Source: Lewinellaceae bacterium SD302 (GTDB taxonomy: Bacteria; Bacteroidota; Bacteroidia; Chitinophagales; Saprospiraceae). From it: a DNA stretch of 64,000 nucleotides. Below the pieces are notes generated by a model, which was given only the letters and a program-made list of their open reading frames with translations, made no database searches and was not told where the DNA came from. The DNA lies in NCBI GenBank assembly GCA_002591745.1, contig PDLQ01000026.1, forward strand, positions 1-64,000, written 5' to 3'. Positions 1 to 64,000 of the stretch are shown piece by piece. The position numbers were made by a program, and so were the translations under genes. Position 1 is the first letter of the stretch. Every line of letters starts with the position of its first letter.

Positions 1-1060
1 TAGCTGTACACGAAACTGTCCGGACCGCTGTAGTCGGCGTCGGGAATGTAGGTGTAGCTGCCGTCGAGGTTCAGCGTCAGCGTACCGTTCGTTACGTCCG
101 TCACCAGGGTGATCAGCGTATCCGGGCCGTCGACATCCGTGTCGTTGTCGACTACGTTGTCCGTCAAGGTAGCGTCTTCGTCCACCATTGGGGCGTCGTC
201 CATTGCATCCGGAGCGTCGTTGACTGGCGTGACCTCGTAGATGATGACTACCGTATCGCAGTTACCCGTTTGATCACAAGTGATCTTGAGCAGCGTATCG
301 CCACCGTTGTAATCTAGCTGGGGAGTGTAGACCACACAGGTGTCGTCCAGCAGTACTGCCGTACCGAAGCCGGGCATCGTCAGCGTGCAGTCCAAAACGT
401 CGCCGGCATCGGCATCCGTAATTACGAAGCAGGTGGTATCCGGAGTATCTTCCGGAACGATCACCATCACCGTATCGGGAGGAGTGATCACCGGCGGATC
501 ATTGACTGGTACAACCGTAATATTCACCGTAGCCGTATCGCAGAGCTCAGGTATTCCGCCGTCGCAGTAGCTGTAAACGAAACTGTCCGGACCGTTGTAG
601 TCGGCGTCGGGAACGTAGGTGTAGCTACCGTCGGGGTTCAGCGTCAACGTACCATTCGTTACGTCCGTCACCAGGGTGATCAGCGTATCCGGGCCGTCGA
701 CGTCCGTGTCGTTGTCAACTACGTTGTCCGTCAAGGTGTCGTCTTCGTCCACCATCGGGGCGTCGTCCATTGCATCTGGTGCGTCGTTGACTGGCGTGAC
801 CGTGATATTGACCGTAGCCGTATCACAGAGTTCAGGCATTCCGCCGTCGCAGTAGCTGTAAGCGAAACTGTCCGGACCGTTGTAATCCGCGTCGGGAACG
901 TAGGTGTAGCTGCCGTCGGGGTTCAGCGTCAACGTACCGTTCGTTACGTCCGTCACCAGGGTGATCAGCGTGTCCGGGCCATCGACGTCCGTGTCGTTAT
1001 CAACTACGTTATCCGTTAAGGTATCGTCTTCGTCCACCATTGGTGCGTCGTCGATGGCGA
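1..1060 (-). repeat. Tandem cadherin-like 95-residue repeats
   Basis: The anchor sequence ccaccat (encoding MVDEDD on the minus strand) recurs at 182, 749 and 1034. The spacing is 285 bp (95 codons) and 567 bp (189 codons, one repeat plus a diverged copy). DNA identity between units is very high, which points to recent duplication or gene conversion. The array continues beyond the left edge. Confidence 0.85.
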
Positions 1061-4010
1061 TCGGGGCTTCATTTATTTCAATTCTCAAGGTTAATGATGC
1101 TGTGTCTGAAGATCCATTCGCATCCCTAATCATATAGGTTAAAGCATCGATTCCACTTGTGGCTAGAGGTGTATATAAGATAAAATCATCTCCAGACGTA
1201 TTACTAGTACCGTTGTTATCTACTTCAGCATTACCTAGTTCAGGTAAATTTGTAATTTGAATAGGATTCAACGTATCCGGACCATCTTCACCAAAGTCAT
1301 CATTGATCAAGACCATAATAGCTTCTTGACTCATGGTGGTAATTATTACAGTATCTCTATTGGCTACTGGACTTCCGTCACAAGCATCCGGAACTCCGTT
1401 GCCATCACTGTCTAGCAAGTCATTACCAGCACAGCATTTGTCCAGACAATCGGGAACGCCATCATTATCAATGTCAGAACGCACATAAGCGTAGTAGATG
1501 TCCAAGCCACCTAGTAAAGAAGCATTGACCAAGCCATTTAGAGAAATGACTATTTCATCAAAATCTTCGCTAGTCTTAAAACTGATTAGAGAGAAATCAT
1601 CCCCACTAGTAAACAGGCTGACGTTTATAAGAGGATTACTGGCAAAAAAGCTTTCTTGTAAGTCACCATCCAGGTAAGTGGAAATACTTAGATTGCTTAG
1701 AGTTGTCAGATCTAATAAGGCATTATTCCCCCTTATTAAAAATCCGGCTTCATAACCGGCTGGAATCGTTATAGCTGATATAACCGCAACAGTAGCTTCG
1801 TTAGCTACACCGGCTACCAGATTAAGGTTCGCAGAATTTACAGGATTTTCATCGACCAAATGGGCAATGGAATCCAAATCGCACCCTACACAGGCTAATC
1901 CACTGAAACCAGTTCTCTCAGCGTTCACCGACGCGCAATAATCCGATGAAGATGTTAGCGGCTCGATACACAATACTGAAGGGTCATCAAATGAACCCGT
2001 TGAAAAATCGCAACTCGAGTTTTCGACAAAAGCATAGTAAATTCTTATTGAGCTAAGGACGTTGGCCGCACTACCGAAAATGATTTCGATTTCATCAAAA
2101 TCTTGCGTTGTAGTAAATCCGATACGTTGTAGATCTCCGCCGGCTTGCGGCAAGACCGCAGCTTCCAGCAAATTTCCGCCGCCAGATACCTCTTGCAAAT
2201 TGTCGTCCAGGTAGGTTCTGAGTTCGAGACCGCCCAAGACCGTAGCATCCAATAAACCGGTTGGAAAGTCTACCACAAACCCTGCCCTCATACCTGCCGG
2301 GTAAACTACGTTAGTATCCTTTACGGAAACCAACGAAGTTTGTGAAAGCAGGGTTAACAGGCTCGAATACTCGAGGAAATTGGTCAGGTCGGTATCGGTT
2401 ACATTAGTAGCGTCAGTATCTGCACAAAGAAGACATACGCCATTAAAAGCGCCAGCGTCGTCAATCACGACTCCACTTCCCGTTACGGGATCATTGCATA
2501 TCACGGAGGGCATAGATTCCGAAAAATCTATAAAGACCGTATCTGCACAGGCACCTTCTGAAAGCACAAATCCATATAGCCCTTCTGCATCTAGTCCCGT
2601 TACACTCCCACTCGGATCAATTGTAGCCGAAGATGGATTACCCGCTAACGGCATCCACGACTGTCCGCCTAATGCCGGTGGTAATTGAGCCATTCCCGGA
2701 GTAACATCTGCACAAACGTTTAAATCTGGTCCTGCGCTAATTCTGCAATTTGGATTGCACGCTAATGGCAGGCCAAGATCATTCAATATATTATCGTCTC
2801 CTACACATTTATCAATACAGTTAGGGATGCCATCGGAATCATCGTCGTAACGAACGAAGGCATTGAATATCGTCAGATTTTCCAAGGCCGCCAGTCCTGC
2901 CTGAATCACTAATCTGACCTCATCATAGTCCAATGCGGTTGGTATGCTTAGTGAAAGCATATTCCCACCCGTCAAAATGCCGACACCGGCCAGATCATCG
3001 TTTAGTTCAATTGCCTCTTGTAATACACCCCCGTTATAGGTCTCTATCGTAAATTTGCTGAGAACATTGATATCAAGCAAATTGAGTAGCGTATTTTGCG
3101 CAACCACGAATCCGGCTTCGCTTCCCGCCGGCTGGACCGAACCGGTGGATACCGAAAAGCCATAGGTACCGGCCAAGGTCACTCCGTAGATGATCTGCGC
3201 TCCATCCGTCAGGTCGTCGTTGATAGCTTCTTCCTCATCAATAACATCACAGAGAATACAGATACCTCCGGTGAATCCCGTTCTGGCATCAACAATCGTA
3301 GGCGTGAATCCATTGGCTGGAATGACCTCCGTAGAACATTCAGCATCACAGTTAACGTCTTCCTCGTATGCATAAAATACTCTTACATCTCCCGCCAGAT
3401 TGAGATTCACTACCGAACCCAATGCCAATTCTACCTCATCAAAAGATTGAGAAGCGACAAACTCTATTCGCTGCTTCCTGCCGCCGCCCCCCAATAGAGA
3501 AAGGTCAATCGTACTTCCGCTGAAGGTAGCAGTCTCTCTGAGTTCGTTGTCCTGATAGGTGCGTATTTCTAAACCGCTTAGGATATCCACTGAAAGTAAA
3601 CTGTTGTTAACCTCTACTACGAAACCCACCCTCCTTCCGGCCGGGTATTCACCATCAGTTGATTTGATGCTAACCAACGAACTGCCCAGTAAAGAGGCGG
3701 AAAGGTCGAATTCGGCAAAATTATTTAGCGTTGAATCAATAACGTTCTCAAGTGTACTACCACCCAGTAGTACGCCTAATGTTCCGGTAGTCACACGATC
3801 AATTACCACTGGCTTACCAACCAATGGGTTATTGCAATCCTCCGGAGGAGGTGCTAAGTTCGGAGTTTCTGCACTTGTTATCAGTGAGCCACTTACACTT
3901 GCGTAATCACCAGCATTTACCGTGGTAAATATCGTCAGTAATATAACGAAGCCAATGGACAAAGCGGATAGGTAGGAGCGAGTGCTCCCTTCAAGGTTCA
4001 ATTTTTTCAT
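1..4010 (-). CDS. Giant secreted adhesin-like protein (partial; C-terminus beyond window)
   Basis: Open from ATG 4010 through the left edge, over 1330 codons. The N-terminus (MKKLNLEGSTRSYLSALSIG, then a hydrophobic stretch) looks like a signal peptide. Four related modules of about 150-190 residues follow (roughly residues 54-214, 237-384, 504-659, 687-841). Each has a GFxV...LL..L..L.I.TY.D..LQE core, an FDE motif and I/V-x-YA-V, and several carry a CxxC-type pair. Calcium-type DxDxDGxxDxxD segments (thrombospondin type 3-like) follow modules 2 and 4. From about residue 877 come tandem cadherin-like/Ig-like repeats of 95 residues (APMVDEDDTLTDNVVDNDTD; DGSYTYVPDADYNGPDSF). Such repeats are typical of large bacterial surface proteins. 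Surface or secreted adhesion is inferred; a type IX secretion C-terminal domain would lie outside the window. The module family is not one I can name. Confidence 0.8.
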   Translation of the reverse strand, partial: MKKLNLEGSTRSYLSALSIGFVILLTIFTTVNAGDYASVSGSLITSAETPNLAPPPEDCNNPLVGKPVVIDRVTTGTLGVLLGGSTLENVIDSTLNNFAEFDLSASLLGSSLVSIKSTDGEYPAGRRVGFVVEVNNSLLSVDILSGLEIRTYQDNELRETATFSGSTIDLSLLGGGGRKQRIEFVASQSFDEVELALGSVVNLNLAGDVRVFYAYEEDVNCDAECSTEVIPANGFTPTIVDARTGFTGGICILCDVIDEEEAINDDLTDGAQIIYGVTLAGTYGFSVSTGSVQPAGSEAGFVVAQNTLLNLLDINVLSKFTIETYNGGVLQEAIELNDDLAGVGILTGGNMLSLSIPTALDYDEVRLVIQAGLAALENLTIFNAFVRYDDDSDGIPNCIDKCVGDDNILNDLGLPLACNPNCRISAGPDLNVCADVTPGMAQLPPALGGQSWMPLAGNPSSATIDPSGSVTGLDAEGLYGFVLSEGACADTVFIDFSESMPSVICNDPVTGSGVVIDDAGAFNGVCLLCADTDATNVTDTDLTNFLEYSSLLTLLSQTSLVSVKDTNVVYPAGMRAGFVVDFPTGLLDATVLGGLELRTYLDDNLQEVSGGGNLLEAAVLPQAGGDLQRIGFTTTQDFDEIEIIFGSAANVLSSIRIYYAFVENSSCDFSTGSFDDPSVLCIEPLTSSSDYCASVNAERTGFSGLACVGCDLDSIAHLVDENPVNSANLNLVAGVANEATVAVISAITIPAGYEAGFLIRGNNALLDLTTLSNLSISTYLDGDLQESFFASNPLINVSLFTSGDDFSLISFKTSEDFDEIVISLNGLVNASLLGGLDIYYAYVRSDIDNDGVPDCLDKCCAGNDLLDSDGNGVPDACDGSPVANRDTVIITTMSQEAIMVLINDDFGEDGPDTLNPIQITNLPELGNAEVDNNGTSNTSGDDFILYTPLATSGIDALTYMIRDANGSSDTASLTLRIEINEAPIAIDDAPMVDEDDTLTDNVVDNDTDVDGPDTLITLVTDVTNGTLTLNPDGSYTYVPDADYNGPDSFAYSYCDGGMPELCDTATVNITVTPVNDAPDAMDDAPMVDEDDTLTDNVVDNDTDVDGPDTLITLVTDVTNGTLTLNPDGSYTYVPDADYNGPDSFVYSYCDGGIPELCDTATVNITVVPVNDPPVITPPDTVMVIVPEDTPDTTCFVITDADAGDVLDCTLTMPGFGTAVLLDDTCVVYTPQLDYNGGDTLLKITCDQTGNCDTVVIIYEVTPVNDAPDAMDDAPMVDEDATLTDNVVDNDTDVDGPDTLITLVTDVTNGTLTLNLDGSYTYIPDADYSGPDSFVYS

Positions 4011-4300
4011 GTGATCTTAAATTACAAAACTGGCTGCGGCCAAATTGCCGCAACAAAATCAAATATTTCAGTAAAAAATGTAGCGAATGTGTTTAACTAC
4101 GATTAAAAATAGTAACGGTAAATTAGTGTTCTATGTAACTTTTCTATTGTTTCATCTACATCAAAGATAGGTTTGTCAACGATACTATCACGTTAAAACC
4201 CAACTTTTAACATTTACAGGAAAATATTTTCGTCAAGAAAACAATTAGATATTGATTGCTCCAAGGAATTAATTTTATAAAATATTAAAATAATCGCCCC
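4011..4300. other. Intergenic spacer, AT-rich
   Basis: 290 bp between the HlyD-like gene and the adhesin gene, both on the minus strand. It is AT-rich. A short hairpin (TGCGGC at 4035-4040, GCCGCA at 4047-4052) lies in the presumed leader of the adhesin gene. I see no coding sequence. Confidence 0.6.
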
Positions 4301-5584
4301 CTACTCCCGGTCAAATAACCAGGCCAGCAAACGCTTCTCCCCCACTACGATCTCCGCGTCCGCCCGCATGAAGGGGACCGGTTCAAGGCGGTTACCGGTG
4401 TTGGTGACCATCCCATTGGGCAGGCCGACCAGAATTGGAATGACATCTCCGCTGGGTATGGGCGATTTACTTTCTACCACCCCGGCCACGGAGCCGAATT
4501 CCTCAGAAGGGTAATTAAGGAATTTAATAATCACCCGATCACCCACTGCTACTTTGCCAGACCCCTGTAATGGTAAATCGATCCGGCCGAGTACACCCTG
4601 AGGATTAACGGGTAGTAGAGTGGCCAACTCATCGTCTGCGCTAAATCGTTGTTGCTCACGTACATCAATGTTTACCAATACAATGCCGTCTTTCGGGGCT
4701 ACCAGTAAATGGGTCTGTTTCCAGCTTTCCACTGCCTGGAGCAACAGATTATAGCGTTCCCGTAAATTTCGGGAGGCTACCTCCAACTCCGTTTGTTCCC
4801 CGGAACGAAATTGTTCTTTTTGACCATCCAGCAATTCTATATTGACGGTCAGGTCCCGGATGCGTCCCTCACTGGCAGCCAGTAAGCGTCGGGTTCGCAA
4901 ATCAGTCTCGGCTACCTCATCGAACTCAGACTGCTCGATGATGCCATTATCAAGTAGATTCTGTTGGCGAAGTAGATTGCGGGCCGTCATTACGACCTCC
5001 TTCATCAGTTGGTCCCGCACTGCTTTCTCACTCTTCATCGCCGTTTCCTGCTGACGAATCCGACGATTGATCTCCCGGTCACTCAGTCCAGACAGGCGAC
5101 GATCTCTGGCGACCAAGTACTTCTCCCTGGCTTCTACGAATTGATAAAGATCTTCCTGCACCTCCCCCAAAATCAGAGAATTGACTATATCCATTTCCGC
5201 CAGCATGGAGTCCGTTGGAGCGACGCCATTTTGCAACAGGGTGTTTTCCAGAAACTGTACGTGCTTGAAACGGGCCGGAGATTTAAAGACCATTAATGTA
5301 GCCCCCGCCACTACGCTGTCCTCCCGCTCTACCAGAATACGGTCCACGGTCAGGTTCCGGGGAGCCGTGAGACGACGGGCGGGTTCCACCGAAGTCAGGG
5401 TCAGTCGGCTGCTTACTACGTCCGGATAGCGATAGATGTAAGCTACCCACATAGTGACGACCAAGGCTACGAGTACCAGGATGTTTCCAAATCGCACCAG
5501 GTAACTGGGAGTGGTACCCAGTATCTCCGAGATGGCGTCGGAACGGGGTTGGGTTCTGGTATTGTTACTATCACTTGTAGGCAT
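4301..5584 (-). CDS. HlyD-family membrane fusion (adaptor) protein
   Basis: 427 residues from ATG 5584 (a GTG lies one codon upstream). There is a cytoplasmic N-terminus, one membrane helix at about residues 32-52 (ILVLVALVVTMWVAYIYR), then a periplasmic part. That part has a split lipoyl/biotinyl-like half (LTAPRNLTVDRILVEREDSV), a long alpha-helical hairpin (about 95-275) and a second barrel half (LLVAPKDGIVLVNIDV), the usual HlyD architecture. Such adaptors link an inner-membrane ABC exporter to an outer-membrane channel. The C39-type ABC gene upstream on the same strand is the obvious partner, but a 520-bp hairpin-rich spacer separates them and no TolC gene is visible. One copy of the TGCTACTTTG repeat lies in frame and encodes KVA in GSGKVAVGDR. 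Confidence 0.85.
   Translation of the reverse strand: MPTSDSNNTRTQPRSDAISEILGTTPSYLVRFGNILVLVALVVTMWVAYIYRYPDVVSSRLTLTSVEPARRLTAPRNLTVDRILVEREDSVVAGATLMVFKSPARFKHVQFLENTLLQNGVAPTDSMLAEMDIVNSLILGEVQEDLYQFVEAREKYLVARDRRLSGLSDREINRRIRQQETAMKSEKAVRDQLMKEVVMTARNLLRQQNLLDNGIIEQSEFDEVAETDLRTRRLLAASEGRIRDLTVNIELLDGQKEQFRSGEQTELEVASRNLRERYNLLLQAVESWKQTHLLVAPKDGIVLVNIDVREQQRFSADDELATLLPVNPQGVLGRIDLPLQGSGKVAVGDRVIIKFLNYPSEEFGSVAGVVESKSPIPSGDVIPILVGLPNGMVTNTGNRLEPVPFMRADAEIVVGEKRLLAWLFDRE
4547..4556 (+). repeat. TGCTACTTTG dispersed repeat, inside HlyD gene
   Basis: Exact core in the context cac-core-ccagac. Read on the minus strand it encodes GKVAV of the HlyD-like adaptor, in the same codon phase as the other intragenic copies. 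Confidence 0.85.
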
Positions 5585-5697
5585 CACAGGGGGATTAGAC
5601 TGCCGTTTTAGCTTGTTATGTTAGCATGCCGCTTTAACGTTCCACTCTAACTTGCCTCCGGCGGCTTCTTTTTTGCATTGCCAAAAAAAGAAGCAAA

Positions 5698-5749
5698 AAA
5701 GACGAACTCAGTAAACTCGCTTCGCTCAAACAGTACTGAGTTCGTCTTT
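5698..5749. repeat. Perfect 16-bp inverted repeat
   Basis: AAAGACGAACTCAGTA (5698-5713) pairs exactly with TACTGAGTTCGTCTTT (5734-5749) around a 20-nt loop. It is flanked by A-rich and T-rich sequence, so it could act as a bidirectional terminator or be a palindromic mobile repeat. The A/T-rich hairpin at 5664-5694 abuts it. Confidence 0.8.
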
Positions 5750-5920
5750 CTTCGTAGAGGAGCATTTTAGTTAAAGTGAAAGTTGCTCAAAGCGACGTAA
5801 TAAAACTTCTACATCAAATATTATGTCGCGTTTGGCATGCCGCTTTGCGCAGCTCCATTCTTCGCTAAAAGCATCAGTTCGGAGCAGTTGTTTTGAATAC
5901 TGTTTGAGCGAAGGGAGTTT

Positions 5921-5954
5921 ACCTTCGGTGATCGTCCCTACGGTCCTCGGAGTT
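5921..5954 (+). repeat. 34-bp dispersed repeat ACCT..GTT, copy A
   Basis: ACCTTCGGTGATCGTCCCTA followed by CGGTCCTCGGAGTT. It matches 30680-30713 at 32 of 34 positions. A 16-nt partial copy is at 30621-30636. It sits inside the loop of the 5890-5963 inverted repeat. Confidence 0.8.
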
Positions 5955-6083
5955 ATTCAAAACTAGATTTTTTTGCTACTTTTTTCATCAATGGAAAAAG
6001 TAGGGTAAGAGCGGCAAGTCAAATCAGCACGTAAAATAAACATAAAGTCATTAATCTGAAAAGGGTAAGAGCAGCAAGTAAAA

Positions 6084-6117
6084 GGGCAGTTAAATCGCCA
6101 TCGCGATTTAACTGCCC
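6084..6117 (-). terminator. Rho-independent terminator overlapping the ABC gene stop codon
   Basis: GGGCAGTTAAATCGC (6084-6098) and GCGATTTAACTGCCC (6103-6117) form a perfect 15-bp stem with a 4-nt loop. On the minus strand the stem is followed by TTTT. The ABC gene's stop codon (6108-6110) lies inside the stem, which suggests the exporter transcript ends here rather than running into the HlyD gene. Confidence 0.8.
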
Positions 6118-8303
6118 AACTCCACCTGCTGCTGCACCAAGTTAAAATAAGTAGACCGTTCGTACATCAACTCTCCGTGTGAGCCCTGCTCCACGATCTC
6201 CCCGCTTTCCAGTACAATGATGTGATCGGCCTGGCGAATAGTCGTGTAACGCTGAGCCACCATGATGACGGTGCGACCTTTGAAATGCTCCAGCAACTCA
6301 TCCATGATCAACACCTCGGTAAAGGCGTTGAGGCCGGTCGTGGCTTCGTCGAGGAAGAGAATTTTCGGATTCTTGTAGATCGCCCTGGCAATCAAAATAC
6401 GTTGTTGTTGTCCCCGGCTAAGGCCCATTCCCTTTTCCCCGATCGGCGTTTTGTAGCCCATTGGCAATCCTTCGATGAAGGACTGGATCTGGGCGATCCG
6501 TACGGCTTCCAGTAATCTTTGCTGGTCGATCACCTCGTCACCCAAAGCAATGTTTTTGGCAATCGTTTCCGAGAAAATGAAACCATCCTGTTGCACCATA
6601 CCGATCTCCTTACGCCAGGCCTGGTTCTCAATGGCGTGGAGGTTGGTGGTTCCCAGCGAAACCGTCCCCTCACTCGGAGCGTAGAAGCCCAGTAGTATTT
6701 GCAGTAAAGTTGATTTCCCGCTTCCGGAAGAACCGACGATCGCCGTGATCTTATTCCGGGGAATCCTGGTGGTAACGTTCCGCAGGATCTGGGGTGAATG
6801 CGGGCCAACGTAATGGAAATCTACCTGATCCACGCTGATGTAATCGGACTCAGGCACAAACCCGAGTTGTTCTTCCGGCCGGTCTTCGTCCTGCTTGCCG
6901 TGCACTTCATCCATCCGCTCCAGACTGAGGGCGCTTTCCTGATAATTGTGCATCAGGTCGGCAAAATCGCGGATCACTACATTGAGTTGGGCCAGGATAT
7001 AATGTATGGCTACCAGCATCCCGATACTCATGGTATTATTCAGTACTGCAATGGCCGCCAGAAAGGTGATGATCAGGTTCTTACTCTCGTTCAGCACCCC
7101 GGCACCAGTCCGCTGGACCTGATCGATCTGCATCAGTTTCACACTGGTGTGGTAAATATGTGCCTGGTTGCGTTCCCAGCTCCAGCGTTTGCGGCGTTCC
7201 GCACCGTAGAGTTTGATCTCCGCCATTCCTGAGACAATTTCCTGAAGCTGTGCCTGATTATCCGCAGCCTGATCCAGCCGGCGAATATCCAGTTCTCGCC
7301 TTTGCCGCTGGAAGAAGTAGAGCCAACCCAGATGCAGGACAGTGCCAACCAGAAAAACACCCAGAATTTGCTTGTTCCACAGGGCCAGTACAAAGCCGAA
7401 AGCCACGAAATTCATCAGGCTGAAAATGCTCATCAATGTTTGGCCGGTCAGGAAACGCTGAACCCGATCGTGGTCATTGATCCGCTGTACCAGGTCCGAG
7501 CCGAGTCGACTATTGAAAAAGTTCATCGGCAGTCGCGTCAGCTTACTGATAAAATCCGAGATCAAACTCACGTTCACCCGGGTACCGATGTGCAATAAAA
7601 TCCAGCGCCGAAGCAAGCTGATCAGTGTCAACGTTACGAACAATACACCCTGGGCAATGACCACCAGAGTGATGAAATCACTGTCGTCGTAGACGATGCC
7701 CACGTCCACCATATTCTTCAGCAAGAAGGGAAACATGATCTGCAGGACCATGCCTACGATCAGCCCGCCAGCCAGTTGCCATAAAAGTTTCTGATACTTA
7801 CGGATATAGCCCCATACGTGGCCAATACTGCTTTTGTCTACTCCTTCCTTACCCTTTGCAAAAAACTCAGGGGTGGTTTCCAGCACCAAGCAAACACCGG
7901 TATCGGCCCTACCATTTTCCAATCCGGCGTCCATCCAGTAAGTCTTCATCTGCCCTTCCGAATAGCGGGCTTTCTGGACAGCAGGCTCCGGGTCGGCGAT
8001 TAAAAACTTGTTCCCTTTTACTTCGTACAAGACTACGAAGTGATCTTCTCCCCACGGAATGACGCAAGGCAGGGGGATCTCATTCCGCAATTGTTCCAAC
8101 GTAACGGGCAGCGCCAGCGTCTGTAGCCCGATAGCTTCGGCCCCGTCGCTGATTCCGGCCAGGGTAACGCCTTCCCGACTGATCCGTGTTTGCTCCCGCA
8201 AATACTCCAGCGAGTAGTAGCGGCCGTGGGATTTGGCCACCATCCGGAGACAAGCTGCCCCGCAATCGAGGGCCTCCAGCTGCTGAAAATATGGAAAAGA
8301 CAT
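6108..8303 (-). CDS. Peptidase (C39)-domain ABC exporter
   Basis: 731 residues in a complete LanT/bacteriocin-exporter layout. The N-terminal C39 cysteine protease domain has the catalytic Cys in LDCGAAC (residues 13-19), His in EDHFVVLYE (about 106) and Asp in IADPEP (about 122). A six-helix transmembrane domain (about 165-440) follows, then a nucleotide-binding domain with Walker A GSSGSGKSTLL, signature LSRGQQQRI and Walker B KILFLDEATTGL. The family removes a double-glycine leader from a peptide and exports it. The HlyD-like adaptor downstream probably completes the machine. I found no double-glycine precursor in the flanking spacers, so the cargo is unknown. Confidence 0.92.
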   Translation of the reverse strand: MSFPYFQQLEALDCGAACLRMVAKSHGRYYSLEYLREQTRISREGVTLAGISDGAEAIGLQTLALPVTLEQLRNEIPLPCVIPWGEDHFVVLYEVKGNKFLIADPEPAVQKARYSEGQMKTYWMDAGLENGRADTGVCLVLETTPEFFAKGKEGVDKSSIGHVWGYIRKYQKLLWQLAGGLIVGMVLQIMFPFLLKNMVDVGIVYDDSDFITLVVIAQGVLFVTLTLISLLRRWILLHIGTRVNVSLISDFISKLTRLPMNFFNSRLGSDLVQRINDHDRVQRFLTGQTLMSIFSLMNFVAFGFVLALWNKQILGVFLVGTVLHLGWLYFFQRQRRELDIRRLDQAADNQAQLQEIVSGMAEIKLYGAERRKRWSWERNQAHIYHTSVKLMQIDQVQRTGAGVLNESKNLIITFLAAIAVLNNTMSIGMLVAIHYILAQLNVVIRDFADLMHNYQESALSLERMDEVHGKQDEDRPEEQLGFVPESDYISVDQVDFHYVGPHSPQILRNVTTRIPRNKITAIVGSSGSGKSTLLQILLGFYAPSEGTVSLGTTNLHAIENQAWRKEIGMVQQDGFIFSETIAKNIALGDEVIDQQRLLEAVRIAQIQSFIEGLPMGYKTPIGEKGMGLSRGQQQRILIARAIYKNPKILFLDEATTGLNAFTEVLIMDELLEHFKGRTVIMVAQRYTTIRQADHIIVLESGEIVEQGSHGELMYERSTYFNLVQQQVELGS

Positions 8304-8738
8304 TTTTCGGTTAGACGTATTGAGGTTCGGGATGTCACCTAAAAAGCATCTGGTTTATAACCTGCTCTTGGGCTGTTGAATTTTCCGCCCGAAAACATCA
8401 CTTAGCTAAGCGGTATCTGGGGTTTAAAGACCCCTGGAAACTTAGCCGGTTCGGTTGCCGGACGGTTGCTCAACACCACGATAGCGGCGTTACAATCAGA
8501 ATAACTATTAAGTAGATGTCCCTTAAGGGTGTAAATATACGGAGAATTTATATTTGACGCATTTCCCGGATGGACGCAGCTAAACATGCCCATTCAGGGT
8601 ATAGTTGGTAATATGGCTGACTTCAAAGTAGCAGTGTTTTCGAATAAGCAGGCAATCCGCTTGCGTACCGTCAAGACCGTTATATCGCAAGCCGAACCTT
8701 TGAACCCATTATAGTCCACAGTCCATAAGTAACCGTTG
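8304..8738. other. Divergent spacer with one TGCTACTTTG repeat
   Basis: 435 bp between the minus-strand exporter and the plus-strand DM13 lipoprotein gene, so it should contain both promoters. A 63-codon minus-strand frame at 8402-8593 begins 30 nt downstream of the repeat. It has no recognisable domain or leader motif, and I do not call it. Confidence 0.55.
8624..8633 (-). repeat. TGCTACTTTG dispersed repeat, intergenic
   Basis: Complement reads cac-core-aagtcagcc. It lies in the divergent spacer upstream of the DM13 gene and points away from it. Confidence 0.85.
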
Positions 8739-9419
8739 ATGCGCATAATAACTCCGCTCTTTTTACTCATCTTACTTTCCGCCTGCATTGGGGACGATTT
8801 CGTGGCCGATTTCGTTCAGCCCGAACTAAGGATCACCAGTACGGTAGACAGCATTACCGTTGATTCTTCCTATCAGTTCGAAGCCACTTTTTTCAACAAT
8901 GTCGGCCAGGCCGAGGCGGCTGAGATCAGCTGGTCCTCTTCGGATGCAGCCATTCTAAGTATCACGAACAGCGGATTAGCCACGGCCCGGGCTTTTGGAC
9001 CGGTGACTGTAAGCGCGAGTTTCTTCGACGGAGAAAATGAGTTGAGTCAATCCGTGGACGTCCATACCTCCGAGAATGTAATCATTCCACCGGAACCGGA
9101 AGTTCGGGAAGGACAGATCATGACCACCAGTACCTACGTCATGGAAGGTGCCTTCACCATCTCCGAAATTACCGGAGGTGGCATCATGATCGAGATAGCC
9201 GAGGACTACCGTGCCGACGATTTTCTGCCCGGCCTCTACGTTTATCTTTCCAACAACGCCAATACCACAGCCGGAGCCTACGAGATCGGTGCCGTTTCCG
9301 TGTTTGAAGGCGCGCACAGCTACGAAGTACCCGACGTAGGTATTAACGATTACCAGTATCTGCTCTATTTCTGTGCTCCTTTTAATGTGGACGTGGGGAA
9401 TGGACGGTATAATGAATAG
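8739..9419 (+). CDS. Lipoprotein with Ig-like (BIG2) and DM13-like domains
   Basis: 226 residues from ATG 8739 (a TTG lies one codon upstream). The N-terminus MRIITPLFLLILLSACIGDD has a lipobox with Cys at LSAC. A bacterial Ig-like segment follows (about 25-105; ITVDSSYQFEATF, ISWSSSDAAILSI, GLATARAFGPVTVSAS). The C-terminal part (about 120-226; LPGLYVYLSNN, GAYEIG, SYEVPD, YLLYFCAPFNVDVGNGRY) resembles DM13, a domain thought to hold a redox-active Cys near its end. The protein is probably anchored in a membrane facing the periplasm or exterior. Redox activity is only inferred from the family. The next gene, about 195 bp downstream, encodes a barrel protein. Confidence 0.7.
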   Translation: MRIITPLFLLILLSACIGDDFVADFVQPELRITSTVDSITVDSSYQFEATFFNNVGQAEAAEISWSSSDAAILSITNSGLATARAFGPVTVSASFFDGENELSQSVDVHTSENVIIPPEPEVREGQIMTTSTYVMEGAFTISEITGGGIMIEIAEDYRADDFLPGLYVYLSNNANTTAGAYEIGAVSVFEGAHSYEVPDVGINDYQYLLYFCAPFNVDVGNGRYNE

Positions 9420-9607
9420 ATGACTTCGTCACAGCGGCCTAGTTTACGAACTGGTCTATCTACTGCCCTGGTCAGGTCGTTGCGCAATCGTGGTTAAAAT
9501 TCTACTGACGGACATCTTTTCTCCTGGGCCATCCAACGCAATTCTGAAAAACTGGTCAGACCGCTTCTCATGCTGAGCGCTCAGGCCAGGTACTTACCTT
9601 AAAACAC

Positions 9608-9617
9608 TGCTACTTTG
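9608..9617 (+). repeat. TGCTACTTTG dispersed repeat supplying a TTG start codon
   Basis: Context cac-core-ttagtcaaaaaa. The last three bases of the core (TTG, 9615-9617) are the only usable start of the barrel gene, in the same phase as the intragenic copies. The frame is closed by TAA at 9600-9602. Confidence 0.85.
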
Positions 9618-10493
9618 TTAGTCAAAAAATCATTATCCCTAATCTTCCTCTTAGCCGTTATTCTGCCAGTTGGTCTCCGGGCTGGCGGGCCCTGGCCCCA
9701 GCCAAAAGGAAAGTACTACCTCAAACTCAGTGAATGGTGGTTGCGCTACGACGAGCATTATACCGGTACCGGGCAAACCGACCCGAACGTGACGAGTGGT
9801 GTCTACAATACCGTTATCTACGGTGAATTCGGCCTGACGGACCGGTTAACGGGCGTAGTAAATTTCCCCTTCCTGAGCCGTAATGTGATGAATAATCTAC
9901 GCTCCGAAACTACGGGTGACATTATATCCGCCGGAGAAGCCCTCACCGGACTGGGGGACGCCGAAGCGAGTTTAAGATACGCCCTAAGTACCCCCGGCAG
10001 TGCCTACCCGATTGCTGCATCCCTGACGCTCGGTCTTCCCCTGGGAAATGCCAAGGGCGGAGAAGCGGGCAATTTGCAAACTGGTGACGGAGAGTTCAAT
10101 CAGTTGCTGGGCCTTAGTGTTGGGCACGGATTTCAACTGGGTAAAACGAATGCCTACTGGTCGGTTTTCAGCGGGTTCAATAATCGTACCGAGGGCTTTT
10201 CCGACGAATTCCGTTACCAGCTGGAAGGTGGCCTAAATCTGGTAAACGATAAGCTCTGGGTCATCGGTCGGCTGAGTGGATCAGAGTCCTTCTTCAATGG
10301 AGAAACGGCGGCCAATACGACCAACACCAGCATCTTTGCCAATAATGCTGAATTCATCAGCCCCGGACTGGAATTGAGTTACTACCTGACCGATCGGCTC
10401 GGTATTTCCATAAGCGCGGCGGGAGCGGTAAGTGGAAAGTTGATCGCAGCGGCCCCGGCCTATTCGGTTGGTGTATTTTGGGACGGGAGGTAG
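9615..10493 (+). CDS. Outer-membrane beta-barrel protein (transporter-like)
   Basis: 292 residues starting at TTG 9615; a stop at 9600 excludes a longer product, and no ATG occurs near the N-terminus. The signal peptide is VKKSLSLIFLLAVILPVGLRA with cleavage near AGG. The mature part is rich in alternating beta-strands (YYLKLSEWWLRYDE, RLTGVVNFPFLS, AYPIAASLTLGLPLG, LGISISAAGAVSGKL), like the MetA-pathway/'transporter' barrel family. The substrate is unknown. The start codon is part of a dispersed repeat, so translation initiation was probably reshaped by that insertion. It may be expressed with the DM13 lipoprotein upstream. Confidence 0.6.
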   Translation: MLVKKSLSLIFLLAVILPVGLRAGGPWPQPKGKYYLKLSEWWLRYDEHYTGTGQTDPNVTSGVYNTVIYGEFGLTDRLTGVVNFPFLSRNVMNNLRSETTGDIISAGEALTGLGDAEASLRYALSTPGSAYPIAASLTLGLPLGNAKGGEAGNLQTGDGEFNQLLGLSVGHGFQLGKTNAYWSVFSGFNNRTEGFSDEFRYQLEGGLNLVNDKLWVIGRLSGSESFFNGETAANTTNTSIFANNAEFISPGLELSYYLTDRLGISISAAGAVSGKLIAAAPAYSVGVFWDGR

Positions 10494-10512
10494 GCGCTCG
10501 TTCATTGTATTT

Positions 10513-10626
10513 TAGTCAGGAGTCTTGCAGTCGGGAGTGAATAAGTCAAGAGAGTCTGCCATTATCAAACTCTTGACTATAAGACTCTCGACTGCAAGAC
10601 TTTTGACTGCAAGTCTCCCGACTGCC
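10513..10626. repeat. AGTC/GACT-rich inverted-repeat cluster
   Basis: The left half has AGTCTTGCAGTCGGGAGT (10521-10538) and AAGTCAAGAGAGTCT. The right half has near-complements such as CTCTCGACTGCAAGACT and GACTGCAAGTCTCCCGACTG. The cluster fills the gap between the barrel gene and the Sua5-like gene and may end the upstream transcript. A similar AGTC-rich cluster is at 26143-26220. Confidence 0.7.
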
Positions 10627-10666
10627 AAAAAACCCTATATTGCCCCCAAACAAAAACCTACATCAC

Positions 10667-11278
10667 ATGCTGTTAGACATTAATCCGGACAATCCGCAGG
10701 CGCGCCTCATCAATAAGTGCGTAGAAATTTTGGAAGATGGAGGGGTTATTATATATCCTACCGATACCGTGTACGGCGTCGGTTGTGACATCACCAACAA
10801 AAACGCGGTGGAGAAAGTAGCCCGTTTACGTGGGCTGGACCCGGGCAAAGCGATGTTCAGCTTTATTTGCGAGGACATCAGCCAGGTCAGTGACTACGCT
10901 GCCCAAATTAGTAACGATGTTTTCCGGGTAATGAAGCATAATTTACCGGGGCCATTCACTTTCATTCTCAAGGCAAATAGCAAGACACCGAAAATCCTGA
11001 AGAACAGGAAGGAAACCATCGGTGTGCGGATTCCGGACAATAATATCATCATGGAATTGGTCAAGGCACTCGGTCGCCCCATTCTGACAGCCAGCCTTAA
11101 AAGCGACGATGAGATCACAGAATACTTCACCGAAGCTGAAGATATCTACAAAGACTTCGGCAAGCGAGTAGACGCGGTGATCGATGGCGGTCCCGGACGG
11201 AATGTCCCCTCGACCATTATTGATTGCACCGGACCGGAGCCGCTATTGCAACGGGAAGGAGCCGGGGTCTTGAAATGA
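10667..11278 (+). CDS. Sua5/YciO/YrdC-family protein (threonylcarbamoyl-AMP synthase-like)
   Basis: 203 residues from ATG 10667. A TTG 27 nt upstream is possible, but a -7-like TATATTGC at about 10637 favours the ATG. The YrdC fold is evident: the N-terminal KxR-type site is represented by GGVIIYPTDTVYGVGCD and VARLRGLDPGKAMFSFI, then NLPGPFTFILKA, VGVRIPDN-type (IGVRIPDN) and PSTIIDCTG. Family members bind dsRNA/tRNA and ATP, and TsaC/Sua5 make threonylcarbamoyl-AMP for t6A37 of tRNA. Sequence order fits the single-domain YciO/YwlC branch, so the exact role (t6A synthesis or paralogue) is not settled. Confidence 0.85.
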   Translation: MLLDINPDNPQARLINKCVEILEDGGVIIYPTDTVYGVGCDITNKNAVEKVARLRGLDPGKAMFSFICEDISQVSDYAAQISNDVFRVMKHNLPGPFTFILKANSKTPKILKNRKETIGVRIPDNNIIMELVKALGRPILTASLKSDDEITEYFTEAEDIYKDFGKRVDAVIDGGPGRNVPSTIIDCTGPEPLLQREGAGVLK

Positions 11279-11348
11279 TGATTCTCTCGTCCAGCCGACA
11301 ATTGCGGGTAGTTTACAGATTTCCCGCATACTAATCCCCGAGATTAAA

Positions 11349-11356
11349 TACCTTTG
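11349..11356 (+). promoter_or_regulatory. -7 box TACCTTTG upstream of TonB receptor
   Basis: Exact match to the Bacteroidota -7 consensus TAnnTTTG, about 105 bp before the preferred start at 11461. No convincing -33 TTG is seen at 19-20 bp upstream. Confidence 0.45.
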
Positions 11357-11460
11357 GGCTATTGTACTCCTCTCGGTCACACTAGGTTGATTTTAACGAC
11401 CGTTTATTTAGCCTAATGACGAAGGGGAGTACAGTTCTTTACCAGCCCCAAAGCAATCAA

Positions 11461-13782
11461 ATGTCTCGTTATTACTTTTTAGTTCTCTGTTCACTTTTTT
11501 CCATTTCATTATTCGCGCAAACCGGTGTGATCCGTGGCAACGTCATCGACGAAGGTAGTGGTGAACCCATTAGTTTCGGTACTGTACGTTTGATTGGTAC
11601 GGAACTCGCCGTGAATACCGACCTCGACGGTTTCTTCAGTTTCGGCAACCTGGAACAAGGCAGTTACACCGTTCAGGCCACCTATCTGGGTTACGACAGT
11701 ACCAACGTAACGGTTGAGCTGAATTCACCGAGCGATATTGAATTCGTGCGGATCGGCCTTAAAAGTGCTTCCGTACAACTGAACACCGTTAGTGTCAGTG
11801 CCCGACGGGAACAAGCACGCAGTGACGTAAAGGTCTCCAAGATCAGCGTTTCCAGCGAGGAAATTCTGGCCCTGCCCAGTACTGGTGGCGAGCCGGACAT
11901 CGCCCAGTATCTCTCCGTACTTCCCGGCGTGGTTTCCAGCGGTGACCAGGGTGGCCAGCTCTACATTCGCGGTGGTAGCCCGGTACAAAACAAGATATTG
12001 TTAGACGGAATGGTAATCTACAACCCGTTCCACTCGATCGGTCTCTTCTCCGTTTTTGAAACTGAAGCCATCCGGGGTGTAGACGTCTATACCGGTGGTT
12101 TTAACGCCGAATTCGGGGGGCGTATCTCCGCCATCGTCGATATCAATACCCGCGACGGCAACAAGAAAGAATTTAGTGGCCTGGTTAGCGGCAGTCCCTT
12201 TCAGGCCAAAGTAATGCTGGAAGGCCCAATCAAGAAACTCGATCCAAAAAATGGATCCAGCATCTCTTTCCTGATTACTGGTAAACAAGCATTGCTACCC
12301 GAAACCAGCAAGCAACTGTACAGTTATGCCATCGACGACAACTTCTTCAACCTGGAAGGCACCGGGCTGACCGGTGAGGACATCGGTCTACCCTACAATT
12401 ACACCGACCTCTACGGCAAGGTCAATTTCAGCGGATCTAACGGTTCGGAACTGAATCTCTTCGCATTCAATTTTCTGGATGACTTCGACGTACCCGGTGT
12501 TGCGGCACTCGACTGGAGTAACGGTGGCGGCGGTGCAAGTTTCAAACTCGTCCCTCCCGGCTCCAGCGTAGTTATGGACGGTAACATCAACTACAGCAGC
12601 TACGACGTCAACCTGCTCCAGGCTGACGACGGGCCTCGCCGCAGTAAAATCACCAACTACGGTGCCTTGCTGAACTTCTCCTACTTCGGCAAGAACAGCC
12701 AGATCAAATACGGTTTCGATTTCAACTCTTTCAATACCGATTTCGAGTTCCAGAATCCATTAGGGCTCACCTTCAACCAGGCCGATTTCACGACTGAACT
12801 CAACGGCTTTTTCAAACTTAAGCAGACCATCGGCAACCTCATTATCGAACCGGGTTTACGGGTACAGTTCTACGCATCCCAGAGTACCCTTTCCGTTGAG
12901 CCACGCTTCGGGGCCAAGTATAACGCCACGGATGCCCTTCGCTTCAAAGCAGCAGGTGGAATCTACAGTCAAAACCTGATCTCTACCCAAAACGATCTCG
13001 ACATCGTTAACTTCTTCACTGGCTACCTGGCCGGTCCGGAAGAAACCATTCTCGACCCAACGACTGGTGAAGCCACCAAAAATCGTATCCAGAAAGCCTT
13101 CCACGCCGTAGGTGGTTTCGAACTGGACATCACCAACGAATTATTGCTGAACATCGAAGGTTACTTCAAAGGCTTCACCCAGTTGATCGAGCTGAACCGC
13201 AACAAAACACTGGTCACCGACCCTAATTTCACCGCACTGACCGGTGATGCTTACGGTGGCGACATCTCCCTGGAATACCGCAAGGGCCGCCTTGCCGTAA
13301 CCGCCAATTACACCCTGGGCTGGGTAGACCGCGACAACGGCGATCAGGTCTTCGCCACAAGCTTCGACCGCCGCCACAACGTCAACGCCTTCGGCACCTA
13401 CCGCTTTGGAAAAGACAACGCTTACGAATTTGGTCTGCGTTGGAACTACGGTTCCGCTTTCCCCTTCACCCAGACCCAGGGCTTCTATGAATCCCCGACC
13501 GCCGGTTCCAGCCCCATCATCCTCGATATCCTGACCAACAATGGCGAGCTCAACGTTCTTCTGGCCAGCCAGATCAACGGCGGTCGCCTCGCCGATTTCC
13601 ACCGACTGGACGCCAGCCTGAAACGCACCTTCAGCTTCGGCGGCAACCTCGAGCTGGACATCGTTGCCAGTATCACCAACGTTTACGACCGCGATAATAT
13701 CTTCTTCGTCAACCGTACGACTAATGAGCGGGTGAACCAGTTGCCGATTCTGCCTAGTTTGGCGGGAACGTTCCGGTTTTAG
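11461..13782 (+). CDS. TonB-dependent outer-membrane receptor
   Basis: 773 residues from ATG 11461, which gives a proper signal peptide (MSRYYFLVLCSLFSISLFAQ); the frame extends 15 codons upstream. A carboxypeptidase-regulatory-like domain (about 22-105; VIRGNVIDEGSGEPISFGTV, GSYTVQATYLGYDSTNVTV) precedes the plug (VLPGVVSSGDQGGQLYIRGG, ILLDGMVIYNPFHSIGLFSV, GGFNAEFGGRISAIVDI) and a 22-strand barrel ending in LAGTFRF with the typical C-terminal Phe. The family takes up large substrates using ExbBD-TonB energy. There is no SusD partner, so metal, siderophore or peptide uptake is more likely than glycans; the substrate is unknown. Confidence 0.92.
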   Translation: MSRYYFLVLCSLFSISLFAQTGVIRGNVIDEGSGEPISFGTVRLIGTELAVNTDLDGFFSFGNLEQGSYTVQATYLGYDSTNVTVELNSPSDIEFVRIGLKSASVQLNTVSVSARREQARSDVKVSKISVSSEEILALPSTGGEPDIAQYLSVLPGVVSSGDQGGQLYIRGGSPVQNKILLDGMVIYNPFHSIGLFSVFETEAIRGVDVYTGGFNAEFGGRISAIVDINTRDGNKKEFSGLVSGSPFQAKVMLEGPIKKLDPKNGSSISFLITGKQALLPETSKQLYSYAIDDNFFNLEGTGLTGEDIGLPYNYTDLYGKVNFSGSNGSELNLFAFNFLDDFDVPGVAALDWSNGGGGASFKLVPPGSSVVMDGNINYSSYDVNLLQADDGPRRSKITNYGALLNFSYFGKNSQIKYGFDFNSFNTDFEFQNPLGLTFNQADFTTELNGFFKLKQTIGNLIIEPGLRVQFYASQSTLSVEPRFGAKYNATDALRFKAAGGIYSQNLISTQNDLDIVNFFTGYLAGPEETILDPTTGEATKNRIQKAFHAVGGFELDITNELLLNIEGYFKGFTQLIELNRNKTLVTDPNFTALTGDAYGGDISLEYRKGRLAVTANYTLGWVDRDNGDQVFATSFDRRHNVNAFGTYRFGKDNAYEFGLRWNYGSAFPFTQTQGFYESPTAGSSPIILDILTNNGELNVLLASQINGGRLADFHRLDASLKRTFSFGGNLELDIVASITNVYDRDNIFFVNRTTNERVNQLPILPSLAGTFRF

Positions 13783-14000
13783 ACGGCCTCTGGCCTTGTA
13801 GACACTTCGCTTGTAGACGAGACGGACTAAAGCCTTCGTAGACGATCGCTGAAGCGATCTTGTGGGTGAGTTGGAGTCGAAGAAACAAACATCAGTCTTC
13901 GATTCCAACTCTGCCAAAAGCGAGGCACGAGCGTCCACGAGATCACTTCAGCGATCGTCCAAAAGGCCGCAGGCCGTCCACAAGCGCGAAGCGCGTCCAT
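13783..14000. repeat. GTCC-AAAAG mini-hairpin module array with large dyad
   Basis: Units begin GTCC(A)(A/C)AAG and continue with a tiny hairpin (GGCCGCAGGCC, CGCGAAGCGC, CGAGGCACGAGCG). Units at 13905-14000 run on the plus strand; units at 13783-13860 run inverted, separated by GTAGAC. Long complementary arms result: 13841-13859 with 13941-13959 (18 of 19), and 13868-13883 with 13896-13911 (15 of 16). The 24-mer at 13914-13937 matches 40153-40176 at 23 positions. The array sits directly before sbcD. Confidence 0.8.
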
Positions 14001-14005
14001 TTCCT

Positions 14006-14013
14006 TATCTTCG
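14006..14013 (+). promoter_or_regulatory. -7-like box TATCTTCG just before sbcD
   Basis: A TAnnTTcG variant of the -7 consensus ends 4 nt before the sbcD ATG. If used, the mRNA would start at or next to the start codon (leaderless). The same TATCTTCG octamer lies before the TIR-like gene (about 26318) and the TonB receptor at 53644 (about 53530). Confidence 0.4.
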
Positions 14014-14017
14014 CCAA

Positions 14018-15283
14018 ATGCGCCTCCTCCATACCTCAGACTGGCATCTCGGGCACCGACTTTACGACCGTGAACAACGCGAAGAACAGCAACTGGCCCT
14101 GGACTGGCTACTGAAAACTATTGAACGGGAGGCCATCGACCTGTTGATCGTGGCCGGTGACATTTTTGACACCAGCAACCCACCCAACTACGCCCGTCGG
14201 CAATACTATGATTTTCTGGGCCGGCTCCGGACGACCGGCTGTCGCCACGTAGTGATCGTTGGCGGCAACCATGATTCACCCTCCATGCTCAACGCCACCT
14301 CGGAGGTGCTACGGTATATTGATATCGTAGTTGTTGGTGCGGCCACCGAAGAGGTGCTGGACCAGATCATCGAATTACGTAATGCTGACGAACAGATAGA
14401 AGCCATCGTGGCGGCGGTACCTTTCTTACGCGACCGCGACATCCATTACAACCAGGCCGGGGAAGACGAGGCCAGCCGTACCAAGCGACTGCGTCAAAGC
14501 ATCCGTGAGCATTATCAAAAACTGGGCAAAGAAGTAGAAAAATACCGGACACGGAACATTCCTATCCTTACAACCGGCCACCTCTACGCCCACGGGGCCG
14601 AGGCCAGTGAAAAACGGAGTAAAATATATATCGGCAACCGCAGCAACATTGCCGCGGATGATTTTCCGGCTATTTTTGATTACGTGGCCCTGGGGCATAT
14701 TCATCGGGCACAAATTGTAGGCGGCAACAAAAAAGTTCGCTACTCCGGCAGTCTGATGCCCCTGGATTTTAGCGAAGTAGCCGATGATAAGATCGTCTAT
14801 ATTTTGGACTTCAACGTAGCAAAGTCAACAGCTGACGACAATGATGCATTCAGCATTCGGTCGATCGACGTACCGGTCTTTCGACGCCTCAAGAGAATTC
14901 ACGGCAGCCTGGAGGAAGTAGAGGAATCGCTGGAAAAATTTCTCGCTAAACGGGAACTGGACCTCGTTGACAATACTGAGGTCCTCAGACCGTGGCTGGA
15001 AATTAAAGTAGAGAGCAACGGGCCGATCCCGTTGCTGCACGATAAGCTGAAAGACTTGATTGGCGAACGGCCGGCGGACTTGTTGTCTACTCAATTGATT
15101 CGTAGTGGCGCCAATCGTAAAAGCGAACAAAGAGTATTACCAAAACTTGATGAACTGTCCGTCGAAGAAGTTTTCCGGCGGCTTTGTCTGGGTAGTGAAG
15201 GCGAAGAGCCAGCGGGCTTCCCCGAATTGCTGAATTCTTTCCGGGAGCTGGAAAACTGGCGACAAGAAAGCGAGGAAATATGA
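14018..15283 (+). CDS. sbcD: Exonuclease subunit SbcD
   Basis: 421 residues from ATG 14018; the frame stays open to 13862, but that part is repeat DNA. It is a Mre11/SbcD metallophosphatase with all five motifs in order: SDWHLGH, AGDIFD, GGNHDS, GHLYAHG and LGHIHR. The family forms a Mn-dependent 3'-5' dsDNA exonuclease/endonuclease with SbcC, cutting hairpins and protein-blocked ends. It overlaps sbcC by 4 nt (ATGA), so the two are translationally coupled. A DNA hairpin array immediately precedes a hairpin nuclease gene; whether this is more than coincidence is open. Confidence 0.95.
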   Translation: MRLLHTSDWHLGHRLYDREQREEQQLALDWLLKTIEREAIDLLIVAGDIFDTSNPPNYARRQYYDFLGRLRTTGCRHVVIVGGNHDSPSMLNATSEVLRYIDIVVVGAATEEVLDQIIELRNADEQIEAIVAAVPFLRDRDIHYNQAGEDEASRTKRLRQSIREHYQKLGKEVEKYRTRNIPILTTGHLYAHGAEASEKRSKIYIGNRSNIAADDFPAIFDYVALGHIHRAQIVGGNKKVRYSGSLMPLDFSEVADDKIVYILDFNVAKSTADDNDAFSIRSIDVPVFRRLKRIHGSLEEVEESLEKFLAKRELDLVDNTEVLRPWLEIKVESNGPIPLLHDKLKDLIGERPADLLSTQLIRSGANRKSEQRVLPKLDELSVEEVFRRLCLGSEGEEPAGFPELLNSFRELENWRQESEEI

Positions 15284-18200
15284 AAATTCTGGTTCTTCGA
15301 CTTCGTAACCTCAATTCTCTGCGCGGCGATCACGAGATTCGCTTCGACGAGTCACCGCTGGCCGACACCGGCCTTTTTGCCATTGTGGGAGAAACGGGTG
15401 CTGGTAAAACAACTTTACTTGACGCCATCACCCTGGCCCTTTACGGACAGATTGACCGGGAACAGGAAAGTGTAGGTGGCGGGGGCCGTATTATGAGCTA
15501 CGGTACCGCCGAGTGTTTTGCCGAACTCGAATTTTCGACAGCACAGGGGCGTTATCTGGCGCACTGGGAACGCAATAAAGCCCGTGGAAAAGTAGACGGC
15601 AAATTACAAGCCGCCAAACACTGGCTCTCTGAATGGGAAGAAGATACCGGAGCCTGGAAGTTTCTTGCCGAAAAGATATCTGAAACCAAAGTGGTCGTTC
15701 CCGAAATCACCGGGCTGGATTACGGAAGATTTACGCGCTCGGTCATGCTTCCGCAAGGAGCTTTTGCCCGTTTCCTGCTAGCTGACGAAAATGAGCGGGC
15801 CGACCTGCTGGAACAAATCACCGGAACGGGTATCTATCGGGAGATTAGTATCGCTGCCTTCGAACGCCATAAACTGGCCGTAAAAGATCACGAGCGCATC
15901 GGTGAGCAGCTCAGCAATCTGTCTTTGCTGACCGAAACCCAGCGAGAAGTACTGACCGATGAGCTAGAGGTCAAACGAGTTGAATTGGCCGAAATTGAAA
16001 GTAGGTTGAAAGAAATCAGTCCCAGCCTGAAACTTTACCAGCGTCAGCGGGAGATTGGCCAGCAAAAGGAACAGTTGACCCAACGGTTAAATGCTTTGAA
16101 AGCGAGCAAACAGGCTCGCCAAACCGAAAGGGAGAAGCTGCGCCGCCACGAAGAACTCGGTCCTGTCGCAGATCAATTGCGCGATCACGATAAAGCCCTG
16201 GCTCAACTGGACCGCCGCCGGCTAGAACTGACCGAACTGAACGGCCGGTTGGAACGGTTGCGAAAAGATGAAAAGCAACTAAGTACCGCAGCTGAAGTTG
16301 CCGCTACCAACCTGAAGGATTTCGAAAATAAACTGCCAGAAAGGGAAGCCAAGGTTGACGAAGCCGTAAAGTTGGAAGCAGAGCTTAAGAGTTCGGAGAA
16401 AGAACTCGGTCAGTTGATCTTAACCCAGCAACAATACCAGTCTGAAAGCAAAAGAATCAAAACGGAGCTAGCTGCACTCGATCAGCAACTGGCCAAAGTA
16501 AAAACGGAACAAAGCGAACTCCGCAGTCTACTCGCCGAACTCTATCCAGACCGTGATCATAGTGATCGGCTCGTGAGCTTTTCCATCGTGATCACAGCAG
16601 ACACTGCTACTTTGCAGTCACAAAAAGCGAACCTGGAAAAACGTATAAGGGCCCGGGAATTTGCTAAAAAAATTGCCGATCTAAAGGAAGCCGTAGACAC
16701 GGCCGCCAATGCCCTGGCTACCGGAGAAAAAGAATTGATCTACCGGCAAAAAGAGCAAAAGAAGTCTGAGAAAACTTTGAAACTTCAACGGGAACTACTG
16801 GATCAGCTCCGGCAAAATGCCAGCCTCGCAGCCTTGAAGGACAGTGTCGAACCCGGCGAACCCTGTCCGGTTTGCGGTGCCCTGGACCACCCTGCCCTGG
16901 AACATTGGTCGCCACCCTCGACTGAATTACTGGAAGCGGAAACCAATAAATTGGCCGATACCGAAGCCAAATTGCGGGAAGCTCAGCGCGGAGAACAGCA
17001 AGCAAGCATTGATCTCGCTGCTCACCGGCAGAAGCATTATTTACAGGGTCTGCAATTGAAGGAATTACGGAAGGAATGGGCTATCGAATTCAGCGAAATA
17101 TCAGAACTTGAAGCGCTGGAGTGGTCAGAAAATGAATTGAGCAATGAACTAGAAGGTCAAGCGTTACGCGAGCAGAAACTTAAAACAGCTAACGACCGTC
17201 TGAACCAGCAACTGGCACGGGGTGGAACTGATAAAATTACCGAAGCCAAACAGAAACTGACCGAGCGCGACGAAGGGTTACAGCAGAAGCAAACTGACAT
17301 ATCGCCGAAAATTGAAGCGGTCCATACGCAAATTGAGCAATATTCCTTACGACTCACTACCCTGCTAAAGGGCCTCAACGTAGCCGAAGCAAGAGCCGGT
17401 TTGAAAAAAAGGGAGAAAAGTTGCCGGGATAAGGCCGCACTGGCGCATCAACAACTTGTTGATCATCAAACTACGATCAAGACTAATGAGAGCAGTAAGA
17501 AAACATTGGATGAGGAGATTAAATACCTAAATAAGGAATTAGCTGATCTAGCTGAAAAAATCGCGGCATTTCTGGGTGATGAACGTCCGACGGCCGTATC
17601 ATCCGCAAAAAAAGAACTGCTTTCTATTGAAATGGCGACTAGTCTGCGCCGTGAGTTCAATAGTCTGGATCAGGAACTACACAGCAAGCAACAGCAATAT
17701 GCCAAGTTGATCGAAGAGGAAGAAGCCGCCGCGGTAATCGTAGCGGATTTACCGCCTGAGCAATCACTACGCGAACAAGAAAGCGAACTGAGTGAGCAAC
17801 GTAAAGCCAGCTACCAGACCACTGGTGCGTTGCAGCAGCAATTAACTACCGACGAAAAAAACCGCCAGGCCGCCGGCAACCTCACTACGTCCCTGATTAC
17901 CGCCGAGCAGGAACGTCGCCGTTGGGCTGCCCTGGACGAACTGATCGGATCGGCCAAAGGCGACCGATTCAGCCGCTTCGCCCAGAGCCTTACGCTAGAC
18001 CGATTGGTAGCGGCCGCTAATGAGCAATTGGCCGATTTACTGGATGGCCGTTACCGCATTGACCGGAAACCATCTGTCTACCGGGGCCGTAATCCTTTAC
18101 ATTTGGGCCTGGAGATCATCGATACTTATCAGGCTGATAATCGCAGAGATACCCAGACGCTGAGTGGTGGTGAATCTTTCCTGGTCAGCTTGTCACTGGC

Positions 18201-18441
18201 ACTGGGGCTTTCCGACCTGGCCGGCGGAAGTACGCGTATCCAGTCACTGTTCATTGACGAGGGCTTCGGTAGCCTGGACGAAAGTCTGCTGGATGCCGTG
18301 ATCGACACCCTAAGCAGTCTTCAGGCCCAAGGCAAGACGATCGGGCTGATCAGCCACGTAAAAGAACTACGGGAGCGGGTTCACCACAAAATTCTGATCG
18401 AGAAGCAAGGTGATGGGTTTTCACGCCTGAATGTGATCTAA
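15280..18441 (+). CDS. sbcC: Exonuclease subunit SbcC (Rad50-like SMC ATPase)
   Basis: 1053 residues. The N-terminal half-ATPase has Walker A VGETGAGKTTLLDAI at about residue 37. Long coiled coils follow, interrupted by a zinc hook CPVCGALDHP near 528. The C-terminal half has the ABC signature TLSGGESFLVSLSLALGL and Walker B SLFIDEGFGSLD. With SbcD it processes hairpins and double-strand ends. A TGCTACTTTG repeat is in frame at 16605, encoding TATL in the first coiled-coil arm, where inserts are tolerable. The stop overlaps by 4 nt with the stop of the convergent hydrolase gene. Confidence 0.95.
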   Translation: MKILVLRLRNLNSLRGDHEIRFDESPLADTGLFAIVGETGAGKTTLLDAITLALYGQIDREQESVGGGGRIMSYGTAECFAELEFSTAQGRYLAHWERNKARGKVDGKLQAAKHWLSEWEEDTGAWKFLAEKISETKVVVPEITGLDYGRFTRSVMLPQGAFARFLLADENERADLLEQITGTGIYREISIAAFERHKLAVKDHERIGEQLSNLSLLTETQREVLTDELEVKRVELAEIESRLKEISPSLKLYQRQREIGQQKEQLTQRLNALKASKQARQTEREKLRRHEELGPVADQLRDHDKALAQLDRRRLELTELNGRLERLRKDEKQLSTAAEVAATNLKDFENKLPEREAKVDEAVKLEAELKSSEKELGQLILTQQQYQSESKRIKTELAALDQQLAKVKTEQSELRSLLAELYPDRDHSDRLVSFSIVITADTATLQSQKANLEKRIRAREFAKKIADLKEAVDTAANALATGEKELIYRQKEQKKSEKTLKLQRELLDQLRQNASLAALKDSVEPGEPCPVCGALDHPALEHWSPPSTELLEAETNKLADTEAKLREAQRGEQQASIDLAAHRQKHYLQGLQLKELRKEWAIEFSEISELEALEWSENELSNELEGQALREQKLKTANDRLNQQLARGGTDKITEAKQKLTERDEGLQQKQTDISPKIEAVHTQIEQYSLRLTTLLKGLNVAEARAGLKKREKSCRDKAALAHQQLVDHQTTIKTNESSKKTLDEEIKYLNKELADLAEKIAAFLGDERPTAVSSAKKELLSIEMATSLRREFNSLDQELHSKQQQYAKLIEEEEAAAVIVADLPPEQSLREQESELSEQRKASYQTTGALQQQLTTDEKNRQAAGNLTTSLITAEQERRRWAALDELIGSAKGDRFSRFAQSLTLDRLVAAANEQLADLLDGRYRIDRKPSVYRGRNPLHLGLEIIDTYQADNRRDTQTLSGGESFLVSLSLALGLSDLAGGSTRIQSLFIDEGFGSLDESLLDAVIDTLSSLQAQGKTIGLISHVKELRERVHHKILIEKQGDGFSRLNVI
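16605..16614 (+). repeat. TGCTACTTTG dispersed repeat, inside sbcC
   Basis: Context gacac-core-cagtcacaaaaa, encoding DTATLQSQK in the coiled coil of SbcC. Confidence 0.85.
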
Positions 18442-19343
18442 AGCTCAAACCGGCCCAAAAATTCAATCATTTTACGCTCGAAAACCTGGGGTGCTTCGGC
18501 GAAGGGAACATGACCAACGCCAGGCAGACTGACCAGGCATGCGTCAGGAAGTTTACTGGCGTATTCTACCTGGTGATTGTAAGGAATGATGGGGTCGGAC
18601 TCGCCGGCAAAAGCCAGTACGGGACAGGTTATATTCTCCCGTTCATCCGATAGTTCCATATTCAACAAGCTGCGGAACCAGACGCGCATACCAGCGATGT
18701 CATGACGGGCAACATCCGGAAAAATGAGCCTCAGGGTAGTTTCCAAATGTGGGTAGGCCAGTAGCTTGCGGTCGTTGATCGAATAGAATTTTACGGCTTT
18801 GCGCAAGAAGAAAATGTGAGACTGAAGGACTTTCCAGCTCATCCAAAATATCGCCCTCCTGATGATTCGCCCCTTGGCGAACAATTGCAACACTCCTTCC
18901 AGCCCTTTGGCACGGCCGGAAGTGAAACCGCCAGCACTGATTACTCCGGCTACCCGATCCGGGTACTTTGCCGCATAGTTGAGTGCCGCAAAACCGCCGA
19001 CTGAATAACCAACTAAAAGAAAGCGTCCCTGGGGGACAACCCTACAGATTTGCTCGTGTAGCATCTCTGCGAAGACAGATTCAGTTAAGGTCTGATCGTT
19101 GTATTCTCCCTCATAGGTACTTGGGTGATGCAATGGCAAACTCAGCGAATACCAAGCGTGGCGGCGGCGGAATTCTTCGGGCATGGCCGCTTCCCAAAAA
19201 CGTACACTGGCGGTGAGCCCGTGGATCAGGATAACCGGAAGGTGAGTCGCCGTGGGATTCGGATGGGCCAGATACGCCAATCGGTGGGGACCGAAATTGA
19301 TAAAAGCAGGATCAACGGACCCCGAATTGGACGAATGTGACAA
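18438..19343 (-). CDS. Alpha/beta hydrolase
   Basis: 301 residues; the only start available is TTG 19343. The fold is clear: HGLTASVRFW (oxyanion loop), GYSVGGFAALN (nucleophile elbow, Ser), FAGESDPIIP (Asp) and GVGHVPFAEAP (His). The catalytic triad is complete. There is no signal peptide, so it is probably cytoplasmic. The natural substrate cannot be deduced. It converges on sbcC with overlapping stop codons, and diverges from hpf. Confidence 0.85.
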   Translation of the reverse strand: MSHSSNSGSVDPAFINFGPHRLAYLAHPNPTATHLPVILIHGLTASVRFWEAAMPEEFRRRHAWYSLSLPLHHPSTYEGEYNDQTLTESVFAEMLHEQICRVVPQGRFLLVGYSVGGFAALNYAAKYPDRVAGVISAGGFTSGRAKGLEGVLQLFAKGRIIRRAIFWMSWKVLQSHIFFLRKAVKFYSINDRKLLAYPHLETTLRLIFPDVARHDIAGMRVWFRSLLNMELSDERENITCPVLAFAGESDPIIPYNHQVEYASKLPDACLVSLPGVGHVPFAEAPQVFERKMIEFLGRFEL

Positions 19344-19427
19344 ATTGATAGATGTTTAGCGGCTCCCCAAGCGAACGAAAGTCCGTTGAAATAGGTTCTC
19401 TATTTAACTAACCAAATCCAATAATCT

Positions 19428-19727
19428 ATGCAGATTCACATTAATCAATCCAGCGAACTGGCCGGGAACACCAAGTACCTGCTGAACGAGAAACTAGAAA
19501 AACTCACTACTTTCTACGAGCGGATTGAAAGCGCCACCGTACACATCAAGCAAGATGATGGCTTAGGCGAAAACGAAGCGACCATCAACGTTCGTCTGGC
19601 CGTACCGGGACCGGACATCGTTGCCGAAGCAAGCGAAGAGACCATTGAAAAAAGCATCGCCGAGGTGCACGACAAACTGCGTCGTCAACTCCGCAAGTTG
19701 AAGGAAAAGCAGAACGGACGAAATTAA
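19428..19727 (+). CDS. hpf: Ribosome hibernation-promoting factor (HPF/YfiA family)
   Basis: 99 residues, the short (single-domain) form. It shows the beta-alpha-beta-beta-beta-alpha pattern: MQIHINQSSELAGNTKYLLN, KLEKLTTFYERIESATVHIK, EATINVRLAVPGPDIVAEAS, then a basic helix KLRRQLRKLKEKQ. The family binds the 30S mRNA/tRNA channel and inactivates ribosomes in stationary phase. It lacks the C-terminal dimerisation domain of long HPF. A GC-rich hairpin follows at once. Confidence 0.9.
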   Translation: MQIHINQSSELAGNTKYLLNEKLEKLTTFYERIESATVHIKQDDGLGENEATINVRLAVPGPDIVAEASEETIEKSIAEVHDKLRRQLRKLKEKQNGRN

Positions 19728-19731
19728 AAGC

Positions 19732-19767
19732 AATCAGCCCGGCGGGAAAATCCCCGCCGGACTGATT
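19732..19767. terminator. Hairpin between hpf and purC
   Basis: AATCAG-CCGGCGGG (19732-19746) pairs with CCCGCCGG-CTGATT (19753-19767), with one internal mismatch and a 6-nt loop. On the plus strand no U-tract follows (accttcg), so termination after hpf may be partial. It ends only 25 nt before the purC start. Confidence 0.7.
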
Positions 19768-19792
19768 ACCTTCGCCTAAAATATTTTCAGCC

Positions 19793-20731
19793 GTGGCGAA
19801 TGCTTTGAAAGAAACCAATCTGAACCTGTCTGACCAGGTCGCTTTTTACCGGGGGAAAGTCCGCGACGTTTATACCCTCGAAGACGGTAAACTTTTGATG
19901 GTCGCCTCCGACCGTATTTCGGCTTTCGACCACGTTCTACCCCGTGCCATTCCACACAAAGGCCAGGTATTGAACCAAACCGCCGTCCATTTTTTGAATG
20001 CTACGCGGGACATCTGCCCGAACTGGCTGCTGGAAACCCCGGACCCTAACGTCGCCATCGGACTGGCTTGTGCCCCCTATAAAGTGGAAATGGTCATCCG
20101 TGGCTATCTGGTCGGTCACGCCTGGCGAGAATACAAAGCCGGCAAAAGAGAAATTTGTGGAGTGCCCATGCCAGATGGAATGCGGGAAAACGATCCTTTT
20201 CCGGAACCCATCATCACTCCCGCGACCAAAGCCGAAGAAGGCCACGACGAAGATATTAGTCGAGAAGAGATCATCCGCCAGGGCATCGTAGCAGAGGCTG
20301 AATACAAGCAGTTAGAAGCCTATACCCGCGCCTTGTTTGCCAGGGGTACGGCAATGGCCGCAGAGCGTGGACTTATTCTGGTTGATACCAAATACGAATT
20401 CGGCCGCCACAATGACAAGATCGTCCTCATCGACGAGATCCATACTCCGGACAGTTCCCGTTATTTCTACGCCGATGGCTTCGCTGAGCGACAGCAGAAG
20501 GGAGAACGGCAAAAACAACTCAGTAAGGAATTCGTTCGCGAATGGCTTATGGAAAACGGTTTCCAGGGCAAAGAAGGACAAAGCATGCCGGAAATGCCGG
20601 ATGCCTTGGTAGAGAAAATCACCCATCGTTATGTAGAACTTTACGAGCGGGTAACTGGCAAAGTATTCGAACCGGCAGAAACCGGGGATATTGAGGGAAG
20701 AATTTTAAGGGCAGTTACCAACAGACGCTAG
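19793..20731 (+). CDS. purC: Phosphoribosylaminoimidazole-succinocarboxamide synthase (SAICAR synthetase)
   Basis: 312 residues from GTG 19793, the eukaryote-like long form. Key segments are [50 protein letters not shown]-type ([20 protein letters not shown]), [10 protein letters not shown] and [12 protein letters not shown]. The enzyme ligates Asp to CAIR using ATP in purine synthesis. purB, for a later step, is at 51.9-53.3 kb on the other strand, so the pathway genes are scattered. The short leader follows a hairpin directly. Confidence 0.95.
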
Positions 20732-20757
20732 TAAAGCCACTAGTTTGAGTGCGTGGC

Positions 20758-21417
20758 TTACGTCAGTCGCTTTACGAACCTTTTCAACTCTTCCCGCACC
20801 ACCCGATGGTCTCCGGCGTAACTATGCTCCTGAACAATTAGCTCCTGTTTCTTTATCAGTTCGCGGTGCAGCTCGATGTACTCGTCCTTAATTAGCGGAT
20901 CAGCGTCGCCACGGAAATGATGGATGGGTTTTCCGGCCAGGTGTTCACTGATCTCCGGTTGCCGGTAATCCAGGTCCTCGGGGATGAGACCGCCCCATAG
21001 CCAGAGCTGGTCAAAGCGCGGCAAATCCTGTACCAACCAACGAACCAGGGTTGCGCAACCCTGGCTAAATCCGAACAAAATCACTTCTACCTCTTGGGGG
21101 CATTTGTCCAGTTGTTCCTGAAACAAAGTCGAAAGCATATTGGTATAATCCCGGATTTCATCCAGTCGGTTTCCACGGGTCATCCAGCTGGCTGCTACGG
21201 GTCCGTCGAGCCCGCCCCAGTAGAAACGGCTGAGTCCTTCGGGGGCGACCACGTAATCCTCGGGGCCGGCAAGCACATCAAATTTTCGGATAAAGTGCTG
21301 CGCCAATTGTGCGTAACCGTGGCAAGCGAACCAGAGTCGCTTTGTTTGCGGGCCTGCTTCGCCAAGGGTATAGTAGTGAGCAGTCCGGGGAGTCAGGAAT
21401 TTGTGGTGGGTGGGCAT
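20758..21417 (-). CDS. Carboxylesterase/phospholipase-type alpha/beta hydrolase
   Basis: 219 residues. Motifs: WFACHGYAQLAQHF near the N-terminus, LFGFSQGCATLVRW (Ser nucleophile in GFSQG), FRGDADPLIKDEY (Asp) and YAGDHRVV (His). Length and motifs fit the small YpfH/LypLA-like serine esterases. No signal peptide is seen. Its 5' leader contains three tandem copies of an 8-mer and, 36 nt before the ATG, a TGCTACTTTG repeat pointing at the gene. Confidence 0.8.
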   Translation of the reverse strand: MPTHHKFLTPRTAHYYTLGEAGPQTKRLWFACHGYAQLAQHFIRKFDVLAGPEDYVVAPEGLSRFYWGGLDGPVAASWMTRGNRLDEIRDYTNMLSTLFQEQLDKCPQEVEVILFGFSQGCATLVRWLVQDLPRFDQLWLWGGLIPEDLDYRQPEISEHLAGKPIHHFRGDADPLIKDEYIELHRELIKKQELIVQEHSYAGDHRVVREELKRFVKRLT

Positions 21418-21422
21418 TTTCA

Positions 21423-21446
21423 GGTCTTGTGGTCTTGTGGTCTTGT
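21423..21446 (-). repeat. Three tandem copies of GGTCTTGT
   Basis: Exact 8-bp unit times three (ACAAGACC on the sense strand of the esterase gene), ending 6 nt before its start codon. It could slip during replication and change leader length. Confidence 0.8.
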
Positions 21447-21452
21447 GGCTAA

Positions 21453-21462
21453 CAAAGTAGCA
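21453..21462 (-). repeat. TGCTACTTTG dispersed repeat, before esterase gene
   Basis: Complement reads gcat-core-ttagccacaag. It lies 36 nt upstream of the esterase ATG and forms a diverging pair with the copy at 21562. Confidence 0.85.
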
Positions 21463-21561
21463 ATGCTGCTGTGATTATCAACATAAGTTCTTGTTTTTCC
21501 GTTTGGCCAAAAGCCCCGTGTAAAGACCTCCGGCAATATTTCAGACAATTGCGTTTAGCAC

Positions 21562-21571
21562 TGCTACTTTG
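21562..21571 (+). repeat. TGCTACTTTG dispersed repeat, before DUF72 gene
   Basis: Context cac-core-aagccaaaacaac, ending 20 nt before the ATG at 21591. It points at the gene, mirror-symmetric to the copy at 21453. Confidence 0.85.
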
Positions 21572-21590
21572 AAGCCAAAACAACCAGACT

Positions 21591-22502
21591 ATGAAATTCG
21601 GCAAACTCACCGACATCAGTAACGTCAACTTTCGGATACCGGATGACCCCGTCTCCAATCATGCCAGAATAGACCGCTATCAGTTGGGAGAAAATGACGG
21701 CAAGCCCCAACTGTATTTGGGTGCCACCGGCTGGAGCATGCCGGAATGGAAAGGTAAATGGTATCCCGAAAAAGCGAGGCAAGCAGATTTCCTATTGCAC
21801 TATGGCAAGCAGTTCAACACCATCGAGCTGAATACGACTCACTACCGAATCCCGACGCCCCAACTGGTGGAAAAATGGTACAACAACACCCCCGCCGATT
21901 TTCGCTTTTGCCCGAAGGTGCCACAGACGATCAGCCACGTCAATTCGCTGGATATCGGTGGAGAGACAACGAAACTATTCATTCGTAACATCGCGGGGAT
22001 GAAGGAAAAATACGGTTGTGGTTTCATCCAGCTACCTCCCTATTTCGACAGTTCAAGACTGGAGTTACTAGACAGATTTTTAAAGGGTTGGCCCCAGTTG
22101 CTTCCGCTGGCGGTTGAGGTTCGTCACCCCAGTTGGTTTGCCGATCAGGCGACTACCGAGAACCTCATGAATACTCTGGCAGCTCACCACGCCGCCGCCG
22201 TGATCACGGATGTCAGTGGCCGTCGTGATGTACTGCACATGTACGTAACGGCTCCCCGAACCATGATCCGTTTTGTGGGGAACGGCTTACACGAAACCGA
22301 CTTCCTGCGCTTGATGGACTGGACCGGCCGTCTGAAGAAATGGCGACTACCCGAGGCCTATATTTTCCCCCATCAGCCCGATAACATCCTGGCTCCGGAT
22401 GCCACCGCCTGGCTGAACACCAGCTTGCAACAACAGGGCTGGGCAGAAAGTCGTGGGCCACGGGAAGTAGAAAAGCCGGCGGAGCAAGGAAGTTTATTCT
22501 AG
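21591..22502 (+). CDS. DUF72 (YecE-family) protein
   Basis: 303 residues. It has the TIM-barrel-like DUF72 signature: LGATGWSMPEWKGKWYPE, FNTIELNTTHYRIPTPQLVE, FCPKVPQTISHV and later AYIFPHQPDNILAPDAT. The function is not established for the family; some members lie near DNA-metabolism genes. It is divergently arranged with the esterase gene across two outward-pointing dispersed repeats, and followed 39 nt later by ppk. Confidence 0.85.
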   Translation: MKFGKLTDISNVNFRIPDDPVSNHARIDRYQLGENDGKPQLYLGATGWSMPEWKGKWYPEKARQADFLLHYGKQFNTIELNTTHYRIPTPQLVEKWYNNTPADFRFCPKVPQTISHVNSLDIGGETTKLFIRNIAGMKEKYGCGFIQLPPYFDSSRLELLDRFLKGWPQLLPLAVEVRHPSWFADQATTENLMNTLAAHHAAAVITDVSGRRDVLHMYVTAPRTMIRFVGNGLHETDFLRLMDWTGRLKKWRLPEAYIFPHQPDNILAPDATAWLNTSLQQQGWAESRGPREVEKPAEQGSLF

Positions 22503-22507
22503 TTCAC

Positions 22508-22515
22508 TACCTTTG
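22508..22515 (+). promoter_or_regulatory. -7 box TACCTTTG before ppk
   Basis: Exact TAnnTTTG consensus in the 39-nt gap before ppk, 26 nt from its ATG. No matching -33 TTG. It suggests ppk can be transcribed separately from the DUF72 gene. Confidence 0.5.
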
Positions 22516-22541
22516 GCGCAAAGCAGATTCCAGCAAATACT

Positions 22542-24629
22542 ATGGCCGACAAATACCCCATAATCGAGCGCGACATCAGTTGGTTGTCCTTCAATCACCG
22601 GGTGCTCCAAGAGGCGAAAGACCCGACTTTGCCGCTGTTCGAGCGGGTCAAATTCCTGGCCATTTACAGTTCTAACCTCGACGAGTTCTTTCGGGTAAGG
22701 ATGGCCAACCACCGTAACCTGCTGCGCATCAAGAAAAAAACGATGCGGGAGCTACACATCAGTCCTAAACAGACTGTGCGTACCATTCAGCGGATCGTTA
22801 ACCGCCAGCAAGAAGCTTTCAGTCGTATTTTTGAAAAGCAGATCGTACCAGAACTTGAAAACCACGGTATTCTCATAAAGCGCAGGTTGGACCTATCGCC
22901 GGAGGAGCAAGTTTTCGTGGAAGATTATTTCCGGGAATACATGTTGCCCTACGTTCAACCGGTACTGTTGGTCAAGGACAAGATTCGTCCGTTCCTGAAT
23001 AATGCCCAGCTGTACTTGTGTATCCTGATGCACGACAAAATGGACTTGGAGACGAAGTCCTACGCCATCGTAAAAATCCCCAGTGATCACCTGCCGCGCT
23101 TCATTGAATTACCGCCGACCAACGAAGATGAGTTCCCCCTGATCATGCTGGACGATATCGTGCGCCACAACGTCAGCTCGATGTTCCCCGGATACGAGAT
23201 CGAAGATACCTTTTCTATCAAACTGACGCGGGACGCCGAGTTGTACATCGACGACGAGTTCGAAGGGGATCTGGTGCAAAAAATCAAGAAAAGCCTGACC
23301 AAACGGCACGTCGGCCCGGCCAGTCGCTTCGTCTACGATCGTGAGATGCCCCAGCAGATGTTGAATTTCCTGATGGAGAGTTTCGAGCTGGAGAAGTACG
23401 ACACGCTGAGAGAAGGCCGCTACCACAATAACTTCGACTTCTTCAAATTCCCGGATTTCGGTCTCTCCAAACTCAAAAACCAAGTGCTTCCGCCGCTGCC
23501 TTACCCCGCCCTGGAAAAAGCGGATGATTTTTGGGCAGCTATTGAGGAGCGGGACCATCTGGTGCATTTTCCCTACCACAGTTACGAGAGCGTTGTCCGC
23601 TTTTTCGAGGAAGCTTCCCGAGATCCGGACGTTACCCATATTCGCATCGTACAATACCGTGTGGCGCGGAAATCACGGATCATGAAAGCCCTTATGGAGG
23701 CCGTTCGCCGGGGTAAGCAAGTAAGCGTGTTCATCGAGGTTAAGGCTCGTTTCGATGAAGAGGCAAACCTGCGCTGGGGTGAAAAGCTGGAAAAGGCCGG
23801 AGTGAACGTCCATTACAGTTTTCCCGGGGTAAAAGTCCATTCCAAACTGGGACTGGTAAGGCGTTACCATAATGGGCAGGAAAAAATTTACAACTACCTC
23901 TCCACTGGTAACTTCCACGAAGACACGGCCAAAATTTATAGCGACTTCGGTCTGTTTACCGCTGATGAACGCCTGACGAACGAAGTCTCCCGGGTATTCA
24001 GCTTCCTGGAAACGGTGAACGTGCCGCAGTTAAACTTCGAACACCTGCTGGTTGGCCAATTCAATTTACGGCCGGACCTGGAAGCCCTCATCGACTTCGA
24101 AACAGCGGAGGCTAAGGCCGGTCGGCCAGCTCGAATTCTCCTGAAAATGAATTCATTGCAGGATGAACTGATGATTCAGAAACTCTATGATGCTGGCCGC
24201 GCCGGCGTTAAGGTTCAGATGATCATTCGGGGCATCTGCTGCCTGATTCCTGGCATTCCCGGCGTCAGCGATAATATCCACGCGGTTAGCATCGTCGATC
24301 GCTACCTGGAACACGCCAGGGTCTTTAACTTTCACCACGCAGGGGCGGAAAAAATGTACCTCAGTTCAGCTGATTTCATGACCCGTAATCTGAGTCACCG
24401 TATCGAGACCACCTTCCCGATCTACGATGAAGAAATCAAGAAGATCATTCGTTACTGCCTCGATCTTCAGCTGAGCGACAACCAGAAAGCCCGGCTACTA
24501 AGTGACCAGCAGGGGAACCCCTACTATAAAGGGGGCAGCAACCTGCCGGTGACCAGCCAGGAAGAAACCTATCACTATCTGAAAAGGCTACTGGTGCAAG
24601 AGAAAGAAAAAGAAGGGGCAGAAGAGTAG
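22542..24629 (+). CDS. ppk1: Polyphosphate kinase 1
   Basis: 695 residues, full family length. The N-terminal domain has ERDISWLSFNHRVLQEA and FLAIYSSNLDEFFRVR. The head domain follows, then two PLD-like catalytic domains with the phospho-accepting His in VHSKLGLV and the nearby NYLSTGNFHEDTA, plus the second motif in RGICCLIPGIPGVSDNI and LSSADFMTRNL. It reversibly polymerises ATP gamma-phosphate into polyphosphate at the inner membrane. No ppx is adjacent. Confidence 0.95.
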   Translation: MADKYPIIERDISWLSFNHRVLQEAKDPTLPLFERVKFLAIYSSNLDEFFRVRMANHRNLLRIKKKTMRELHISPKQTVRTIQRIVNRQQEAFSRIFEKQIVPELENHGILIKRRLDLSPEEQVFVEDYFREYMLPYVQPVLLVKDKIRPFLNNAQLYLCILMHDKMDLETKSYAIVKIPSDHLPRFIELPPTNEDEFPLIMLDDIVRHNVSSMFPGYEIEDTFSIKLTRDAELYIDDEFEGDLVQKIKKSLTKRHVGPASRFVYDREMPQQMLNFLMESFELEKYDTLREGRYHNNFDFFKFPDFGLSKLKNQVLPPLPYPALEKADDFWAAIEERDHLVHFPYHSYESVVRFFEEASRDPDVTHIRIVQYRVARKSRIMKALMEAVRRGKQVSVFIEVKARFDEEANLRWGEKLEKAGVNVHYSFPGVKVHSKLGLVRRYHNGQEKIYNYLSTGNFHEDTAKIYSDFGLFTADERLTNEVSRVFSFLETVNVPQLNFEHLLVGQFNLRPDLEALIDFETAEAKAGRPARILLKMNSLQDELMIQKLYDAGRAGVKVQMIIRGICCLIPGIPGVSDNIHAVSIVDRYLEHARVFNFHHAGAEKMYLSSADFMTRNLSHRIETTFPIYDEEIKKIIRYCLDLQLSDNQKARLLSDQQGNPYYKGGSNLPVTSQEETYHYLKRLLVQEKEKEGAEE

Positions 24630-24716
24630 CAACCGGACGGGCAGGTTTCGTGTTAAAAAGCCTCTCTCCCGTTGCCTGTGCAAAGAGGAGTTAAGGGAGA
24701 AGCCAAAACAACATCA

Positions 24717-26042
24717 ATGAAACAGTCACTTTCCATTCTAGTACTCATCTTTCTCTTCGGCGCCTGTACTTTCGTGCAGGAACGCTACTCCAAGCTTCCT
24801 CCCGGGCCTTACCGGGGTGTACTAAAACTGGAAAACACTTTCGTCAGTCCCAACCCCAAGGGAGAACCGTTGCCGGAGAAGGTCGATTTGGTCTTTGATG
24901 AAGTTACCGACGGAGAACTGCCATTCACCTTCGAAGTGGAATACGAAAATGACTCGATCTTCAAGCTTACGATCATCAACGGTGAAGAGCGTATTCCGGT
25001 GCCCAGCAAAAACATCAGTTACGGCCGTGACCGGAGTCAGGGGCGGGATACCCTGCGAATCGATTTCCCGGTCTACGATACTTACATCAGCGCCTACCAC
25101 GAAGAAAATATCATTGAAGGTGTCTGGGTAGTGAACTACCGCGATAATTACCGGGTGCCCTTCGTTGCCGAGTTCGGTCAGAATCATCGCTTCACCAAGC
25201 TGCGCAAAGAGCCGATCACAGATATGAGTGGTGACTGGGCCATGAATTTTAGTGAGGGTGACGAACCCTTCGTCGGTCTCGGAGAATTCCGGCAGGAGGG
25301 CAACGAGCTTACCGGTACCATCCGTACCGAAACCGGTGATTACCGTTACCTGGAAGGCACGATCCAGGCTGACAAATTCTATCTCAGCGTTTTCGACGGT
25401 AGTCACGCCTTTCTATTTGAAGGCAAGTTGAGTGAAGACGGTAGCCGAATGGCCGGCAGCTTTAGGAGCGGTCGCCACTACATCACCGATTTCAGCGGAC
25501 GCCGTGACCCAAACTTCGTCTTGGCTGACCCGGATACATTAACCAGTATTGACCAGCGTGAACCCCTCGAATTCAGCTTCCCAAATGCGAATGGAGACAG
25601 CATCAGCCTCAGCGATCCCCGTTTTCAGGATAAGGTGACCCTGGTAAGCATCATGGGCACCTGGTGTCCGAATTGCCGTGACGAGGCGAACTACCTGCGG
25701 GAATACCGCGCCGCCAATCCCGATCAGGATTTCGAGATCATCAGCCTGGCTTACGAGCGTTATGGTGCTACGGATGCCCGCAGTGTGGCTGCCATTCAGC
25801 GCTATGAGGACAATATGAACATCGACTGGCCTATCCTCCTGGCCGGCAGCAGCGGTAAATCAGAGGCTGCCAAAACCCTGCCCGCCCTCAATCATGTCCT
25901 CAGCTACCCCACCCTCATTTTTCTGGATAAGGAGGGTAAGGTTCGTCGGATACATACCGGCTTCAACGGCCCGGCGACCAGTGCTTTCGCGGAGTTTGAT
26001 ACTGAGTTTCGGGAGACGATGGATGAGTTGTTAGCAGAATAG
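24717..26042 (+). CDS. TlpA-family thioredoxin-fold lipoprotein
   Basis: 441 residues from ATG 24717, which yields a lipoprotein signal (MKQSLSILVLIFLFGACTF, Cys at GAC); the frame extends 15 codons upstream. A beta-rich N-terminal part (about 30-280) of unknown type precedes a TlpA/AhpC-TSA domain with the redox motif GTWCPNCRDEANYL (about 318) and cis-Pro region SYPTLIFLDKEGKV. Such proteins reduce periplasmic disulfides or act in cytochrome c maturation and stress. The large N-terminal domain is common in Bacteroidota TlpA-like proteins, but its partner is unknown. Confidence 0.85.
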   Translation: MKQSLSILVLIFLFGACTFVQERYSKLPPGPYRGVLKLENTFVSPNPKGEPLPEKVDLVFDEVTDGELPFTFEVEYENDSIFKLTIINGEERIPVPSKNISYGRDRSQGRDTLRIDFPVYDTYISAYHEENIIEGVWVVNYRDNYRVPFVAEFGQNHRFTKLRKEPITDMSGDWAMNFSEGDEPFVGLGEFRQEGNELTGTIRTETGDYRYLEGTIQADKFYLSVFDGSHAFLFEGKLSEDGSRMAGSFRSGRHYITDFSGRRDPNFVLADPDTLTSIDQREPLEFSFPNANGDSISLSDPRFQDKVTLVSIMGTWCPNCRDEANYLREYRAANPDQDFEIISLAYERYGATDARSVAAIQRYEDNMNIDWPILLAGSSGKSEAAKTLPALNHVLSYPTLIFLDKEGKVRRIHTGFNGPATSAFAEFDTEFRETMDELLAE

Positions 26043-26059
26043 GGCCGGAACATGAACTT

Positions 26060-26069
26060 TGCTACTTTG
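26060..26069 (+). repeat. TGCTACTTTG dispersed repeat, intergenic
   Basis: Context cttt-core-aagtcaaaagac, 18 nt after the TlpA gene stop. It forms an inverted pair with 26229. Confidence 0.85.
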
Positions 26070-26142
26070 AAGTCAAAAGACCGCTAAGATGTGAGAAGAG
26101 AGGTTACTTGGTTGTTAGACCGTCGCTTTGGCGCATCTGATC

Positions 26143-26220
26143 CGGAGTCAAGAGTCTGGAGTCTGGAGTCCAGTGTCAATAGTCTGGAGTCAAGAGTCTG
26201 GAGTCTAGTATCTAGTGTCT
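26143..26220. repeat. GAGTC/AGTCT-rich tandem tract
   Basis: A 21-bp unit is exactly repeated at a 42-bp period (26144-26164, 26186-26206), with extra GGAGTC copies between. It is flanked by an inverted pair of TGCTACTTTG repeats. Unlike CRISPR, the spacers between units are themselves repeat sequence. Confidence 0.75.
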
Positions 26221-26228
26221 TTTCCTGG

Positions 26229-26238
26229 CAAAGTAGCA
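26229..26238 (-). repeat. TGCTACTTTG dispersed repeat, intergenic
   Basis: Complement reads gcct-core-ccaggaaaa. It closes the AGTC-rich tract on its right side. Confidence 0.85.
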
Positions 26239-26348
26239 AGGCTGATAAAAAGCCCGATTTCAACCGCTTTCTGACGAGCAAATCACAATCCGAAAATTCT
26301 AAATCCTAACCCCTATCTTCGCAGCAACCCCGTATACCTGATCAACAC

Positions 26349-28754
26349 ATGCCCATCCCGACTTCCATTGCGCTGGCTTACTGCGCTGACGACCGGCTCT
26401 TTGCCGAGCAGATCGAAAAAGACCTTGGTTCCCTGGCCAGTTTCCGCCATTTTCAGGGCGAGACTGAAAACAACGGTGAATCACTCAGCGACCAATTATC
26501 CGGCTTTCGCGGCCCGACCATTCTGCTGGTTAGTGACAACTTTTTGCGCAACCCGAATTGTATGCATCACGCCAACCGTCTGCTTTCTTCCAGAGCCGGC
26601 GCGAATGAAGACACCCAGGCTGTTTTGCTGGACGTCGAGCGTTACGATGAACAGATCGGTGAAACGGTACAAGTTCGCGCCAACGTAGCCCGTCAGGTGG
26701 ATATCATGAACTATATTAATCACTGGCAGGAACGCTACCTGGACTTACGGCGGCAGAAAGCGGCGCTCAGTGAGGAAATCGGAGCCTCTTTTGACGAATA
26801 CCTTGCTAAGATCCGGGAGATCAGTGGGCAGGTCAATGATTTCTTACATTATCTTAAGGATGGCATGCCGCTGCGCCTGGAAGAATTTGCGGCCGATCGC
26901 TATCGCCAATTCTTCATTTTTCTGGGGGCGGAGGATAGGTGGTCCGGCTTTCAATTACCGGCCAAAGAAACTACCACTGTAGCCGCCATTCCAGAGCCGG
27001 AACCCATAACTGAAGTTAAAGCACCAGTTATCACCACTCCGGAACCTGGCCCGGAAATCGAGCCAGAACCTCCAGTGGATGCCAGCCCGAGTCAACCTAC
27101 CGAAGCCAGCGAGCCAGATTCTGAAGAAAATGCCGAAGAACCACAAGGCGGTGACGTAAAAGCGGAAAAGTTGATCCAACGCGCCTGGCAACTGGCTGAT
27201 GACGGAGAATGGCATACTGGCCTGGATCTGCTGCGTAGTGGTACAAGCGCATATCCCGAAAACCAAGATTTGAGTTATCACCTTGCCCTGATGCTGGCCA
27301 CCGAAGCCGATGAGGAAGAAGAAGCCCGCGGGATCCTGAACGAATTGTTGCGGAATAACCCGGGCCAGCAAGATGCTCTTTTCTTAAGTGGAGAGCTTTA
27401 CCTCAGTGACGACGATTACCAGGCTGCCCGCGAAAACTGGGATACCCTGGCTGATCTTAATCCCGGCTACCCAGACTTGAGTCAGGAATTGGGTCTTTTG
27501 CTGGTTAATCACTACCCCTCCGAAAGAATGGCCGCTCTGGAGCAATTAAAAGCCGCTGCCAAAGCGGGGAGTGAAGAGGCCGATGTTTACCATCATTACG
27601 GGCGCTTACTGGCCTCCGAAATGGATAGTCCTGCCAAGGCAGTAAAAGCCTTAAAGAAAGCCGTAGAACTCGATCCGGAAAATGCCGCGGTCATCTATGA
27701 ATTGGCACGACAGCAACACGCCAGTGGCCACTATAAAGTCGCCTTGGACAATTATCACCGGGCTACGGAACTGGACGCCAGCTTCCTGAGCTCCGAAAAT
27801 GAAAAGGCTTTCGCCCCGCCGGCGAAGCAAAAACCACGTTTAATGACCGAACACGAAGCCGGCGCACTCAGCGCGCTTAAAGACAATATTGCCCAGCTCG
27901 AAGCGCTGTTACAAGAACGAGAAGCCGCCGCCCGGGAAGCCGAGCAAAATGCTGCTCAGGCTTTGTTGGAAGCCCGCGTCGGCCACGGTAAGATTGCCTT
28001 GATCTCCGGAGCCACTTCCGGGATTGGATTAGCAACGGCCCGACAACTGGCGGAAGACGGCTACCGACTTATCCTGACCGGACGACGGGGAGACCGGCTG
28101 GAAAAAATCGCTACGGAACTGCGCGAAGAACATGAAAGCGACGTACTAACACTGACCTTCGACGTCCGTGACGCCGGGGCAACCCAGAGCGCCATCGACG
28201 GCTTAAGTAAGGAATGGGCTGCGATTGATGTCCTGATCAATAATGCCGGGAAAGCGAAAGGACTTTCACCGATCCACGAAGGTTCACTGGACCACTGGAA
28301 CGAGATGATTGACGTCAATCTGAAGGGCCTGCTTTATTTGACCCGGGCGGTGACTCCCGGTATGGTTAAACGCAAAAGCGGTTTTGTAATAAATATTTGT
28401 TCTACAGCCGGAAAAGAGGTCTATCCCCAGGGCAACGTTTATTGTGCGACCAAACACGCCGTGGATGCCCTGACTGCCGCCATGCGGATGGACCTGGTGG
28501 AGCACGGTGTGCGGGTCGGCCAGATCTGCCCGGCTCACGTGGAAGAAACCGAGTTTGCCGAAGTGCGCTTTGACGGTGACAAAAAGCGAGCCAGTAAAGT
28601 GTACAAAGATTTCCAACCGCTGATCTCATCCGACGTAGCTGAGGCAGTGGCTTTCATCCTTAACCGGCCAGCACACGTAAATGTGCTCGACCTGGTACTA
28701 CAGGGTAAGCAACAAGCCAGTAGCACAATGATCGACCGGAGTGGAAGAGAGTAA
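26349..28754 (+). CDS. TIR-like / TPR / short-chain dehydrogenase fusion protein
   Basis: 801 residues in one uninterrupted frame. Residues about 4-130 look like a TIR domain (SIALAYCADDRLFAEQIEKDL; then GPTILLVSDNFLRNPNCMHH). The position where NADase TIRs keep a Glu (WCxxE) reads NCMHH, so the catalytic acid seems missing. A helical linker (about 125-200) and an acidic/Pro-rich stretch (217-270) follow, then about five TPR-type repeats (275-480), a short coiled coil (500-540) and a complete classical SDR (545-795). The SDR has the NAD(P) motif SGATSGIG, NNAG, Ser in ICSTAG and the YCATK active site. It overlaps tmk by 14 nt. Function unknown: the TIR/TPR part may be a scaffold and the SDR an NAD(P)-dependent reductase. 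The TIR assignment is the less certain part. Confidence 0.75.
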   Translation: MPIPTSIALAYCADDRLFAEQIEKDLGSLASFRHFQGETENNGESLSDQLSGFRGPTILLVSDNFLRNPNCMHHANRLLSSRAGANEDTQAVLLDVERYDEQIGETVQVRANVARQVDIMNYINHWQERYLDLRRQKAALSEEIGASFDEYLAKIREISGQVNDFLHYLKDGMPLRLEEFAADRYRQFFIFLGAEDRWSGFQLPAKETTTVAAIPEPEPITEVKAPVITTPEPGPEIEPEPPVDASPSQPTEASEPDSEENAEEPQGGDVKAEKLIQRAWQLADDGEWHTGLDLLRSGTSAYPENQDLSYHLALMLATEADEEEEARGILNELLRNNPGQQDALFLSGELYLSDDDYQAARENWDTLADLNPGYPDLSQELGLLLVNHYPSERMAALEQLKAAAKAGSEEADVYHHYGRLLASEMDSPAKAVKALKKAVELDPENAAVIYELARQQHASGHYKVALDNYHRATELDASFLSSENEKAFAPPAKQKPRLMTEHEAGALSALKDNIAQLEALLQEREAAAREAEQNAAQALLEARVGHGKIALISGATSGIGLATARQLAEDGYRLILTGRRGDRLEKIATELREEHESDVLTLTFDVRDAGATQSAIDGLSKEWAAIDVLINNAGKAKGLSPIHEGSLDHWNEMIDVNLKGLLYLTRAVTPGMVKRKSGFVINICSTAGKEVYPQGNVYCATKHAVDALTAAMRMDLVEHGVRVGQICPAHVEETEFAEVRFDGDKKRASKVYKDFQPLISSDVAEAVAFILNRPAHVNVLDLVLQGKQQASSTMIDRSGRE

Positions 28755-29409
28755 AAGCCTGTTCATCGTATTCGAAGGGCTGGATGGCAGCGGCAAAAGC
28801 ACCCAGATCGACTTGCTACAAGCACGGCTGGAAGCGCACGGAATGCCATGCCTGGTCACCGCCGAGCCTACCGAACTGCCCACTGGCCGGATCATCCGCG
28901 ACGTCATCGAGCACCGCTTGGAAGCCCACCCGCAAGCGGTAGCGGCCATGTTCGCTGCTGATCGAATTCAGCACCTGCACGAACCGGAAACCGGCATATT
29001 GGCGGAGCTGAGTAAGGGCAATAGTGTAATTTCCAGCCGCTACTACTTTAGCAGCCTCGCTTACCAAGCCGATTGCGCTGACATCGACTGGATCGCCTCT
29101 TTGAATCAGCGTGCTAAAGACCTCCGTCCGGCGGACATCACCTTTTTCCTGGACTTGGATCCGGAGGTCAGTCTAGCCAGAATCACGACCACCCGTGAGC
29201 AAGTAGACCTCTTCGAAAACCTGGAAAAGCTAACGGTCGTGCGTGCTGCTTTTAAACGCGCTTTCAAGTACTGGGGAGATAAGCGTGAGCATATTCACGT
29301 GATCGACGCGAGTAAAGAAGTTGGAGAAATTGCAGAAGAGATTTGGGCAATAGTTAAGGAAGTCACAAGTTCACAAGAACACACAAGGAGATATAAGGAA
29401 AAAGAGTAG
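28741..29409 (+). CDS. tmk: Thymidylate kinase
   Basis: 222 residues from GTG 28741, overlapping the preceding gene by 14 nt, so probably co-translated. It has a P-loop FEGLDGSGKSTQ, the DR-type motif region TAEPTELPTGRIIRD, SSRYYFSSLAYQ and a LID-like segment FLDLDPEVSLARI...TREQVDLFE. It phosphorylates dTMP to dTDP. The last about 16 residues are encoded by a low-complexity CACAAG-rich stretch and look like an acquired tail. Confidence 0.93.
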   Translation: MEESKSLFIVFEGLDGSGKSTQIDLLQARLEAHGMPCLVTAEPTELPTGRIIRDVIEHRLEAHPQAVAAMFAADRIQHLHEPETGILAELSKGNSVISSRYYFSSLAYQADCADIDWIASLNQRAKDLRPADITFFLDLDPEVSLARITTTREQVDLFENLEKLTVVRAAFKRAFKYWGDKREHIHVIDASKEVGEIAEEIWAIVKEVTSSQEHTRRYKEKE

Positions 29410-29473
29410 GCGCTCTTATCTCGCATGCAGATGACCTTGGTTTTGTGAACGCCGGCGACTCCTGGGGTTTTTC

Positions 29474-30289
29474 TTATCGGGCATAAACTACTCCAACACC
29501 CGGCGTAATACCTAAAGTCTCGTGATAGCGCCCCGCTACTTGAATCCGGATTTCCTCGGTAGCCAAGTACTCTACACCGAAGGAAAGTTCTGCAGGACCG
29601 CTGCTACCACCGATGCGCAAGGTGAATGCCTCAGTAACCAAGTATTCCAGTCCGACGCGAATGCGGGTTTCTTCGTCGAGGTCCTGATCGACCTGAGTGA
29701 GGAGGGTAAGCTTTTTATTAGGTTGGTAACTGAACCCGACACTGAAGAGCTGGGGTAAAAATTCGCCTTCGGCAGTCTCCACCCGGAATGGGCTATAGGC
29801 CCGAAATCCTACGGTAAGCTCACGAAGAATGTCTATTTGCATCCCCAGGGAAAAGGTAGCTGTAAAACGGCTATCGTAACCTTCGATACTGGTATTGAGA
29901 CCAAGAAGCTCGCCACCAATCCTGAAATTTTCGGAAAGGCTTCGGCCATAAGACAAGCCGATTCTGCTTTCTCTAAGACTGGCGTAGCCGAATGAGGATA
30001 GGCTGAAGCCAAAGCCGCCCAGTTCAGTGCCCAGTGCCGCTCCGAGACTAACTTGCTGTAATTCGCTCAGGCCAAAGCGTTGTTCCCCGGCCAGGTTAAG
30101 GCCGAAATCATCCACACCCGCCAAACCGGCGGGGTTGGTCCAAACTGCGTGGTGGTCCTGAAAGCTGACCCCCGTTCCCCCTAAAGCCATTCCACGATTG
30201 GCACCAGCTGGAGGCAAGCCGTTCTGAGCGTAAAGTCCACTCATCAGCATCAGGCAAAGAAGGCAAAAAGCGTGGCGAATTGAAGGCAT
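29474..30289 (-). CDS. PorV/FadL-like outer-membrane beta-barrel protein
   Basis: 271 residues. The signal peptide is MPSIRHAFCLLCLMLMSGLYAQ. The mature N-terminus GANRGMALGGTGVSFQDHHA followed by VWTNPAGLAGV is the pattern of Bacteroidota PorV/PorQ and FadL-like barrels. Alternating strands run to the end (IRVGLEYLVTEAFTLRIGG; GITPGVGVVYAR). Relatives act in type IX secretion or hydrophobic transport, but this protein cannot be assigned to either. It is divergent from tRNA-Ser. Confidence 0.7.
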   Translation of the reverse strand: MPSIRHAFCLLCLMLMSGLYAQNGLPPAGANRGMALGGTGVSFQDHHAVWTNPAGLAGVDDFGLNLAGEQRFGLSELQQVSLGAALGTELGGFGFSLSSFGYASLRESRIGLSYGRSLSENFRIGGELLGLNTSIEGYDSRFTATFSLGMQIDILRELTVGFRAYSPFRVETAEGEFLPQLFSVGFSYQPNKKLTLLTQVDQDLDEETRIRVGLEYLVTEAFTLRIGGSSGPAELSFGVEYLATEEIRIQVAGRYHETLGITPGVGVVYAR

Positions 30290-30366
30290 GGCTTGAGTTA
30301 TGATTACCGGAACGAAAGTAGTTCATTTTCCACAAGCAGAAAGAAACTTTTTTACAGCCGTTACTA

Positions 30367-30397
30367 TTGGTCAAATGCAAAAGATGCCTTACTTTTG
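30367..30397 (+). promoter_or_regulatory. Promoter of tRNA-Ser (TTG - 20 bp - TACTTTTG)
   Basis: A -33 TTG at 30367-30369 and a -7 box TACTTTTG at 30390-30397 are separated by 20 bp, a good fit to the Bacteroidota promoter. The predicted start lies about 26 nt before the tRNA. Confidence 0.65.
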
Positions 30398-30426
30398 TGG
30401 CCGCAATTGAAAGATTGCTCCGTTAC

Positions 30427-30514
<88 letters not shown>

Positions 30515-30520
30515 ATTTTT

Positions 30521-30560
30521 GAAAGCCTGATCATCCTCGATGATCAGGCTTTCTGCTTTT
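30521..30560 (+). terminator. Terminator of tRNA-Ser
   Basis: GAAAGCCTGATCATC (30521-30535) and GATGATCAGGCTTTC (30539-30553) form a perfect 15-bp stem with a 3-nt loop, followed by TGCTTTTTG. Confidence 0.9.
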
Positions 30561-30620
30561 TGATGATCACCAAGTCTTTGTTTAACGGCAACGGGACACC
30601 CTCAAAGCATTGCCACCTTT

Positions 30621-30713
30621 ACCTGCGGTGATCGTCGCCGGCCGAATTCATTCTCTCACTCACCCCACCTTGCTACGTTACCTGCGGTGATCGTCCCTTC
30701 GGTCCTCGGAGTT
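30621..30713 (+). repeat. 34-bp dispersed repeat, copy B plus a partial copy
   Basis: The full copy at 30680-30713 (ACCTGCGGTGATCGTCCCTT then CGGTCCTCGGAGTT) matches 5921-5954 at 32 of 34 positions. A partial copy (ACCTGCGGTGATCGTC) at 30621-30636 precedes it. Both are in the spacer between tRNA-Ser and yebC. Confidence 0.8.
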
Positions 30714-30778
30714 GTCAGTCAAAGAAGCAAACAATAATTTTGGTCCGTTCCTCGGAGGAGCTAGCCAAAGTAAATTAG

Positions 30779-30786
30779 TAAATTTG
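30779..30786 (+). promoter_or_regulatory. -7 box TAAATTTG before yebC
   Basis: Exact TAnnTTTG, 45 nt before the yebC ATG. No clear -33 element. Confidence 0.4.
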
Positions 30787-30831
30787 CCTGCTGCCCAAAT
30801 TCGGGCCGAAAACCAAGAAAAATATTCCGTC

Positions 30832-31554
30832 ATGGGACGCGCATTTGAATATCGTAAGGCTGCGAAGATGAAACGCTGGGCTGGCATGGCCAAGGCCTTT
30901 ACCAAAGTGGGAAGGGAGATCAATATTGCCATCAAGGAAGGCGGCCCGGACCCGGACTACAACCCGCGTCTACGGCTGGCGATCAACAATGCCAAGGCGG
31001 TGAACATGCCCAAGGCCAATATCGAGGCCGCCATTAAGCGGGCTACGGACAAAGACACCTCCAATTACGATGAGGTAACCTTCGAAGGTTATGGCCCGCA
31101 TGGCATTGCCGTTTTCGTAGAGGCTACATCGGACAACAATAACCGGACCGTAGCCAGTATGCGCCACGCTTTCAGCAAGTACGGAGGCAGTCTGGGCGTA
31201 AACGGTTCGGTGGATTATATGTTTGAGCGCAAAGGGCAGTTTATCATCAAAGCAGAAGACCTGGAAGGCGACCTGGAAGAAATGGAATTCGAACTGATCG
31301 ACTCTGGTTTGGATAGTATCGAGGTGGATGACGACGAGATCAACTTCTACACCGCCTTCGAAGATTTTGCTACTCTGCGCGATGAACTGGAAAAACGGGA
31401 AATCAAGGTATCTAAAGCAGAATTAGTCCGTTTGCCCACCCACACCAAGAAACTAACCGACGACGAGGTAGAAGACGTTTTGGTGTTGATTGAAAAACTG
31501 GAAGAAGACGACGACGTATCCAACGTTTTCCACACCATGGACGTCTCTGAGTAG
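30832..31554 (+). CDS. YebC/PmpR-family protein
   Basis: 240 residues from ATG 30832; the frame continues upstream into repeat-containing spacer DNA but lacks family homology there. It opens with MGRAFEYRKAAKMKRWAGMA and AFTKVGREINIAIKEGG, then RLRLAINNAKAVNMPKANIE, EGYGPHGIAVFVE and HAFSKYGGSLGVNGSVDYMF, all conserved. The family is a DNA-binding regulator, and some members help ribosomes at polyproline stretches. The first conserved residues usually read MAGHS...; here the alternative MGRAFEYRK form is used, as in other Bacteroidota. Confidence 0.92.
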   Translation: MGRAFEYRKAAKMKRWAGMAKAFTKVGREINIAIKEGGPDPDYNPRLRLAINNAKAVNMPKANIEAAIKRATDKDTSNYDEVTFEGYGPHGIAVFVEATSDNNNRTVASMRHAFSKYGGSLGVNGSVDYMFERKGQFIIKAEDLEGDLEEMEFELIDSGLDSIEVDDDEINFYTAFEDFATLRDELEKREIKVSKAELVRLPTHTKKLTDDEVEDVLVLIEKLEEDDDVSNVFHTMDVSE

Positions 31555-31625
31555 ACTAAAGTTGCCCCGTAAACAGCTAGCCATGGCGCTATCTGCGGGG
31601 CTGTTCTCGCGACCAGAAGTCAGCA

Positions 31626-32807
31626 ATGGAAAAGGCAAATAGGGAATATAAACTACCATTACACTTTCACAGTGCGATCGGCCGAAGAGATAATTGGTCG
31701 CTGATCGTACGGAGTCCAGGGCGGATCAACATCATTGGCGAACACCTCGATTATAATGGTGGTCCGGTGCTGCCCGCCGCAATTGAGCAGGGTGTTTTTT
31801 TTGCCATTCGACCGAGTAAGGACCGGCAGTATCATTTTATGGCTTTGGATATTGAAGAGCGGGTGAGTCTGGCGGCTATTCCCGAACTAAAGTCCGGGCC
31901 GGGCTGGTTTGATTATCTGGCCGGTATTATCAATCAATTCAAAGCTAAGGGATTTGATCTTGCGCCGGTTGAAGTGATTTTCGGCGGCAATCTGCCCCAG
32001 GGCGCAGGTGTAAGCAGCTCGGCTGCTCTGGAAGGCGGTATGGCACTTGTGTGTAATGAAATTTGCAGTGCAGGGCTTAGTCGACCGGAACTTGCCAGGA
32101 TATGCAAAGCGAGTAGCAACAGCTACATGGGCATTCCTTCTGGCATTATGGACCAGTTTGCGAGTTTGAACGGTCGTGATGGCCAAGCCATTCTACTGGA
32201 TTGCAATAGCCTGGAACATGAGTTTGTCGATGCCGGTATTAATGGTTATCAATTCATGTTGGTAAATAGCATGGTTACCCACGAGTTAAGCAGTTCTGAA
32301 TACCCTTTGCGGGTGGCAGAATGTGAGGAAGGCCTAGAGGTTCTGCAACGTACATACCCAACCTTGGAAGTACTGGCTTTGGCCAGCCCCGAAATGGTGG
32401 AAGCTGTAAAGGACGAAATGCGAGAGCTTGTCTACCACCGTTGTCGTTACGTGGCGGGAGAGCGTCAGCGTTTACAACGGGCCGTCGAAGCCTTAAGATT
32501 TGGAGATGCCCCGGCTCTGGGCCGTGAGCTGAACGCGACCCACACCGGTTTGCGGGACGACTATGCCGTAAGTTGTACGGAAATCGATTTTCTGCAAGAT
32601 TTCGCGGAGAATTTCAATGGCGTGGCTGGTAGTCGGCTGATGGGCGGAGGCTTTGGCGGCTGTACGATCAATTTGGTGGCTACAGAGCAGGTAGACGCAT
32701 TTACCACGGCAGTTAAAGCTGCTTACTTGGATAAATTCAGGTTAAAGGCGATAGTATTTCCGGCTTTGATTGCGGGGGGGAGTGAGGTTATTTTCAGGAA
32801 AAAATGA
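31626..32807 (+). CDS. galK: Galactokinase
   Basis: 393 residues. All three GHMP-kinase motifs are present: SPGRINIIGEHLDYNGG, LPQGAGVSSSAALEGG and GSRLMGGGFGGC. The NSYMGIPSGIMDQ and LLDC segments are typical of galactokinase. It phosphorylates galactose at C1 in the Leloir pathway. No galT, galE or transporter is adjacent, so the gene stands alone. Confidence 0.93.
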   Translation: MEKANREYKLPLHFHSAIGRRDNWSLIVRSPGRINIIGEHLDYNGGPVLPAAIEQGVFFAIRPSKDRQYHFMALDIEERVSLAAIPELKSGPGWFDYLAGIINQFKAKGFDLAPVEVIFGGNLPQGAGVSSSAALEGGMALVCNEICSAGLSRPELARICKASSNSYMGIPSGIMDQFASLNGRDGQAILLDCNSLEHEFVDAGINGYQFMLVNSMVTHELSSSEYPLRVAECEEGLEVLQRTYPTLEVLALASPEMVEAVKDEMRELVYHRCRYVAGERQRLQRAVEALRFGDAPALGRELNATHTGLRDDYAVSCTEIDFLQDFAENFNGVAGSRLMGGGFGGCTINLVATEQVDAFTTAVKAAYLDKFRLKAIVFPALIAGGSEVIFRKK

Positions 32808-32812
32808 AATTC

Positions 32813-32838
32813 TAATAGTCGGATATGCCCGATTATCC
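32813..32838. repeat. 26-bp palindromic repeat, intergenic copy
   Basis: Its complement matches 50815-50840 (inside lpxB) at 21 of 26 positions, and each copy is itself a near-palindrome (GGATAAT.GG..ATATCC.A.TATC). It lies between convergent galK and the DsbA-family gene. Confidence 0.7.
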
Positions 32839-32855
32839 GTACAAGAACAAGTGAT

Positions 32856-33662
32856 CTAATCATTCTTGATTAAACTCTCTACCCGACTCCACATCTCTTC
32901 AAATTCCGCATAGCCTCTGGCGATGGCCGTCAATTCATTCCCCTTACGCAGAATAACCGTTGGGTAACCCGTTACTCCCCACTGACGATTAATCTGAAAT
33001 TCACGTTGGGTCGTTTCTTTAACTACATCGCTGTTGAAGAGCAGCAGAAACTCACCATAATCCAGCTGTAGTTCCCGGCAGATCGGTTGGTAGAATGTTT
33101 CTTTTTTCGGGTCTTGGTTACGGACGTAAAAATAATGCTGGACCAATTCAAAGAAACGAGCTTCCACCTCAGGTTTCAATGTTCTGGCGGCCACCACGGC
33201 GCGGCAGGCGGGCTCGGTATCGTAGTCAAACTGATCCCGTTCGAAAAGATCGTTTCCAAAGGGTTGGCCGCTGCGCTGGCTGACTTCCTCCCAGTGGTGA
33301 CGCAAAAAGTCTTTGAATTTTTGATTCCACGGCTCCCCGCCTCCGGGTCTTAATCCGCCCAGCAGGATACGGTAACTGATACCATTTCTATGGGCGGCTA
33401 CCTGCAAGCGATTCAGCGCCGGGGAGATACCCCAACACCAGGAACACATTGGATCACCCACGTAGATGATTTCTACATCGTCCCGAAACTCTACCGTTCC
33501 AACCGCTTTGCTTAAGCTCGCGGGGGTACAAAGCCCGGTTTCGGGGTCGCAAAAGGCACTGGAATCGATCGTCATGTTTTGTGATTTTAATTTGGGCATT
33601 AAATAAGTCAAAATGATAACCGTCACGACTATCGAGCAGTTTTTTAAATTGTTGGTCTTCAT
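32856..33662 (-). CDS. DsbA-family thioredoxin-fold protein (FrnE-like)
   Basis: 268 residues with an N-terminal hydrophobic segment (about 9-25; SIVVTVIILTYL). The active site is DPMCSWCWGISPAL (CxxC near residue 73), followed by a helical insertion and the cis-Pro segment VTGYPTVILR. The layout is that of FrnE/2-hydroxychromene isomerase-like DsbA relatives, which oxidise or isomerise disulfides. It starts 13 nt after the TonB receptor stop on the same strand, so it is probably in that receptor's operon. Confidence 0.8.
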   Translation of the reverse strand: MKTNNLKNCSIVVTVIILTYLMPKLKSQNMTIDSSAFCDPETGLCTPASLSKAVGTVEFRDDVEIIYVGDPMCSWCWGISPALNRLQVAAHRNGISYRILLGGLRPGGGEPWNQKFKDFLRHHWEEVSQRSGQPFGNDLFERDQFDYDTEPACRAVVAARTLKPEVEARFFELVQHYFYVRNQDPKKETFYQPICRELQLDYGEFLLLFNSDVVKETTQREFQINRQWGVTGYPTVILRKGNELTAIARGYAEFEEMWSRVESLIKND

Positions 33663-33675
33663 AGCGGATTGCGAC

Positions 33676-36021
33676 TTATTGCCAGGAAAAGTTCCAGGTC
33701 ACCGAGGGAATCACCGGAAAAAGGCTGACTTGTAAAGCGCGGGCTTCGGCGGTTCCTGCGTTACGATTTACGTCAAGATCGTAATAGATGAAAAATGGGT
33801 TTTGCCGATTATAACCATTGTAGACGCTGAATGCCCAACTGCTTTTAAATCGCTTCTCGCTATCAGGCTTCGGCGTCCAGATCACGCTGAGGTCCAGGCG
33901 ATGATAATCCTGAATACGACTACTGTTGCGGGGGGCATATTCCTGCACCAACCCACCTTCAATCAAATACAGACTGCGTAAAGGCGTGAACGTCTGACCA
34001 CTACCGTAGACGAAGACCGCCGAACCGGTTACTTTTTTAGAAAACTCATAGCTGGTCACCAAGCTCAGGTCATGGGGCCGGTCGTATACGGCGCGATAAG
34101 TCTTGCCATCGTTAATGTCCGGAAAAGTACGTTCCGTTCTGCTGATGGTATAACCCAGCCACCCAGTAAGCCGCCCCTTACGTTTGTTGATGAAGAACTC
34201 GGCTCCGTAGGCTCGCCCCTGGCCAAAAACGAATTGTTGTTCGATATCATCGGCCGGGTTGTTCACGTAGCTTTCGCGGTAGTCGATCTGGTTTTTCAAA
34301 TCTTTGTAATAGACTTCAACGGAGGCTTCCCAGGCATTGTCATTGAAATTTCGAAAATACCCCAGGGCATATTGTAGTCCTAACTGTGGCTTCACCAATT
34401 CACTGCTGGGCACCCAGATATCTGTCGGCAGGGTACTGGTGGAATTACTTACCAGGTGGAGGTACTGAGCCGTTCGGGTTACTCCGGCTTTTAGGCTACT
34501 TTTCGAATTCAAATGATAACGCAACCCTAGGCGGGGTTCCAGGTTACTATAGGTCTTGACGGCTTCGTCCCGGTCGTATTCCGTACCATCAAATGAGCTG
34601 ACGTATGGCCCCAGTTGGGTAAAACTGCTGAAGCGAATACCGTAATTGACCGCCAGCCGTGGTGATATTTTCCAGTCATCAAGTACGTAGGCTCCGAATT
34701 CATTGGCAAAACGGGATTCCAGTCCGTTGGTGAACACCTCGTCGCCACTTCTTGCTTCGGCTACCTGGGGCGTCAACCTGTGATAAGTATAGGCCAGGCC
34801 ATATTTCAAACTATGCTCCGGTACCGGAAAAAAGTCAAAATCCAACTTCAGGTTATAGTCGCGCACTCCGCTGAAAACGTTCACACTGAAGTCGCCCTGC
34901 CCTCCCTCGAAGCCAAAATCATATTCGTTATAAACAGCCGAAAGATTAAAGAAAAGCCGATTATTAAAGAGGTGATTCCAACGCAGTGTACCCGTAGTAT
35001 TTCCGTAGGGCAGATCAAAGTTAAAATCGCTTTCCGCCTGCTGAAATTTCAAAACGTCGCGACCGAAGTAGCCACTCAGGTACAGTCGATCCTTTTCACT
35101 GAATCGGTAGTTTGCTTTGGCATTAAAATCGTAGAAATAGTAGTTCGTGCCGGCAAAATCCGTCCCGTCGATCGCCGGTTGAGCCAGATCCAGGATATAG
35201 GTACGTCGCCCACTCAGGATGAAACTGGATTTTTCTTTTTGGATCGGCCCCTGTAAAGTCAGTCGGCTGGCTACCAGTCCGATCCCTCCGTCTACGCGGA
35301 ATGATTCGTCATTACCCTCCTTCATCTGAATATCCACCACCGATGACAGACGCCCCCCGTAATTGGCCGGCATCCCACCTTTGATCAGGGTGGTATTCTT
35401 AATGGCGTCAGGATTAAAGACGGAAAAGAAGCCCAGCAGGTGCCCCGAGTTGTAAACCACCGCTTCGTCCAGCAGCACCAGGTTCTGGTCCGGTCCGCCA
35501 CCGCGCACGTAAAACCCGCTACTTCCCTCCCCTCCGGATTGCACGCCAGGTAGCAGTTGCAGGGTTTTTAAAACATCCACCTCACCGAAAATAGCCGGCA
35601 GTTTTTTCACTTTATCCGTCGTCAGTTCCACCGTCCCCATCTGGGTTTCGCTGATGTTTTCATCTTCTTCTTCAGCGGTCACTACGACTTCCTCCAGCGT
35701 TGCTCCCTGGCTGAGGTCCACGGAGAGAAGTACGTCTTCCTTCGCCAGATTAACCCTTTCTTTCCGGTCGGCGTAGCCCAGGTAACTGTACACGATCGTG
35801 TATTCCCCCGGCTCCAAACTCAGCGAATAAAAGCCATAGGCATTAGTAGCCGCTCCCTTCACCGGTTGGTCTTGCACGTAAACATTAGCCCCGATCAGCG
35901 TTTCTCCTCCGGCCTCACTAACGTAGCCAGAAAGGGTAAGCTTTTTCTGGGCCCGTAAAGCGTCTGGGGTTATGGCTAACAAAGTAGCAATGCCAATGGC
36001 AAGCAGGAGCGATTTATGCAT
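33676..36021 (-). CDS. TonB-dependent outer-membrane receptor
   Basis: 781 residues. The signal peptide (MHKSLLLAIGIATLLAITPD to LRAQ) is partly encoded by a TGCTACTTTG repeat. A carboxypeptidase-regulatory-like domain follows (LSGYVSEAGGETLIGANVYV, YGFYSLSLEPGEYTIVYSYL), then the plug (VLKTLQLLPGVQSGGEGSSG, FYVRGGGPDQNLVLLDEAVV, GGRLSSVVDI) and the barrel. A TonB-box-like acidic stretch (VVVTAEEEDENI) is at about 110. There is no SusD. The substrate is unknown; the co-transcribed disulfide-handling protein may mature an exported partner. Confidence 0.92.
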   Translation of the reverse strand: MHKSLLLAIGIATLLAITPDALRAQKKLTLSGYVSEAGGETLIGANVYVQDQPVKGAATNAYGFYSLSLEPGEYTIVYSYLGYADRKERVNLAKEDVLLSVDLSQGATLEEVVVTAEEEDENISETQMGTVELTTDKVKKLPAIFGEVDVLKTLQLLPGVQSGGEGSSGFYVRGGGPDQNLVLLDEAVVYNSGHLLGFFSVFNPDAIKNTTLIKGGMPANYGGRLSSVVDIQMKEGNDESFRVDGGIGLVASRLTLQGPIQKEKSSFILSGRRTYILDLAQPAIDGTDFAGTNYYFYDFNAKANYRFSEKDRLYLSGYFGRDVLKFQQAESDFNFDLPYGNTTGTLRWNHLFNNRLFFNLSAVYNEYDFGFEGGQGDFSVNVFSGVRDYNLKLDFDFFPVPEHSLKYGLAYTYHRLTPQVAEARSGDEVFTNGLESRFANEFGAYVLDDWKISPRLAVNYGIRFSSFTQLGPYVSSFDGTEYDRDEAVKTYSNLEPRLGLRYHLNSKSSLKAGVTRTAQYLHLVSNSTSTLPTDIWVPSSELVKPQLGLQYALGYFRNFNDNAWEASVEVYYKDLKNQIDYRESYVNNPADDIEQQFVFGQGRAYGAEFFINKRKGRLTGWLGYTISRTERTFPDINDGKTYRAVYDRPHDLSLVTSYEFSKKVTGSAVFVYGSGQTFTPLRSLYLIEGGLVQEYAPRNSSRIQDYHRLDLSVIWTPKPDSEKRFKSSWAFSVYNGYNRQNPFFIYYDLDVNRNAGTAEARALQVSLFPVIPSVTWNFSWQ
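35980..35989 (-). repeat. TGCTACTTTG dispersed repeat, inside a signal peptide
   Basis: Complement reads ggcat-core-ttagccataacc and encodes GIATLLAI of the receptor's signal peptide. Confidence 0.85.
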
Positions 36022-36190
36022 GCGAACCTAACAACTGGAAACAGACAGGGTTTAATCTGGCAGGTCTTCGGTACGCTCGACGTAAAAGGTGGCCAAAGAG
36101 TAATTACTCGAAATGGAATACACTTGCCAGCCTCGCCACGTCCGGCATCTTCAGGCCGGGTAGATACTTTCGTCTCCAGTACTGACAAGA

Positions 36191-36715
36191 TCACTCATCC
36201 CAATCCGTCGGCTCCGCTTCTGAAAGAACCAGTGGATACTGCTCCCGAATCTCTTTTTGCTTAGCACCATCCAATTCGTCGTAATTTTTACCGTAGATGG
36301 CCAGGGACGCTTTATCTCTGATGCGGTGATAGCCCGCTAACAAAGCATCGTATACTTTTAGATAGGATTCGTAGTTGGTGCCACGGTCATGGATGAGGGA
36401 AACCACTGCTTCGTTAGCCGGGAATTCCGGCCTTTCAAGGTGCTCGATCAGCAAATCAGCAACTTCTTCCAGAGCAGCTAATTCTCCTTCTACCAGCAAG
36501 GCATTTGCCCGGTTAAGGGCCACCGTGAGTACTTTATCTTGATCCAAGGGGGTAATGGGCGGGTCGTTTTCCCAGACGGGCAGGCGCACCAAAACTCCTT
36601 CTTCTTGCAGGATGGTGGTGGTCACCAAGAAGAAAATCAATAATAAAAAGGCGATATCGGCCATAGAACCGGCGTTCACCGCGGGGGTGGCGCGGCGGGC
36701 TTGTTTGGAAAACAT
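36191..36715 (-). CDS. exbD: ExbD/TolR-family energy-transduction protein
   Basis: 174 residues: a short cytoplasmic N-terminus, one membrane helix (SMADIAFLLLIFFLVTTTIL; the Asp in MADIAF is the conserved proton-relay residue), then a periplasmic domain. It works with ExbB and TonB to energise outer-membrane receptors. No exbB or tonB gene is adjacent, although the TonB receptor follows about 170 nt downstream on the same strand. The C-terminus is longer and more acidic than in E. coli ExbD. Confidence 0.88.
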   Translation of the reverse strand: MFSKQARRATPAVNAGSMADIAFLLLIFFLVTTTILQEEGVLVRLPVWENDPPITPLDQDKVLTVALNRANALLVEGELAALEEVADLLIEHLERPEFPANEAVVSLIHDRGTNYESYLKVYDALLAGYHRIRDKASLAIYGKNYDELDGAKQKEIREQYPLVLSEAEPTDWDE

Positions 36716-37018
36716 AGATAGTAAGTTTGCTTGCTATTAGGATGCATCCACCCTACGATCTGGCGGAAAGGAATGTCCATACACCCCAATTTTTCATATA
36801 TTCGACTCGCTTAAGAATATATTTTACCTCCCTTTGAACTTTTACGCCCTCGAATTGCGCATTAATCACCGATAAAAGGGCGTTTACAACCTTAAAGCAT
36901 CAAATTAGCGTATTGGTCTTTTACCTTGCGCCTTTTCCAGCCATTTCCCCTGATTTACATTAACCCTCCTTAATTTAAGTTTCGTTGGCTCCGGCTGACG
37001 TGGGAACCCAACTATGCA
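36716..37018. other. Divergent spacer exbD / LytTR regulator
   Basis: 303 bp, AT-rich and non-coding on inspection; it should carry both promoters. I see no strong -33/-7 pair for either gene. Confidence 0.5.
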
Positions 37019-37759
37019 ATGGCTAAATTGAAAATTTACGTCGTCGAAGACGCCCCTGACTTTCGTGCTGAACTCGAAGGAATGCTCAGAGAAATGGGCT
37101 ATCAGAACTACGCACTTTTCGCCGACATCGAATCAACCGAAGCTGCTTTCGCGGAAAATCGGCCCGACCTCGTCATCCTGGATATTTTCCTGGGTGGGCA
37201 ACCAGTAGGTCTGGAACTGGCAGCAAGCCTCAAAGAAAGACAAGTACCGGTGGTGTTTATCACGTCCAGTAAAGACCGTAGCGTCTACGAAAAGGCCGCG
37301 CTTTCCCTACCGGACGCCTACCTGGTCAAGCCATTCGATACCCTCAGTCTCCAGGCCGCCATCGAACGCTCTTTCATTCAGCGGGGTAATCCGGTCTTCA
37401 TCGGCCACGTTATCAACCAGTGGCATAAACAGCAGATGATCAAGGAATACCTTTTTGTCCGTAAGAATTCCGCTTTGGTCAAACTCTGTATTAACGAAAT
37501 CAACCTGATTGAGGCCGACGGAAATTACTGCTACCTGCACTACGAAGGCAAAAAATACGCGGTCAAATCATCCTTGCGCTCCATTAAGGAATTGCTTTTG
37601 GACGGTCCGTTTCTTCAGGTTAACCGTAGCAGGATCATTAATTTCAAAAGCATTTCCGAAATCGCTTTTGCGGACGCCATCATCAAAACCACCCAGGGTT
37701 CCTACACCATCGGCAACGCCTACCGTAAGGAAATTGAAAGCTGGATCAACCGTATCTAG
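37019..37759 (+). CDS. LytTR-type response regulator
   Basis: 246 residues. The N-terminal receiver domain has acidic residues VVEDAPDF, phospho-acceptor Asp55 in LVILDIFLGG, Ser/Thr in FITSSKD and Lys in LVKPFDT. The C-terminal LytTR DNA-binding domain (about 145-246) has INEINLIEADGNYCYLHYE and FLQVNRSRIINFKSI. It would bind direct repeats upstream of targets once phosphorylated. No histidine kinase lies nearby, so it is an orphan in this window. The 3' neighbour is the FAD/Fe-S gene, same strand, 150 nt on. Confidence 0.92.
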   Translation: MAKLKIYVVEDAPDFRAELEGMLREMGYQNYALFADIESTEAAFAENRPDLVILDIFLGGQPVGLELAASLKERQVPVVFITSSKDRSVYEKAALSLPDAYLVKPFDTLSLQAAIERSFIQRGNPVFIGHVINQWHKQQMIKEYLFVRKNSALVKLCINEINLIEADGNYCYLHYEGKKYAVKSSLRSIKELLLDGPFLQVNRSRIINFKSISEIAFADAIIKTTQGSYTIGNAYRKEIESWINRI

Positions 37760-37910
37760 GTGTCTCTGGCTTTGGGTGAGCCTATACCTTTTTTATCTTC
37801 CTTATCCGCAAATGGTCTAGTTGGCTACTGATTACAGGCCCCATGCCCCATCATCGCCAAGACCAACCCTCCTCCGTGACTTCTACGCGAACCACTATCT
37901 TGGTCCGCGA

Positions 37911-40898
37911 ATGACTGCTACTACCAACATCCAGGATCAATTAGCCGAACTTACCAACCGAATGGACGGCGAATTACTGGTCGATGAACTTCACCGCCGC
38001 CTGTTTTCTACCGATGCTTCCGTCTACCAGGAACGTCCTTTGGGCGTAGCTTTTCCCAGGACTAGTAAGGATTTGCAACAGTTAGTCAGTTTTGGTTGGA
38101 CTAACAAAGTAGCCATGATTCCGCGAGCGGGCGGCACCTCGCTGGCGGGCCAGTGCGTTGGAGCTGGTCTGGTTGTTGACGTTAGTCGACACCTCAATAA
38201 GATTGTTTCCTTTAACGAAACCGCCAGAACTGTCACCGTTCAACCCGGCCTCGTTCGCGACGAACTGAACTATTTTTTAAAACCCTACGGTCTACAGTTT
38301 GCGCCCATTACCAGCACCGCCAACCGGGCAACCATCGGTGGGATGGTGGGCAATAACTCTTGCGGCACCAATTCCATCGTCTACGGAGACACTCGTCGCT
38401 ACGTCCGCAACATTAGAGGGTTTCTCAGTGACGGCTCTCCGGTTACCATTGAGGCACTCAATGAAGACGAACTGAGTAAAAGACGAAAGCTGAATAGCCT
38501 GGAAGGTAAAATCTACCAGCAACTGCACGAGTTACTCGCCGATCCGGTTGCTCTCCAGGACATCCGGGCCAACTTCCCAAAAGCTACCGTTACCCGCCGT
38601 AATACCGGCTACGCTCTGGATGCTTTGATCGGTCAACATCCTTACGGAAACGATACGGAAACATTCAGCCTTGCTCCCCTCATCGCCGGGTCCGAAGGTA
38701 CTTTGCTGATGATGAGTGAGATCACCCTGGATCTCGTACCCTTACCTCCTCCGGTCGACGTCGTCCTGCTTGCTCATTTTGAATCCATCCAGGCAGCGAT
38801 GCAGGCCGTTACGGTTGTCATGGAACAGCAACCCTACGCCTGCGAGTTGATGGACCGGACCATCCTTGACTGTACCCGCGGCAACCTGAAATACCAAAAA
38901 ACACTGGCCCACTTCCAGGGTGATCCGGCAGCCGTACTGATGGTGGAATTCAGAGCGGGAGATGTGAGCACTGCTACTTTGTCAGCCAAAAAACTCCAAC
39001 AACAACTGGAACGCGAAAACCACGGTTATGCCTATCCGCTTATCATCGGCTCGGCGACCAGGGACATCTGGGGATTGCGCAGCGCCGGTCTCGGATTGTT
39101 GGCCAATATTCCCGGCGATGATAAGGGTGTCGCCTGCATTGAAGACACCGCCGTAGCCATTGAAGACCTGGCTGATTACATGGCCGAATTTGCCGAGTTG
39201 ATGCAAGGTTTTCAGCAGGATGTCATTTATTACGCCCACGCCGGGGCCGGAGAAATCCACCTGCGCCCCATCCTGAATTTAAAGAAAAGTGATGATCGTC
39301 AGAAGTTCCACGACATTACATTGGCCGTGGCCAGGCTGGTGAAAAAATACCGGGGCTCACTGAGTGGTGAGCACGGTGACGGACGGGTAAGGGCTCCCTT
39401 TATTCCCTTGGTGGTGGGGCACGATAATTACCGTCGCTTCCAAAGTATCAAGCATTTTTTCGATCCAAAGAACATCCTGAATCCGGGCAAGGTCGTCGAC
39501 CCTTCACCCATGAACGAGCAGTTGCGTTTTAACGCCGGACAAACTACCCCTGACTACGCAACCATCCTCGATTTTTTCTCTACCGGCGGCTTGCTGAGGA
39601 TGGCCGAAAAATGCAATGGCTCCGGAGATTGTCGTAAGCTACCACTCAGCGGCGGCACGATGTGCCCCAGTTACCACGCCACCCGCGAGGAACGCCACAC
39701 CACACGTGGCCGGGCAAATCTGCTGCGCCAGTTACTGACGGAAAGCGAAGGTAAAAATGCCTTTGACCGTCAAGAACTCAAGGAAGTTCTCGATCTCTGC
39801 GTGAGTTGTAAAGGTTGCACCGCCGAGTGCCCCAGTAACGTAGACATGGCTAGCCTAAAGGCGGAATTTCTCCATCAATATTACCGAAGCAATCCAATCC
39901 CCTTACGTGCCCGGCTATTCGCCCGGATCAACGATCTGAATCGCCTCGGCGGACTCTGGCCGGGGCTCACGAATTGGCTACTCAGTTCCAGCCTAACCAG
40001 CGGCGTCATCAAACGTTTTCTCGGGGTTGCCCCCCAGCGGAGCCTGCCAACCCTGCACTCTACTACCTTACGTCAGTGGTTCAAGAAGGACTTCCAGTCC
40101 ACCAAAAGCGAAGCGTCCAAAAGGGCAGAGCCCGTCCAAAAGCTGAAGGTGTCCAAAAGCGAGGAACGAGCGTCCATCTTTCTTTTTTGCGATGAATTCA
40201 CCAACCACAACGACGTGGTCATCGGCCAAAAAGCGGTACGGCTACTGGACAGGCTCGGCTACGACGTGGAACTGGTCGACCACCCGGAAAGCGGGCGCGC
40301 CGCCATCTCGAAAGGGCTGCTGAAGCACGCTCGCCGCGTAGCCACGGAGAATGTGAAGATTTTCTCTCCGCTAATAAGCGAAGATCGTCCGCTAATTGGC
40401 ATTGAGCCCTCAGCCATTCTGGGCTTTCGCGACGAATATCCCCGACTGGTGGAGCAAGATTGGCGCGAGGCTGCCAGTGATTTAGCGAAACGCTGTTTTA
40501 CCATCGAAGAATTTTTGGTCCGCGAAATTCGACAGTTTCGGCTGACCTCCGAGATGTTCGACCACCAGGAAAGACATCTGTTGGTCCACGGCCACTGTCA
40601 CCAGAAGGCCTTGACGGAATTTAAAGACGTTTTCGCCCTGCTCAGCCTGCCGGCAAACCATAAAGTAAACTTGCTGGATACGGGTTGCTGTGGTATGGCC
40701 GGTTCTTTCGGCTACGAAGCGGAGCATTACGAGGTGAGTATGCAAATGGGTGAACTTCGTTTATTCCCAGTTGTACGCGCCGCGCCCCAGGGTGCCGTTA
40801 TTGTTGCTGCGGGCACTTCCTGCCGCCACCAGATCATGGACGGGACGGCAGTCAGGGCGGTGCATCCGGTGGAGGTGTTGTTGGACGCTTTGCTTTAA
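37911..40898 (+). CDS. YdiJ-type FAD-linked and Fe-S-containing oxidoreductase
   Basis: 995 residues from ATG 37911; a TTG 30 codons earlier is open but less likely. The N-terminal FAD-binding (PCMH) domain has PRAGGTSLAGQCVGAGLVVD and GGMVGNNSCGTNSIVYGD, then an FAD-oxidase C-terminal domain with SGEHGDGRVRAPFIP. The Fe-S part has CNGSGDC, GTMCPSYHATREER and CVSCKGCTAECPSNVD, followed by CCG-type domains (GHCHQKAL, DTGCCGMAGSFGYE). The family oxidises 2-hydroxy acids such as D-lactate or 2-hydroxyglutarate; the exact substrate is unproven. Residues about 728-755 are encoded by GTCC-AAAAG repeat modules (40097-40175), inserted in frame between the Fe-S and CCG parts. Confidence 0.88.
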   Translation: MTATTNIQDQLAELTNRMDGELLVDELHRRLFSTDASVYQERPLGVAFPRTSKDLQQLVSFGWTNKVAMIPRAGGTSLAGQCVGAGLVVDVSRHLNKIVSFNETARTVTVQPGLVRDELNYFLKPYGLQFAPITSTANRATIGGMVGNNSCGTNSIVYGDTRRYVRNIRGFLSDGSPVTIEALNEDELSKRRKLNSLEGKIYQQLHELLADPVALQDIRANFPKATVTRRNTGYALDALIGQHPYGNDTETFSLAPLIAGSEGTLLMMSEITLDLVPLPPPVDVVLLAHFESIQAAMQAVTVVMEQQPYACELMDRTILDCTRGNLKYQKTLAHFQGDPAAVLMVEFRAGDVSTATLSAKKLQQQLERENHGYAYPLIIGSATRDIWGLRSAGLGLLANIPGDDKGVACIEDTAVAIEDLADYMAEFAELMQGFQQDVIYYAHAGAGEIHLRPILNLKKSDDRQKFHDITLAVARLVKKYRGSLSGEHGDGRVRAPFIPLVVGHDNYRRFQSIKHFFDPKNILNPGKVVDPSPMNEQLRFNAGQTTPDYATILDFFSTGGLLRMAEKCNGSGDCRKLPLSGGTMCPSYHATREERHTTRGRANLLRQLLTESEGKNAFDRQELKEVLDLCVSCKGCTAECPSNVDMASLKAEFLHQYYRSNPIPLRARLFARINDLNRLGGLWPGLTNWLLSSSLTSGVIKRFLGVAPQRSLPTLHSTTLRQWFKKDFQSTKSEASKRAEPVQKLKVSKSEERASIFLFCDEFTNHNDVVIGQKAVRLLDRLGYDVELVDHPESGRAAISKGLLKHARRVATENVKIFSPLISEDRPLIGIEPSAILGFRDEYPRLVEQDWREAASDLAKRCFTIEEFLVREIRQFRLTSEMFDHQERHLLVHGHCHQKALTEFKDVFALLSLPANHKVNLLDTGCCGMAGSFGYEAEHYEVSMQMGELRLFPVVRAAPQGAVIVAAGTSCRHQIMDGTAVRAVHPVEVLLDALL
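38105..38114 (-). repeat. Near-copy (9/10) of the TGCTACTTTG repeat
   Basis: CAAAGTAGCC preceded by ggactaa, encoding TNKVAM in the FAD domain. It has the same codon phase as exact copies, so it is probably a decayed member. Confidence 0.5.
38972..38981 (+). repeat. TGCTACTTTG dispersed repeat, inside FAD/Fe-S gene
   Basis: Context agcac-core-tcagccaaaaaa, encoding STATLSAKK. Confidence 0.85.
40097..40175 (+). repeat. In-frame GTCC-AAAAG mini-hairpin modules
   Basis: Four units in a row, each GTCCAAAAG (the first is GTCCACCAAAAG) plus a small hairpin or dyad: CGAAGC, GGCAGAGCCC, CTGAAGGT, CGAGGAACGAGC. Positions 40153-40176 match 13914-13937 at 23 of 24. They encode a Lys/Ser/Glu-rich linker (STKSEASKRAEPVQKLKVSK) in the oxidoreductase. 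Confidence 0.85.
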
Positions 40899-40999
40899 AT
40901 TTAACCTGATTAGCAATCCAGTACTCCATGACACGCTATTTTACCTAAGCCTAACGCCTATTTAGTTGAAGACAACTAATTTCGCCCAAAATTACATCC

Positions 41000-41581
41000 A
41001 TGTCCCTGATCTACTTTGCCAAGGCGCTGCACATCGTTGGATTCGTGAGCTGGTTTGCCGGTTTATTCTTCCTGGGTCGTTTGCTGGTCAACCACGCCGA
41101 AACGGACGAACGGCCGGAAAATGAGCGTAAAATCCTGGCCGATGAATACAGCGGTATGGAAACCAGGGTTTACAAAATTATCACCAACCCGGCCATGATG
41201 ATCACCTGGACCGGTGGATTACTGATGCTGATCATAGGATTGTGGAATGGCATTAACTATTTTCAGTTGGGTACGCCGGGTTGGATACACCTTAAACTAT
41301 TATTGGTAGTGGGGCTGGTGGTCTATCAAGTCTATACCAAAAGCAGGATCATGCAGCCTATGCAGCAGGGCGCGCGTCCGTTGGATGGCTGGCAGTTACG
41401 ACTCTGGAACGAAGTGCCGACCTTTTTCCTGGTTTCGGTCTGTTTCATCGCGGTTTACGGCAAGGCGGGGAGTTTGAATTATCTGTATCTGGCCATTGGG
41501 GTAGGACTATTCTGCCTGATGGTCTACCGGGGGGCGCGGGCTTATGCTAAGCGAAGGAAGATCGATTCGTCAGACCAATAA
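41000..41581 (+). CDS. hemJ: HemJ-like protoporphyrinogen IX oxidase
   Basis: 193 residues with four to five membrane helices. Family landmarks are the first helix ALHIVGFVSWFAGLFFLGRL with the conserved His, HAE-type NHAETDE, YKIITNPAMMITWTGGLLML and WIHLKLLLVVGLVVYQV with conserved His and Lys. HemJ oxidises protoporphyrinogen IX to protoporphyrin IX in heme synthesis at the inner membrane. No other heme gene is adjacent. A -7-like TAATTTCG lies about 17 nt before the ATG. Confidence 0.88.
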   Translation: MSLIYFAKALHIVGFVSWFAGLFFLGRLLVNHAETDERPENERKILADEYSGMETRVYKIITNPAMMITWTGGLLMLIIGLWNGINYFQLGTPGWIHLKLLLVVGLVVYQVYTKSRIMQPMQQGARPLDGWQLRLWNEVPTFFLVSVCFIAVYGKAGSLNYLYLAIGVGLFCLMVYRGARAYAKRRKIDSSDQ

Positions 41582-41585
41582 CTTA

Positions 41586-42656
41586 CTATTTTCTTATCCA
41601 CTGCCTGGCTGCTTCAATAGTAGTGCCATTTAACATAATCTCCAGATCGAAATTTTCGATGATTTCTTCATCGGGAAGAATGCCGTCTTTGTGTACAGTG
41701 CCGTCCACGCTCATGTAATAGGCAGTAGCGGGCATGAACACCCACTTATCGTCGAGTACAAACCACCCGTTCGTTGTGGAGTAACCTGCGGTTTGTTCCC
41801 CGAATAATCGCACATTGGGTTGACCTCGGAAACTGGACGCTACGACTTCCCCTGAACTGGAGGTATATCGGCTGACCAACACGGCAATTCTAGGGTTCTC
41901 CTTAATGAGTTCGGGGCAAGTTCTTGGCAGTGTACCGGCAGCTGACCAATCGCTCATATAGAAGCGACCGTCACGAGTTGACCAGCGGCTGTAGGGTGAT
42001 AATCCGTCTTTGGTGTCACCGCCCAGCTCAGCATTCGGAATCAGTTCTCCCAACCCACTCATCATCAGATGGGTATTACCACCACCATTGGCCCGAAGAT
42101 CGATGATCCAGCCAATTGGTTGCTTGGCCGCCAAGGCACAAATTTCTCTACGAATACTGTCGATCCCTGCCATGATACGAGTGCTGTCCATTACCCCAGT
42201 ACCAAAGATTTTCACGTACGCGATTTTATCTTTGGTAAAGTAATGTGCCCCGGCCTGGTAGGGTTCTGGAATGTGGGTGCGGTAAATGGCCTGACCAGTT
42301 TCCTGATCCCAGGGAATGTGATTCGCACGTTTTGGTTTAATGGCTTCACCCCGGAAACTCAGTTGATAATTATACATCAGGGAGCCATGAAAGTCACCCA
42401 GTTCGGTCATCAACTTCCGAATGGGTACGGTAAGGACATCGGCAGAATCTTGCTTGGCTGCCAGATTTTTAAGCTCCGTTACCAGGGCAGGCCAGTCTAG
42501 GCGATCGGTGTAAAGCGAATGTTCCCGGGCAAATATAATGATGGAATCAAGATGAGTCAGCGCGAGTTGACGATCCATCTGCTGAGCATTCAGCACCGGC
42601 ATTAAGGCTGAACTGGCAAATAAACTCAGCAGGATAATAATTCCAGGTAGATTCAT
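41586..42656 (-). CDS. S41-family (tail-specific-like) peptidase
   Basis: 356 residues with signal peptide MNLPGIIILLSLFASSALMP. The S41 core is visible: IAYVKIFGTG, GWIIDLRANGGGN and catalytic Ser in SRYTSSSGEVVASSF, with Lys/Glu-type downstream segments (FGEQTAGYSTTN). No PDZ domain is evident before the core. It is the last gene of the BlaI/M56 operon, 70 nt after the esterase-like gene, so it is probably induced with it and acts outside the cytoplasm. Confidence 0.85.
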   Translation of the reverse strand: MNLPGIIILLSLFASSALMPVLNAQQMDRQLALTHLDSIIIFAREHSLYTDRLDWPALVTELKNLAAKQDSADVLTVPIRKLMTELGDFHGSLMYNYQLSFRGEAIKPKRANHIPWDQETGQAIYRTHIPEPYQAGAHYFTKDKIAYVKIFGTGVMDSTRIMAGIDSIRREICALAAKQPIGWIIDLRANGGGNTHLMMSGLGELIPNAELGGDTKDGLSPYSRWSTRDGRFYMSDWSAAGTLPRTCPELIKENPRIAVLVSRYTSSSGEVVASSFRGQPNVRLFGEQTAGYSTTNGWFVLDDKWVFMPATAYYMSVDGTVHKDGILPDEEIIENFDLEIMLNGTTIEAARQWIRK

Positions 42657-42726
42657 TGGTGATAATTTCTAGATACAAATGTTGATCATATCGGCACCAT
42701 GATGAAGAACGACTTCGAGTAAAAAT

Positions 42727-43989
42727 TTATTCAACCATTTGAATCGGCTGAGTATTAGCGAGATAAATCAAACCATCGAAAATCCGGCCGGTCGCCTGAT
42801 CCTTAGCTTTTGGATTTGAAATTGCGATTGCCCCTACATTGGCGGTGACCGGTAAATTCAGCCGGTAAAGTTCAGGCAAATTCTGACGCAGGGATTTAAA
42901 GTCCAAAAACGCATTCGGTATACCCAACTGCATCAAATAATAGGTTATTTGATTCGCAGCAGGCTTGGGAGCTTCATTGATATCCCTGGCATAAGTCTCA
43001 GGATTAAGGGCCACATATTTTCCCGGACCATAATCCGTACCGAGCGCATAGTATTTTTCTCGATACATTCGCCGCAGATGATGGCCCAGGGTATTTACGT
43101 AACCCCCATTACCGAAACCATCCATCACGTGGGCATTATGGGTCCAGACAAATATTTTCTCTTCTCCTTTCAGGGCTAATTCAATCCAGCGAACGTTTTC
43201 GAACATGTACTGATCGCGCAGATCGTGTTTGTGCTGTTCACCTTCCACTCCTAGGGTAGTTATGAATTGTCCGATCACCCGTAGGTTCCGATCAGCGTCT
43301 TGATAGGCAGTCTCGCCACCCTTCGCCGTAAGCAATTCTTTTTGCGCCAGCAGAAGTTTACGTAATCGCCAGTATAGCGCACTGTATTCCGCCAGTAGGT
43401 CGAGATCGATATGCTGCCAAAGATGCTGGTTGAAAGACTCCGGCGGAAGGTCGCCCGCCAAGCCGAACTTGTGCAAGTAAGCGTATAAACGATCGTACTC
43501 CGGTTTCACCCATTGCATCTCACAACCGTATAATTGAATGGACTTAGCGGGATGCGCCAGATTGTAAGTCCGCAAGCTGACCATCAGGTCAATAAATTCA
43601 GTGGTTCGGTACCGCCAGGTAGATATACGTTGCTGCAATATGCTGGTCAGGCTGTCTACTGGCCAGTTGCTGCGCAGCCAATCTTCCAGATAGGCTACCT
43701 CCCCTACTCCCGCCTCAATCACAAAATGGCGGTAAGCGTGTTTTTCGTTGAGGTACAGGATCATAGCTTCAGCCAGTTCGGTAAAGTCCGCCGTACCATG
43801 GTTCGCTTCGCCGTAGCCGATAATGCGGTGTTCGGCGGCAATCTGGTCCAGGAAAGAAAAGTCAGTTTGGTCAATCGTCTTTACCGGAATCGCATGGGTG
43901 CCAATTTCGTGGAGTATGTCTTCCGACTGAGCAGTTAGCCCCAGAGTAATCAGAGCAATAACGATGAAGAATATGCACGAACGGATCAA
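42727..43989 (-). CDS. Erythromycin-esterase-family protein
   Basis: 420 residues starting at TTG 43989, which overlaps the stop of the M56 gene (TTGA). An N-terminal signal peptide (IRSCIFFIVIALITLGLTAQ) predicts export. The family signature IIGYGEANHGTADFTELAEA includes the general-base His; further conserved parts are FVIEAGVGEV, LYGCEMQW and VWTHNAHVMDGFGNGG. EreA/EreB hydrolyse macrolide lactones, but most family members have unknown substrates. Export and the position behind a BlaI/M56 sensor suggest an inducible envelope or antibiotic response; macrolide activity is not shown. Confidence 0.85.
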   Translation of the reverse strand: MIRSCIFFIVIALITLGLTAQSEDILHEIGTHAIPVKTIDQTDFSFLDQIAAEHRIIGYGEANHGTADFTELAEAMILYLNEKHAYRHFVIEAGVGEVAYLEDWLRSNWPVDSLTSILQQRISTWRYRTTEFIDLMVSLRTYNLAHPAKSIQLYGCEMQWVKPEYDRLYAYLHKFGLAGDLPPESFNQHLWQHIDLDLLAEYSALYWRLRKLLLAQKELLTAKGGETAYQDADRNLRVIGQFITTLGVEGEQHKHDLRDQYMFENVRWIELALKGEEKIFVWTHNAHVMDGFGNGGYVNTLGHHLRRMYREKYYALGTDYGPGKYVALNPETYARDINEAPKPAANQITYYLMQLGIPNAFLDFKSLRQNLPELYRLNLPVTANVGAIAISNPKAKDQATGRIFDGLIYLANTQPIQMVE

Positions 43990-46310
43990 TTGCCCGATGA
44001 TTTACGCTCCTTCCGCTTTTTGAGTTCAATCTCGTGACTTCTGTTTGCCTTTTGCTCCTTGCTTTTGTAGGTAACGATCTTTACTACGGCTTCGTGTTGG
44101 CCACTTGGGTCCAGGGCTTTCAACCGATCCTTGTCCCTGATCACTTCCAACGACTCTATCCCTTTTTTCTTCAACGCCTTGAAGTTGAGATTTTCGGTGA
44201 TCTTTCCGTCGACGTAGAACAAGACATTATCGGTGCCGAACATATCTTCCACTCCGTTGTCTTCCGGTTTTTTTGCCAGACCGGGCAGTAATTCCTCAGC
44301 GGAGTATCCGGCTTTGAGTTGCACCTTGACAATTGTGGTGATGCTTTCGTTATACCCCCTCATTTCCGCGCTACGCTTTTCAACGTTTACCGATGCAATT
44401 GCTTCGGCCGGTAGCCGCTCAATGGTATTGGGGTCGTAGGAGTAAATCTTCTCGTTGATGATGTAAAGATGGTTGTCATCGGGCTGCTCCGCCAGTTCAA
44501 GAGTCTGGGGCTCCTCTGCCTCTCCTGCCAGGGAACGCCCCGGTTTCAGTTTGATATCAATCATTCCCTTGTAAGACTTCCCATAATCACTCAGGCGGGC
44601 CGGGTCTTTAATCACGTTGATGGTTGCGATATCACCGGGAGGAATCCGTTGCAAAATCGATTGATCCTCGAACGGCTGATCATTTATAATGACCAGAATT
44701 GTATCGTTGAAGCTGATTGCGGCAGTAACATTCTCCGTAGCCTCATCTCCTGTTTTGGCGGTCTCCATTACAATGGCCCCGTCGTAGTCGAGTCCGGAGC
44801 GGCGTATGGCACGTTTTGTAATGGGGTGATCTCTTTCGTAAACCGTAGCTCTTTCGGCGGTAAGTGTGACCAGTGAGCCACTTCCGGGCTCCTCGTAGAT
44901 CGGTACTTCATTTATGAACATGGCCAAATTTTGCTGTCCGGGTTCTTCCACAGTCGTCGGTTCAGCCAGGGAAACGCCTTCGTAGATGCTGCTTTCTCCG
45001 GGATCAAGCTTCAGTTCGTTTACGTTTACTCCATCACTGAAGTAACGACGAATGCTGGTATAATTGGTCCCTTCTTCGGCGTTGATCCGGAGCAGTTCTT
45101 CATCGTCACAATCACAGGCTTCCGAAAAGAGATTATTCCCGAACAAATGAGCGAAATCGTCAAAAGCGGCGTAGCGATGATTATTAAAAAAGTAAACGAT
45201 CTCATCAGCCTGGTCTCCCGGGATGGCCGCCCGCAATTTTTCGATCGCCTTTTCCCGAAAAGACAGCGTCGGATCTTCGGGCGATTTATCCGTTTGCTCA
45301 ACAAGCTCTTCCATTACCTGAGCTTCGGCTTTCTGAGCGGTCAGTACGGCGGTCAGCAACAACGGCAACAAGAGAACGGGTAACAATAGCCAGCGCTGGT
45401 TTTGCCGGGGTGCTTGCGAAGCAAACAGTCGCTGGATGCGTTGGGTAAATTGGGATTTTCCCTGGGCTTGCACGATAAATCGGTTTTTGTGGGTTACTGA
45501 GAAACGAGCCACCCTGAGCAGAGAGTTGGCGTACAACCGGGGTTCAACCCGGCCGATGACCAGATCGTCACAGGCGTATTCGCGCTCGCGGTCGATCTGA
45601 CGGCTGAGCCAGTGAACGACGGGGTGATAAAAAAAAAGCTGTAACAAGGCACTTTGCAGAGCGTTCCAAAGGTGATCTCGGCGAACGACGTGGGCCAATT
45701 CGTGGAGCAGGATTGCCTCCATTTCAGCCGGAGCAAGTTGATTGACCAAACCGATCGGCAATACGATAAAGGGGCGAATTATTCCTGCCGTCAGGGCGCT
45801 GCCAACCTGGCCCGACAGCCGTAAGACCGTAGAAGCAGGTATCCGAAACTGGGCCCGAAGCCGGTTGAAAGTGTTCCGCAGCTCTTCCGGTACGGCCAGG
45901 CTTTTACGCCGGACGGCCCCCAGCCGGAAGAGATCCAGGGCGGATTTACAGAGCAGCGCCAGCAGCACCAGTAAATAGGCGGCACTCAGTAGTTGGGGGA
46001 CGGTTGGCGTGGACGTCAGCTTTGCTACTTTGTCAGCCATAATACCTTCAACTATTTCCGGAGTATTGGCGGTCATGATTTGTCCTGGCAAAGTAGCAGT
46101 GTCGATTGGGTAGAACCAGAAAATAGTGCTGCCGAAAACGAACGGACAGAGCATTATAGCCACGAGATAGACCCAATGCCTTTTGCTGGCACTGGGGCAA
46201 AAACCGGCGAAGTAGTGCGCAAGGCCCACCAACAAAATGAACTGCCAAAGGCTGTGTAGCAAGGCCGCGGATAAGGCCGTGAATACGGGGTGAGCGAGCC
46301 AATCGATCAT
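43986..46310 (-). CDS. M56-family sensor protease (BlaR1-like) with plug-like repeats
   Basis: 774 residues. The N-terminal part has four to five membrane helices with the zinc site ILLHELAHVVRRDHLWN (about 208) and the EREYACDDLV segment, as in BlaR1/MecR1. The C-terminal part, normally a penicillin-binding sensor, instead has about four short related modules. Each has (F/I)(I/V)(N/D)(E/D/G)..., then I..I.V.(K/R), then V.I.LK-G (e.g. IDIKLKPG, VKVQLKAG), like the TonB-receptor plug motif. It overlaps blaI by 4 nt. Two TGCTACTTTG repeats in inverted orientation (46023, 46089) encode TATL and KVA in one extracytoplasmic loop. By family analogy it would cleave the repressor on sensing an envelope signal. 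Confidence 0.85.
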   Translation of the reverse strand: MIDWLAHPVFTALSAALLHSLWQFILLVGLAHYFAGFCPSASKRHWVYLVAIMLCPFVFGSTIFWFYPIDTATLPGQIMTANTPEIVEGIMADKVAKLTSTPTVPQLLSAAYLLVLLALLCKSALDLFRLGAVRRKSLAVPEELRNTFNRLRAQFRIPASTVLRLSGQVGSALTAGIIRPFIVLPIGLVNQLAPAEMEAILLHELAHVVRRDHLWNALQSALLQLFFYHPVVHWLSRQIDREREYACDDLVIGRVEPRLYANSLLRVARFSVTHKNRFIVQAQGKSQFTQRIQRLFASQAPRQNQRWLLLPVLLLPLLLTAVLTAQKAEAQVMEELVEQTDKSPEDPTLSFREKAIEKLRAAIPGDQADEIVYFFNNHRYAAFDDFAHLFGNNLFSEACDCDDEELLRINAEEGTNYTSIRRYFSDGVNVNELKLDPGESSIYEGVSLAEPTTVEEPGQQNLAMFINEVPIYEEPGSGSLVTLTAERATVYERDHPITKRAIRRSGLDYDGAIVMETAKTGDEATENVTAAISFNDTILVIINDQPFEDQSILQRIPPGDIATINVIKDPARLSDYGKSYKGMIDIKLKPGRSLAGEAEEPQTLELAEQPDDNHLYIINEKIYSYDPNTIERLPAEAIASVNVEKRSAEMRGYNESITTIVKVQLKAGYSAEELLPGLAKKPEDNGVEDMFGTDNVLFYVDGKITENLNFKALKKKGIESLEVIRDKDRLKALDPSGQHEAVVKIVTYKSKEQKANRSHEIELKKRKERKSSGN
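46023..46032 (+). repeat. TGCTACTTTG dispersed repeat, inside M56 gene (pair member 1)
   Basis: Followed by tcagccataata. On the coding strand it encodes DKVAKL. It is inverted relative to 46089, 66 bp away. Confidence 0.85.
46089..46098 (-). repeat. TGCTACTTTG dispersed repeat, inside M56 gene (pair member 2)
   Basis: Complement reads gacac-core-ccaggac, encoding DTATLPG. It forms a close inverted pair with 46023. Confidence 0.85.
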
Positions 46311-46687
46311 GATTGCTTCTTTTGCTCATCCAGCCAGCGTTGCAGGTCATCCAGTTCTTCGGGGGAGGGTTTATCCCGGCCCAATGCACTTATCGCCAGG
46401 CGGATTGAAGAGCCGCCGAAGATGCCATTGGCCAACCGTTGCAATAGCTTATCCTCCACAGAATTTCGCTCGATAGCCGCCCGGTAGAGATGTTGTTTCC
46501 CCGATTTGCTACGGCTTACCAAACCCTTTTTGTGCATTCGCTGCAGTTGGGTCAATACGGTTGTGTAAGCCAGCTCACGGCCGGCACTACTACGCTCATG
46601 GACTTCGTGGACGGTAACATCCGGATGTTCCCAGAGTACCTGGAGCAGGATTAATTCCGCTTCGGAAGGGGTATTTGATTTTGCCAT
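46307..46687 (-). CDS. BlaI/MecI/CopY-family transcriptional repressor
   Basis: 126 residues. The winged-helix N-terminus reads SEAELILLQVLWEHPDVTVH, then TTVLTQLQRMHKKGLV (recognition helix) and KHLYRAA-type (GKQHLYRAAI); the C-terminal helix is for dimerisation. It is the first gene of a four-gene operon: repressor, M56 protease, esterase-like protein, S41 peptidase. Two palindromic operators overlap the promoter directly upstream, so the operon is almost certainly autorepressed and released by M56-triggered proteolysis. Confidence 0.93.
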   Translation of the reverse strand: MAKSNTPSEAELILLQVLWEHPDVTVHEVHERSSAGRELAYTTVLTQLQRMHKKGLVSRSKSGKQHLYRAAIERNSVEDKLLQRLANGIFGGSSIRLAISALGRDKPSPEELDDLQRWLDEQKKQS

Positions 46688-46691
46688 GTGA

Positions 46692-46722
46692 CAAATATAT
46701 ACGACAAGTGTAGTAATTGCAA
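46692..46722 (-). promoter_or_regulatory. Promoter of the blaI operon (TTG - 20 bp - TATATTTG)
   Basis: On the minus strand a -33 TTG (46722-46720) is followed after 20 bp by the -7 box TATATTTG (46699-46692). The box ends 4 nt before the ATG at 46687, so the transcript should begin at or within a base or two of the start codon (leaderless). Operator 1 fills the spacer between the two boxes. Confidence 0.75.
46700..46715. promoter_or_regulatory. BlaI-type operator 1
   Basis: TACGACAAGTGTAGTA, an imperfect palindrome of the form TACnACA-nn-TGTnGTA known for BlaI/MecI operators. It lies exactly between the -33 and -7 boxes. Confidence 0.8.
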
Positions 46723-46730
46723 GTCCAATC

Positions 46731-46746
46731 TACTACTTATGTCGTA
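46731..46746. promoter_or_regulatory. BlaI-type operator 2
   Basis: TACTACTTATGTCGTA, the same half-sites, centred 31 bp (about three helical turns) from operator 1 and just upstream of the -33 box. This favours cooperative binding of two dimers on one DNA face. Confidence 0.78.
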
Positions 46747-46874
46747 TTTAACACTTGAGGAGAGTTTGAATAATTAGAACTGCGAGGCAATACAATCGCC
46801 CGGTAGCCGGATAAACCGAGACTTAACCCTGGCTCACTTCAGCACTCAGAGGGCTGCTGAGATGCCTGGGTTTA

Positions 46875-47951
46875 TTAAAACAGCACGATTGAAATCACTA
46901 ACGAAGCCCCGAAACAAATGCCTACGATAACTACGTAGCTAAAATAAAGCAATATTGCTTTCAAGAACACTTTCCACCAGCTTTGGCCATAATAGCGGCG
47001 CAATGAGAAAAGGAAATAGAGGGGGGCGACACCTATGGTCAGCCAATAGAGCAGGTTTTGGCCGGCAAACAGGTACAGGAGAGTGGCGCAAGTCAGCCAG
47101 AGAAATATAAAAGTGTGTACGTGCAGGGCAAAGATGAAATGCTCGACGTATAAATATTTGCGTCGGATAAATACGAGTTTCAACGCCAACGCACAAAGTG
47201 GTATCAGCAGCAAGATGCCCCAAACCGTTTGCCCCAGTAAAATTGGAATGGCGTCGGAACCAGAGTCGTTGATCCGCAGCATTTGATAAACCTGATAGCG
47301 ATTGAACCAGCCCTTTATCTGATACTTATCGGCAATTTCGGATGGCCGGAGGGAAACGAATTCCGAAACAGGGATACTAAAGTTCCTTTCCTGAAACGCG
47401 AGTCCGCCTTGCCACTCCAGGTAAACTATTCCGATGCTGAAGTGAGATATCTGAGCTTGCCCCAAATTACTTACTTCGCTGACCAGGTTGGCACAGTTAG
47501 AATCGGGGCTGATTGCGGCCAGGGAGTCCGCTCTTTGGGCGAGTTCGTCCTGAAAGATATCGTAGTAGCCCTTGCGATGACGCTCTGCCCTACTTTCGTC
47601 CATATCATCCCCGACCGATTGCTTAAGAAGCGCCGAAAAGGCCGCCAGACAGACGACGGTAACGATAAAAAAGAAGCGGAGTGGACTCAGAAAAGGTTTG
47701 CGCCGGCCAGCGGAATAGGCTTTGGTCAACTTCCCCGGCACCGGTAATGCCGCCAGGGTTCGAAACACCCGGTTATCTAAGTTAAAGACGGTCTCAAAAA
47801 ATTCACTGAACAGTTGTCCGAAGGAAGGTGGCCCCGTGGTGATGCGTTGGCCGCAGTCTGCGCAATACTTTTCCCCCGGCCAGTGTGGGCTACCGCAATT
47901 GTGACAAGCTGGGTGTTTTTCGAGCGGATCTTCCTTTGATTCAATCGACAA
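46875..47951 (-). CDS. DUF3667 zinc-ribbon membrane protein
   Basis: 358 residues from TTG 47951; there is no alternative ATG. The N-terminal zinc ribbon has CHNC and CADCGQR (about residues 16-38). The family-typical segment VFNLDNRVFRTLAALPVPGK and AGRRKPFLSPLRFFF lead into the first membrane helix, and four further helices follow in the C-terminal half. The family is abundant in Bacteroidota and its function is unknown. It is monocistronic by appearance, divergent from the HhH barrel gene. Confidence 0.85.
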   Translation of the reverse strand: MSIESKEDPLEKHPACHNCGSPHWPGEKYCADCGQRITTGPPSFGQLFSEFFETVFNLDNRVFRTLAALPVPGKLTKAYSAGRRKPFLSPLRFFFIVTVVCLAAFSALLKQSVGDDMDESRAERHRKGYYDIFQDELAQRADSLAAISPDSNCANLVSEVSNLGQAQISHFSIGIVYLEWQGGLAFQERNFSIPVSEFVSLRPSEIADKYQIKGWFNRYQVYQMLRINDSGSDAIPILLGQTVWGILLLIPLCALALKLVFIRRKYLYVEHFIFALHVHTFIFLWLTCATLLYLFAGQNLLYWLTIGVAPLYFLFSLRRYYGQSWWKVFLKAILLYFSYVVIVGICFGASLVISIVLF

Positions 47952-48052
47952 TGTGATCGGATTTAAACGAAGTTACGTGCTAAAAATAGCACATTCAAAA
48001 TTATTCGACCAAAGCGACCGACCGATTAAAGGTAAACTGTTTACTTTGTGGG

Positions 48053-50173
48053 ATGCGTCATTTCTTCATAATGCTTGCCTTCTTGTGCCTACTTCCTGAA
48101 CTGGTAGTAGGACAAAACAATAAGGTCAGAAGAGACACCATTGAACCCATTGATCCACCGGCCGAAGTAGAGCAGATCATTGAGGATCAATTGGCCAACG
48201 AAGCCACGGATAACGAGGATTTCGATCTCAACTTTGCTTTCGCCGGACTGGATGTCTATCGTCGCAAGCCACTGGACTTGAATCGTGCCACGGCCGAAGA
48301 ACTGGCCGAACTTCCCTTTTTTAACGACATTCAGATTGGTCAGATCCTCGACTACCGTGATCGCATGAACGGTTTTGTCAACCAATACGAGCTACAGGTG
48401 ATCCCCAGTCTGGATTTGGAAACTATCCGCGCGGCCACGCCCTACTTACGGGTTGGAGGGGGCATAGACGATCTGCGGACACCCATTGGGCAAATGCTCA
48501 AGGAAAGCGACCGGACATTATTCCTCCGCTGGAACCGCTTCCTGGAAGAAACCCGAGGCTATTCGGATGGCCGTTATTTAGGTGACCCTAATCAATTTTA
48601 CGTTCGATTCCGCCAACAGTACAGCAACAAGTTAAGCTTTGGATTTACGGCGGAGAAAGACCCCGGAGAGCCATTTTTCAAAGGCCCCAATGCCAAAAGG
48701 GGTTTTGATTATTACAGCGCCCACTTTTACATGCGTAACGTCAACAAGACGATTAAAGCAGTGGCATTAGGTGACTTTACCGTCAATTTCGGTCAGGGGC
48801 TTATCCTCTATACCGGCTTTGGAGCGGGTAAATCGGCTTTGGTTACTTCGGTTCGCCGCAGTGGGCGGGTCATTAAGCCCTACGGCAGTGTGAACGAAAG
48901 CCTATTCAAGCGTGGAGCGGCAGTAACCCTCGGTTTAGGCAAGAACGTCGAGTTCACGGCTTTTGGTAGTCGCAGGGGGCGTGATGGAAACCTGCTTTCT
49001 CCGGACACGATCACGCTGGAGGAATTTATCGACATCACCACCGAAGCTTCCATCAGTTCTCTGGACCTGGACGGGCTACACCGCACCGAAGCGGAGATTG
49101 AGGACCGCAACGCAGTTCAGCAGACTTCCTTCGGTGGATCACTACGTTATAATTTTCCGCGCAACAAGGGAAAGATCGGCATTAATGTACTGAACGAGAA
49201 TTTGGACAGTCCATTACGACTAAGCGACCAGCCTTATAATCGTTTCTTCTTTCGTGGCACTACTCTAAGTAACGCCAGTGTTGACTATACTTACCGCTGG
49301 CGCAACCTGACTTTCTTCGGCGAAGTAGCCGGCAGCGATAACGGTGGAATGGCCCAACTGCACGGTTTGCTAGCCGGTTTAGATCGCTACGTCAATCTTG
49401 CCGTCGTCTACCGCAAATATGACCGCGACTACCAAGCGTTAAACGCTCGTCCTTTCGGGGAAACCGCCGGAGGCCGCAATGAAGAAGGGCTCTACTTCGG
49501 GGTGGAGGTTAACCCCGCTAAAAACTGGAAATTTTCCGGCTATTACGACCTGTTCCGTTTCCCCTGGCTGCGGTTCAATACCGACGGGCCGAGCAGCGGA
49601 AACGAATGGCGCTTCCGGGTCACTTATTGGCAAAAACGCAAGCTGGAAACTTACGTAGAACTTCGTAAGGAAAGCAAAGGCGTAGGTGTAGATCTACTCT
49701 TCAACCCACTGGATGGCGTAGTTCAGCGCGATCGCTTTCAGGGGCGTTTGCACTTTGCTTATAAGGTGAATAAGTCCTTTGAGTGGCGCAACCGCATCGA
49801 CTGGGGTTTTGCTGACAACCCGATCAATGATCGGCAAACCGGTTTTATGGTTTACCAGGACTTCATTTACCGCCCCATCAGCATTCCGGTAAGTTTCACC
49901 AGTCGTATCGCCTTTTTTAACACAGACGGTTACCAGGTCCGTTTTTACAATTACGAAAATGGACTGCTGTATAATTTTCGTATCCCTGCTTACTATGGCC
50001 GGGGTACGCGGATGTACCTGAATGTACGTTACAAGGGCATCCGTAACGTAACGATTGAAGGGCGGATCGCTCAATTGTTCTACGCAGATCGCGAGGTGAT
50101 CGGTAGTGGAATTGCCGCTACTACCCTACCCCGTCGCACGGAGGTGGGTGCCCAAATCAAGTTTAAATTCTAA
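48053..50173 (+). CDS. Outer-membrane protein with N-terminal helix-hairpin-helix motifs
   Basis: 706 residues. A signal peptide (MRHFFIMLAFLCLLPELVVG) is followed by a ComEA-like HhH segment (about 75-135; KPLDLNRATAEELAELPFFN, QIGQILDYRDRMNGFVNQYE, LQVIPSL). The remainder is rich in aromatic beta-strands to a terminal Phe (VGAQIKFKF), as in an outer-membrane barrel. HhH motifs normally bind DNA, so a periplasmic HhH on a barrel is suggestive of DNA handling, but that is inference. A TACTTTG sequence ends 4 nt before the ATG. lpxB follows after 9 nt. Confidence 0.75.
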   Translation: MRHFFIMLAFLCLLPELVVGQNNKVRRDTIEPIDPPAEVEQIIEDQLANEATDNEDFDLNFAFAGLDVYRRKPLDLNRATAEELAELPFFNDIQIGQILDYRDRMNGFVNQYELQVIPSLDLETIRAATPYLRVGGGIDDLRTPIGQMLKESDRTLFLRWNRFLEETRGYSDGRYLGDPNQFYVRFRQQYSNKLSFGFTAEKDPGEPFFKGPNAKRGFDYYSAHFYMRNVNKTIKAVALGDFTVNFGQGLILYTGFGAGKSALVTSVRRSGRVIKPYGSVNESLFKRGAAVTLGLGKNVEFTAFGSRRGRDGNLLSPDTITLEEFIDITTEASISSLDLDGLHRTEAEIEDRNAVQQTSFGGSLRYNFPRNKGKIGINVLNENLDSPLRLSDQPYNRFFFRGTTLSNASVDYTYRWRNLTFFGEVAGSDNGGMAQLHGLLAGLDRYVNLAVVYRKYDRDYQALNARPFGETAGGRNEEGLYFGVEVNPAKNWKFSGYYDLFRFPWLRFNTDGPSSGNEWRFRVTYWQKRKLETYVELRKESKGVGVDLLFNPLDGVVQRDRFQGRLHFAYKVNKSFEWRNRIDWGFADNPINDRQTGFMVYQDFIYRPISIPVSFTSRIAFFNTDGYQVRFYNYENGLLYNFRIPAYYGRGTRMYLNVRYKGIRNVTIEGRIAQLFYADREVIGSGIAATTLPRRTEVGAQIKFKF

Positions 50174-50182
50174 AGTCACCTC

Positions 50183-51424
50183 ATGAAGTATTACCTGTTG
50201 GCCGGGGAAGCTTCGGGCGACCTGCACGGCGCCTATCTGATGAGGGCCATTCAGCGCCAGGATACAAAAGCCGAGTTTCGTTTTTGGGGCGGAGATCAAA
50301 TGGCGGAGATCGGTGGTCAGCCAGTGGTTCACTACAAAGAGCGGGCCATGATGGGCTTCGCTCAGGTGATTGCCAAATTACCAAGTGTGCTGGGATTCAT
50401 CAAACGGGCTAAGCGAGACATCGCAGCCTGGCAGCCAGATCGATTAATTTTCATTGACAATTCCGGCTTCAATTTAAGAATTGCTAAATGGGCCAAGCCA
50501 GCGGGTTTTAATACCCACTACTACATCGGCCCACAGGTGTGGGCCTCTCGGGAAGGCAGGGTAAAAACTATAAAAGCTTGCATCGACCGAATGTACGTAG
50601 TGCTGCCATTCGTCAAGGACTTTTATGCCAAGCACGATTTTGCGGTGGAGTTTGTGGGACATCCGCTTTTGGACGTTGTGGGGGACTTTTTAGAGGAGTC
50701 TGGAGAGGGAAAATCGTTCAAAATACATGAATACATAAATACATGTATACATATAAATACAAAAAATGAAAACCCTGAAGGAGTAAACGAAAAACCAGGT
50801 AAAGATCAATCCACGGATAATTGGACATATCCGATTATCCATAAAAACTCCCCCAAACCTCCGAAGATAATCGCCCTTCTTCCCGGCTCCCGTTCCCAGG
50901 AGATCAAGGCTATGCTGCCCATCATGCTGGCCGCGGCAGCTGAGCTTCCGGATTACCTATACGTCATTGCTCAGGCTCCTGGTCAGGAACAAGAATTCTA
51001 TCAGTCTGTCATTGATAAAATGTCCATTATTCCACCGAAGCTGGGTTTTGTCGTTAATGCCACCTATCCGTTATACGCCAGCGCTCACGCAGCTTTGGTG
51101 ACCAGTGGCACGGCTACTTTGGAGGCCGGATTATTCGATCTCCCGCAAGTGGTTTGTTACAAGGGCAGTTGGTTGGAGTACCAGATCGCCAGTCGCCTGA
51201 TCAAAGTCGACTCCATTTCATTGGTCAACCTGGCACTAAATAAAAAGCTCGTTCCGGAACTGATCCAGAACGAGCTTACGGTCAAAAACCTGAGTGAGCA
51301 CCTGGCCCAGATCGTAGAAGGTCCGCAGCGAGAGCAGCAGCTTAACGGCCTTCAGGAATTAAAACAAGTATTGGGTAGCAGCGGAGCCGCCGACCGGGCC
51401 GCGAAATTCATCGCAGCCGAATAG
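50183..51424 (+). CDS. lpxB: Lipid-A-disaccharide synthase with in-frame insertion
   Basis: 413 residues. LpxB motifs are present: YYLLAGEASGDLHGAYLM at the N-terminus, FWGGDQMAEIGGQ, YIGPQVWASREGR, EFVGHPLLDVV, LLPGSRSQEIKAML and TSGTATLEAGLFDLPQVVCY. It joins UDP-diacylglucosamine and lipid X in lipid A synthesis at the inner membrane. Between GHPLL (about 157) and LLPGSR (about 234), roughly 55 residues (about 173-229) are not typical of LpxB. They are AT-rich, Asn/Lys/Ile-rich, and contain a copy of a 26-bp palindromic repeat. The frame stays open, so the enzyme is probably functional with a linker insertion. Confidence 0.92.
   Translation: MKYYLLAGEASGDLHGAYLMRAIQRQDTKAEFRFWGGDQMAEIGGQPVVHYKERAMMGFAQVIAKLPSVLGFIKRAKRDIAAWQPDRLIFIDNSGFNLRIAKWAKPAGFNTHYYIGPQVWASREGRVKTIKACIDRMYVVLPFVKDFYAKHDFAVEFVGHPLLDVVGDFLEESGEGKSFKIHEYINTCIHINTKNENPEGVNEKPGKDQSTDNWTYPIIHKNSPKPPKIIALLPGSRSQEIKAMLPIMLAAAAELPDYLYVIAQAPGQEQEFYQSVIDKMSIIPPKLGFVVNATYPLYASAHAALVTSGTATLEAGLFDLPQVVCYKGSWLEYQIASRLIKVDSISLVNLALNKKLVPELIQNELTVKNLSEHLAQIVEGPQREQQLNGLQELKQVLGSSGAADRAAKFIAAE
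50700..50868 (+). repeat. AT-rich inserted tract in lpxB, including 26-bp palindrome
   Basis: The tract begins with ATACAT-type short repeats (ACATGAATACATAAATACAT region) and ends with the palindrome GGATAATTGGACATATCC+GATTATCC at 50815-50840, which has a relative at 32813-32838. Base composition and codon use differ sharply from the flanking lpxB sequence. Exact ends are approximate. Confidence 0.7.
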
Positions 51425-51427
51425 TTG

Positions 51428-51829
51428 TTATTCCAATACGATGATCAAGGCATAGATAATACCAGGCAGGAAAAAAAGGAGCGTCAGCAAAAGACTGATC
51501 CAAAAGCGGGTGTTGATGGCACCTTCGTGCAGATATACCGCCAGCGGTGGCAACAAAATCGCCAGCACTACCAACAACGCCAGATCGACATCACCGTGCG
51601 CTTTAGCGTCTTTTATCGCTGCTTTGGCCGCTTTGCGCTGTTCACGTTTCAGTGCCCGGCGCTCCTTACGGCTCATGTCTTTAAGGCCGGCCTTGTACTC
51701 CTTGACCTGGTTCAGAATTTCTTCCTGGCTAACTTCTTCGGCCGGTGCCACGGCAACCGGATTAACCACGGCGCCCAGGGGCGCAAAAAGGCCCACAAAT
51801 AGGGCAAAAAACAGTATACGTACTCGCAT
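51428..51829 (-). CDS. YqaE/Pmp3-domain membrane protein with basic linker
   Basis: 133 residues. An N-terminal hydrophobic signal (MRVRILFFALFVGLFAPLGA) is followed by a charged, mostly basic linker (about 35-80; SRKERRALKREQRKAAKAA). The C-terminal YqaE/Pmp3 domain has two helices (LALLVVLAILLPPLAVYLHE; FWISLLLTLLFFLPGIIYAL). Ordinary YqaE proteins are about 50 residues; the extended form is common in Bacteroidota. The function is unclear; small relatives affect membrane potential. It converges on lpxB with a 3-bp gap. Confidence 0.85.
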   Translation of the reverse strand: MRVRILFFALFVGLFAPLGAVVNPVAVAPAEEVSQEEILNQVKEYKAGLKDMSRKERRALKREQRKAAKAAIKDAKAHGDVDLALLVVLAILLPPLAVYLHEGAINTRFWISLLLTLLFFLPGIIYALIIVLE

Positions 51830-51941
51830 GCTAAGGGGGATTGAGTTGGTTTGTAATTCCGCCTTAACGGTTGGGGGTTACGGAAGTTCGAGAAAAGAGA
51901 AAAATTGCAATCCCTGAAATATCTTCTCACCTTCCGGCGTA

Positions 51942-53282
51942 CTACCCCCTGCCTACGTAAGTTTCAGGTCGCACCGCCGCCAGTTCCATTTTCACTTCGT
52001 CACTTACCTTCAGTTCGGCAATGAAATCACGGAAGGTCTGCTCATTGATTTGGCCTTGTCCGCGGGTCAGTGCCTTGAGGGCCTCGTATGGTTCCGGATA
52101 ACCTTCGCGGCGCAGGATATTCTGAATTCCCTCGGCTACCACCATCCAGTTGGCTTCCAGGTCTGCAGCCAGTTTGTCCTCGCGCAACAGCAGTTTACTC
52201 AACCCTTTCTTAATCGCCTTGAGAGCAATCAACGTATGGGCGACCGGACTGCCAATGTTACGCAGGACGGTACTGTCGGTCAAATCGCGTTGCAGCCGAC
52301 TAACGGGGAGCTTAGCCGCCAAGTGTGCGTACAGTGCATTGGCAAGGCCTAAGTTACCCTCGGCATTTTCAAAATCAATCGGATTGACCTTGTGGGGCAT
52401 GGCACTGCTGCCTACTTCCCCGGCAATGGTACGCTGACCGAAATATTCCATGCTGATGTAGGTCCACACGTCGCGACACAGGTCGATCAGAATGGTATTC
52501 ACCCGCTCCAGCCCGTGAAAAATTGCGGCCAGGTTATCGTAGTGCTCGATCTGGGTAGTCGGATAAGAACGGCTCAGCCCCAAATCCTCGTTTACGAACT
52601 GGTTGGCAAAAGCGTGCCAGTCGTAATCGGGGAAGGTAACGTAGTGAGCATTCATATTACCAGTTGCTCCACCGAATTTGGCCGGCACTGGCGTCTGATC
52701 GATTTGGCGAATCTGTTCCCGCAAGCGGGCGGTCCAGACCCTGAACTCCTTACCCAGCAAAGTCGGGGAAGCCGGCTGACCATGCGTTTTTGCCAGCATC
52801 GGGATGGCGGCCCATTCCTCGGCCAATTGCTCCAGTTCTTTTAGCAGACTTTGTAGTTCCGGATAGAGCACGCTCGATAGACCGTCGCGCAGACTCAAAG
52901 GAATCGCTGTGTTATTGATGTCCTGGCTGGTGAGTCCAAAATGCACGAATTCAAGAATATCTTCCAGCCCACGTGCCTTCATTTCGTCCTTCAGGAAGTA
53001 CTCTACGGCTTTTACGTCGTGGTTGGTCGTCCGCTCGATCTCTTTGATCCTGGCCGCATCAGCTTCCGAGAAATTCTCGTGAATCTCATCCAGTGATCGT
53101 AGTTGGGAGGCGTTGGTTCCGGTCAGTTGTGGCAGCCCCAGTTCGTGCAGCGCCTGCAGGTACTTGATCTCCACCAGAACCCGGTAACGGATCAGGGCAT
53201 ATTCGGAGAAATAAGGTTGTAAATCACTGGTTTTACCGGCGTAACGGCCGTCGATCGGGCTGATGGCGAGTAGGCTACTCAA
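51942..53282 (-). CDS. purB: Adenylosuccinate lyase
   Basis: 446 residues from TTG 53282; an upstream stop at 53301-53303 excludes longer forms. It belongs to the fumarase/aspartase superfamily: AISPIDGRYAGKTSDLQPYF at the N-terminus, FVHFGLTSQDINNTA, KTHGQPASPTLLGKE and the signature loop GSSAMPHKVNPIDFENAEGN with its catalytic Ser. It cleaves SAICAR and adenylosuccinate in purine synthesis. A TGCTACTTTG repeat pointing at the gene ends 19 nt upstream of the start. Confidence 0.95.
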   Translation of the reverse strand: MSSLLAISPIDGRYAGKTSDLQPYFSEYALIRYRVLVEIKYLQALHELGLPQLTGTNASQLRSLDEIHENFSEADAARIKEIERTTNHDVKAVEYFLKDEMKARGLEDILEFVHFGLTSQDINNTAIPLSLRDGLSSVLYPELQSLLKELEQLAEEWAAIPMLAKTHGQPASPTLLGKEFRVWTARLREQIRQIDQTPVPAKFGGATGNMNAHYVTFPDYDWHAFANQFVNEDLGLSRSYPTTQIEHYDNLAAIFHGLERVNTILIDLCRDVWTYISMEYFGQRTIAGEVGSSAMPHKVNPIDFENAEGNLGLANALYAHLAAKLPVSRLQRDLTDSTVLRNIGSPVAHTLIALKAIKKGLSKLLLREDKLAADLEANWMVVAEGIQNILRREGYPEPYEALKALTRGQGQINEQTFRDFIAELKVSDEVKMELAAVRPETYVGRG

Positions 53283-53301
53283 GGGTGGGGTATTTTGACT
53301 T

Positions 53302-53311
53302 CAAAGTAGCA
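53302..53311 (-). repeat. TGCTACTTTG dispersed repeat, before purB
   Basis: Complement reads gcttt-core-aagtcaaaata. It ends 19 nt before the TTG start of purB. Confidence 0.85.
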
Positions 53312-53364
53312 AAGCTAATGAAAGTTGACCGTTAGCCCGTTAGCCGAAGCGGACAAGTCTACCC

Positions 53365-53374
53365 TGCTACTTTG
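53365..53374 (+). repeat. TGCTACTTTG dispersed repeat, intergenic
   Basis: Context taccc-core-ctagccacaata. Inverted partner of 53302, pointing at the TonB receptor 270 bp away. Confidence 0.85.
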
Positions 53375-53643
53375 CTAGCCACAATATTCAACAATTACCC
53401 GTCATTTTTTTTGCATTTGCAGGAAGAACGACCGAGATAAAACGACACCTTGACCATGTTTCAGCCAGCCCCGGTTACCCGAACTTCCACTTTGGCGATT
53501 TTAGCTGGACCCAGATTTCCGGGAAATCGTTTATCTTCGCCCCGCAACCAGCCGTTTTACGGCATCTACTTTTCTACAGCCTCCCTACGGTTTCTAACCG
53601 GATTTCGAGAAGACGGCACCCACCAAACAGATAACTACGAACT

Positions 53644-55956
53644 ATGCGCAAGCCACTATTAGGCCTGGTGGGCCTCCTGTTTTCCACGCTCTGTTTCGCC
53701 CAGGACGCTACCCTATTCGGTACGGTTATGGATGGGGAAACGGGAGAGTTACTCATTGGCGCAACCATATTCGAGGCAACCACCCAGCGTGGTACCACCA
53801 CCGATCTTGACGGACGCTATGAACTGTCGCTGCCCGCCGGAAAGTACAACGTTACGCTTTCTTACCTGGGCTATGAATCCATTAATCAGCAGCTAACGCT
53901 TACCGCCGGTCAGCGCAGGGAACTGGATTGGACCATCGGCAGCGCCGCCACCATCCTGGAAGTGACCACCGTCACCAGCGGCCGCTACGAAAAGCCCCTG
54001 GGTGAGGTTACGGTCTCGCTGGAAGTCCTTAAACCGGCCTTGCTGGAAAACTCCAACCAGGCCAGTCTGGACGGTGTCCTGGAAAAAGTGCCCGGCGTTA
54101 ACATTACCGACGGCCAGCCCAGCATCCGCGGCGGAGCGGGTTACAGCTACGGAGCCGGCAGCCGGGTGCTGCTGTTGATCGACGACATTCCCATTCTGCA
54201 GTCCGACGCCGGTTTTCCCAACTGGGATGATGTGCCGATCGAGAATATCGAACAGATCGAAGTGGTAAAGGGTGCCGCTTCGGCCCTCTACGGTTCTTCG
54301 GCCATGAACGGTATTGTGAATGTACGAACCGGTTTCGCCCGCGCTGAACCGGAAACTTCTTTTTCCACCTTTGGTAAACTTTACCTGACACCGGGCAACG
54401 AAAAATCCGCTTGGTGGCAGGTGGACAGCACCAGCGCCACACCCTACGAGACGGGTACCTCCATCCGTCACGCCCGCAAGATGGGCAAGCTGGATATGGT
54501 CCTGAGCGGCTATTACTATAACCAGGGCAGTTACGAGCGCAAGAATTTCGATAAATACGGCCGTTTCACCACCAGTTTCCGTTACCGTTTCAGCGACCGA
54601 CTGAGCGTGCAACTCAATAGCAACTACAATAAAGGCAGTAACCGTGGCTATTTCTTTTGGGGCGGGTTGGACAGTCTGCTCTACGTTGGCGCCCCGAATA
54701 CCGAAAGCATCGGCCGACCGATTCGTTACAACCTGGACCCTTCCGTAACCTACTTCGCGGAGAATGGTGACCGCCATCGATTGCTCGGCCGCTATTACAG
54801 TGTCAACAACCGCAATAATGCCAACCGCAGCAATTCCTCCGATCTCTTCTACGGAGAATACCAATACCAGAAGCGCCTGGAAGATAGCGGATTGGTCCTC
54901 ACCGGCGGCCTGGTTACCCAGGGCACCTCGGTACAAGCGGAGCTTTACGGCGACACTACCTACACCAGTCGCAATTACGCCGGCTATCTTCAGGTGGAGA
55001 AAAAATTCTGGGATAAACTCAACGTCTCCTTCGGGGCCCGCTACGAATACAATCAACTGAACAGCCCGGAGATCGTTAGTGGAGACACCATTCCCGACGG
55101 CATTACCCGGGAGAGCAAACCGGTATTCCGGGTGGGCATGAATTATCGGTTGGCCCCCTATACCTTCCTGCGCGCCAGTTGGGGACAGGGTTATCGTTAC
55201 CCGACCATCGCCGAGAAATTCATCCGTACCGATTTCGGCGGCGTGCTGGTTTCCCCGAACCCTCAACTGGAGAGTGAAACTGGTTGGACGGCAGAGTTGG
55301 GAATAAAGCAGGGCTTCAAAGTAGCAGGGCTTTCCGGATTCGCCGACTTCAGTATTTTCCAAAGTCGTTACCAGGATATGCTGGAGTTCAGTTTCCTCAA
55401 TCTTTTCGTTGATGGATTCCAAAGTCTCAACGTCGGCGACACCGAGATCAACGGTCTGGAGATAAGCATTGGCGGCCAGGGTGAGTTATTCGGCGGCAAA
55501 ACCTCGCTGATCGGTGGCTACACCTACATCCTGCCACGCTTCGCTCAGTGGGACACGACGGCAATTGAGAGCGGGGAACTCGGTACCCAGGCTCAGCGGA
55601 ATTACGCACTTGGCACCAGTGAGGAAAATATTCTGAAGTACCGCAACCAGCACAGCACCAAACTGGATATCGAGACCCAATGGGGCCGCTTCAGCCTCGG
55701 TCTGGCCGGAGTGTATAACAGTCGTATCGATAACATCGATCTGGTCTTCCAGACTTTCGTGGTTCCGGGCCTGGCGGATTTCCGGGAAACCGAGACGGGT
55801 AACCTGGTTACTAATCTACGGATGGCTTATCGATTTAGCGATGTCTTCAAACTTTCCTTCTTGGTGGATAATGCCCTGAATGAGGTGTATGCGCCACGGC
55901 CGGGCATTTTAGGAGCACCGCGGAGTGTGGCGTTGCGGTTGGATGCAAAGTGGTAG
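53644..55956 (+). CDS. TonB-dependent outer-membrane receptor
   Basis: 770 residues. The signal peptide is MRKPLLGLVGLLFSTLCFAQ. A carboxypeptidase-regulatory-like domain follows (TLFGTVMDGETGELLIGATI; YNVTLSYLGYESI), then a plug with VLEKVPGVNITDGQPSIRGG, LLIDDIPILQSDAG and EVVKGAASALYGSSAMNGIV, and a barrel ending LRLDAKW. The plug resembles the BtuB/vitamin-siderophore class more than SusC. The substrate is unknown. A TGCTACTTTG repeat in frame (55317) encodes FKVAG in a barrel strand or loop. Confidence 0.93.
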   Translation: MRKPLLGLVGLLFSTLCFAQDATLFGTVMDGETGELLIGATIFEATTQRGTTTDLDGRYELSLPAGKYNVTLSYLGYESINQQLTLTAGQRRELDWTIGSAATILEVTTVTSGRYEKPLGEVTVSLEVLKPALLENSNQASLDGVLEKVPGVNITDGQPSIRGGAGYSYGAGSRVLLLIDDIPILQSDAGFPNWDDVPIENIEQIEVVKGAASALYGSSAMNGIVNVRTGFARAEPETSFSTFGKLYLTPGNEKSAWWQVDSTSATPYETGTSIRHARKMGKLDMVLSGYYYNQGSYERKNFDKYGRFTTSFRYRFSDRLSVQLNSNYNKGSNRGYFFWGGLDSLLYVGAPNTESIGRPIRYNLDPSVTYFAENGDRHRLLGRYYSVNNRNNANRSNSSDLFYGEYQYQKRLEDSGLVLTGGLVTQGTSVQAELYGDTTYTSRNYAGYLQVEKKFWDKLNVSFGARYEYNQLNSPEIVSGDTIPDGITRESKPVFRVGMNYRLAPYTFLRASWGQGYRYPTIAEKFIRTDFGGVLVSPNPQLESETGWTAELGIKQGFKVAGLSGFADFSIFQSRYQDMLEFSFLNLFVDGFQSLNVGDTEINGLEISIGGQGELFGGKTSLIGGYTYILPRFAQWDTTAIESGELGTQAQRNYALGTSEENILKYRNQHSTKLDIETQWGRFSLGLAGVYNSRIDNIDLVFQTFVVPGLADFRETETGNLVTNLRMAYRFSDVFKLSFLVDNALNEVYAPRPGILGAPRSVALRLDAKW
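55317..55326 (-). repeat. TGCTACTTTG dispersed repeat, inside TonB receptor gene
   Basis: Plus strand reads gggcttcaaagtagcagggc and encodes GFKVAGL. Confidence 0.85.
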
Positions 55957-55967
55957 CTGAATGATTA

Positions 55968-56013
55968 CACAGTAAAAATTACCGGCGCTTACCGCTTGGT
56001 GATTTTTACTGTG
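55968..56013. terminator. Terminator after TonB receptor
   Basis: CACAGTAAAAATTACC (55968-55983) pairs with GGTGATTTTTACTGTG (55998-56013), 16 bp with one G-T wobble and a 14-nt loop. The T-rich arm itself supplies the U-run. Confidence 0.75.
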
Positions 56014-56158
56014 CAATTTCGGATTCGGTCGTTACAGTCGCATTATCTCTTAGAGACTATCAAGAATGCTTCAACAAATGAATTCAGAGGTTGAATACCT
56101 CAGTTAGTGGGGGTTGAACTGTCAAGCTAGCATCCTGACTACAAACGATCCCGCTGGT

Positions 56159-57697
56159 ATGAAACTACAGTTTATCATCCTCTTAATGGTATTGGCGCTT
56201 CCTACTCAAGCACAACACCTATTCTCCGATCTAGATTACGGCGTCTACCCCGTCGGTTTCACCCACTACGTAGCCATTGACAGCACCCGTCAATACCAAC
56301 GCATCCATGATTTCACCGACAGCAAGATCTACCGCCCCATCCCCATCAGCGTATGGTACCCGGCCAAAGAGCAGACAGCTGATCAGCGATTAACGGTCGA
56401 TGATTACCTGCGCATCGTCGCCGAAGAAGCAGAGTGGGAAAATTTACCCGATGATCTCATGCTAGGCTGGTTCGGCTACGGGACGGATTCAGTTTACCAG
56501 ACCCGGCGAAAGCTAAAAACAAAAGCGGTCCGCAGTCTACCTTACATCGACGACAGTCACCCGCTGATCGTTTACTCCCCCGGCTACGAGCGCTCTTCGG
56601 TGGAAAACTTTGCGCTTAGTGAGTACCTGGCGAGCCATGGCTACGTCGTCATCTCTAGCCCCAGCAGGGGAACCGGCCAGCAATTTCTGGACGCTGGTAC
56701 ATTCCGCGATATTGAAACCCAAACCCGTGACTTTGAATTTCTGGCCAAAGAAGTTCGTAGCCGTTACGCGGCGGGACAACTGCGTAGCGTTACGGCGCTG
56801 GGCTACAGTTTCGGTGGCCTGGCCGGAGTTTACGCTGCTACCAGAAATGATTACGTCAACGCCGTCATTAGTCTGGACGGAGCAATCAAGTACCAATACG
56901 AAAAATTGAAGCAATCCCCTTATTTCGATGCGGTTGACTTCAAAGTAGCAATGGTCCATATTTCTCAGAAAGACATCCCGACGGAGTTACTGGACGCGGA
57001 GGATCTTCCGCCAAGCATCAATACCGAGTTCGAATTCTTTGATGAGATCGGCAAAGTACACGCTTACAAAATACGAATGGACAGCCTCAGCCACAGCTAT
57101 TTTACCAGCTTGGGCGTACTGTTTCAGCCACGTGATCCCCGGCAAGACCCGGCGTGGCGGACGATCAGGACCGGTTACCAAACACTTTGCCGATTGTCCC
57201 TAAAATCTCTAAACGCCGTACTCACTCAGCCTTCGGCTCTTTATGAGCAAATCGAGTCTGGCCATTTGGCCAATCCGGAAGACTTTACTTTGCTGGAGTA
57301 TAAACAGGCCGCTATTGACAATACACCGACTATGAATTTTCGCGAATGGGTGGAACTCATGCGAGCTTACAATTACCAGGACCTTGCCGGTTTGAACTCG
57401 GAGTACAGTCATTTCAGGGATATGCCAACCTCTTTGTATTCACCCAAAGAGTGGGAACTCAACACATTGGCCCTTAAACTTGCCTTTGATCCGGAAACCT
57501 ACGAGGCGGGTATCCGGGTAGCGGAGTTTGCCACGCTGGCCTACCCCGAATCGGCGAATCTTTACGACACTTTGGGCGAAATTTATTTATTAGATAATCG
57601 AAAAGAGAAGGCTATTCTAAATTTCAAAAAATCGTTAGATATCTATCCCGAAAATGGCAATGCCATCAAGCGGCTAAAAGAACTAAAGGTTGACTGA
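56159..57697 (+). CDS. Secreted alpha/beta hydrolase with C-terminal TPR
   Basis: 512 residues from ATG 56159, giving signal peptide MKLQFIILLMVLALPTQAQ; the frame extends 15 codons further but without a signal. The hydrolase core has LIVYSPGYERSSVENF, nucleophile elbow ALGYSFGGLAGVYA and AVISLDGAIKYQYE. It resembles the dienelactone-hydrolase/PAF-acetylhydrolase-like group. The C-terminus carries one or two TPR units (LYDTLGEIYLLDNRKEKAIL). One TGCTACTTTG repeat is in frame (56941, DFKVAMVH). Substrate unknown. Confidence 0.8.
   Translation: MKLQFIILLMVLALPTQAQHLFSDLDYGVYPVGFTHYVAIDSTRQYQRIHDFTDSKIYRPIPISVWYPAKEQTADQRLTVDDYLRIVAEEAEWENLPDDLMLGWFGYGTDSVYQTRRKLKTKAVRSLPYIDDSHPLIVYSPGYERSSVENFALSEYLASHGYVVISSPSRGTGQQFLDAGTFRDIETQTRDFEFLAKEVRSRYAAGQLRSVTALGYSFGGLAGVYAATRNDYVNAVISLDGAIKYQYEKLKQSPYFDAVDFKVAMVHISQKDIPTELLDAEDLPPSINTEFEFFDEIGKVHAYKIRMDSLSHSYFTSLGVLFQPRDPRQDPAWRTIRTGYQTLCRLSLKSLNAVLTQPSALYEQIESGHLANPEDFTLLEYKQAAIDNTPTMNFREWVELMRAYNYQDLAGLNSEYSHFRDMPTSLYSPKEWELNTLALKLAFDPETYEAGIRVAEFATLAYPESANLYDTLGEIYLLDNRKEKAILNFKKSLDIYPENGNAIKRLKELKVD
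56941..56950 (-). repeat. TGCTACTTTG dispersed repeat, inside hydrolase gene
   Basis: Plus strand reads gttgacttcaaagtagcaat and encodes VDFKVAM. Confidence 0.85.
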
Positions 57698-57698
57698 T

Positions 57699-58553
57699 TC
57701 AGGGCTGTTGCACTAAGGGTGAGAACTCCCCCCATACTGGCAGGTGATCGCTCAGATGCCTCAACAGTGGCAAATTCTCACAATCTCCGTTGACAAAATC
57801 CGTGAAGCCACTGCCGGTCATTTCCAATTTGTTTGCCGGATAGTATAGGTTATCAATAGAGTGATTGCGGTAGTCACCATCCTTGCATTTTCTTTTCAGC
57901 GTAGTGGGCGTATTGCGTACGGCGGGCGCGTAGCCCAGGACATAAAAAGGCTGCCAGACGGCGTGATCTTCGTCCAGATTCCAGTCGCCCAATAAAATGA
58001 GTGGCTGATCACCGGCCCGGGAGGGGTAACTGACGAGCTGAGCAATCTCCAGTTCCGGCTCCTGATCGTGGGGGCGGGAGTGAAAATTGGTCAGCCAGAT
58101 CGGCCGGTCGAAGCCTTTGACCCGTATTTCCAGCCAGAATGGTTCGCGGTTGACCGTAGCGGCCAGCTTCCCATCCAGCCCACTGCGTAAATGAGTTACC
58201 TTACTTTTTCGCCAGATATAGGCGTAGCGTTCACTGATGTGACCGGAGGTGCTGCGGGTAGGATCACTGACTCGGTAATCCCAACTGGACCCCATTCGAT
58301 TGAGTTGGTCTACGATCCGGGCGACCGCTTTGGCACCGGCCGGGTCTTTCCCCACCACTTCCTGAATGCCCACAATATCGTATAAACTGATAATGGTAGC
58401 CATGGCCCAAATCTCTTGGCCTGTTTTGGTCTTGCCCAGATTAGATATATTCCAGGAGGCTAGGGTAAACGATTGCCCTACCAGACTCAGCGCCCCGGAG
58501 AACAAAAGAATTACCAAAGAAATGTATTGGCGCACGAAAATTAACTTGGGCAT
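57699..58553 (-). CDS. Endonuclease/exonuclease/phosphatase-family protein (DNase I-like fold)
   Basis: 284 residues. A hydrophobic N-terminus (QYISLVILLFSGALSLVGQ) suggests export. Fold motifs run in order: ASWNISNLG, IVGIQEVVG (metal-binding Glu), LTNFHSRPHD, LLGDWNLDEDH (Asp/Asn pair), HSIDNLYY and LSDHLPVWGEF (catalytic Asp-His). Members cleave DNA, RNA or phosphoesters. An exported nuclease for nutrient scavenging is plausible but unproven. It converges on the hydrolase gene with a 1-bp gap. Confidence 0.85.
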   Translation of the reverse strand: MPKLIFVRQYISLVILLFSGALSLVGQSFTLASWNISNLGKTKTGQEIWAMATIISLYDIVGIQEVVGKDPAGAKAVARIVDQLNRMGSSWDYRVSDPTRSTSGHISERYAYIWRKSKVTHLRSGLDGKLAATVNREPFWLEIRVKGFDRPIWLTNFHSRPHDQEPELEIAQLVSYPSRAGDQPLILLGDWNLDEDHAVWQPFYVLGYAPAVRNTPTTLKRKCKDGDYRNHSIDNLYYPANKLEMTGSGFTDFVNGDCENLPLLRHLSDHLPVWGEFSPLVQQP

Positions 58554-58590
58554 TCAGATATTGATTCAGATTGAATTACTCCCCTACTTT

Positions 58591-59187
58591 TTAATCGTCT
58601 ACTTTGACCTTTGGGTCGTATAAAATAATGGCTTGCACCGCCAAGGCCATAATGATCAGGGCAACAATTTCAATTTGAGTAAAGAGGTGAGCTGAGCCAA
58701 TCGCTTTTCTCCCGCGCTGAAGTTCCCTACGGCCCTGTGATAGTTGTATTTCCGACAGTTCAGAGATAAAGACTTGAATATCGTTGATCGATTCTTTAAT
58801 GTGGGCAAGATTTTCACTGGACATTGCCGACTTTTCCAACTTATTCAACCGACTCAACTCTTCTTTCAAGTGACCAAAAACTCGTTCTTCAGACTGCGTC
58901 AGTTTTGTTTCTGCGAAGCGATTCTCCCACTCCTGAACGTTAAAGTTGGGAGTGTCTTTCGTCAGATCGGTATTGCCCGTTCCGTGAGTGTATAAAAATT
59001 CTTTCCACTGAATACTAGTAGAAAGGTCATGGATAATATCCTGGGCCACCAGACGATCCGCATAGATCGTTTCAATTGCATCTCCCACGATGAAGAAGTT
59101 TTGCCGATCCACCAAGTTGGTTCCGAGTACGATCAGAAAAACCATTGACACCCCAAGGGCCCACTTTATTTTATTAAATATAGACAT
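58591..59187 (-). CDS. Four-helix-bundle sensor-like membrane protein without output domain
   Basis: 198 residues from ATG 59187 (another ATG eight codons upstream is possible). Two membrane helices (IKWALGVSMVFLIVLGTNLV; IEIVALIIMALAVQAIILYD) enclose a periplasmic helical region with LSTSIQWKEFLYTHG, like the 4HB_MCP ligand-binding domain of chemoreceptors. The protein stops right after the second helix, with no HAMP, MCP-signalling or kinase domain. It may be a truncated receptor or a small partner protein. Confidence 0.65.
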   Translation of the reverse strand: MSIFNKIKWALGVSMVFLIVLGTNLVDRQNFFIVGDAIETIYADRLVAQDIIHDLSTSIQWKEFLYTHGTGNTDLTKDTPNFNVQEWENRFAETKLTQSEERVFGHLKEELSRLNKLEKSAMSSENLAHIKESINDIQVFISELSEIQLSQGRRELQRGRKAIGSAHLFTQIEIVALIIMALAVQAIILYDPKVKVDD

Positions 59188-59211
59188 GCCGCAAAATTTT
59201 AAATTAAACAA

Positions 59212-59667
59212 TAGCTATTTCCCTAGTATAATCTTTCTCACCACGGGCTCCACATAAGCCTGTACGTTATCATAGCAATATTTGCAAAAGGAACTTATTG
59301 AACAAGGCTGACTTTCGCTTAGTTCAACGCCAGGAAATCAGGCAGCACTCATGGAATTGCCGGCCTTTGCTACCCCGTCCGACTTGGCGTCTAGCCGGGC
59401 GGGTTTATTAGCACAAATAGACAGCCCACTGATTGCTATGAGCAATCAATATAGGCTCTTATCCGGCAGACTTAGAGCTGGTTCGGGCGGGTTTTGGTGA
59501 TATCATCGTCCGCCTTAGGCGGCTACCGTGGGCTTTATCGACGTGGATAGAAATAACGGTTCCTTCAGTCGTCACTCACTGTTTTTGTTAGCTACTGCCA
59601 GCAGCTTTAGAACTTACGTGCATCCTGGCAGGTCAAAACCTTTACCAGGATGCATAACTAAGCCACT
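59212..59667. other. Spacer with hairpins between leuS and the 4HB gene
   Basis: 456 bp without a supported gene. It contains a hairpin at 59431-59447 (GATTGCT/AGCAATC), a CCGCCTTAGGCGG palindrome near 59510 after ATCGTCC (reminiscent of the GTCC mini-hairpin modules) and the inverted repeat at 59619-59654 just behind leuS. Confidence 0.6.
59619..59654 (-). terminator. Inverted repeat downstream of leuS
   Basis: TGCATCCTGG (59619-59628) and CCAGGATGCA (59645-59654) are perfectly complementary with a 16-nt loop, 14 nt after the leuS stop. No T-run follows, so it may be an mRNA-stabilising hairpin rather than a strong terminator. Confidence 0.55.
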
Positions 59668-62577
59668 TTACCCCACCACGATATTCACCATCCGCCCCGG
59701 TACAACGATCACCTTACGGACAGTTTTGCCGTCCAGATAAGGCGCGGTTTGCTCGTTGGCCATGACCATTTCTTCCACTGCTTTTTTGTCCGCGTCGGCG
59801 GGCAGATCGAGGGTAAACCGGGTTTTGCCGTTGAAGGCCACCGGGTACGTTTTGCTGTCTTCCACCAACCACTTATCGTCGCTGGCTGGCCATCCGCTGA
59901 GGTGGACACTTGTGTCGTGACCTAGTAACTGCCACAGTTCGTCGGTCATTGCCGGTGCGAAAGGTGCCAGCAATTGAACCATTGGTTCCAGCACGGAGCG
60001 TTTATTGCATTTCAGCTTGATGAGATCGTTGGTAGCCACCATGAAGGCACTGACACAAGTGTTGTGGGCCAGCTCGTCAATATCGGCTGTTACCTTCTTG
60101 ATCAGGGTATGGAGAACTTTCATTTCCTCTTTGGTCACCTCGTCGTTGCTGACATTCCAATCGTGGTCTTCGGTGTGGAACATGGACCAGAAACGGCGCA
60201 GAAAGCGGAATACCCCATCGATACCACTGGTACTCCAGGGTTTGCCCTGCTCTACCGGGCCAAGGAACATTTCGTACATGCGGAAGCAGTCCGCCCCGTA
60301 GCGATCGCAGATGTCGTCGGGATTAACGGCATTGTACTTGCGCTTGGACATCTTGCCCTGCTCAAAACTCAACTCGATGTAGTCACTTCCCTCTTCATCC
60401 TGACGCCAGGCAAAGGTCTCGCCCTGCTGCAGGATCGTACGGAAGTAGCTGGCGTCCGGGTGATCGGCTTGCTGGGCATCTTCCACCTGACTGCGGTAGA
60501 TGCGGAAGGTCTGATTCTTATCTACGGTCACCTCAGTGGTATAGCGCAGCGGGTTTAGACGGCGTCCGGTAGCTTCGTCCAGGATGATCCGACCGGAGCC
60601 AATACCGTCGATACTGATCTCGTCACCTTCGGCCAGGTCACTGCTCACCCAAAGTTGGTGGCGCTGTCCGTCTTCGGTAACCATGCCCGCCAGGTGAATG
60701 TAGCAGATCGGCCCACCGATCATCCCCTGGTTAACCAGTTTTTTATAAGGCTCGCTGGTGGGCACTTTACCCAGGTCGTACAGAAACTTATGCCACAAAC
60801 GACTGTAGAGCAAGTGAGCTACGGCGTGCTCAGCGCCACCGACGTACAGGTCCACGTCCTGCCAGTAATCCATCGCTTCCTCGGAGGCGAAAGTCTCTCC
60901 GTTCTGCGGGTCCATGTAGCGCAAGTAATACCAAGCGGAACCGGCGGTGGCAGGCATGGTATCGGTCTCGCGGGTCATTCCGGGAGCGGGATGCAACCAA
61001 TCCTTGGCGCGGGCCAGGGGACTTTCACCGGAAATGGGGCGGAAGTCTTCCATCGGCGGCAGGCTTACGGGCAGGTCATTGAGGTCGATCAGGTGTGGTA
61101 CGCCGTCTTCATCGTAAATGATTGGGAAAGGCTCGCCCCAGTAACGCTGGCGGCTGAAAACGAGATCACGAATCCGGAAGTTTACCTGCTGCTTACCACG
61201 CCCCAGTTCTTCCAGTTTTTTGGTAGCGGCTTTGATGGCTTCGGGTACTTCCATACCGTTCAGGAAGTCGGAATTGATGAGCTTGCCCACTTTGTCCTTC
61301 AAAGTAGCACCGGGGTAATCGGATTTGTCAACGACATCGATAATGTCCAATCCGAAGTGTTCGGCGAAACGCTTGTCGCGGTCGTCGTCGCTCGGCACGG
61401 CCATGATGGCACCAGTACCGTAATCTTTCAGTACGTATTCGGCGATGTAGATCGGAGCCCGGGCACCACTCAGCGGATTAATGCAATAGGAGCCGGTAAA
61501 AGCTCCGCTGACTTTATTCTCCGCCTGGCGATCCAGTTCACTGCGGGTTCCGACGTATTCCAGGTATTGATCGATCTCCTCCTTCTGATCGGCAGTGGTG
61601 AGTTGTTCCACCAAATCGTGTTCGGGGGCCAGTACCATGAAAGTGGTCCCGAAAATGGTATCGGGCCGGGTAGTGAACACTTCCAGCTTTTCGTCGTGGC
61701 CTTCAATGTCGAAGAAAGCCTGGGCGCCGATGGACTTACCGATCCAGTTGGATTGCTGGGCTTTCAGTCCTTCGCTGAAACCGACGGTTTGCAAGTCGTT
61801 CAGCAGGCGATCGGCGTAAGCGGTGATGCGCAGGCTCCATTGCTCCATCGGGCGCTGAACCACGGGGAAATTGCCCCGCTCGCTACGGCCGTCCTTGATC
61901 TGATCGTTGGCCAAAACCGTACCCAATTCCTCACACCAGTTCACGTAGCTGGTGGAACGGTAGGCCAGACGGTAATTCATCAGGGTATCTGACTGTTCCC
62001 TGGCGCTCATGGCGTTCCAGTCGGCGGCACTGAATTCAATTTCTTCGCCGGCGGCGGCGTTTACAGCACTTGAACCTTTAGCAGCAAAAGCAGCACGTAA
62101 ATCATTGACGGACTTAGGTTTATCAGCATCCAGATCATAGTAATGCTCGAACAACAGACCGAAGATGTACTGGGTCCACTTATAGTACTTAGGATCGCTG
62201 GTATTGACTTCCCGTTCCCAATCGAAACTCAGTGCCAGGCGGTGCATTTGCTCGCGGTAGCGATCGGTATTGTCCTTGGTTGAAACGGTCGGGTGAACGC
62301 CGCTCTGGATGGCGTACTGCTCCGCCGGCAGGCCGAAGGCGTCAAAACCCATCGGGTGTAATACATTATGACCGGTCTGTCGTTTGAAACGGGCGTAAAT
62401 ATCCGAGGCGATATAGCCCAACGGGTGCCCCACGTGCAGTCCCGATCCCGATGGATAAGGAAACATATCGAGTACGTAACACTTCGGCTTGGAAGGGTCG
62501 GTACCGGTCTTGTACGTATTGTTTGTACGCCAGACCTGCTGCCATTTTTTATCGAGTTTGCGGGGATCGTATTTCAT
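59668..62577 (-). CDS. leuS: Leucyl-tRNA synthetase
   Basis: 969 residues, class I synthetase. The HIGH-type motif is in FPYPSGSGLHVGHPLGY. The CP1 editing domain (TRPDTIFGTTFMVLAPEHD, GTGAIMAVPSDDDRD) and KMSKS-type loop QGKMSKRKYNAVNP (KMSKR) are present, with the anticodon-binding domain at the C-terminus. The insert rich in Ala near residues 160-200 is seen in Bacteroidota enzymes. A dispersed repeat at 61300 encodes GATLKDK in the editing region. A TATCTTTG -7 box lies 21 nt before the ATG. Confidence 0.96.
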   Translation of the reverse strand: MKYDPRKLDKKWQQVWRTNNTYKTGTDPSKPKCYVLDMFPYPSGSGLHVGHPLGYIASDIYARFKRQTGHNVLHPMGFDAFGLPAEQYAIQSGVHPTVSTKDNTDRYREQMHRLALSFDWEREVNTSDPKYYKWTQYIFGLLFEHYYDLDADKPKSVNDLRAAFAAKGSSAVNAAAGEEIEFSAADWNAMSAREQSDTLMNYRLAYRSTSYVNWCEELGTVLANDQIKDGRSERGNFPVVQRPMEQWSLRITAYADRLLNDLQTVGFSEGLKAQQSNWIGKSIGAQAFFDIEGHDEKLEVFTTRPDTIFGTTFMVLAPEHDLVEQLTTADQKEEIDQYLEYVGTRSELDRQAENKVSGAFTGSYCINPLSGARAPIYIAEYVLKDYGTGAIMAVPSDDDRDKRFAEHFGLDIIDVVDKSDYPGATLKDKVGKLINSDFLNGMEVPEAIKAATKKLEELGRGKQQVNFRIRDLVFSRQRYWGEPFPIIYDEDGVPHLIDLNDLPVSLPPMEDFRPISGESPLARAKDWLHPAPGMTRETDTMPATAGSAWYYLRYMDPQNGETFASEEAMDYWQDVDLYVGGAEHAVAHLLYSRLWHKFLYDLGKVPTSEPYKKLVNQGMIGGPICYIHLAGMVTEDGQRHQLWVSSDLAEGDEISIDGIGSGRIILDEATGRRLNPLRYTTEVTVDKNQTFRIYRSQVEDAQQADHPDASYFRTILQQGETFAWRQDEEGSDYIELSFEQGKMSKRKYNAVNPDDICDRYGADCFRMYEMFLGPVEQGKPWSTSGIDGVFRFLRRFWSMFHTEDHDWNVSNDEVTKEEMKVLHTLIKKVTADIDELAHNTCVSAFMVATNDLIKLKCNKRSVLEPMVQLLAPFAPAMTDELWQLLGHDTSVHLSGWPASDDKWLVEDSKTYPVAFNGKTRFTLDLPADADKKAVEEMVMANEQTAPYLDGKTVRKVIVVPGRMVNIVVG
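61300..61309 (-). repeat. TGCTACTTTG dispersed repeat, inside leuS
   Basis: Complement reads ccggg-core-aaggacaaag, encoding PGATLKDK. Its right flank deviates from AGYCA, so it may be an older or chance copy. Confidence 0.75.
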
Positions 62578-62597
62578 CGGTAGATTTTAAGAAGCGG

Positions 62598-62605
62598 CAA
62601 AGATA
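62598..62605 (-). promoter_or_regulatory. -7 box TATCTTTG before leuS
   Basis: Exact TAnnTTTG on the minus strand, 20 nt from the leuS ATG. No -33 TTG at the expected distance. Confidence 0.5.
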
Positions 62606-62752
62606 GGAATTCGAGGTTAGAGGGGGAACCACTAAGGGCACAAAGGAACACAAAGAGGCAGCAGGTAGATGTTTTTCTGAGACTAAAAACCTGAAAACTA
62701 TGCGTGTCTCTTAGAGCTTGGTATGCTTGGTGGTAAAATCTACCTTACATCC

Positions 62753-64000
62753 ATGAATTTAATAGCCGACCTTTGGCCGCTGGCATTGCTCGTCTTACTT
62801 ACTACCCTACTCACAGAATGGGCCACTAAAGCAGGAAAGTTCCCTTACTGGATCGGACGGAAGATATTGCATTTCGTGGCGGTGGGCAGTTGTGCATTAG
62901 CGGTAAGAATGACTGATGATCTCAACAGTCTCTTCTGGTTGATCTTGCCAGTCTGGTTACTGCTCTTTTACCTGATCGCTACCAATAAACTGATGCGGGA
63001 TGAGCGGGGGCGACCCGCCTGGGGAATCGTTTGGTTTCCTTTTGCCTATTTGATTTTACTTTGGTTCTATGCTCAAGAGCCGCGGTGGATTTACCTATCA
63101 ATGCTTATCCTCGCGATTTCTGACCCATTGGCGACCATATTCGGCAAACTCTTTGGCAAGTTGAAGTATTCACTTAGCGGAGAGCCAAAATCGTTGACTG
63201 GCAATGCAGCTTTTTCGATAAGTTGCCTGGTCATTCTCAGCTACTCTGTACCTTATCATTTTGAGTACGGATTTATTCATGATTTTGGTCTATTCCTTTA
63301 TCTAATCGTCATTTTGCTTACCGTTGCCGAGGCATTGGGTTCTTACGGAAGCGACAACCTACATATTCCGCTATTTGCTATTTGGCTATTATCTGACCCT
63401 CAAGACCTCACTATGCTATCGCCCGTTATTGTTGTTTTAATGCTGGCCATCCCCTTCATCTGGCTGACCGTCCGTAGTCAAAAGCTCACCCTGGGAGCAG
63501 CCATCACTGCTACTTTGTTAGCCATAATCGTGACCTTTAAATCAGGAAGCTATTTGCCATTGTTGCCATTGATCTTCTTCTTTGGCTCCAGCCTACTCCT
63601 GGAGAAAATATTCCCGACCAAAGTGCTATCGGACAGCAAGGACCGTCGATCACGCGACATCATGCAGGTAATGGCCAATGGCGGCGTGTACGGAGCGATC
63701 TTCCTTTTTTTACCAGAGCTGACGCGAGAGTTCATAGGGGTTTCTCAGACTGGCAAAGTAGCAGTGTCACTGTACGAAGCCCAGCGGGAGAGTGTCGTTC
63801 TGGGTCGTTTTCTTTTGGGAATGGGCCTGGTTTCCCTCGCCGTAGCTACCGCGGATACCTGGGCTTCCACAATTGGGAAGCGCTTCGCGAAAACGGCTTT
63901 TGATCCTTTCCGCTGGCAAAAAGTTCCGGCCGGGCTCAGTGGTGGTATTTCTCTGCCCGGTACCCTGGCCGCACTATTGGGTAGCGTCGGCATCGCCAGT
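62753..64000 (+). CDS. Phytol/dolichol-kinase-like and DUF92 fusion membrane protein (partial at right edge)
   Basis: 416 codons from ATG 62753, open to the window end. The N-terminal half has about six to seven helices and resembles VTE5/SEC59-type CDP-alcohol kinases (WIGRKILHFVAVGSCALAVR; LILAISDPLATIFGKLFGK; SLTGNAAFSISC). The C-terminal half is DUF92-like (RRSRDIMQVMANGGVYGAIF; AVATADTWASTIGKRF; GLSGGISLPGTLAALLG). In plants VTE5 and VTE6, separate proteins, phosphorylate phytol in two steps; here both types are in one chain. Isoprenoid alcohol salvage is inferred. Two inverted TGCTACTTTG repeats lie in frame (63508, 63754). Confidence 0.8.
   Translation, partial: MNLIADLWPLALLVLLTTLLTEWATKAGKFPYWIGRKILHFVAVGSCALAVRMTDDLNSLFWLILPVWLLLFYLIATNKLMRDERGRPAWGIVWFPFAYLILLWFYAQEPRWIYLSMLILAISDPLATIFGKLFGKLKYSLSGEPKSLTGNAAFSISCLVILSYSVPYHFEYGFIHDFGLFLYLIVILLTVAEALGSYGSDNLHIPLFAIWLLSDPQDLTMLSPVIVVLMLAIPFIWLTVRSQKLTLGAAITATLLAIIVTFKSGSYLPLLPLIFFFGSSLLLEKIFPTKVLSDSKDRRSRDIMQVMANGGVYGAIFLFLPELTREFIGVSQTGKVAVSLYEAQRESVVLGRFLLGMGLVSLAVATADTWASTIGKRFAKTAFDPFRWQKVPAGLSGGISLPGTLAALLGSVGIAS
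63508..63517 (+). repeat. TGCTACTTTG dispersed repeat, inside DUF92 fusion gene
   Basis: Context atcac-core-ttagccataatcg, encoding ITATLLAI in a membrane helix. Confidence 0.85.
63754..63763 (-). repeat. TGCTACTTTG dispersed repeat, inside DUF92 fusion gene
   Basis: Plus strand reads agactggcaaagtagcagtg, encoding TGKVAVS. Inverted partner of 63508. Confidence 0.85.

Follow-up and report, generated by a model that had tools for sequence, protein, structure and literature searches.

Uptake sequences have been described for the Pasteurellaceae and the Neisseriaceae, and in the accounts drawn on here the uptake in both families is pilus based. In the Pasteurellaceae, where the tag is termed USS and occurs in Hin and Apl types, approximately 1,470 copies are given for Haemophilus influenzae in the sections concerned (PMC1626085, PMC1939737, PMC7811141). 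The DUS of the Neisseriaceae is described with a 10-bp core and around 1,900 copies. Within the Bacteroidota, the account of R. columbina states that its own DNA competes for transformation and that foreign DNA has to be present in excess to have this effect (PMC7965970). In R. anatipestifer, the factors named as required for transformation are ComEC, DprA, ComF, RecA and others, including a DUF5689 protein together with a consecutively numbered CarboxypepD-domain protein, with a predicted outer-membrane location. No report of uptake tags of this kind was found in the literature for Bacteroidota.

The 64-kb stretch of the Lewinellaceae bacterium SD302 genome analysed here (64,000 nucleotides, referred to as the window) contains repeated copies of the word TGCTACTTTG, which probably forms the core of a DUS/USS-like DNA uptake sequence with dialects, as judged from sequence. 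Several properties typical of such tags, namely over-representation on both strands, a sharp core with a flank, enrichment in non-coding DNA and the existence of dialects, are found.

Abundance and architecture of the motif

The core occurs in 1,344 exact copies (675 forward and 669 reverse) in the 5,478,864 bases of the genome, and the same word read backwards gives 16 matches (9 + 7). The initial annotation had named a genome count near chance as evidence against the signal, and these numbers clearly contradict such a count. All nineteen copies that it had listed in the window, nine on the plus and ten on the minus strand, are exact in coordinate and strand. Its chance expectation was about 0.12, and 100 dinucleotide shuffles give a mean of 0.10 and a maximum of 1.

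The whole motif, AACAYTGCTACTTTGHHRGYCAAAAAA, spans around 30 bp, carries 30.9 bits of information and is found in coding and intergenic copies alike, with the same flanks in both. In the flank profile of 118 copies from 464 kb, 96% carry C at position -3 and 97% carry T or C at -1, and the right flank follows the consensus HH, R, G, C/T, C/A before it becomes A-rich up to about +21. The flanks described earlier, with CAC, CAT or CTT on the left and two variable bases, AGYCA and A-rich sequence on the right, hold in this larger set and are extended by it. The consensus is sharp, with 58 single-mismatch copies beside the 118 perfect ones, approximately 26 of the 58 being expected by chance according to an arithmetic estimate. 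At the threshold used, a weight matrix detects 195 sites in 604 kb and 3 in the reversed sequence; 22 sites lie within the window, three of them inexact.

Placement relative to genes and dialects in the genus

Several copies in the window are located between genes. Divergent gaps contain 8624..8633 (minus), 21453..21462 (minus) and the oppositely oriented 53302..53311 (minus) and 53365..53374 (plus), which share one gap, the former 19 bp upstream of the adenylosuccinate lyase gene. The copy at 21453 forms an inverted pair with 21562..21571 (plus), 19 bp downstream of which a DUF72 gene starts. Tandem gaps contain 9608..9617 (plus), with flanks near the consensus, and the inverted pair of 26060..26069 (plus) and 26229..26238 (minus).

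Other copies are placed within genes. The antisense copies are 4547..4556 (plus; weak flanks, matrix score 17.2) in an HlyD-type secretion gene (4301-5587, minus), 55317..55326 (minus) in a TonB-dependent receptor gene (53644-55953, plus) and 56941..56950 (minus) in a hydrolase-like gene (56114-57694, plus). An M56 peptidase gene (43986-46310, minus) contains the inverted pair of 46023..46032 (plus, antisense) and 46089..46098 (minus). The copy at 16605..16614 (plus) lies in an SbcC/Rad50-like gene (15280-18438, plus), and 35980..35989 (minus) encodes IATLLAI, translated by eye, in the N-terminal signal-peptide-like stretch of another TonB-dependent receptor (33676-36021, minus). In the FAD-linked oxidase gene (37821-40895, plus), 38972..38981 (plus) encodes STATLSAKKL. 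The copy at 63508..63517 (plus), in a stretch with the potential to encode AAITATLLAIIVTF, also translated by eye, forms an inverted pair with 63754..63763 (minus). The core match at 61300..61309 (minus) in the leucyl-tRNA synthetase gene (59668-62577, minus) has poor flanks and a score of 14.0, and it may be a chance occurrence. The inexact sites are the near-copy TGCTACGTTG at 14812..14821 (minus), which has full flanks and a score of 25.6 and lies antisense to a coding frame, the near-copy GGCTACTTTG at 38105..38114 (minus; flanks present, score 22.7), antisense in the FAD-oxidase gene, and a weak site at 51112 (plus, score 15.5).

In a larger sample of 158 copies, 90 are intergenic and 68 coding (38 antisense and 30 sense). 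A second gene caller, applied to 118 copies, places 64 in coding sequence, 48 between genes and 6 at boundaries, with 10.5% of the bases being intergenic. The copies are therefore enriched between genes, though they occur in coding and non-coding DNA alike. Intergenic copies favour divergent and tandem gaps, and convergent gaps contain none of the 88 classified intergenic copies, or 1 of 46 with the other gene caller. Such a distribution would suit a promoter element, the more so as the core is similar to TAnnTTTG, the -7 box of Bacteroidota. This reading is barely credible and is rejected on position and orientation relative to genes: the coding copies make up 68 of the 158 and lie on both strands of their genes, the tandem-gap copies aim at a gene start in 35 cases and away from it in 23, and the 118-copy profile contains no strong upstream second box, T being only weakly preferred at -13 and -19.

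The origin of the copies was considered by comparison with homologues, which covers the 6 of 68 coding copies that are alignable with relatives. Four of the six are gap-free, one of these at only 25% identity; one, compared with a single relative, has a 7-residue gap at the copy, and one has a gap on the side of this genome. At the FAD-linked oxidase copy (38972), 29 of 40 spanning alignments are gap-free. Within this comparison, the copies look like substitutions rather than insertions. The initial annotation had asked whether copies are insertions and had left its candidates unranked; the uptake-like motif is now favoured, and the mobile repeat among them has lost ground. A mobile repeat (MITE, REP or similar) spread by copying would account for more than 1,000 near-identical copies, for some inverted pairs and for the 7-residue gap coinciding with one copy. 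It is nevertheless unsupported, because the flanks are graded rather than clonal with sharp ends and four of the six testable copies have gap-free homologues; one homologous site in congeners moreover bears two dialect words, and the explanation has next to no probability.

The dialects were followed in 20 congeneric genomes (Neolewinella/Lewinella), 21 with the host genome. The host's word is at background level in the congeners (1 to 12 copies). The count in relatives proposed earlier shows that they carry related words: CGCAGGTGCA occurs in 28 to 1,193 copies and is commoner than its reversed counterpart in all 20 (examples are 591+602, 581+553 and 556+542, compared with 4, 2 and 7 for the reversed word), and CGGAGCGCAGG reaches 254+256 = 510 copies in one congener, with a control of 1. 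The motifs have a common architecture of a T-tract, GGC and a core ending in GCAA. Alignment of the matrices of two motifs scores 4.10 ungapped, compared with a maximum of 3.64 in 200 column shuffles, and 5.32 gapped, compared with a maximum of 4.07 in 60. At the FAD-oxidase site, CGCAGGTGC is present in 11 of 20 congeners and a variant word at the same place in 2 more. Among five coding copies, the relatives' own dialect occupies the homologous place in one case, in an alignment of 25% identity, for which chance could suffice. From these comparisons, related species appear to use diverged dialects of one motif. No word of this kind was found in 19 genomes, representing 17 other genera of the host's family, each sampled at 20 kb. 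The best lead from another genus, GGCACGCCCAA, has too few copies (70 in genome G148), the words of G239 are a local repeat, and the word of G123 is a portion of a longer repeat.

Spacing of the copies on each strand

The approximately 1,300 near-identical tags are spread evenly over the genome, with about 1 copy per 4 kb. The coefficient of variation (CV) of the spacing per strand is 0.43 to 0.56. Pairs in the same orientation less than 2 kb apart number 8 compared with 60.9 expected in this genome, and 4 compared with 35.3 in two congeners. Pairs in opposite orientation number 73 compared with 62.1 expected here and 31 compared with 36.0 in the two congeners. Copies in the same orientation are thus mutually exclusive within about 2 kb and opposite ones are not, which is a new observation. 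The inverted pairs pointed out earlier correspond to an excess of opposite orientations below 300 bp in this genome (30 compared with 9.4 expected), beyond which placement is near chance. The independent even lattice on each strand suggests directional or strand-specific import, and it offers a quantitative clue to the course of any such import.

Both orientations are about equally frequent genome-wide and in each long stretch examined, and a replication-directed motif is therefore unlikely. The independent spacing per strand could also be explained by the direction dependence of a Chi-like signal, read by an AddAB/RecBCD-type nuclease and needed at intervals each way for double-strand-break repair. 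Known Chi sites have 5 to 8 bp and are often replichore-skewed. The motif considered here has around 30 bp, 31 to 36 bits and a T-tract, lacks strand skew genome-wide and in the stretches examined, is enriched between genes and varies among species of one genus, so that a Chi-like role is improbable. Even spacing and the occupation of coding as well as non-coding DNA would similarly be expected of a chromosome-organising site bound by a nucleoid or loop-anchor protein. The placement of opposite orientations near chance beyond 300 bp implies no pairing rule for loops, so loop pairing is unsupported, and a change of more than 1,000 functional sites between species is difficult to imagine without drive; such a role is quite improbable. 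Site-directed loading would yield both the per-strand spacing and drive if the motif were a donation or packaging signal, that is, a transfer-driven cut or loading mark for export by a gene transfer agent, secretion system or vesicles. The architecture and the dialects are equally compatible with uptake, and export is considered very improbable.

Candidate import machinery and comparison with known systems

In the favoured reading as an uptake sequence, a cell-surface DNA receptor of the Neolewinella-type bacterium would recognise the tag of around 30 bp, by which DNA of its own kind would be preferred during natural transformation. Uptake and recombination would favour tagged fragments, and tags born by mutation would therefore be driven to spread, within genes as well as between them. 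The proposed DNA-import machine reading the motif would proceed for some kb from the tag, either unidirectionally or on a single strand, so that a second nearby tag in the same orientation would add nothing. This machine would probably differ from a retractile type IV pilus.

ComEC is present in 21 of 21 genomes and DprA in 20 of 21, the miss being a genome 55% complete. Both are widespread, and their presence proves no competence. The PilT-family ATPase (TIGR01420, E 1e-3) was found in 0 of 21 genus genomes, with 13 of 14 control genomes positive; type IV pilus-type import machinery, judged by TIGR01420 alone, was accordingly not detected, and the import machine, if any, would be unlike that of Haemophilus and Neisseria. 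Within the genus, the DUF5689 protein and, at E 1e-20, its partner protein each occur in the host genome only (1 of 21). In the family, DUF5689 is present in 195 of 248 genomes, host included, and 20-kb samples of 19 DUF5689-bearing genomes are without a word of this kind. No solved structure matches the DUF5689 protein. The pair is rejected as the genus-wide receptor because it is missing from congeners with another dialect; the outer-membrane receptor-like protein and the triple-DUF5689 protein are at most candidate parts in this species.

Whether a Bacteroidota genus evolved tag-directed import that needs no retractile type IV pilus, each tag acting over a few kb in a single direction or on a single strand, with two lattices and a change of dialect, is about evenly balanced on the sequence evidence. 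If true, self-DNA recognition would have evolved more than once, with other machinery and in another phylum. Because many species of the genus differ in dialect, the receptor could be traced by matching the genes of each species to its dialect.

The motif resembles the USS of Pasteurellaceae, as described in the sections concerned, in its sharp core with a one-sided AT tract, its presence in coding and intergenic DNA, the absence of overall orientation bias, the dialects within a family and, as far as the 6 alignable of 68 coding copies suggest, an origin of copies other than by insertion (PMC1626085, PMC1939737, PMC7811141). The word and the phylum differ, the PilT-family ATPase was not found in the 21 genomes, and the density is about 1 copy per 4 kb rather than about 1 per kb. 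The exclusion of same-orientation copies in the host and two congeners is not mentioned in the USS descriptions cited. Close inverted pairs of USS can act as terminators at gene ends; in the host genome inverted pairs below 300 bp are in excess, but the convergent gaps are nearly copy-free. The DUS of Neisseriaceae, as described, shares the 10-bp core and the species dialects; it is given without a flanking motif, unlike the flanked motif here, and is bound by the pilin ComP, whereas the pilus ATPase was not found in these genomes. For Riemerella, the k-mer table in the source has A-rich words only, and their function is called open there (PMC7965970). The DUF5689 and CarboxypepD domain types required in R. 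anatipestifer adjoin in the host genome, a likeness at the level of domain type. The self-DNA preference reported for R. columbina (PMC7965970) is the behaviour that is proposed here from sequence.

The dispersed word in the SD302 genome

The ten-base word TGCTACTTTG, the core of a dispersed motif of about 30 bp, is best explained, in our judgement quite probably, by a candidate DNA uptake sequence (DUS/USS) system with dialects. All 19 copies listed for the window by the initial annotation were recovered at their places. Genome-wide, the word occurs 1,344 times, equally on both strands, against 16 occurrences of the word read backwards. The conserved stretch is rrCAY-TGCTACTTTG-HHRGYC-AAAAAA (118 copies in 464 kb), and it is similar between 68 coding and 88 intergenic copies. 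The motif has an information content of 30.9 bits, and a weight matrix trained on the exact copies from 604 kb detects 195 sites in 604 kb versus 3 in the reversed sequence. The 118 perfect copies stand against 58 copies with a single mismatch in the 464 kb, where chance alone would give about 26 by our own arithmetic; positions 1 and 7 account for 35 of the 58.

Thirteen small contigs of the same genome (L103-L115; 0.75 to 1.7 kb, 17.9 kb in all) hold zero motif copies, with about 4 expected; these contigs may be repeats or mobile DNA. Other repeats occur in the window as well, namely tandem repeats at its left end (1-1086; units of about 285 bp that share 85 to 94% identity) and intergenic clusters of short GAGTC-type repeats, in part inverted, at 10514-10623 and 26141-26219.

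Dialects of the genus

The relatives were sampled as 120 genomes including SD302, and the SD302 word was counted in the 119 others, where it lies near background. The 20 congeners, i.e., the other genomes of Neolewinella/Lewinella, have 1 to 12 copies each, and the maximum outside the genus is 55, in a 7.6-Mb genome with a control count of 25. Different dispersed words turned up in 20-kb samples from the congeners. One of them, CGCAGGTGCA, reaches whole-genome counts of 1,193, 1,134, and 1,098 in three congeners (controls 4, 2, and 7) and exceeds its control in the remaining 17 also, the lowest being G004 (61 vs 15) and G001 (28 vs 15). SD302 has 11 copies, with a control of 11, and the 99 genomes outside the genus have at most 43. 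For another dialect word, CGGAGCGCAGG, the counts are 510 (G001), 210 (G007), and 120 (G015).

In two congeners examined in depth, the motif is ttttt.gGGCGCGGnCGCAGGTGCAAaGaaaGgTt (35.8 bits), with 117 sites in 377 kb and 0 in the reversed sequence. The opposite-strand reading of the SD302 motif is TTTTTTGGCTAACAAAGTAGCAATG, and the alignment of the SD302 and congener matrices beats all column shuffles (200 ungapped, 60 gapped). Elsewhere in the sample, GGCACGCCCAA followed by A/T-rich sequence is a smaller dispersed repeat, with 70 copies in one genome (G148, L177; control 0) and 27 in another of the same genus (G237). A GC-rich interspersed repeat was seen three times in 20 kb of a genome of 38% GC (G123, L170: 13145, 15116, and 19641).

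Placement, orientation, and origin of the copies

Of 158 copies, a purpose-written codon-based gene caller assigns 68 to coding sequence (antisense in 38 cases, sense in 30) and 90 to intergenic DNA. Gap classes were assigned to 88 of the latter, the other two having a neighbour on one side only: divergent gaps hold 30 and tandem gaps 58 (35 towards the gene start, 23 away), and convergent gaps, which take up 10.5 of the 94.9 kb of gap DNA, hold none. A cruder caller, by which 10.5% of bases are intergenic, places 64 of 118 copies in coding, 48 in intergenic, and 6 in boundary positions; one of 46 classified copies is in a convergent gap, and two of the six frames hold 48 of the 64 coding copies. 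Host genes in the window include SbcC-like, TonB-receptor, FAD-oxidase, M56 peptidase, and leucyl-tRNA synthetase genes.

Neighbouring sites less than 5 kb apart mostly alternate in orientation, with 126 opposite and 27 same pairs in SD302, 40 and 10 in the congener G005, and 37 and 8 in G014; at greater distances, the pairs are unbiased (18/20, 6/3, and 6/5). Compared with 1,000 random placements, pairs of the same orientation within 2 kb are depleted, both in SD302 (8 vs 60.9 expected, simulation minimum 40) and in these two congeners pooled (4 vs 35.3, minimum 19), whereas opposite-orientation pairs are close to expectation (73 vs 62.1; 31 vs 36.0). Inverted pairs within 300 bp are overrepresented in SD302 (30 vs 9.4 expected), with no such excess in the two congeners (8 vs 5.4). 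The coefficient of variation of single-strand spacing is 0.43 to 0.56, compared with about 1 for random sites. Gene layout is unlikely to cause this lattice, because coding-coding pairs 500 to 2,000 bp apart are opposite in 16 cases and same in one. The simplest reading is that a copy acts in a direction- or strand-dependent way, and that another copy pointing the same way within about 2 to 3 kb is redundant.

Whether copies arise by substitution or insertion was examined in the FAD-oxidase gene, where SD302 and congeners are 47 to 56% identical by segment, three distant partial matches excluded. The copy at 38972 lies within a variable stretch; of 40 alignments spanning it, in which some genomes count more than once, 29 are gap-free and five have a gap in the relative. 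At a second site, 11 of 20 congeners carry CGCAGGTGC and two a variant word, at identical alignment columns. Loop length varies, yet three motif-less congeners align gap-free there. Named records also show these words at the site: CGCAGGTGC in, for example, N. persica, N. lacunae, and N. antarctica, and the variant in Lewinella sp. IMCC34191 and N. xylanilytica. A broader comparison was usable for 6 of the 68 coding copies: four align gap-free, one of these at 25% identity, one meets a gap of 7 residues in its only relative, and one a gap on the SD302 side. For one of five copies inspected, at C1:210750 of SD302, the homologous stretch of G014 (L200) has a motif of G014's own dialect (score 32) near the place of the copy, in a 25%-identity alignment, as chance could produce.

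Comparison with known uptake systems

No uptake sequence was found reported for Bacteroidota/Bacteroidetes, Lewinella, or Neolewinella in a literature search without preprints and most subscription journals; within that scope, Bacteroidota would be a new phylum for such a system. R. columbina favours its own DNA, and the available part of the source lists only A-rich words among the repeated k-mers sought there (PMC7965970). For Haemophilus, the consulted part of PMC1939737 reports no orientation bias of USS copies and uptake independent of orientation, and leaves unmentioned an orientation-based exclusion such as that of SD302. The same kind of alignment test showed that USS are not insertions (PMC1626085, as excerpted), with far more usable sites than in SD302.

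ComEC is present in all 21 genus genomes and DprA in 20, both genes being widespread, and a PilT-family match in 0 of 21. According to the consulted part of PMC8459023, transformation of Riemerella anatipestifer uses ComEC, DprA, ComF, and RecA. It also involves proteins unlike the known machinery, including a DUF5689 protein and a predicted outer-membrane protein with a CarboxypepD domain. SD302 encodes a receptor-like protein of 933 aa (contig L188:5673-8474) with weak CarboxypepD and plug matches under the Pfam cut-offs. Adjoining it is a protein of 695 aa (L188:8514-10601) that has three DUF5689 domains and matches an NCBIfam lipoprotein family below threshold (119.5 bits against a cut-off of 475). 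At the thresholds applied, this pair is absent from the 20 congeners; it is therefore ruled out as a genus-wide receptor, and may be relevant to the SD302 dialect only. Any import machinery that reads the motif must differ, at least partly, from that of the known uptake-sequence systems.
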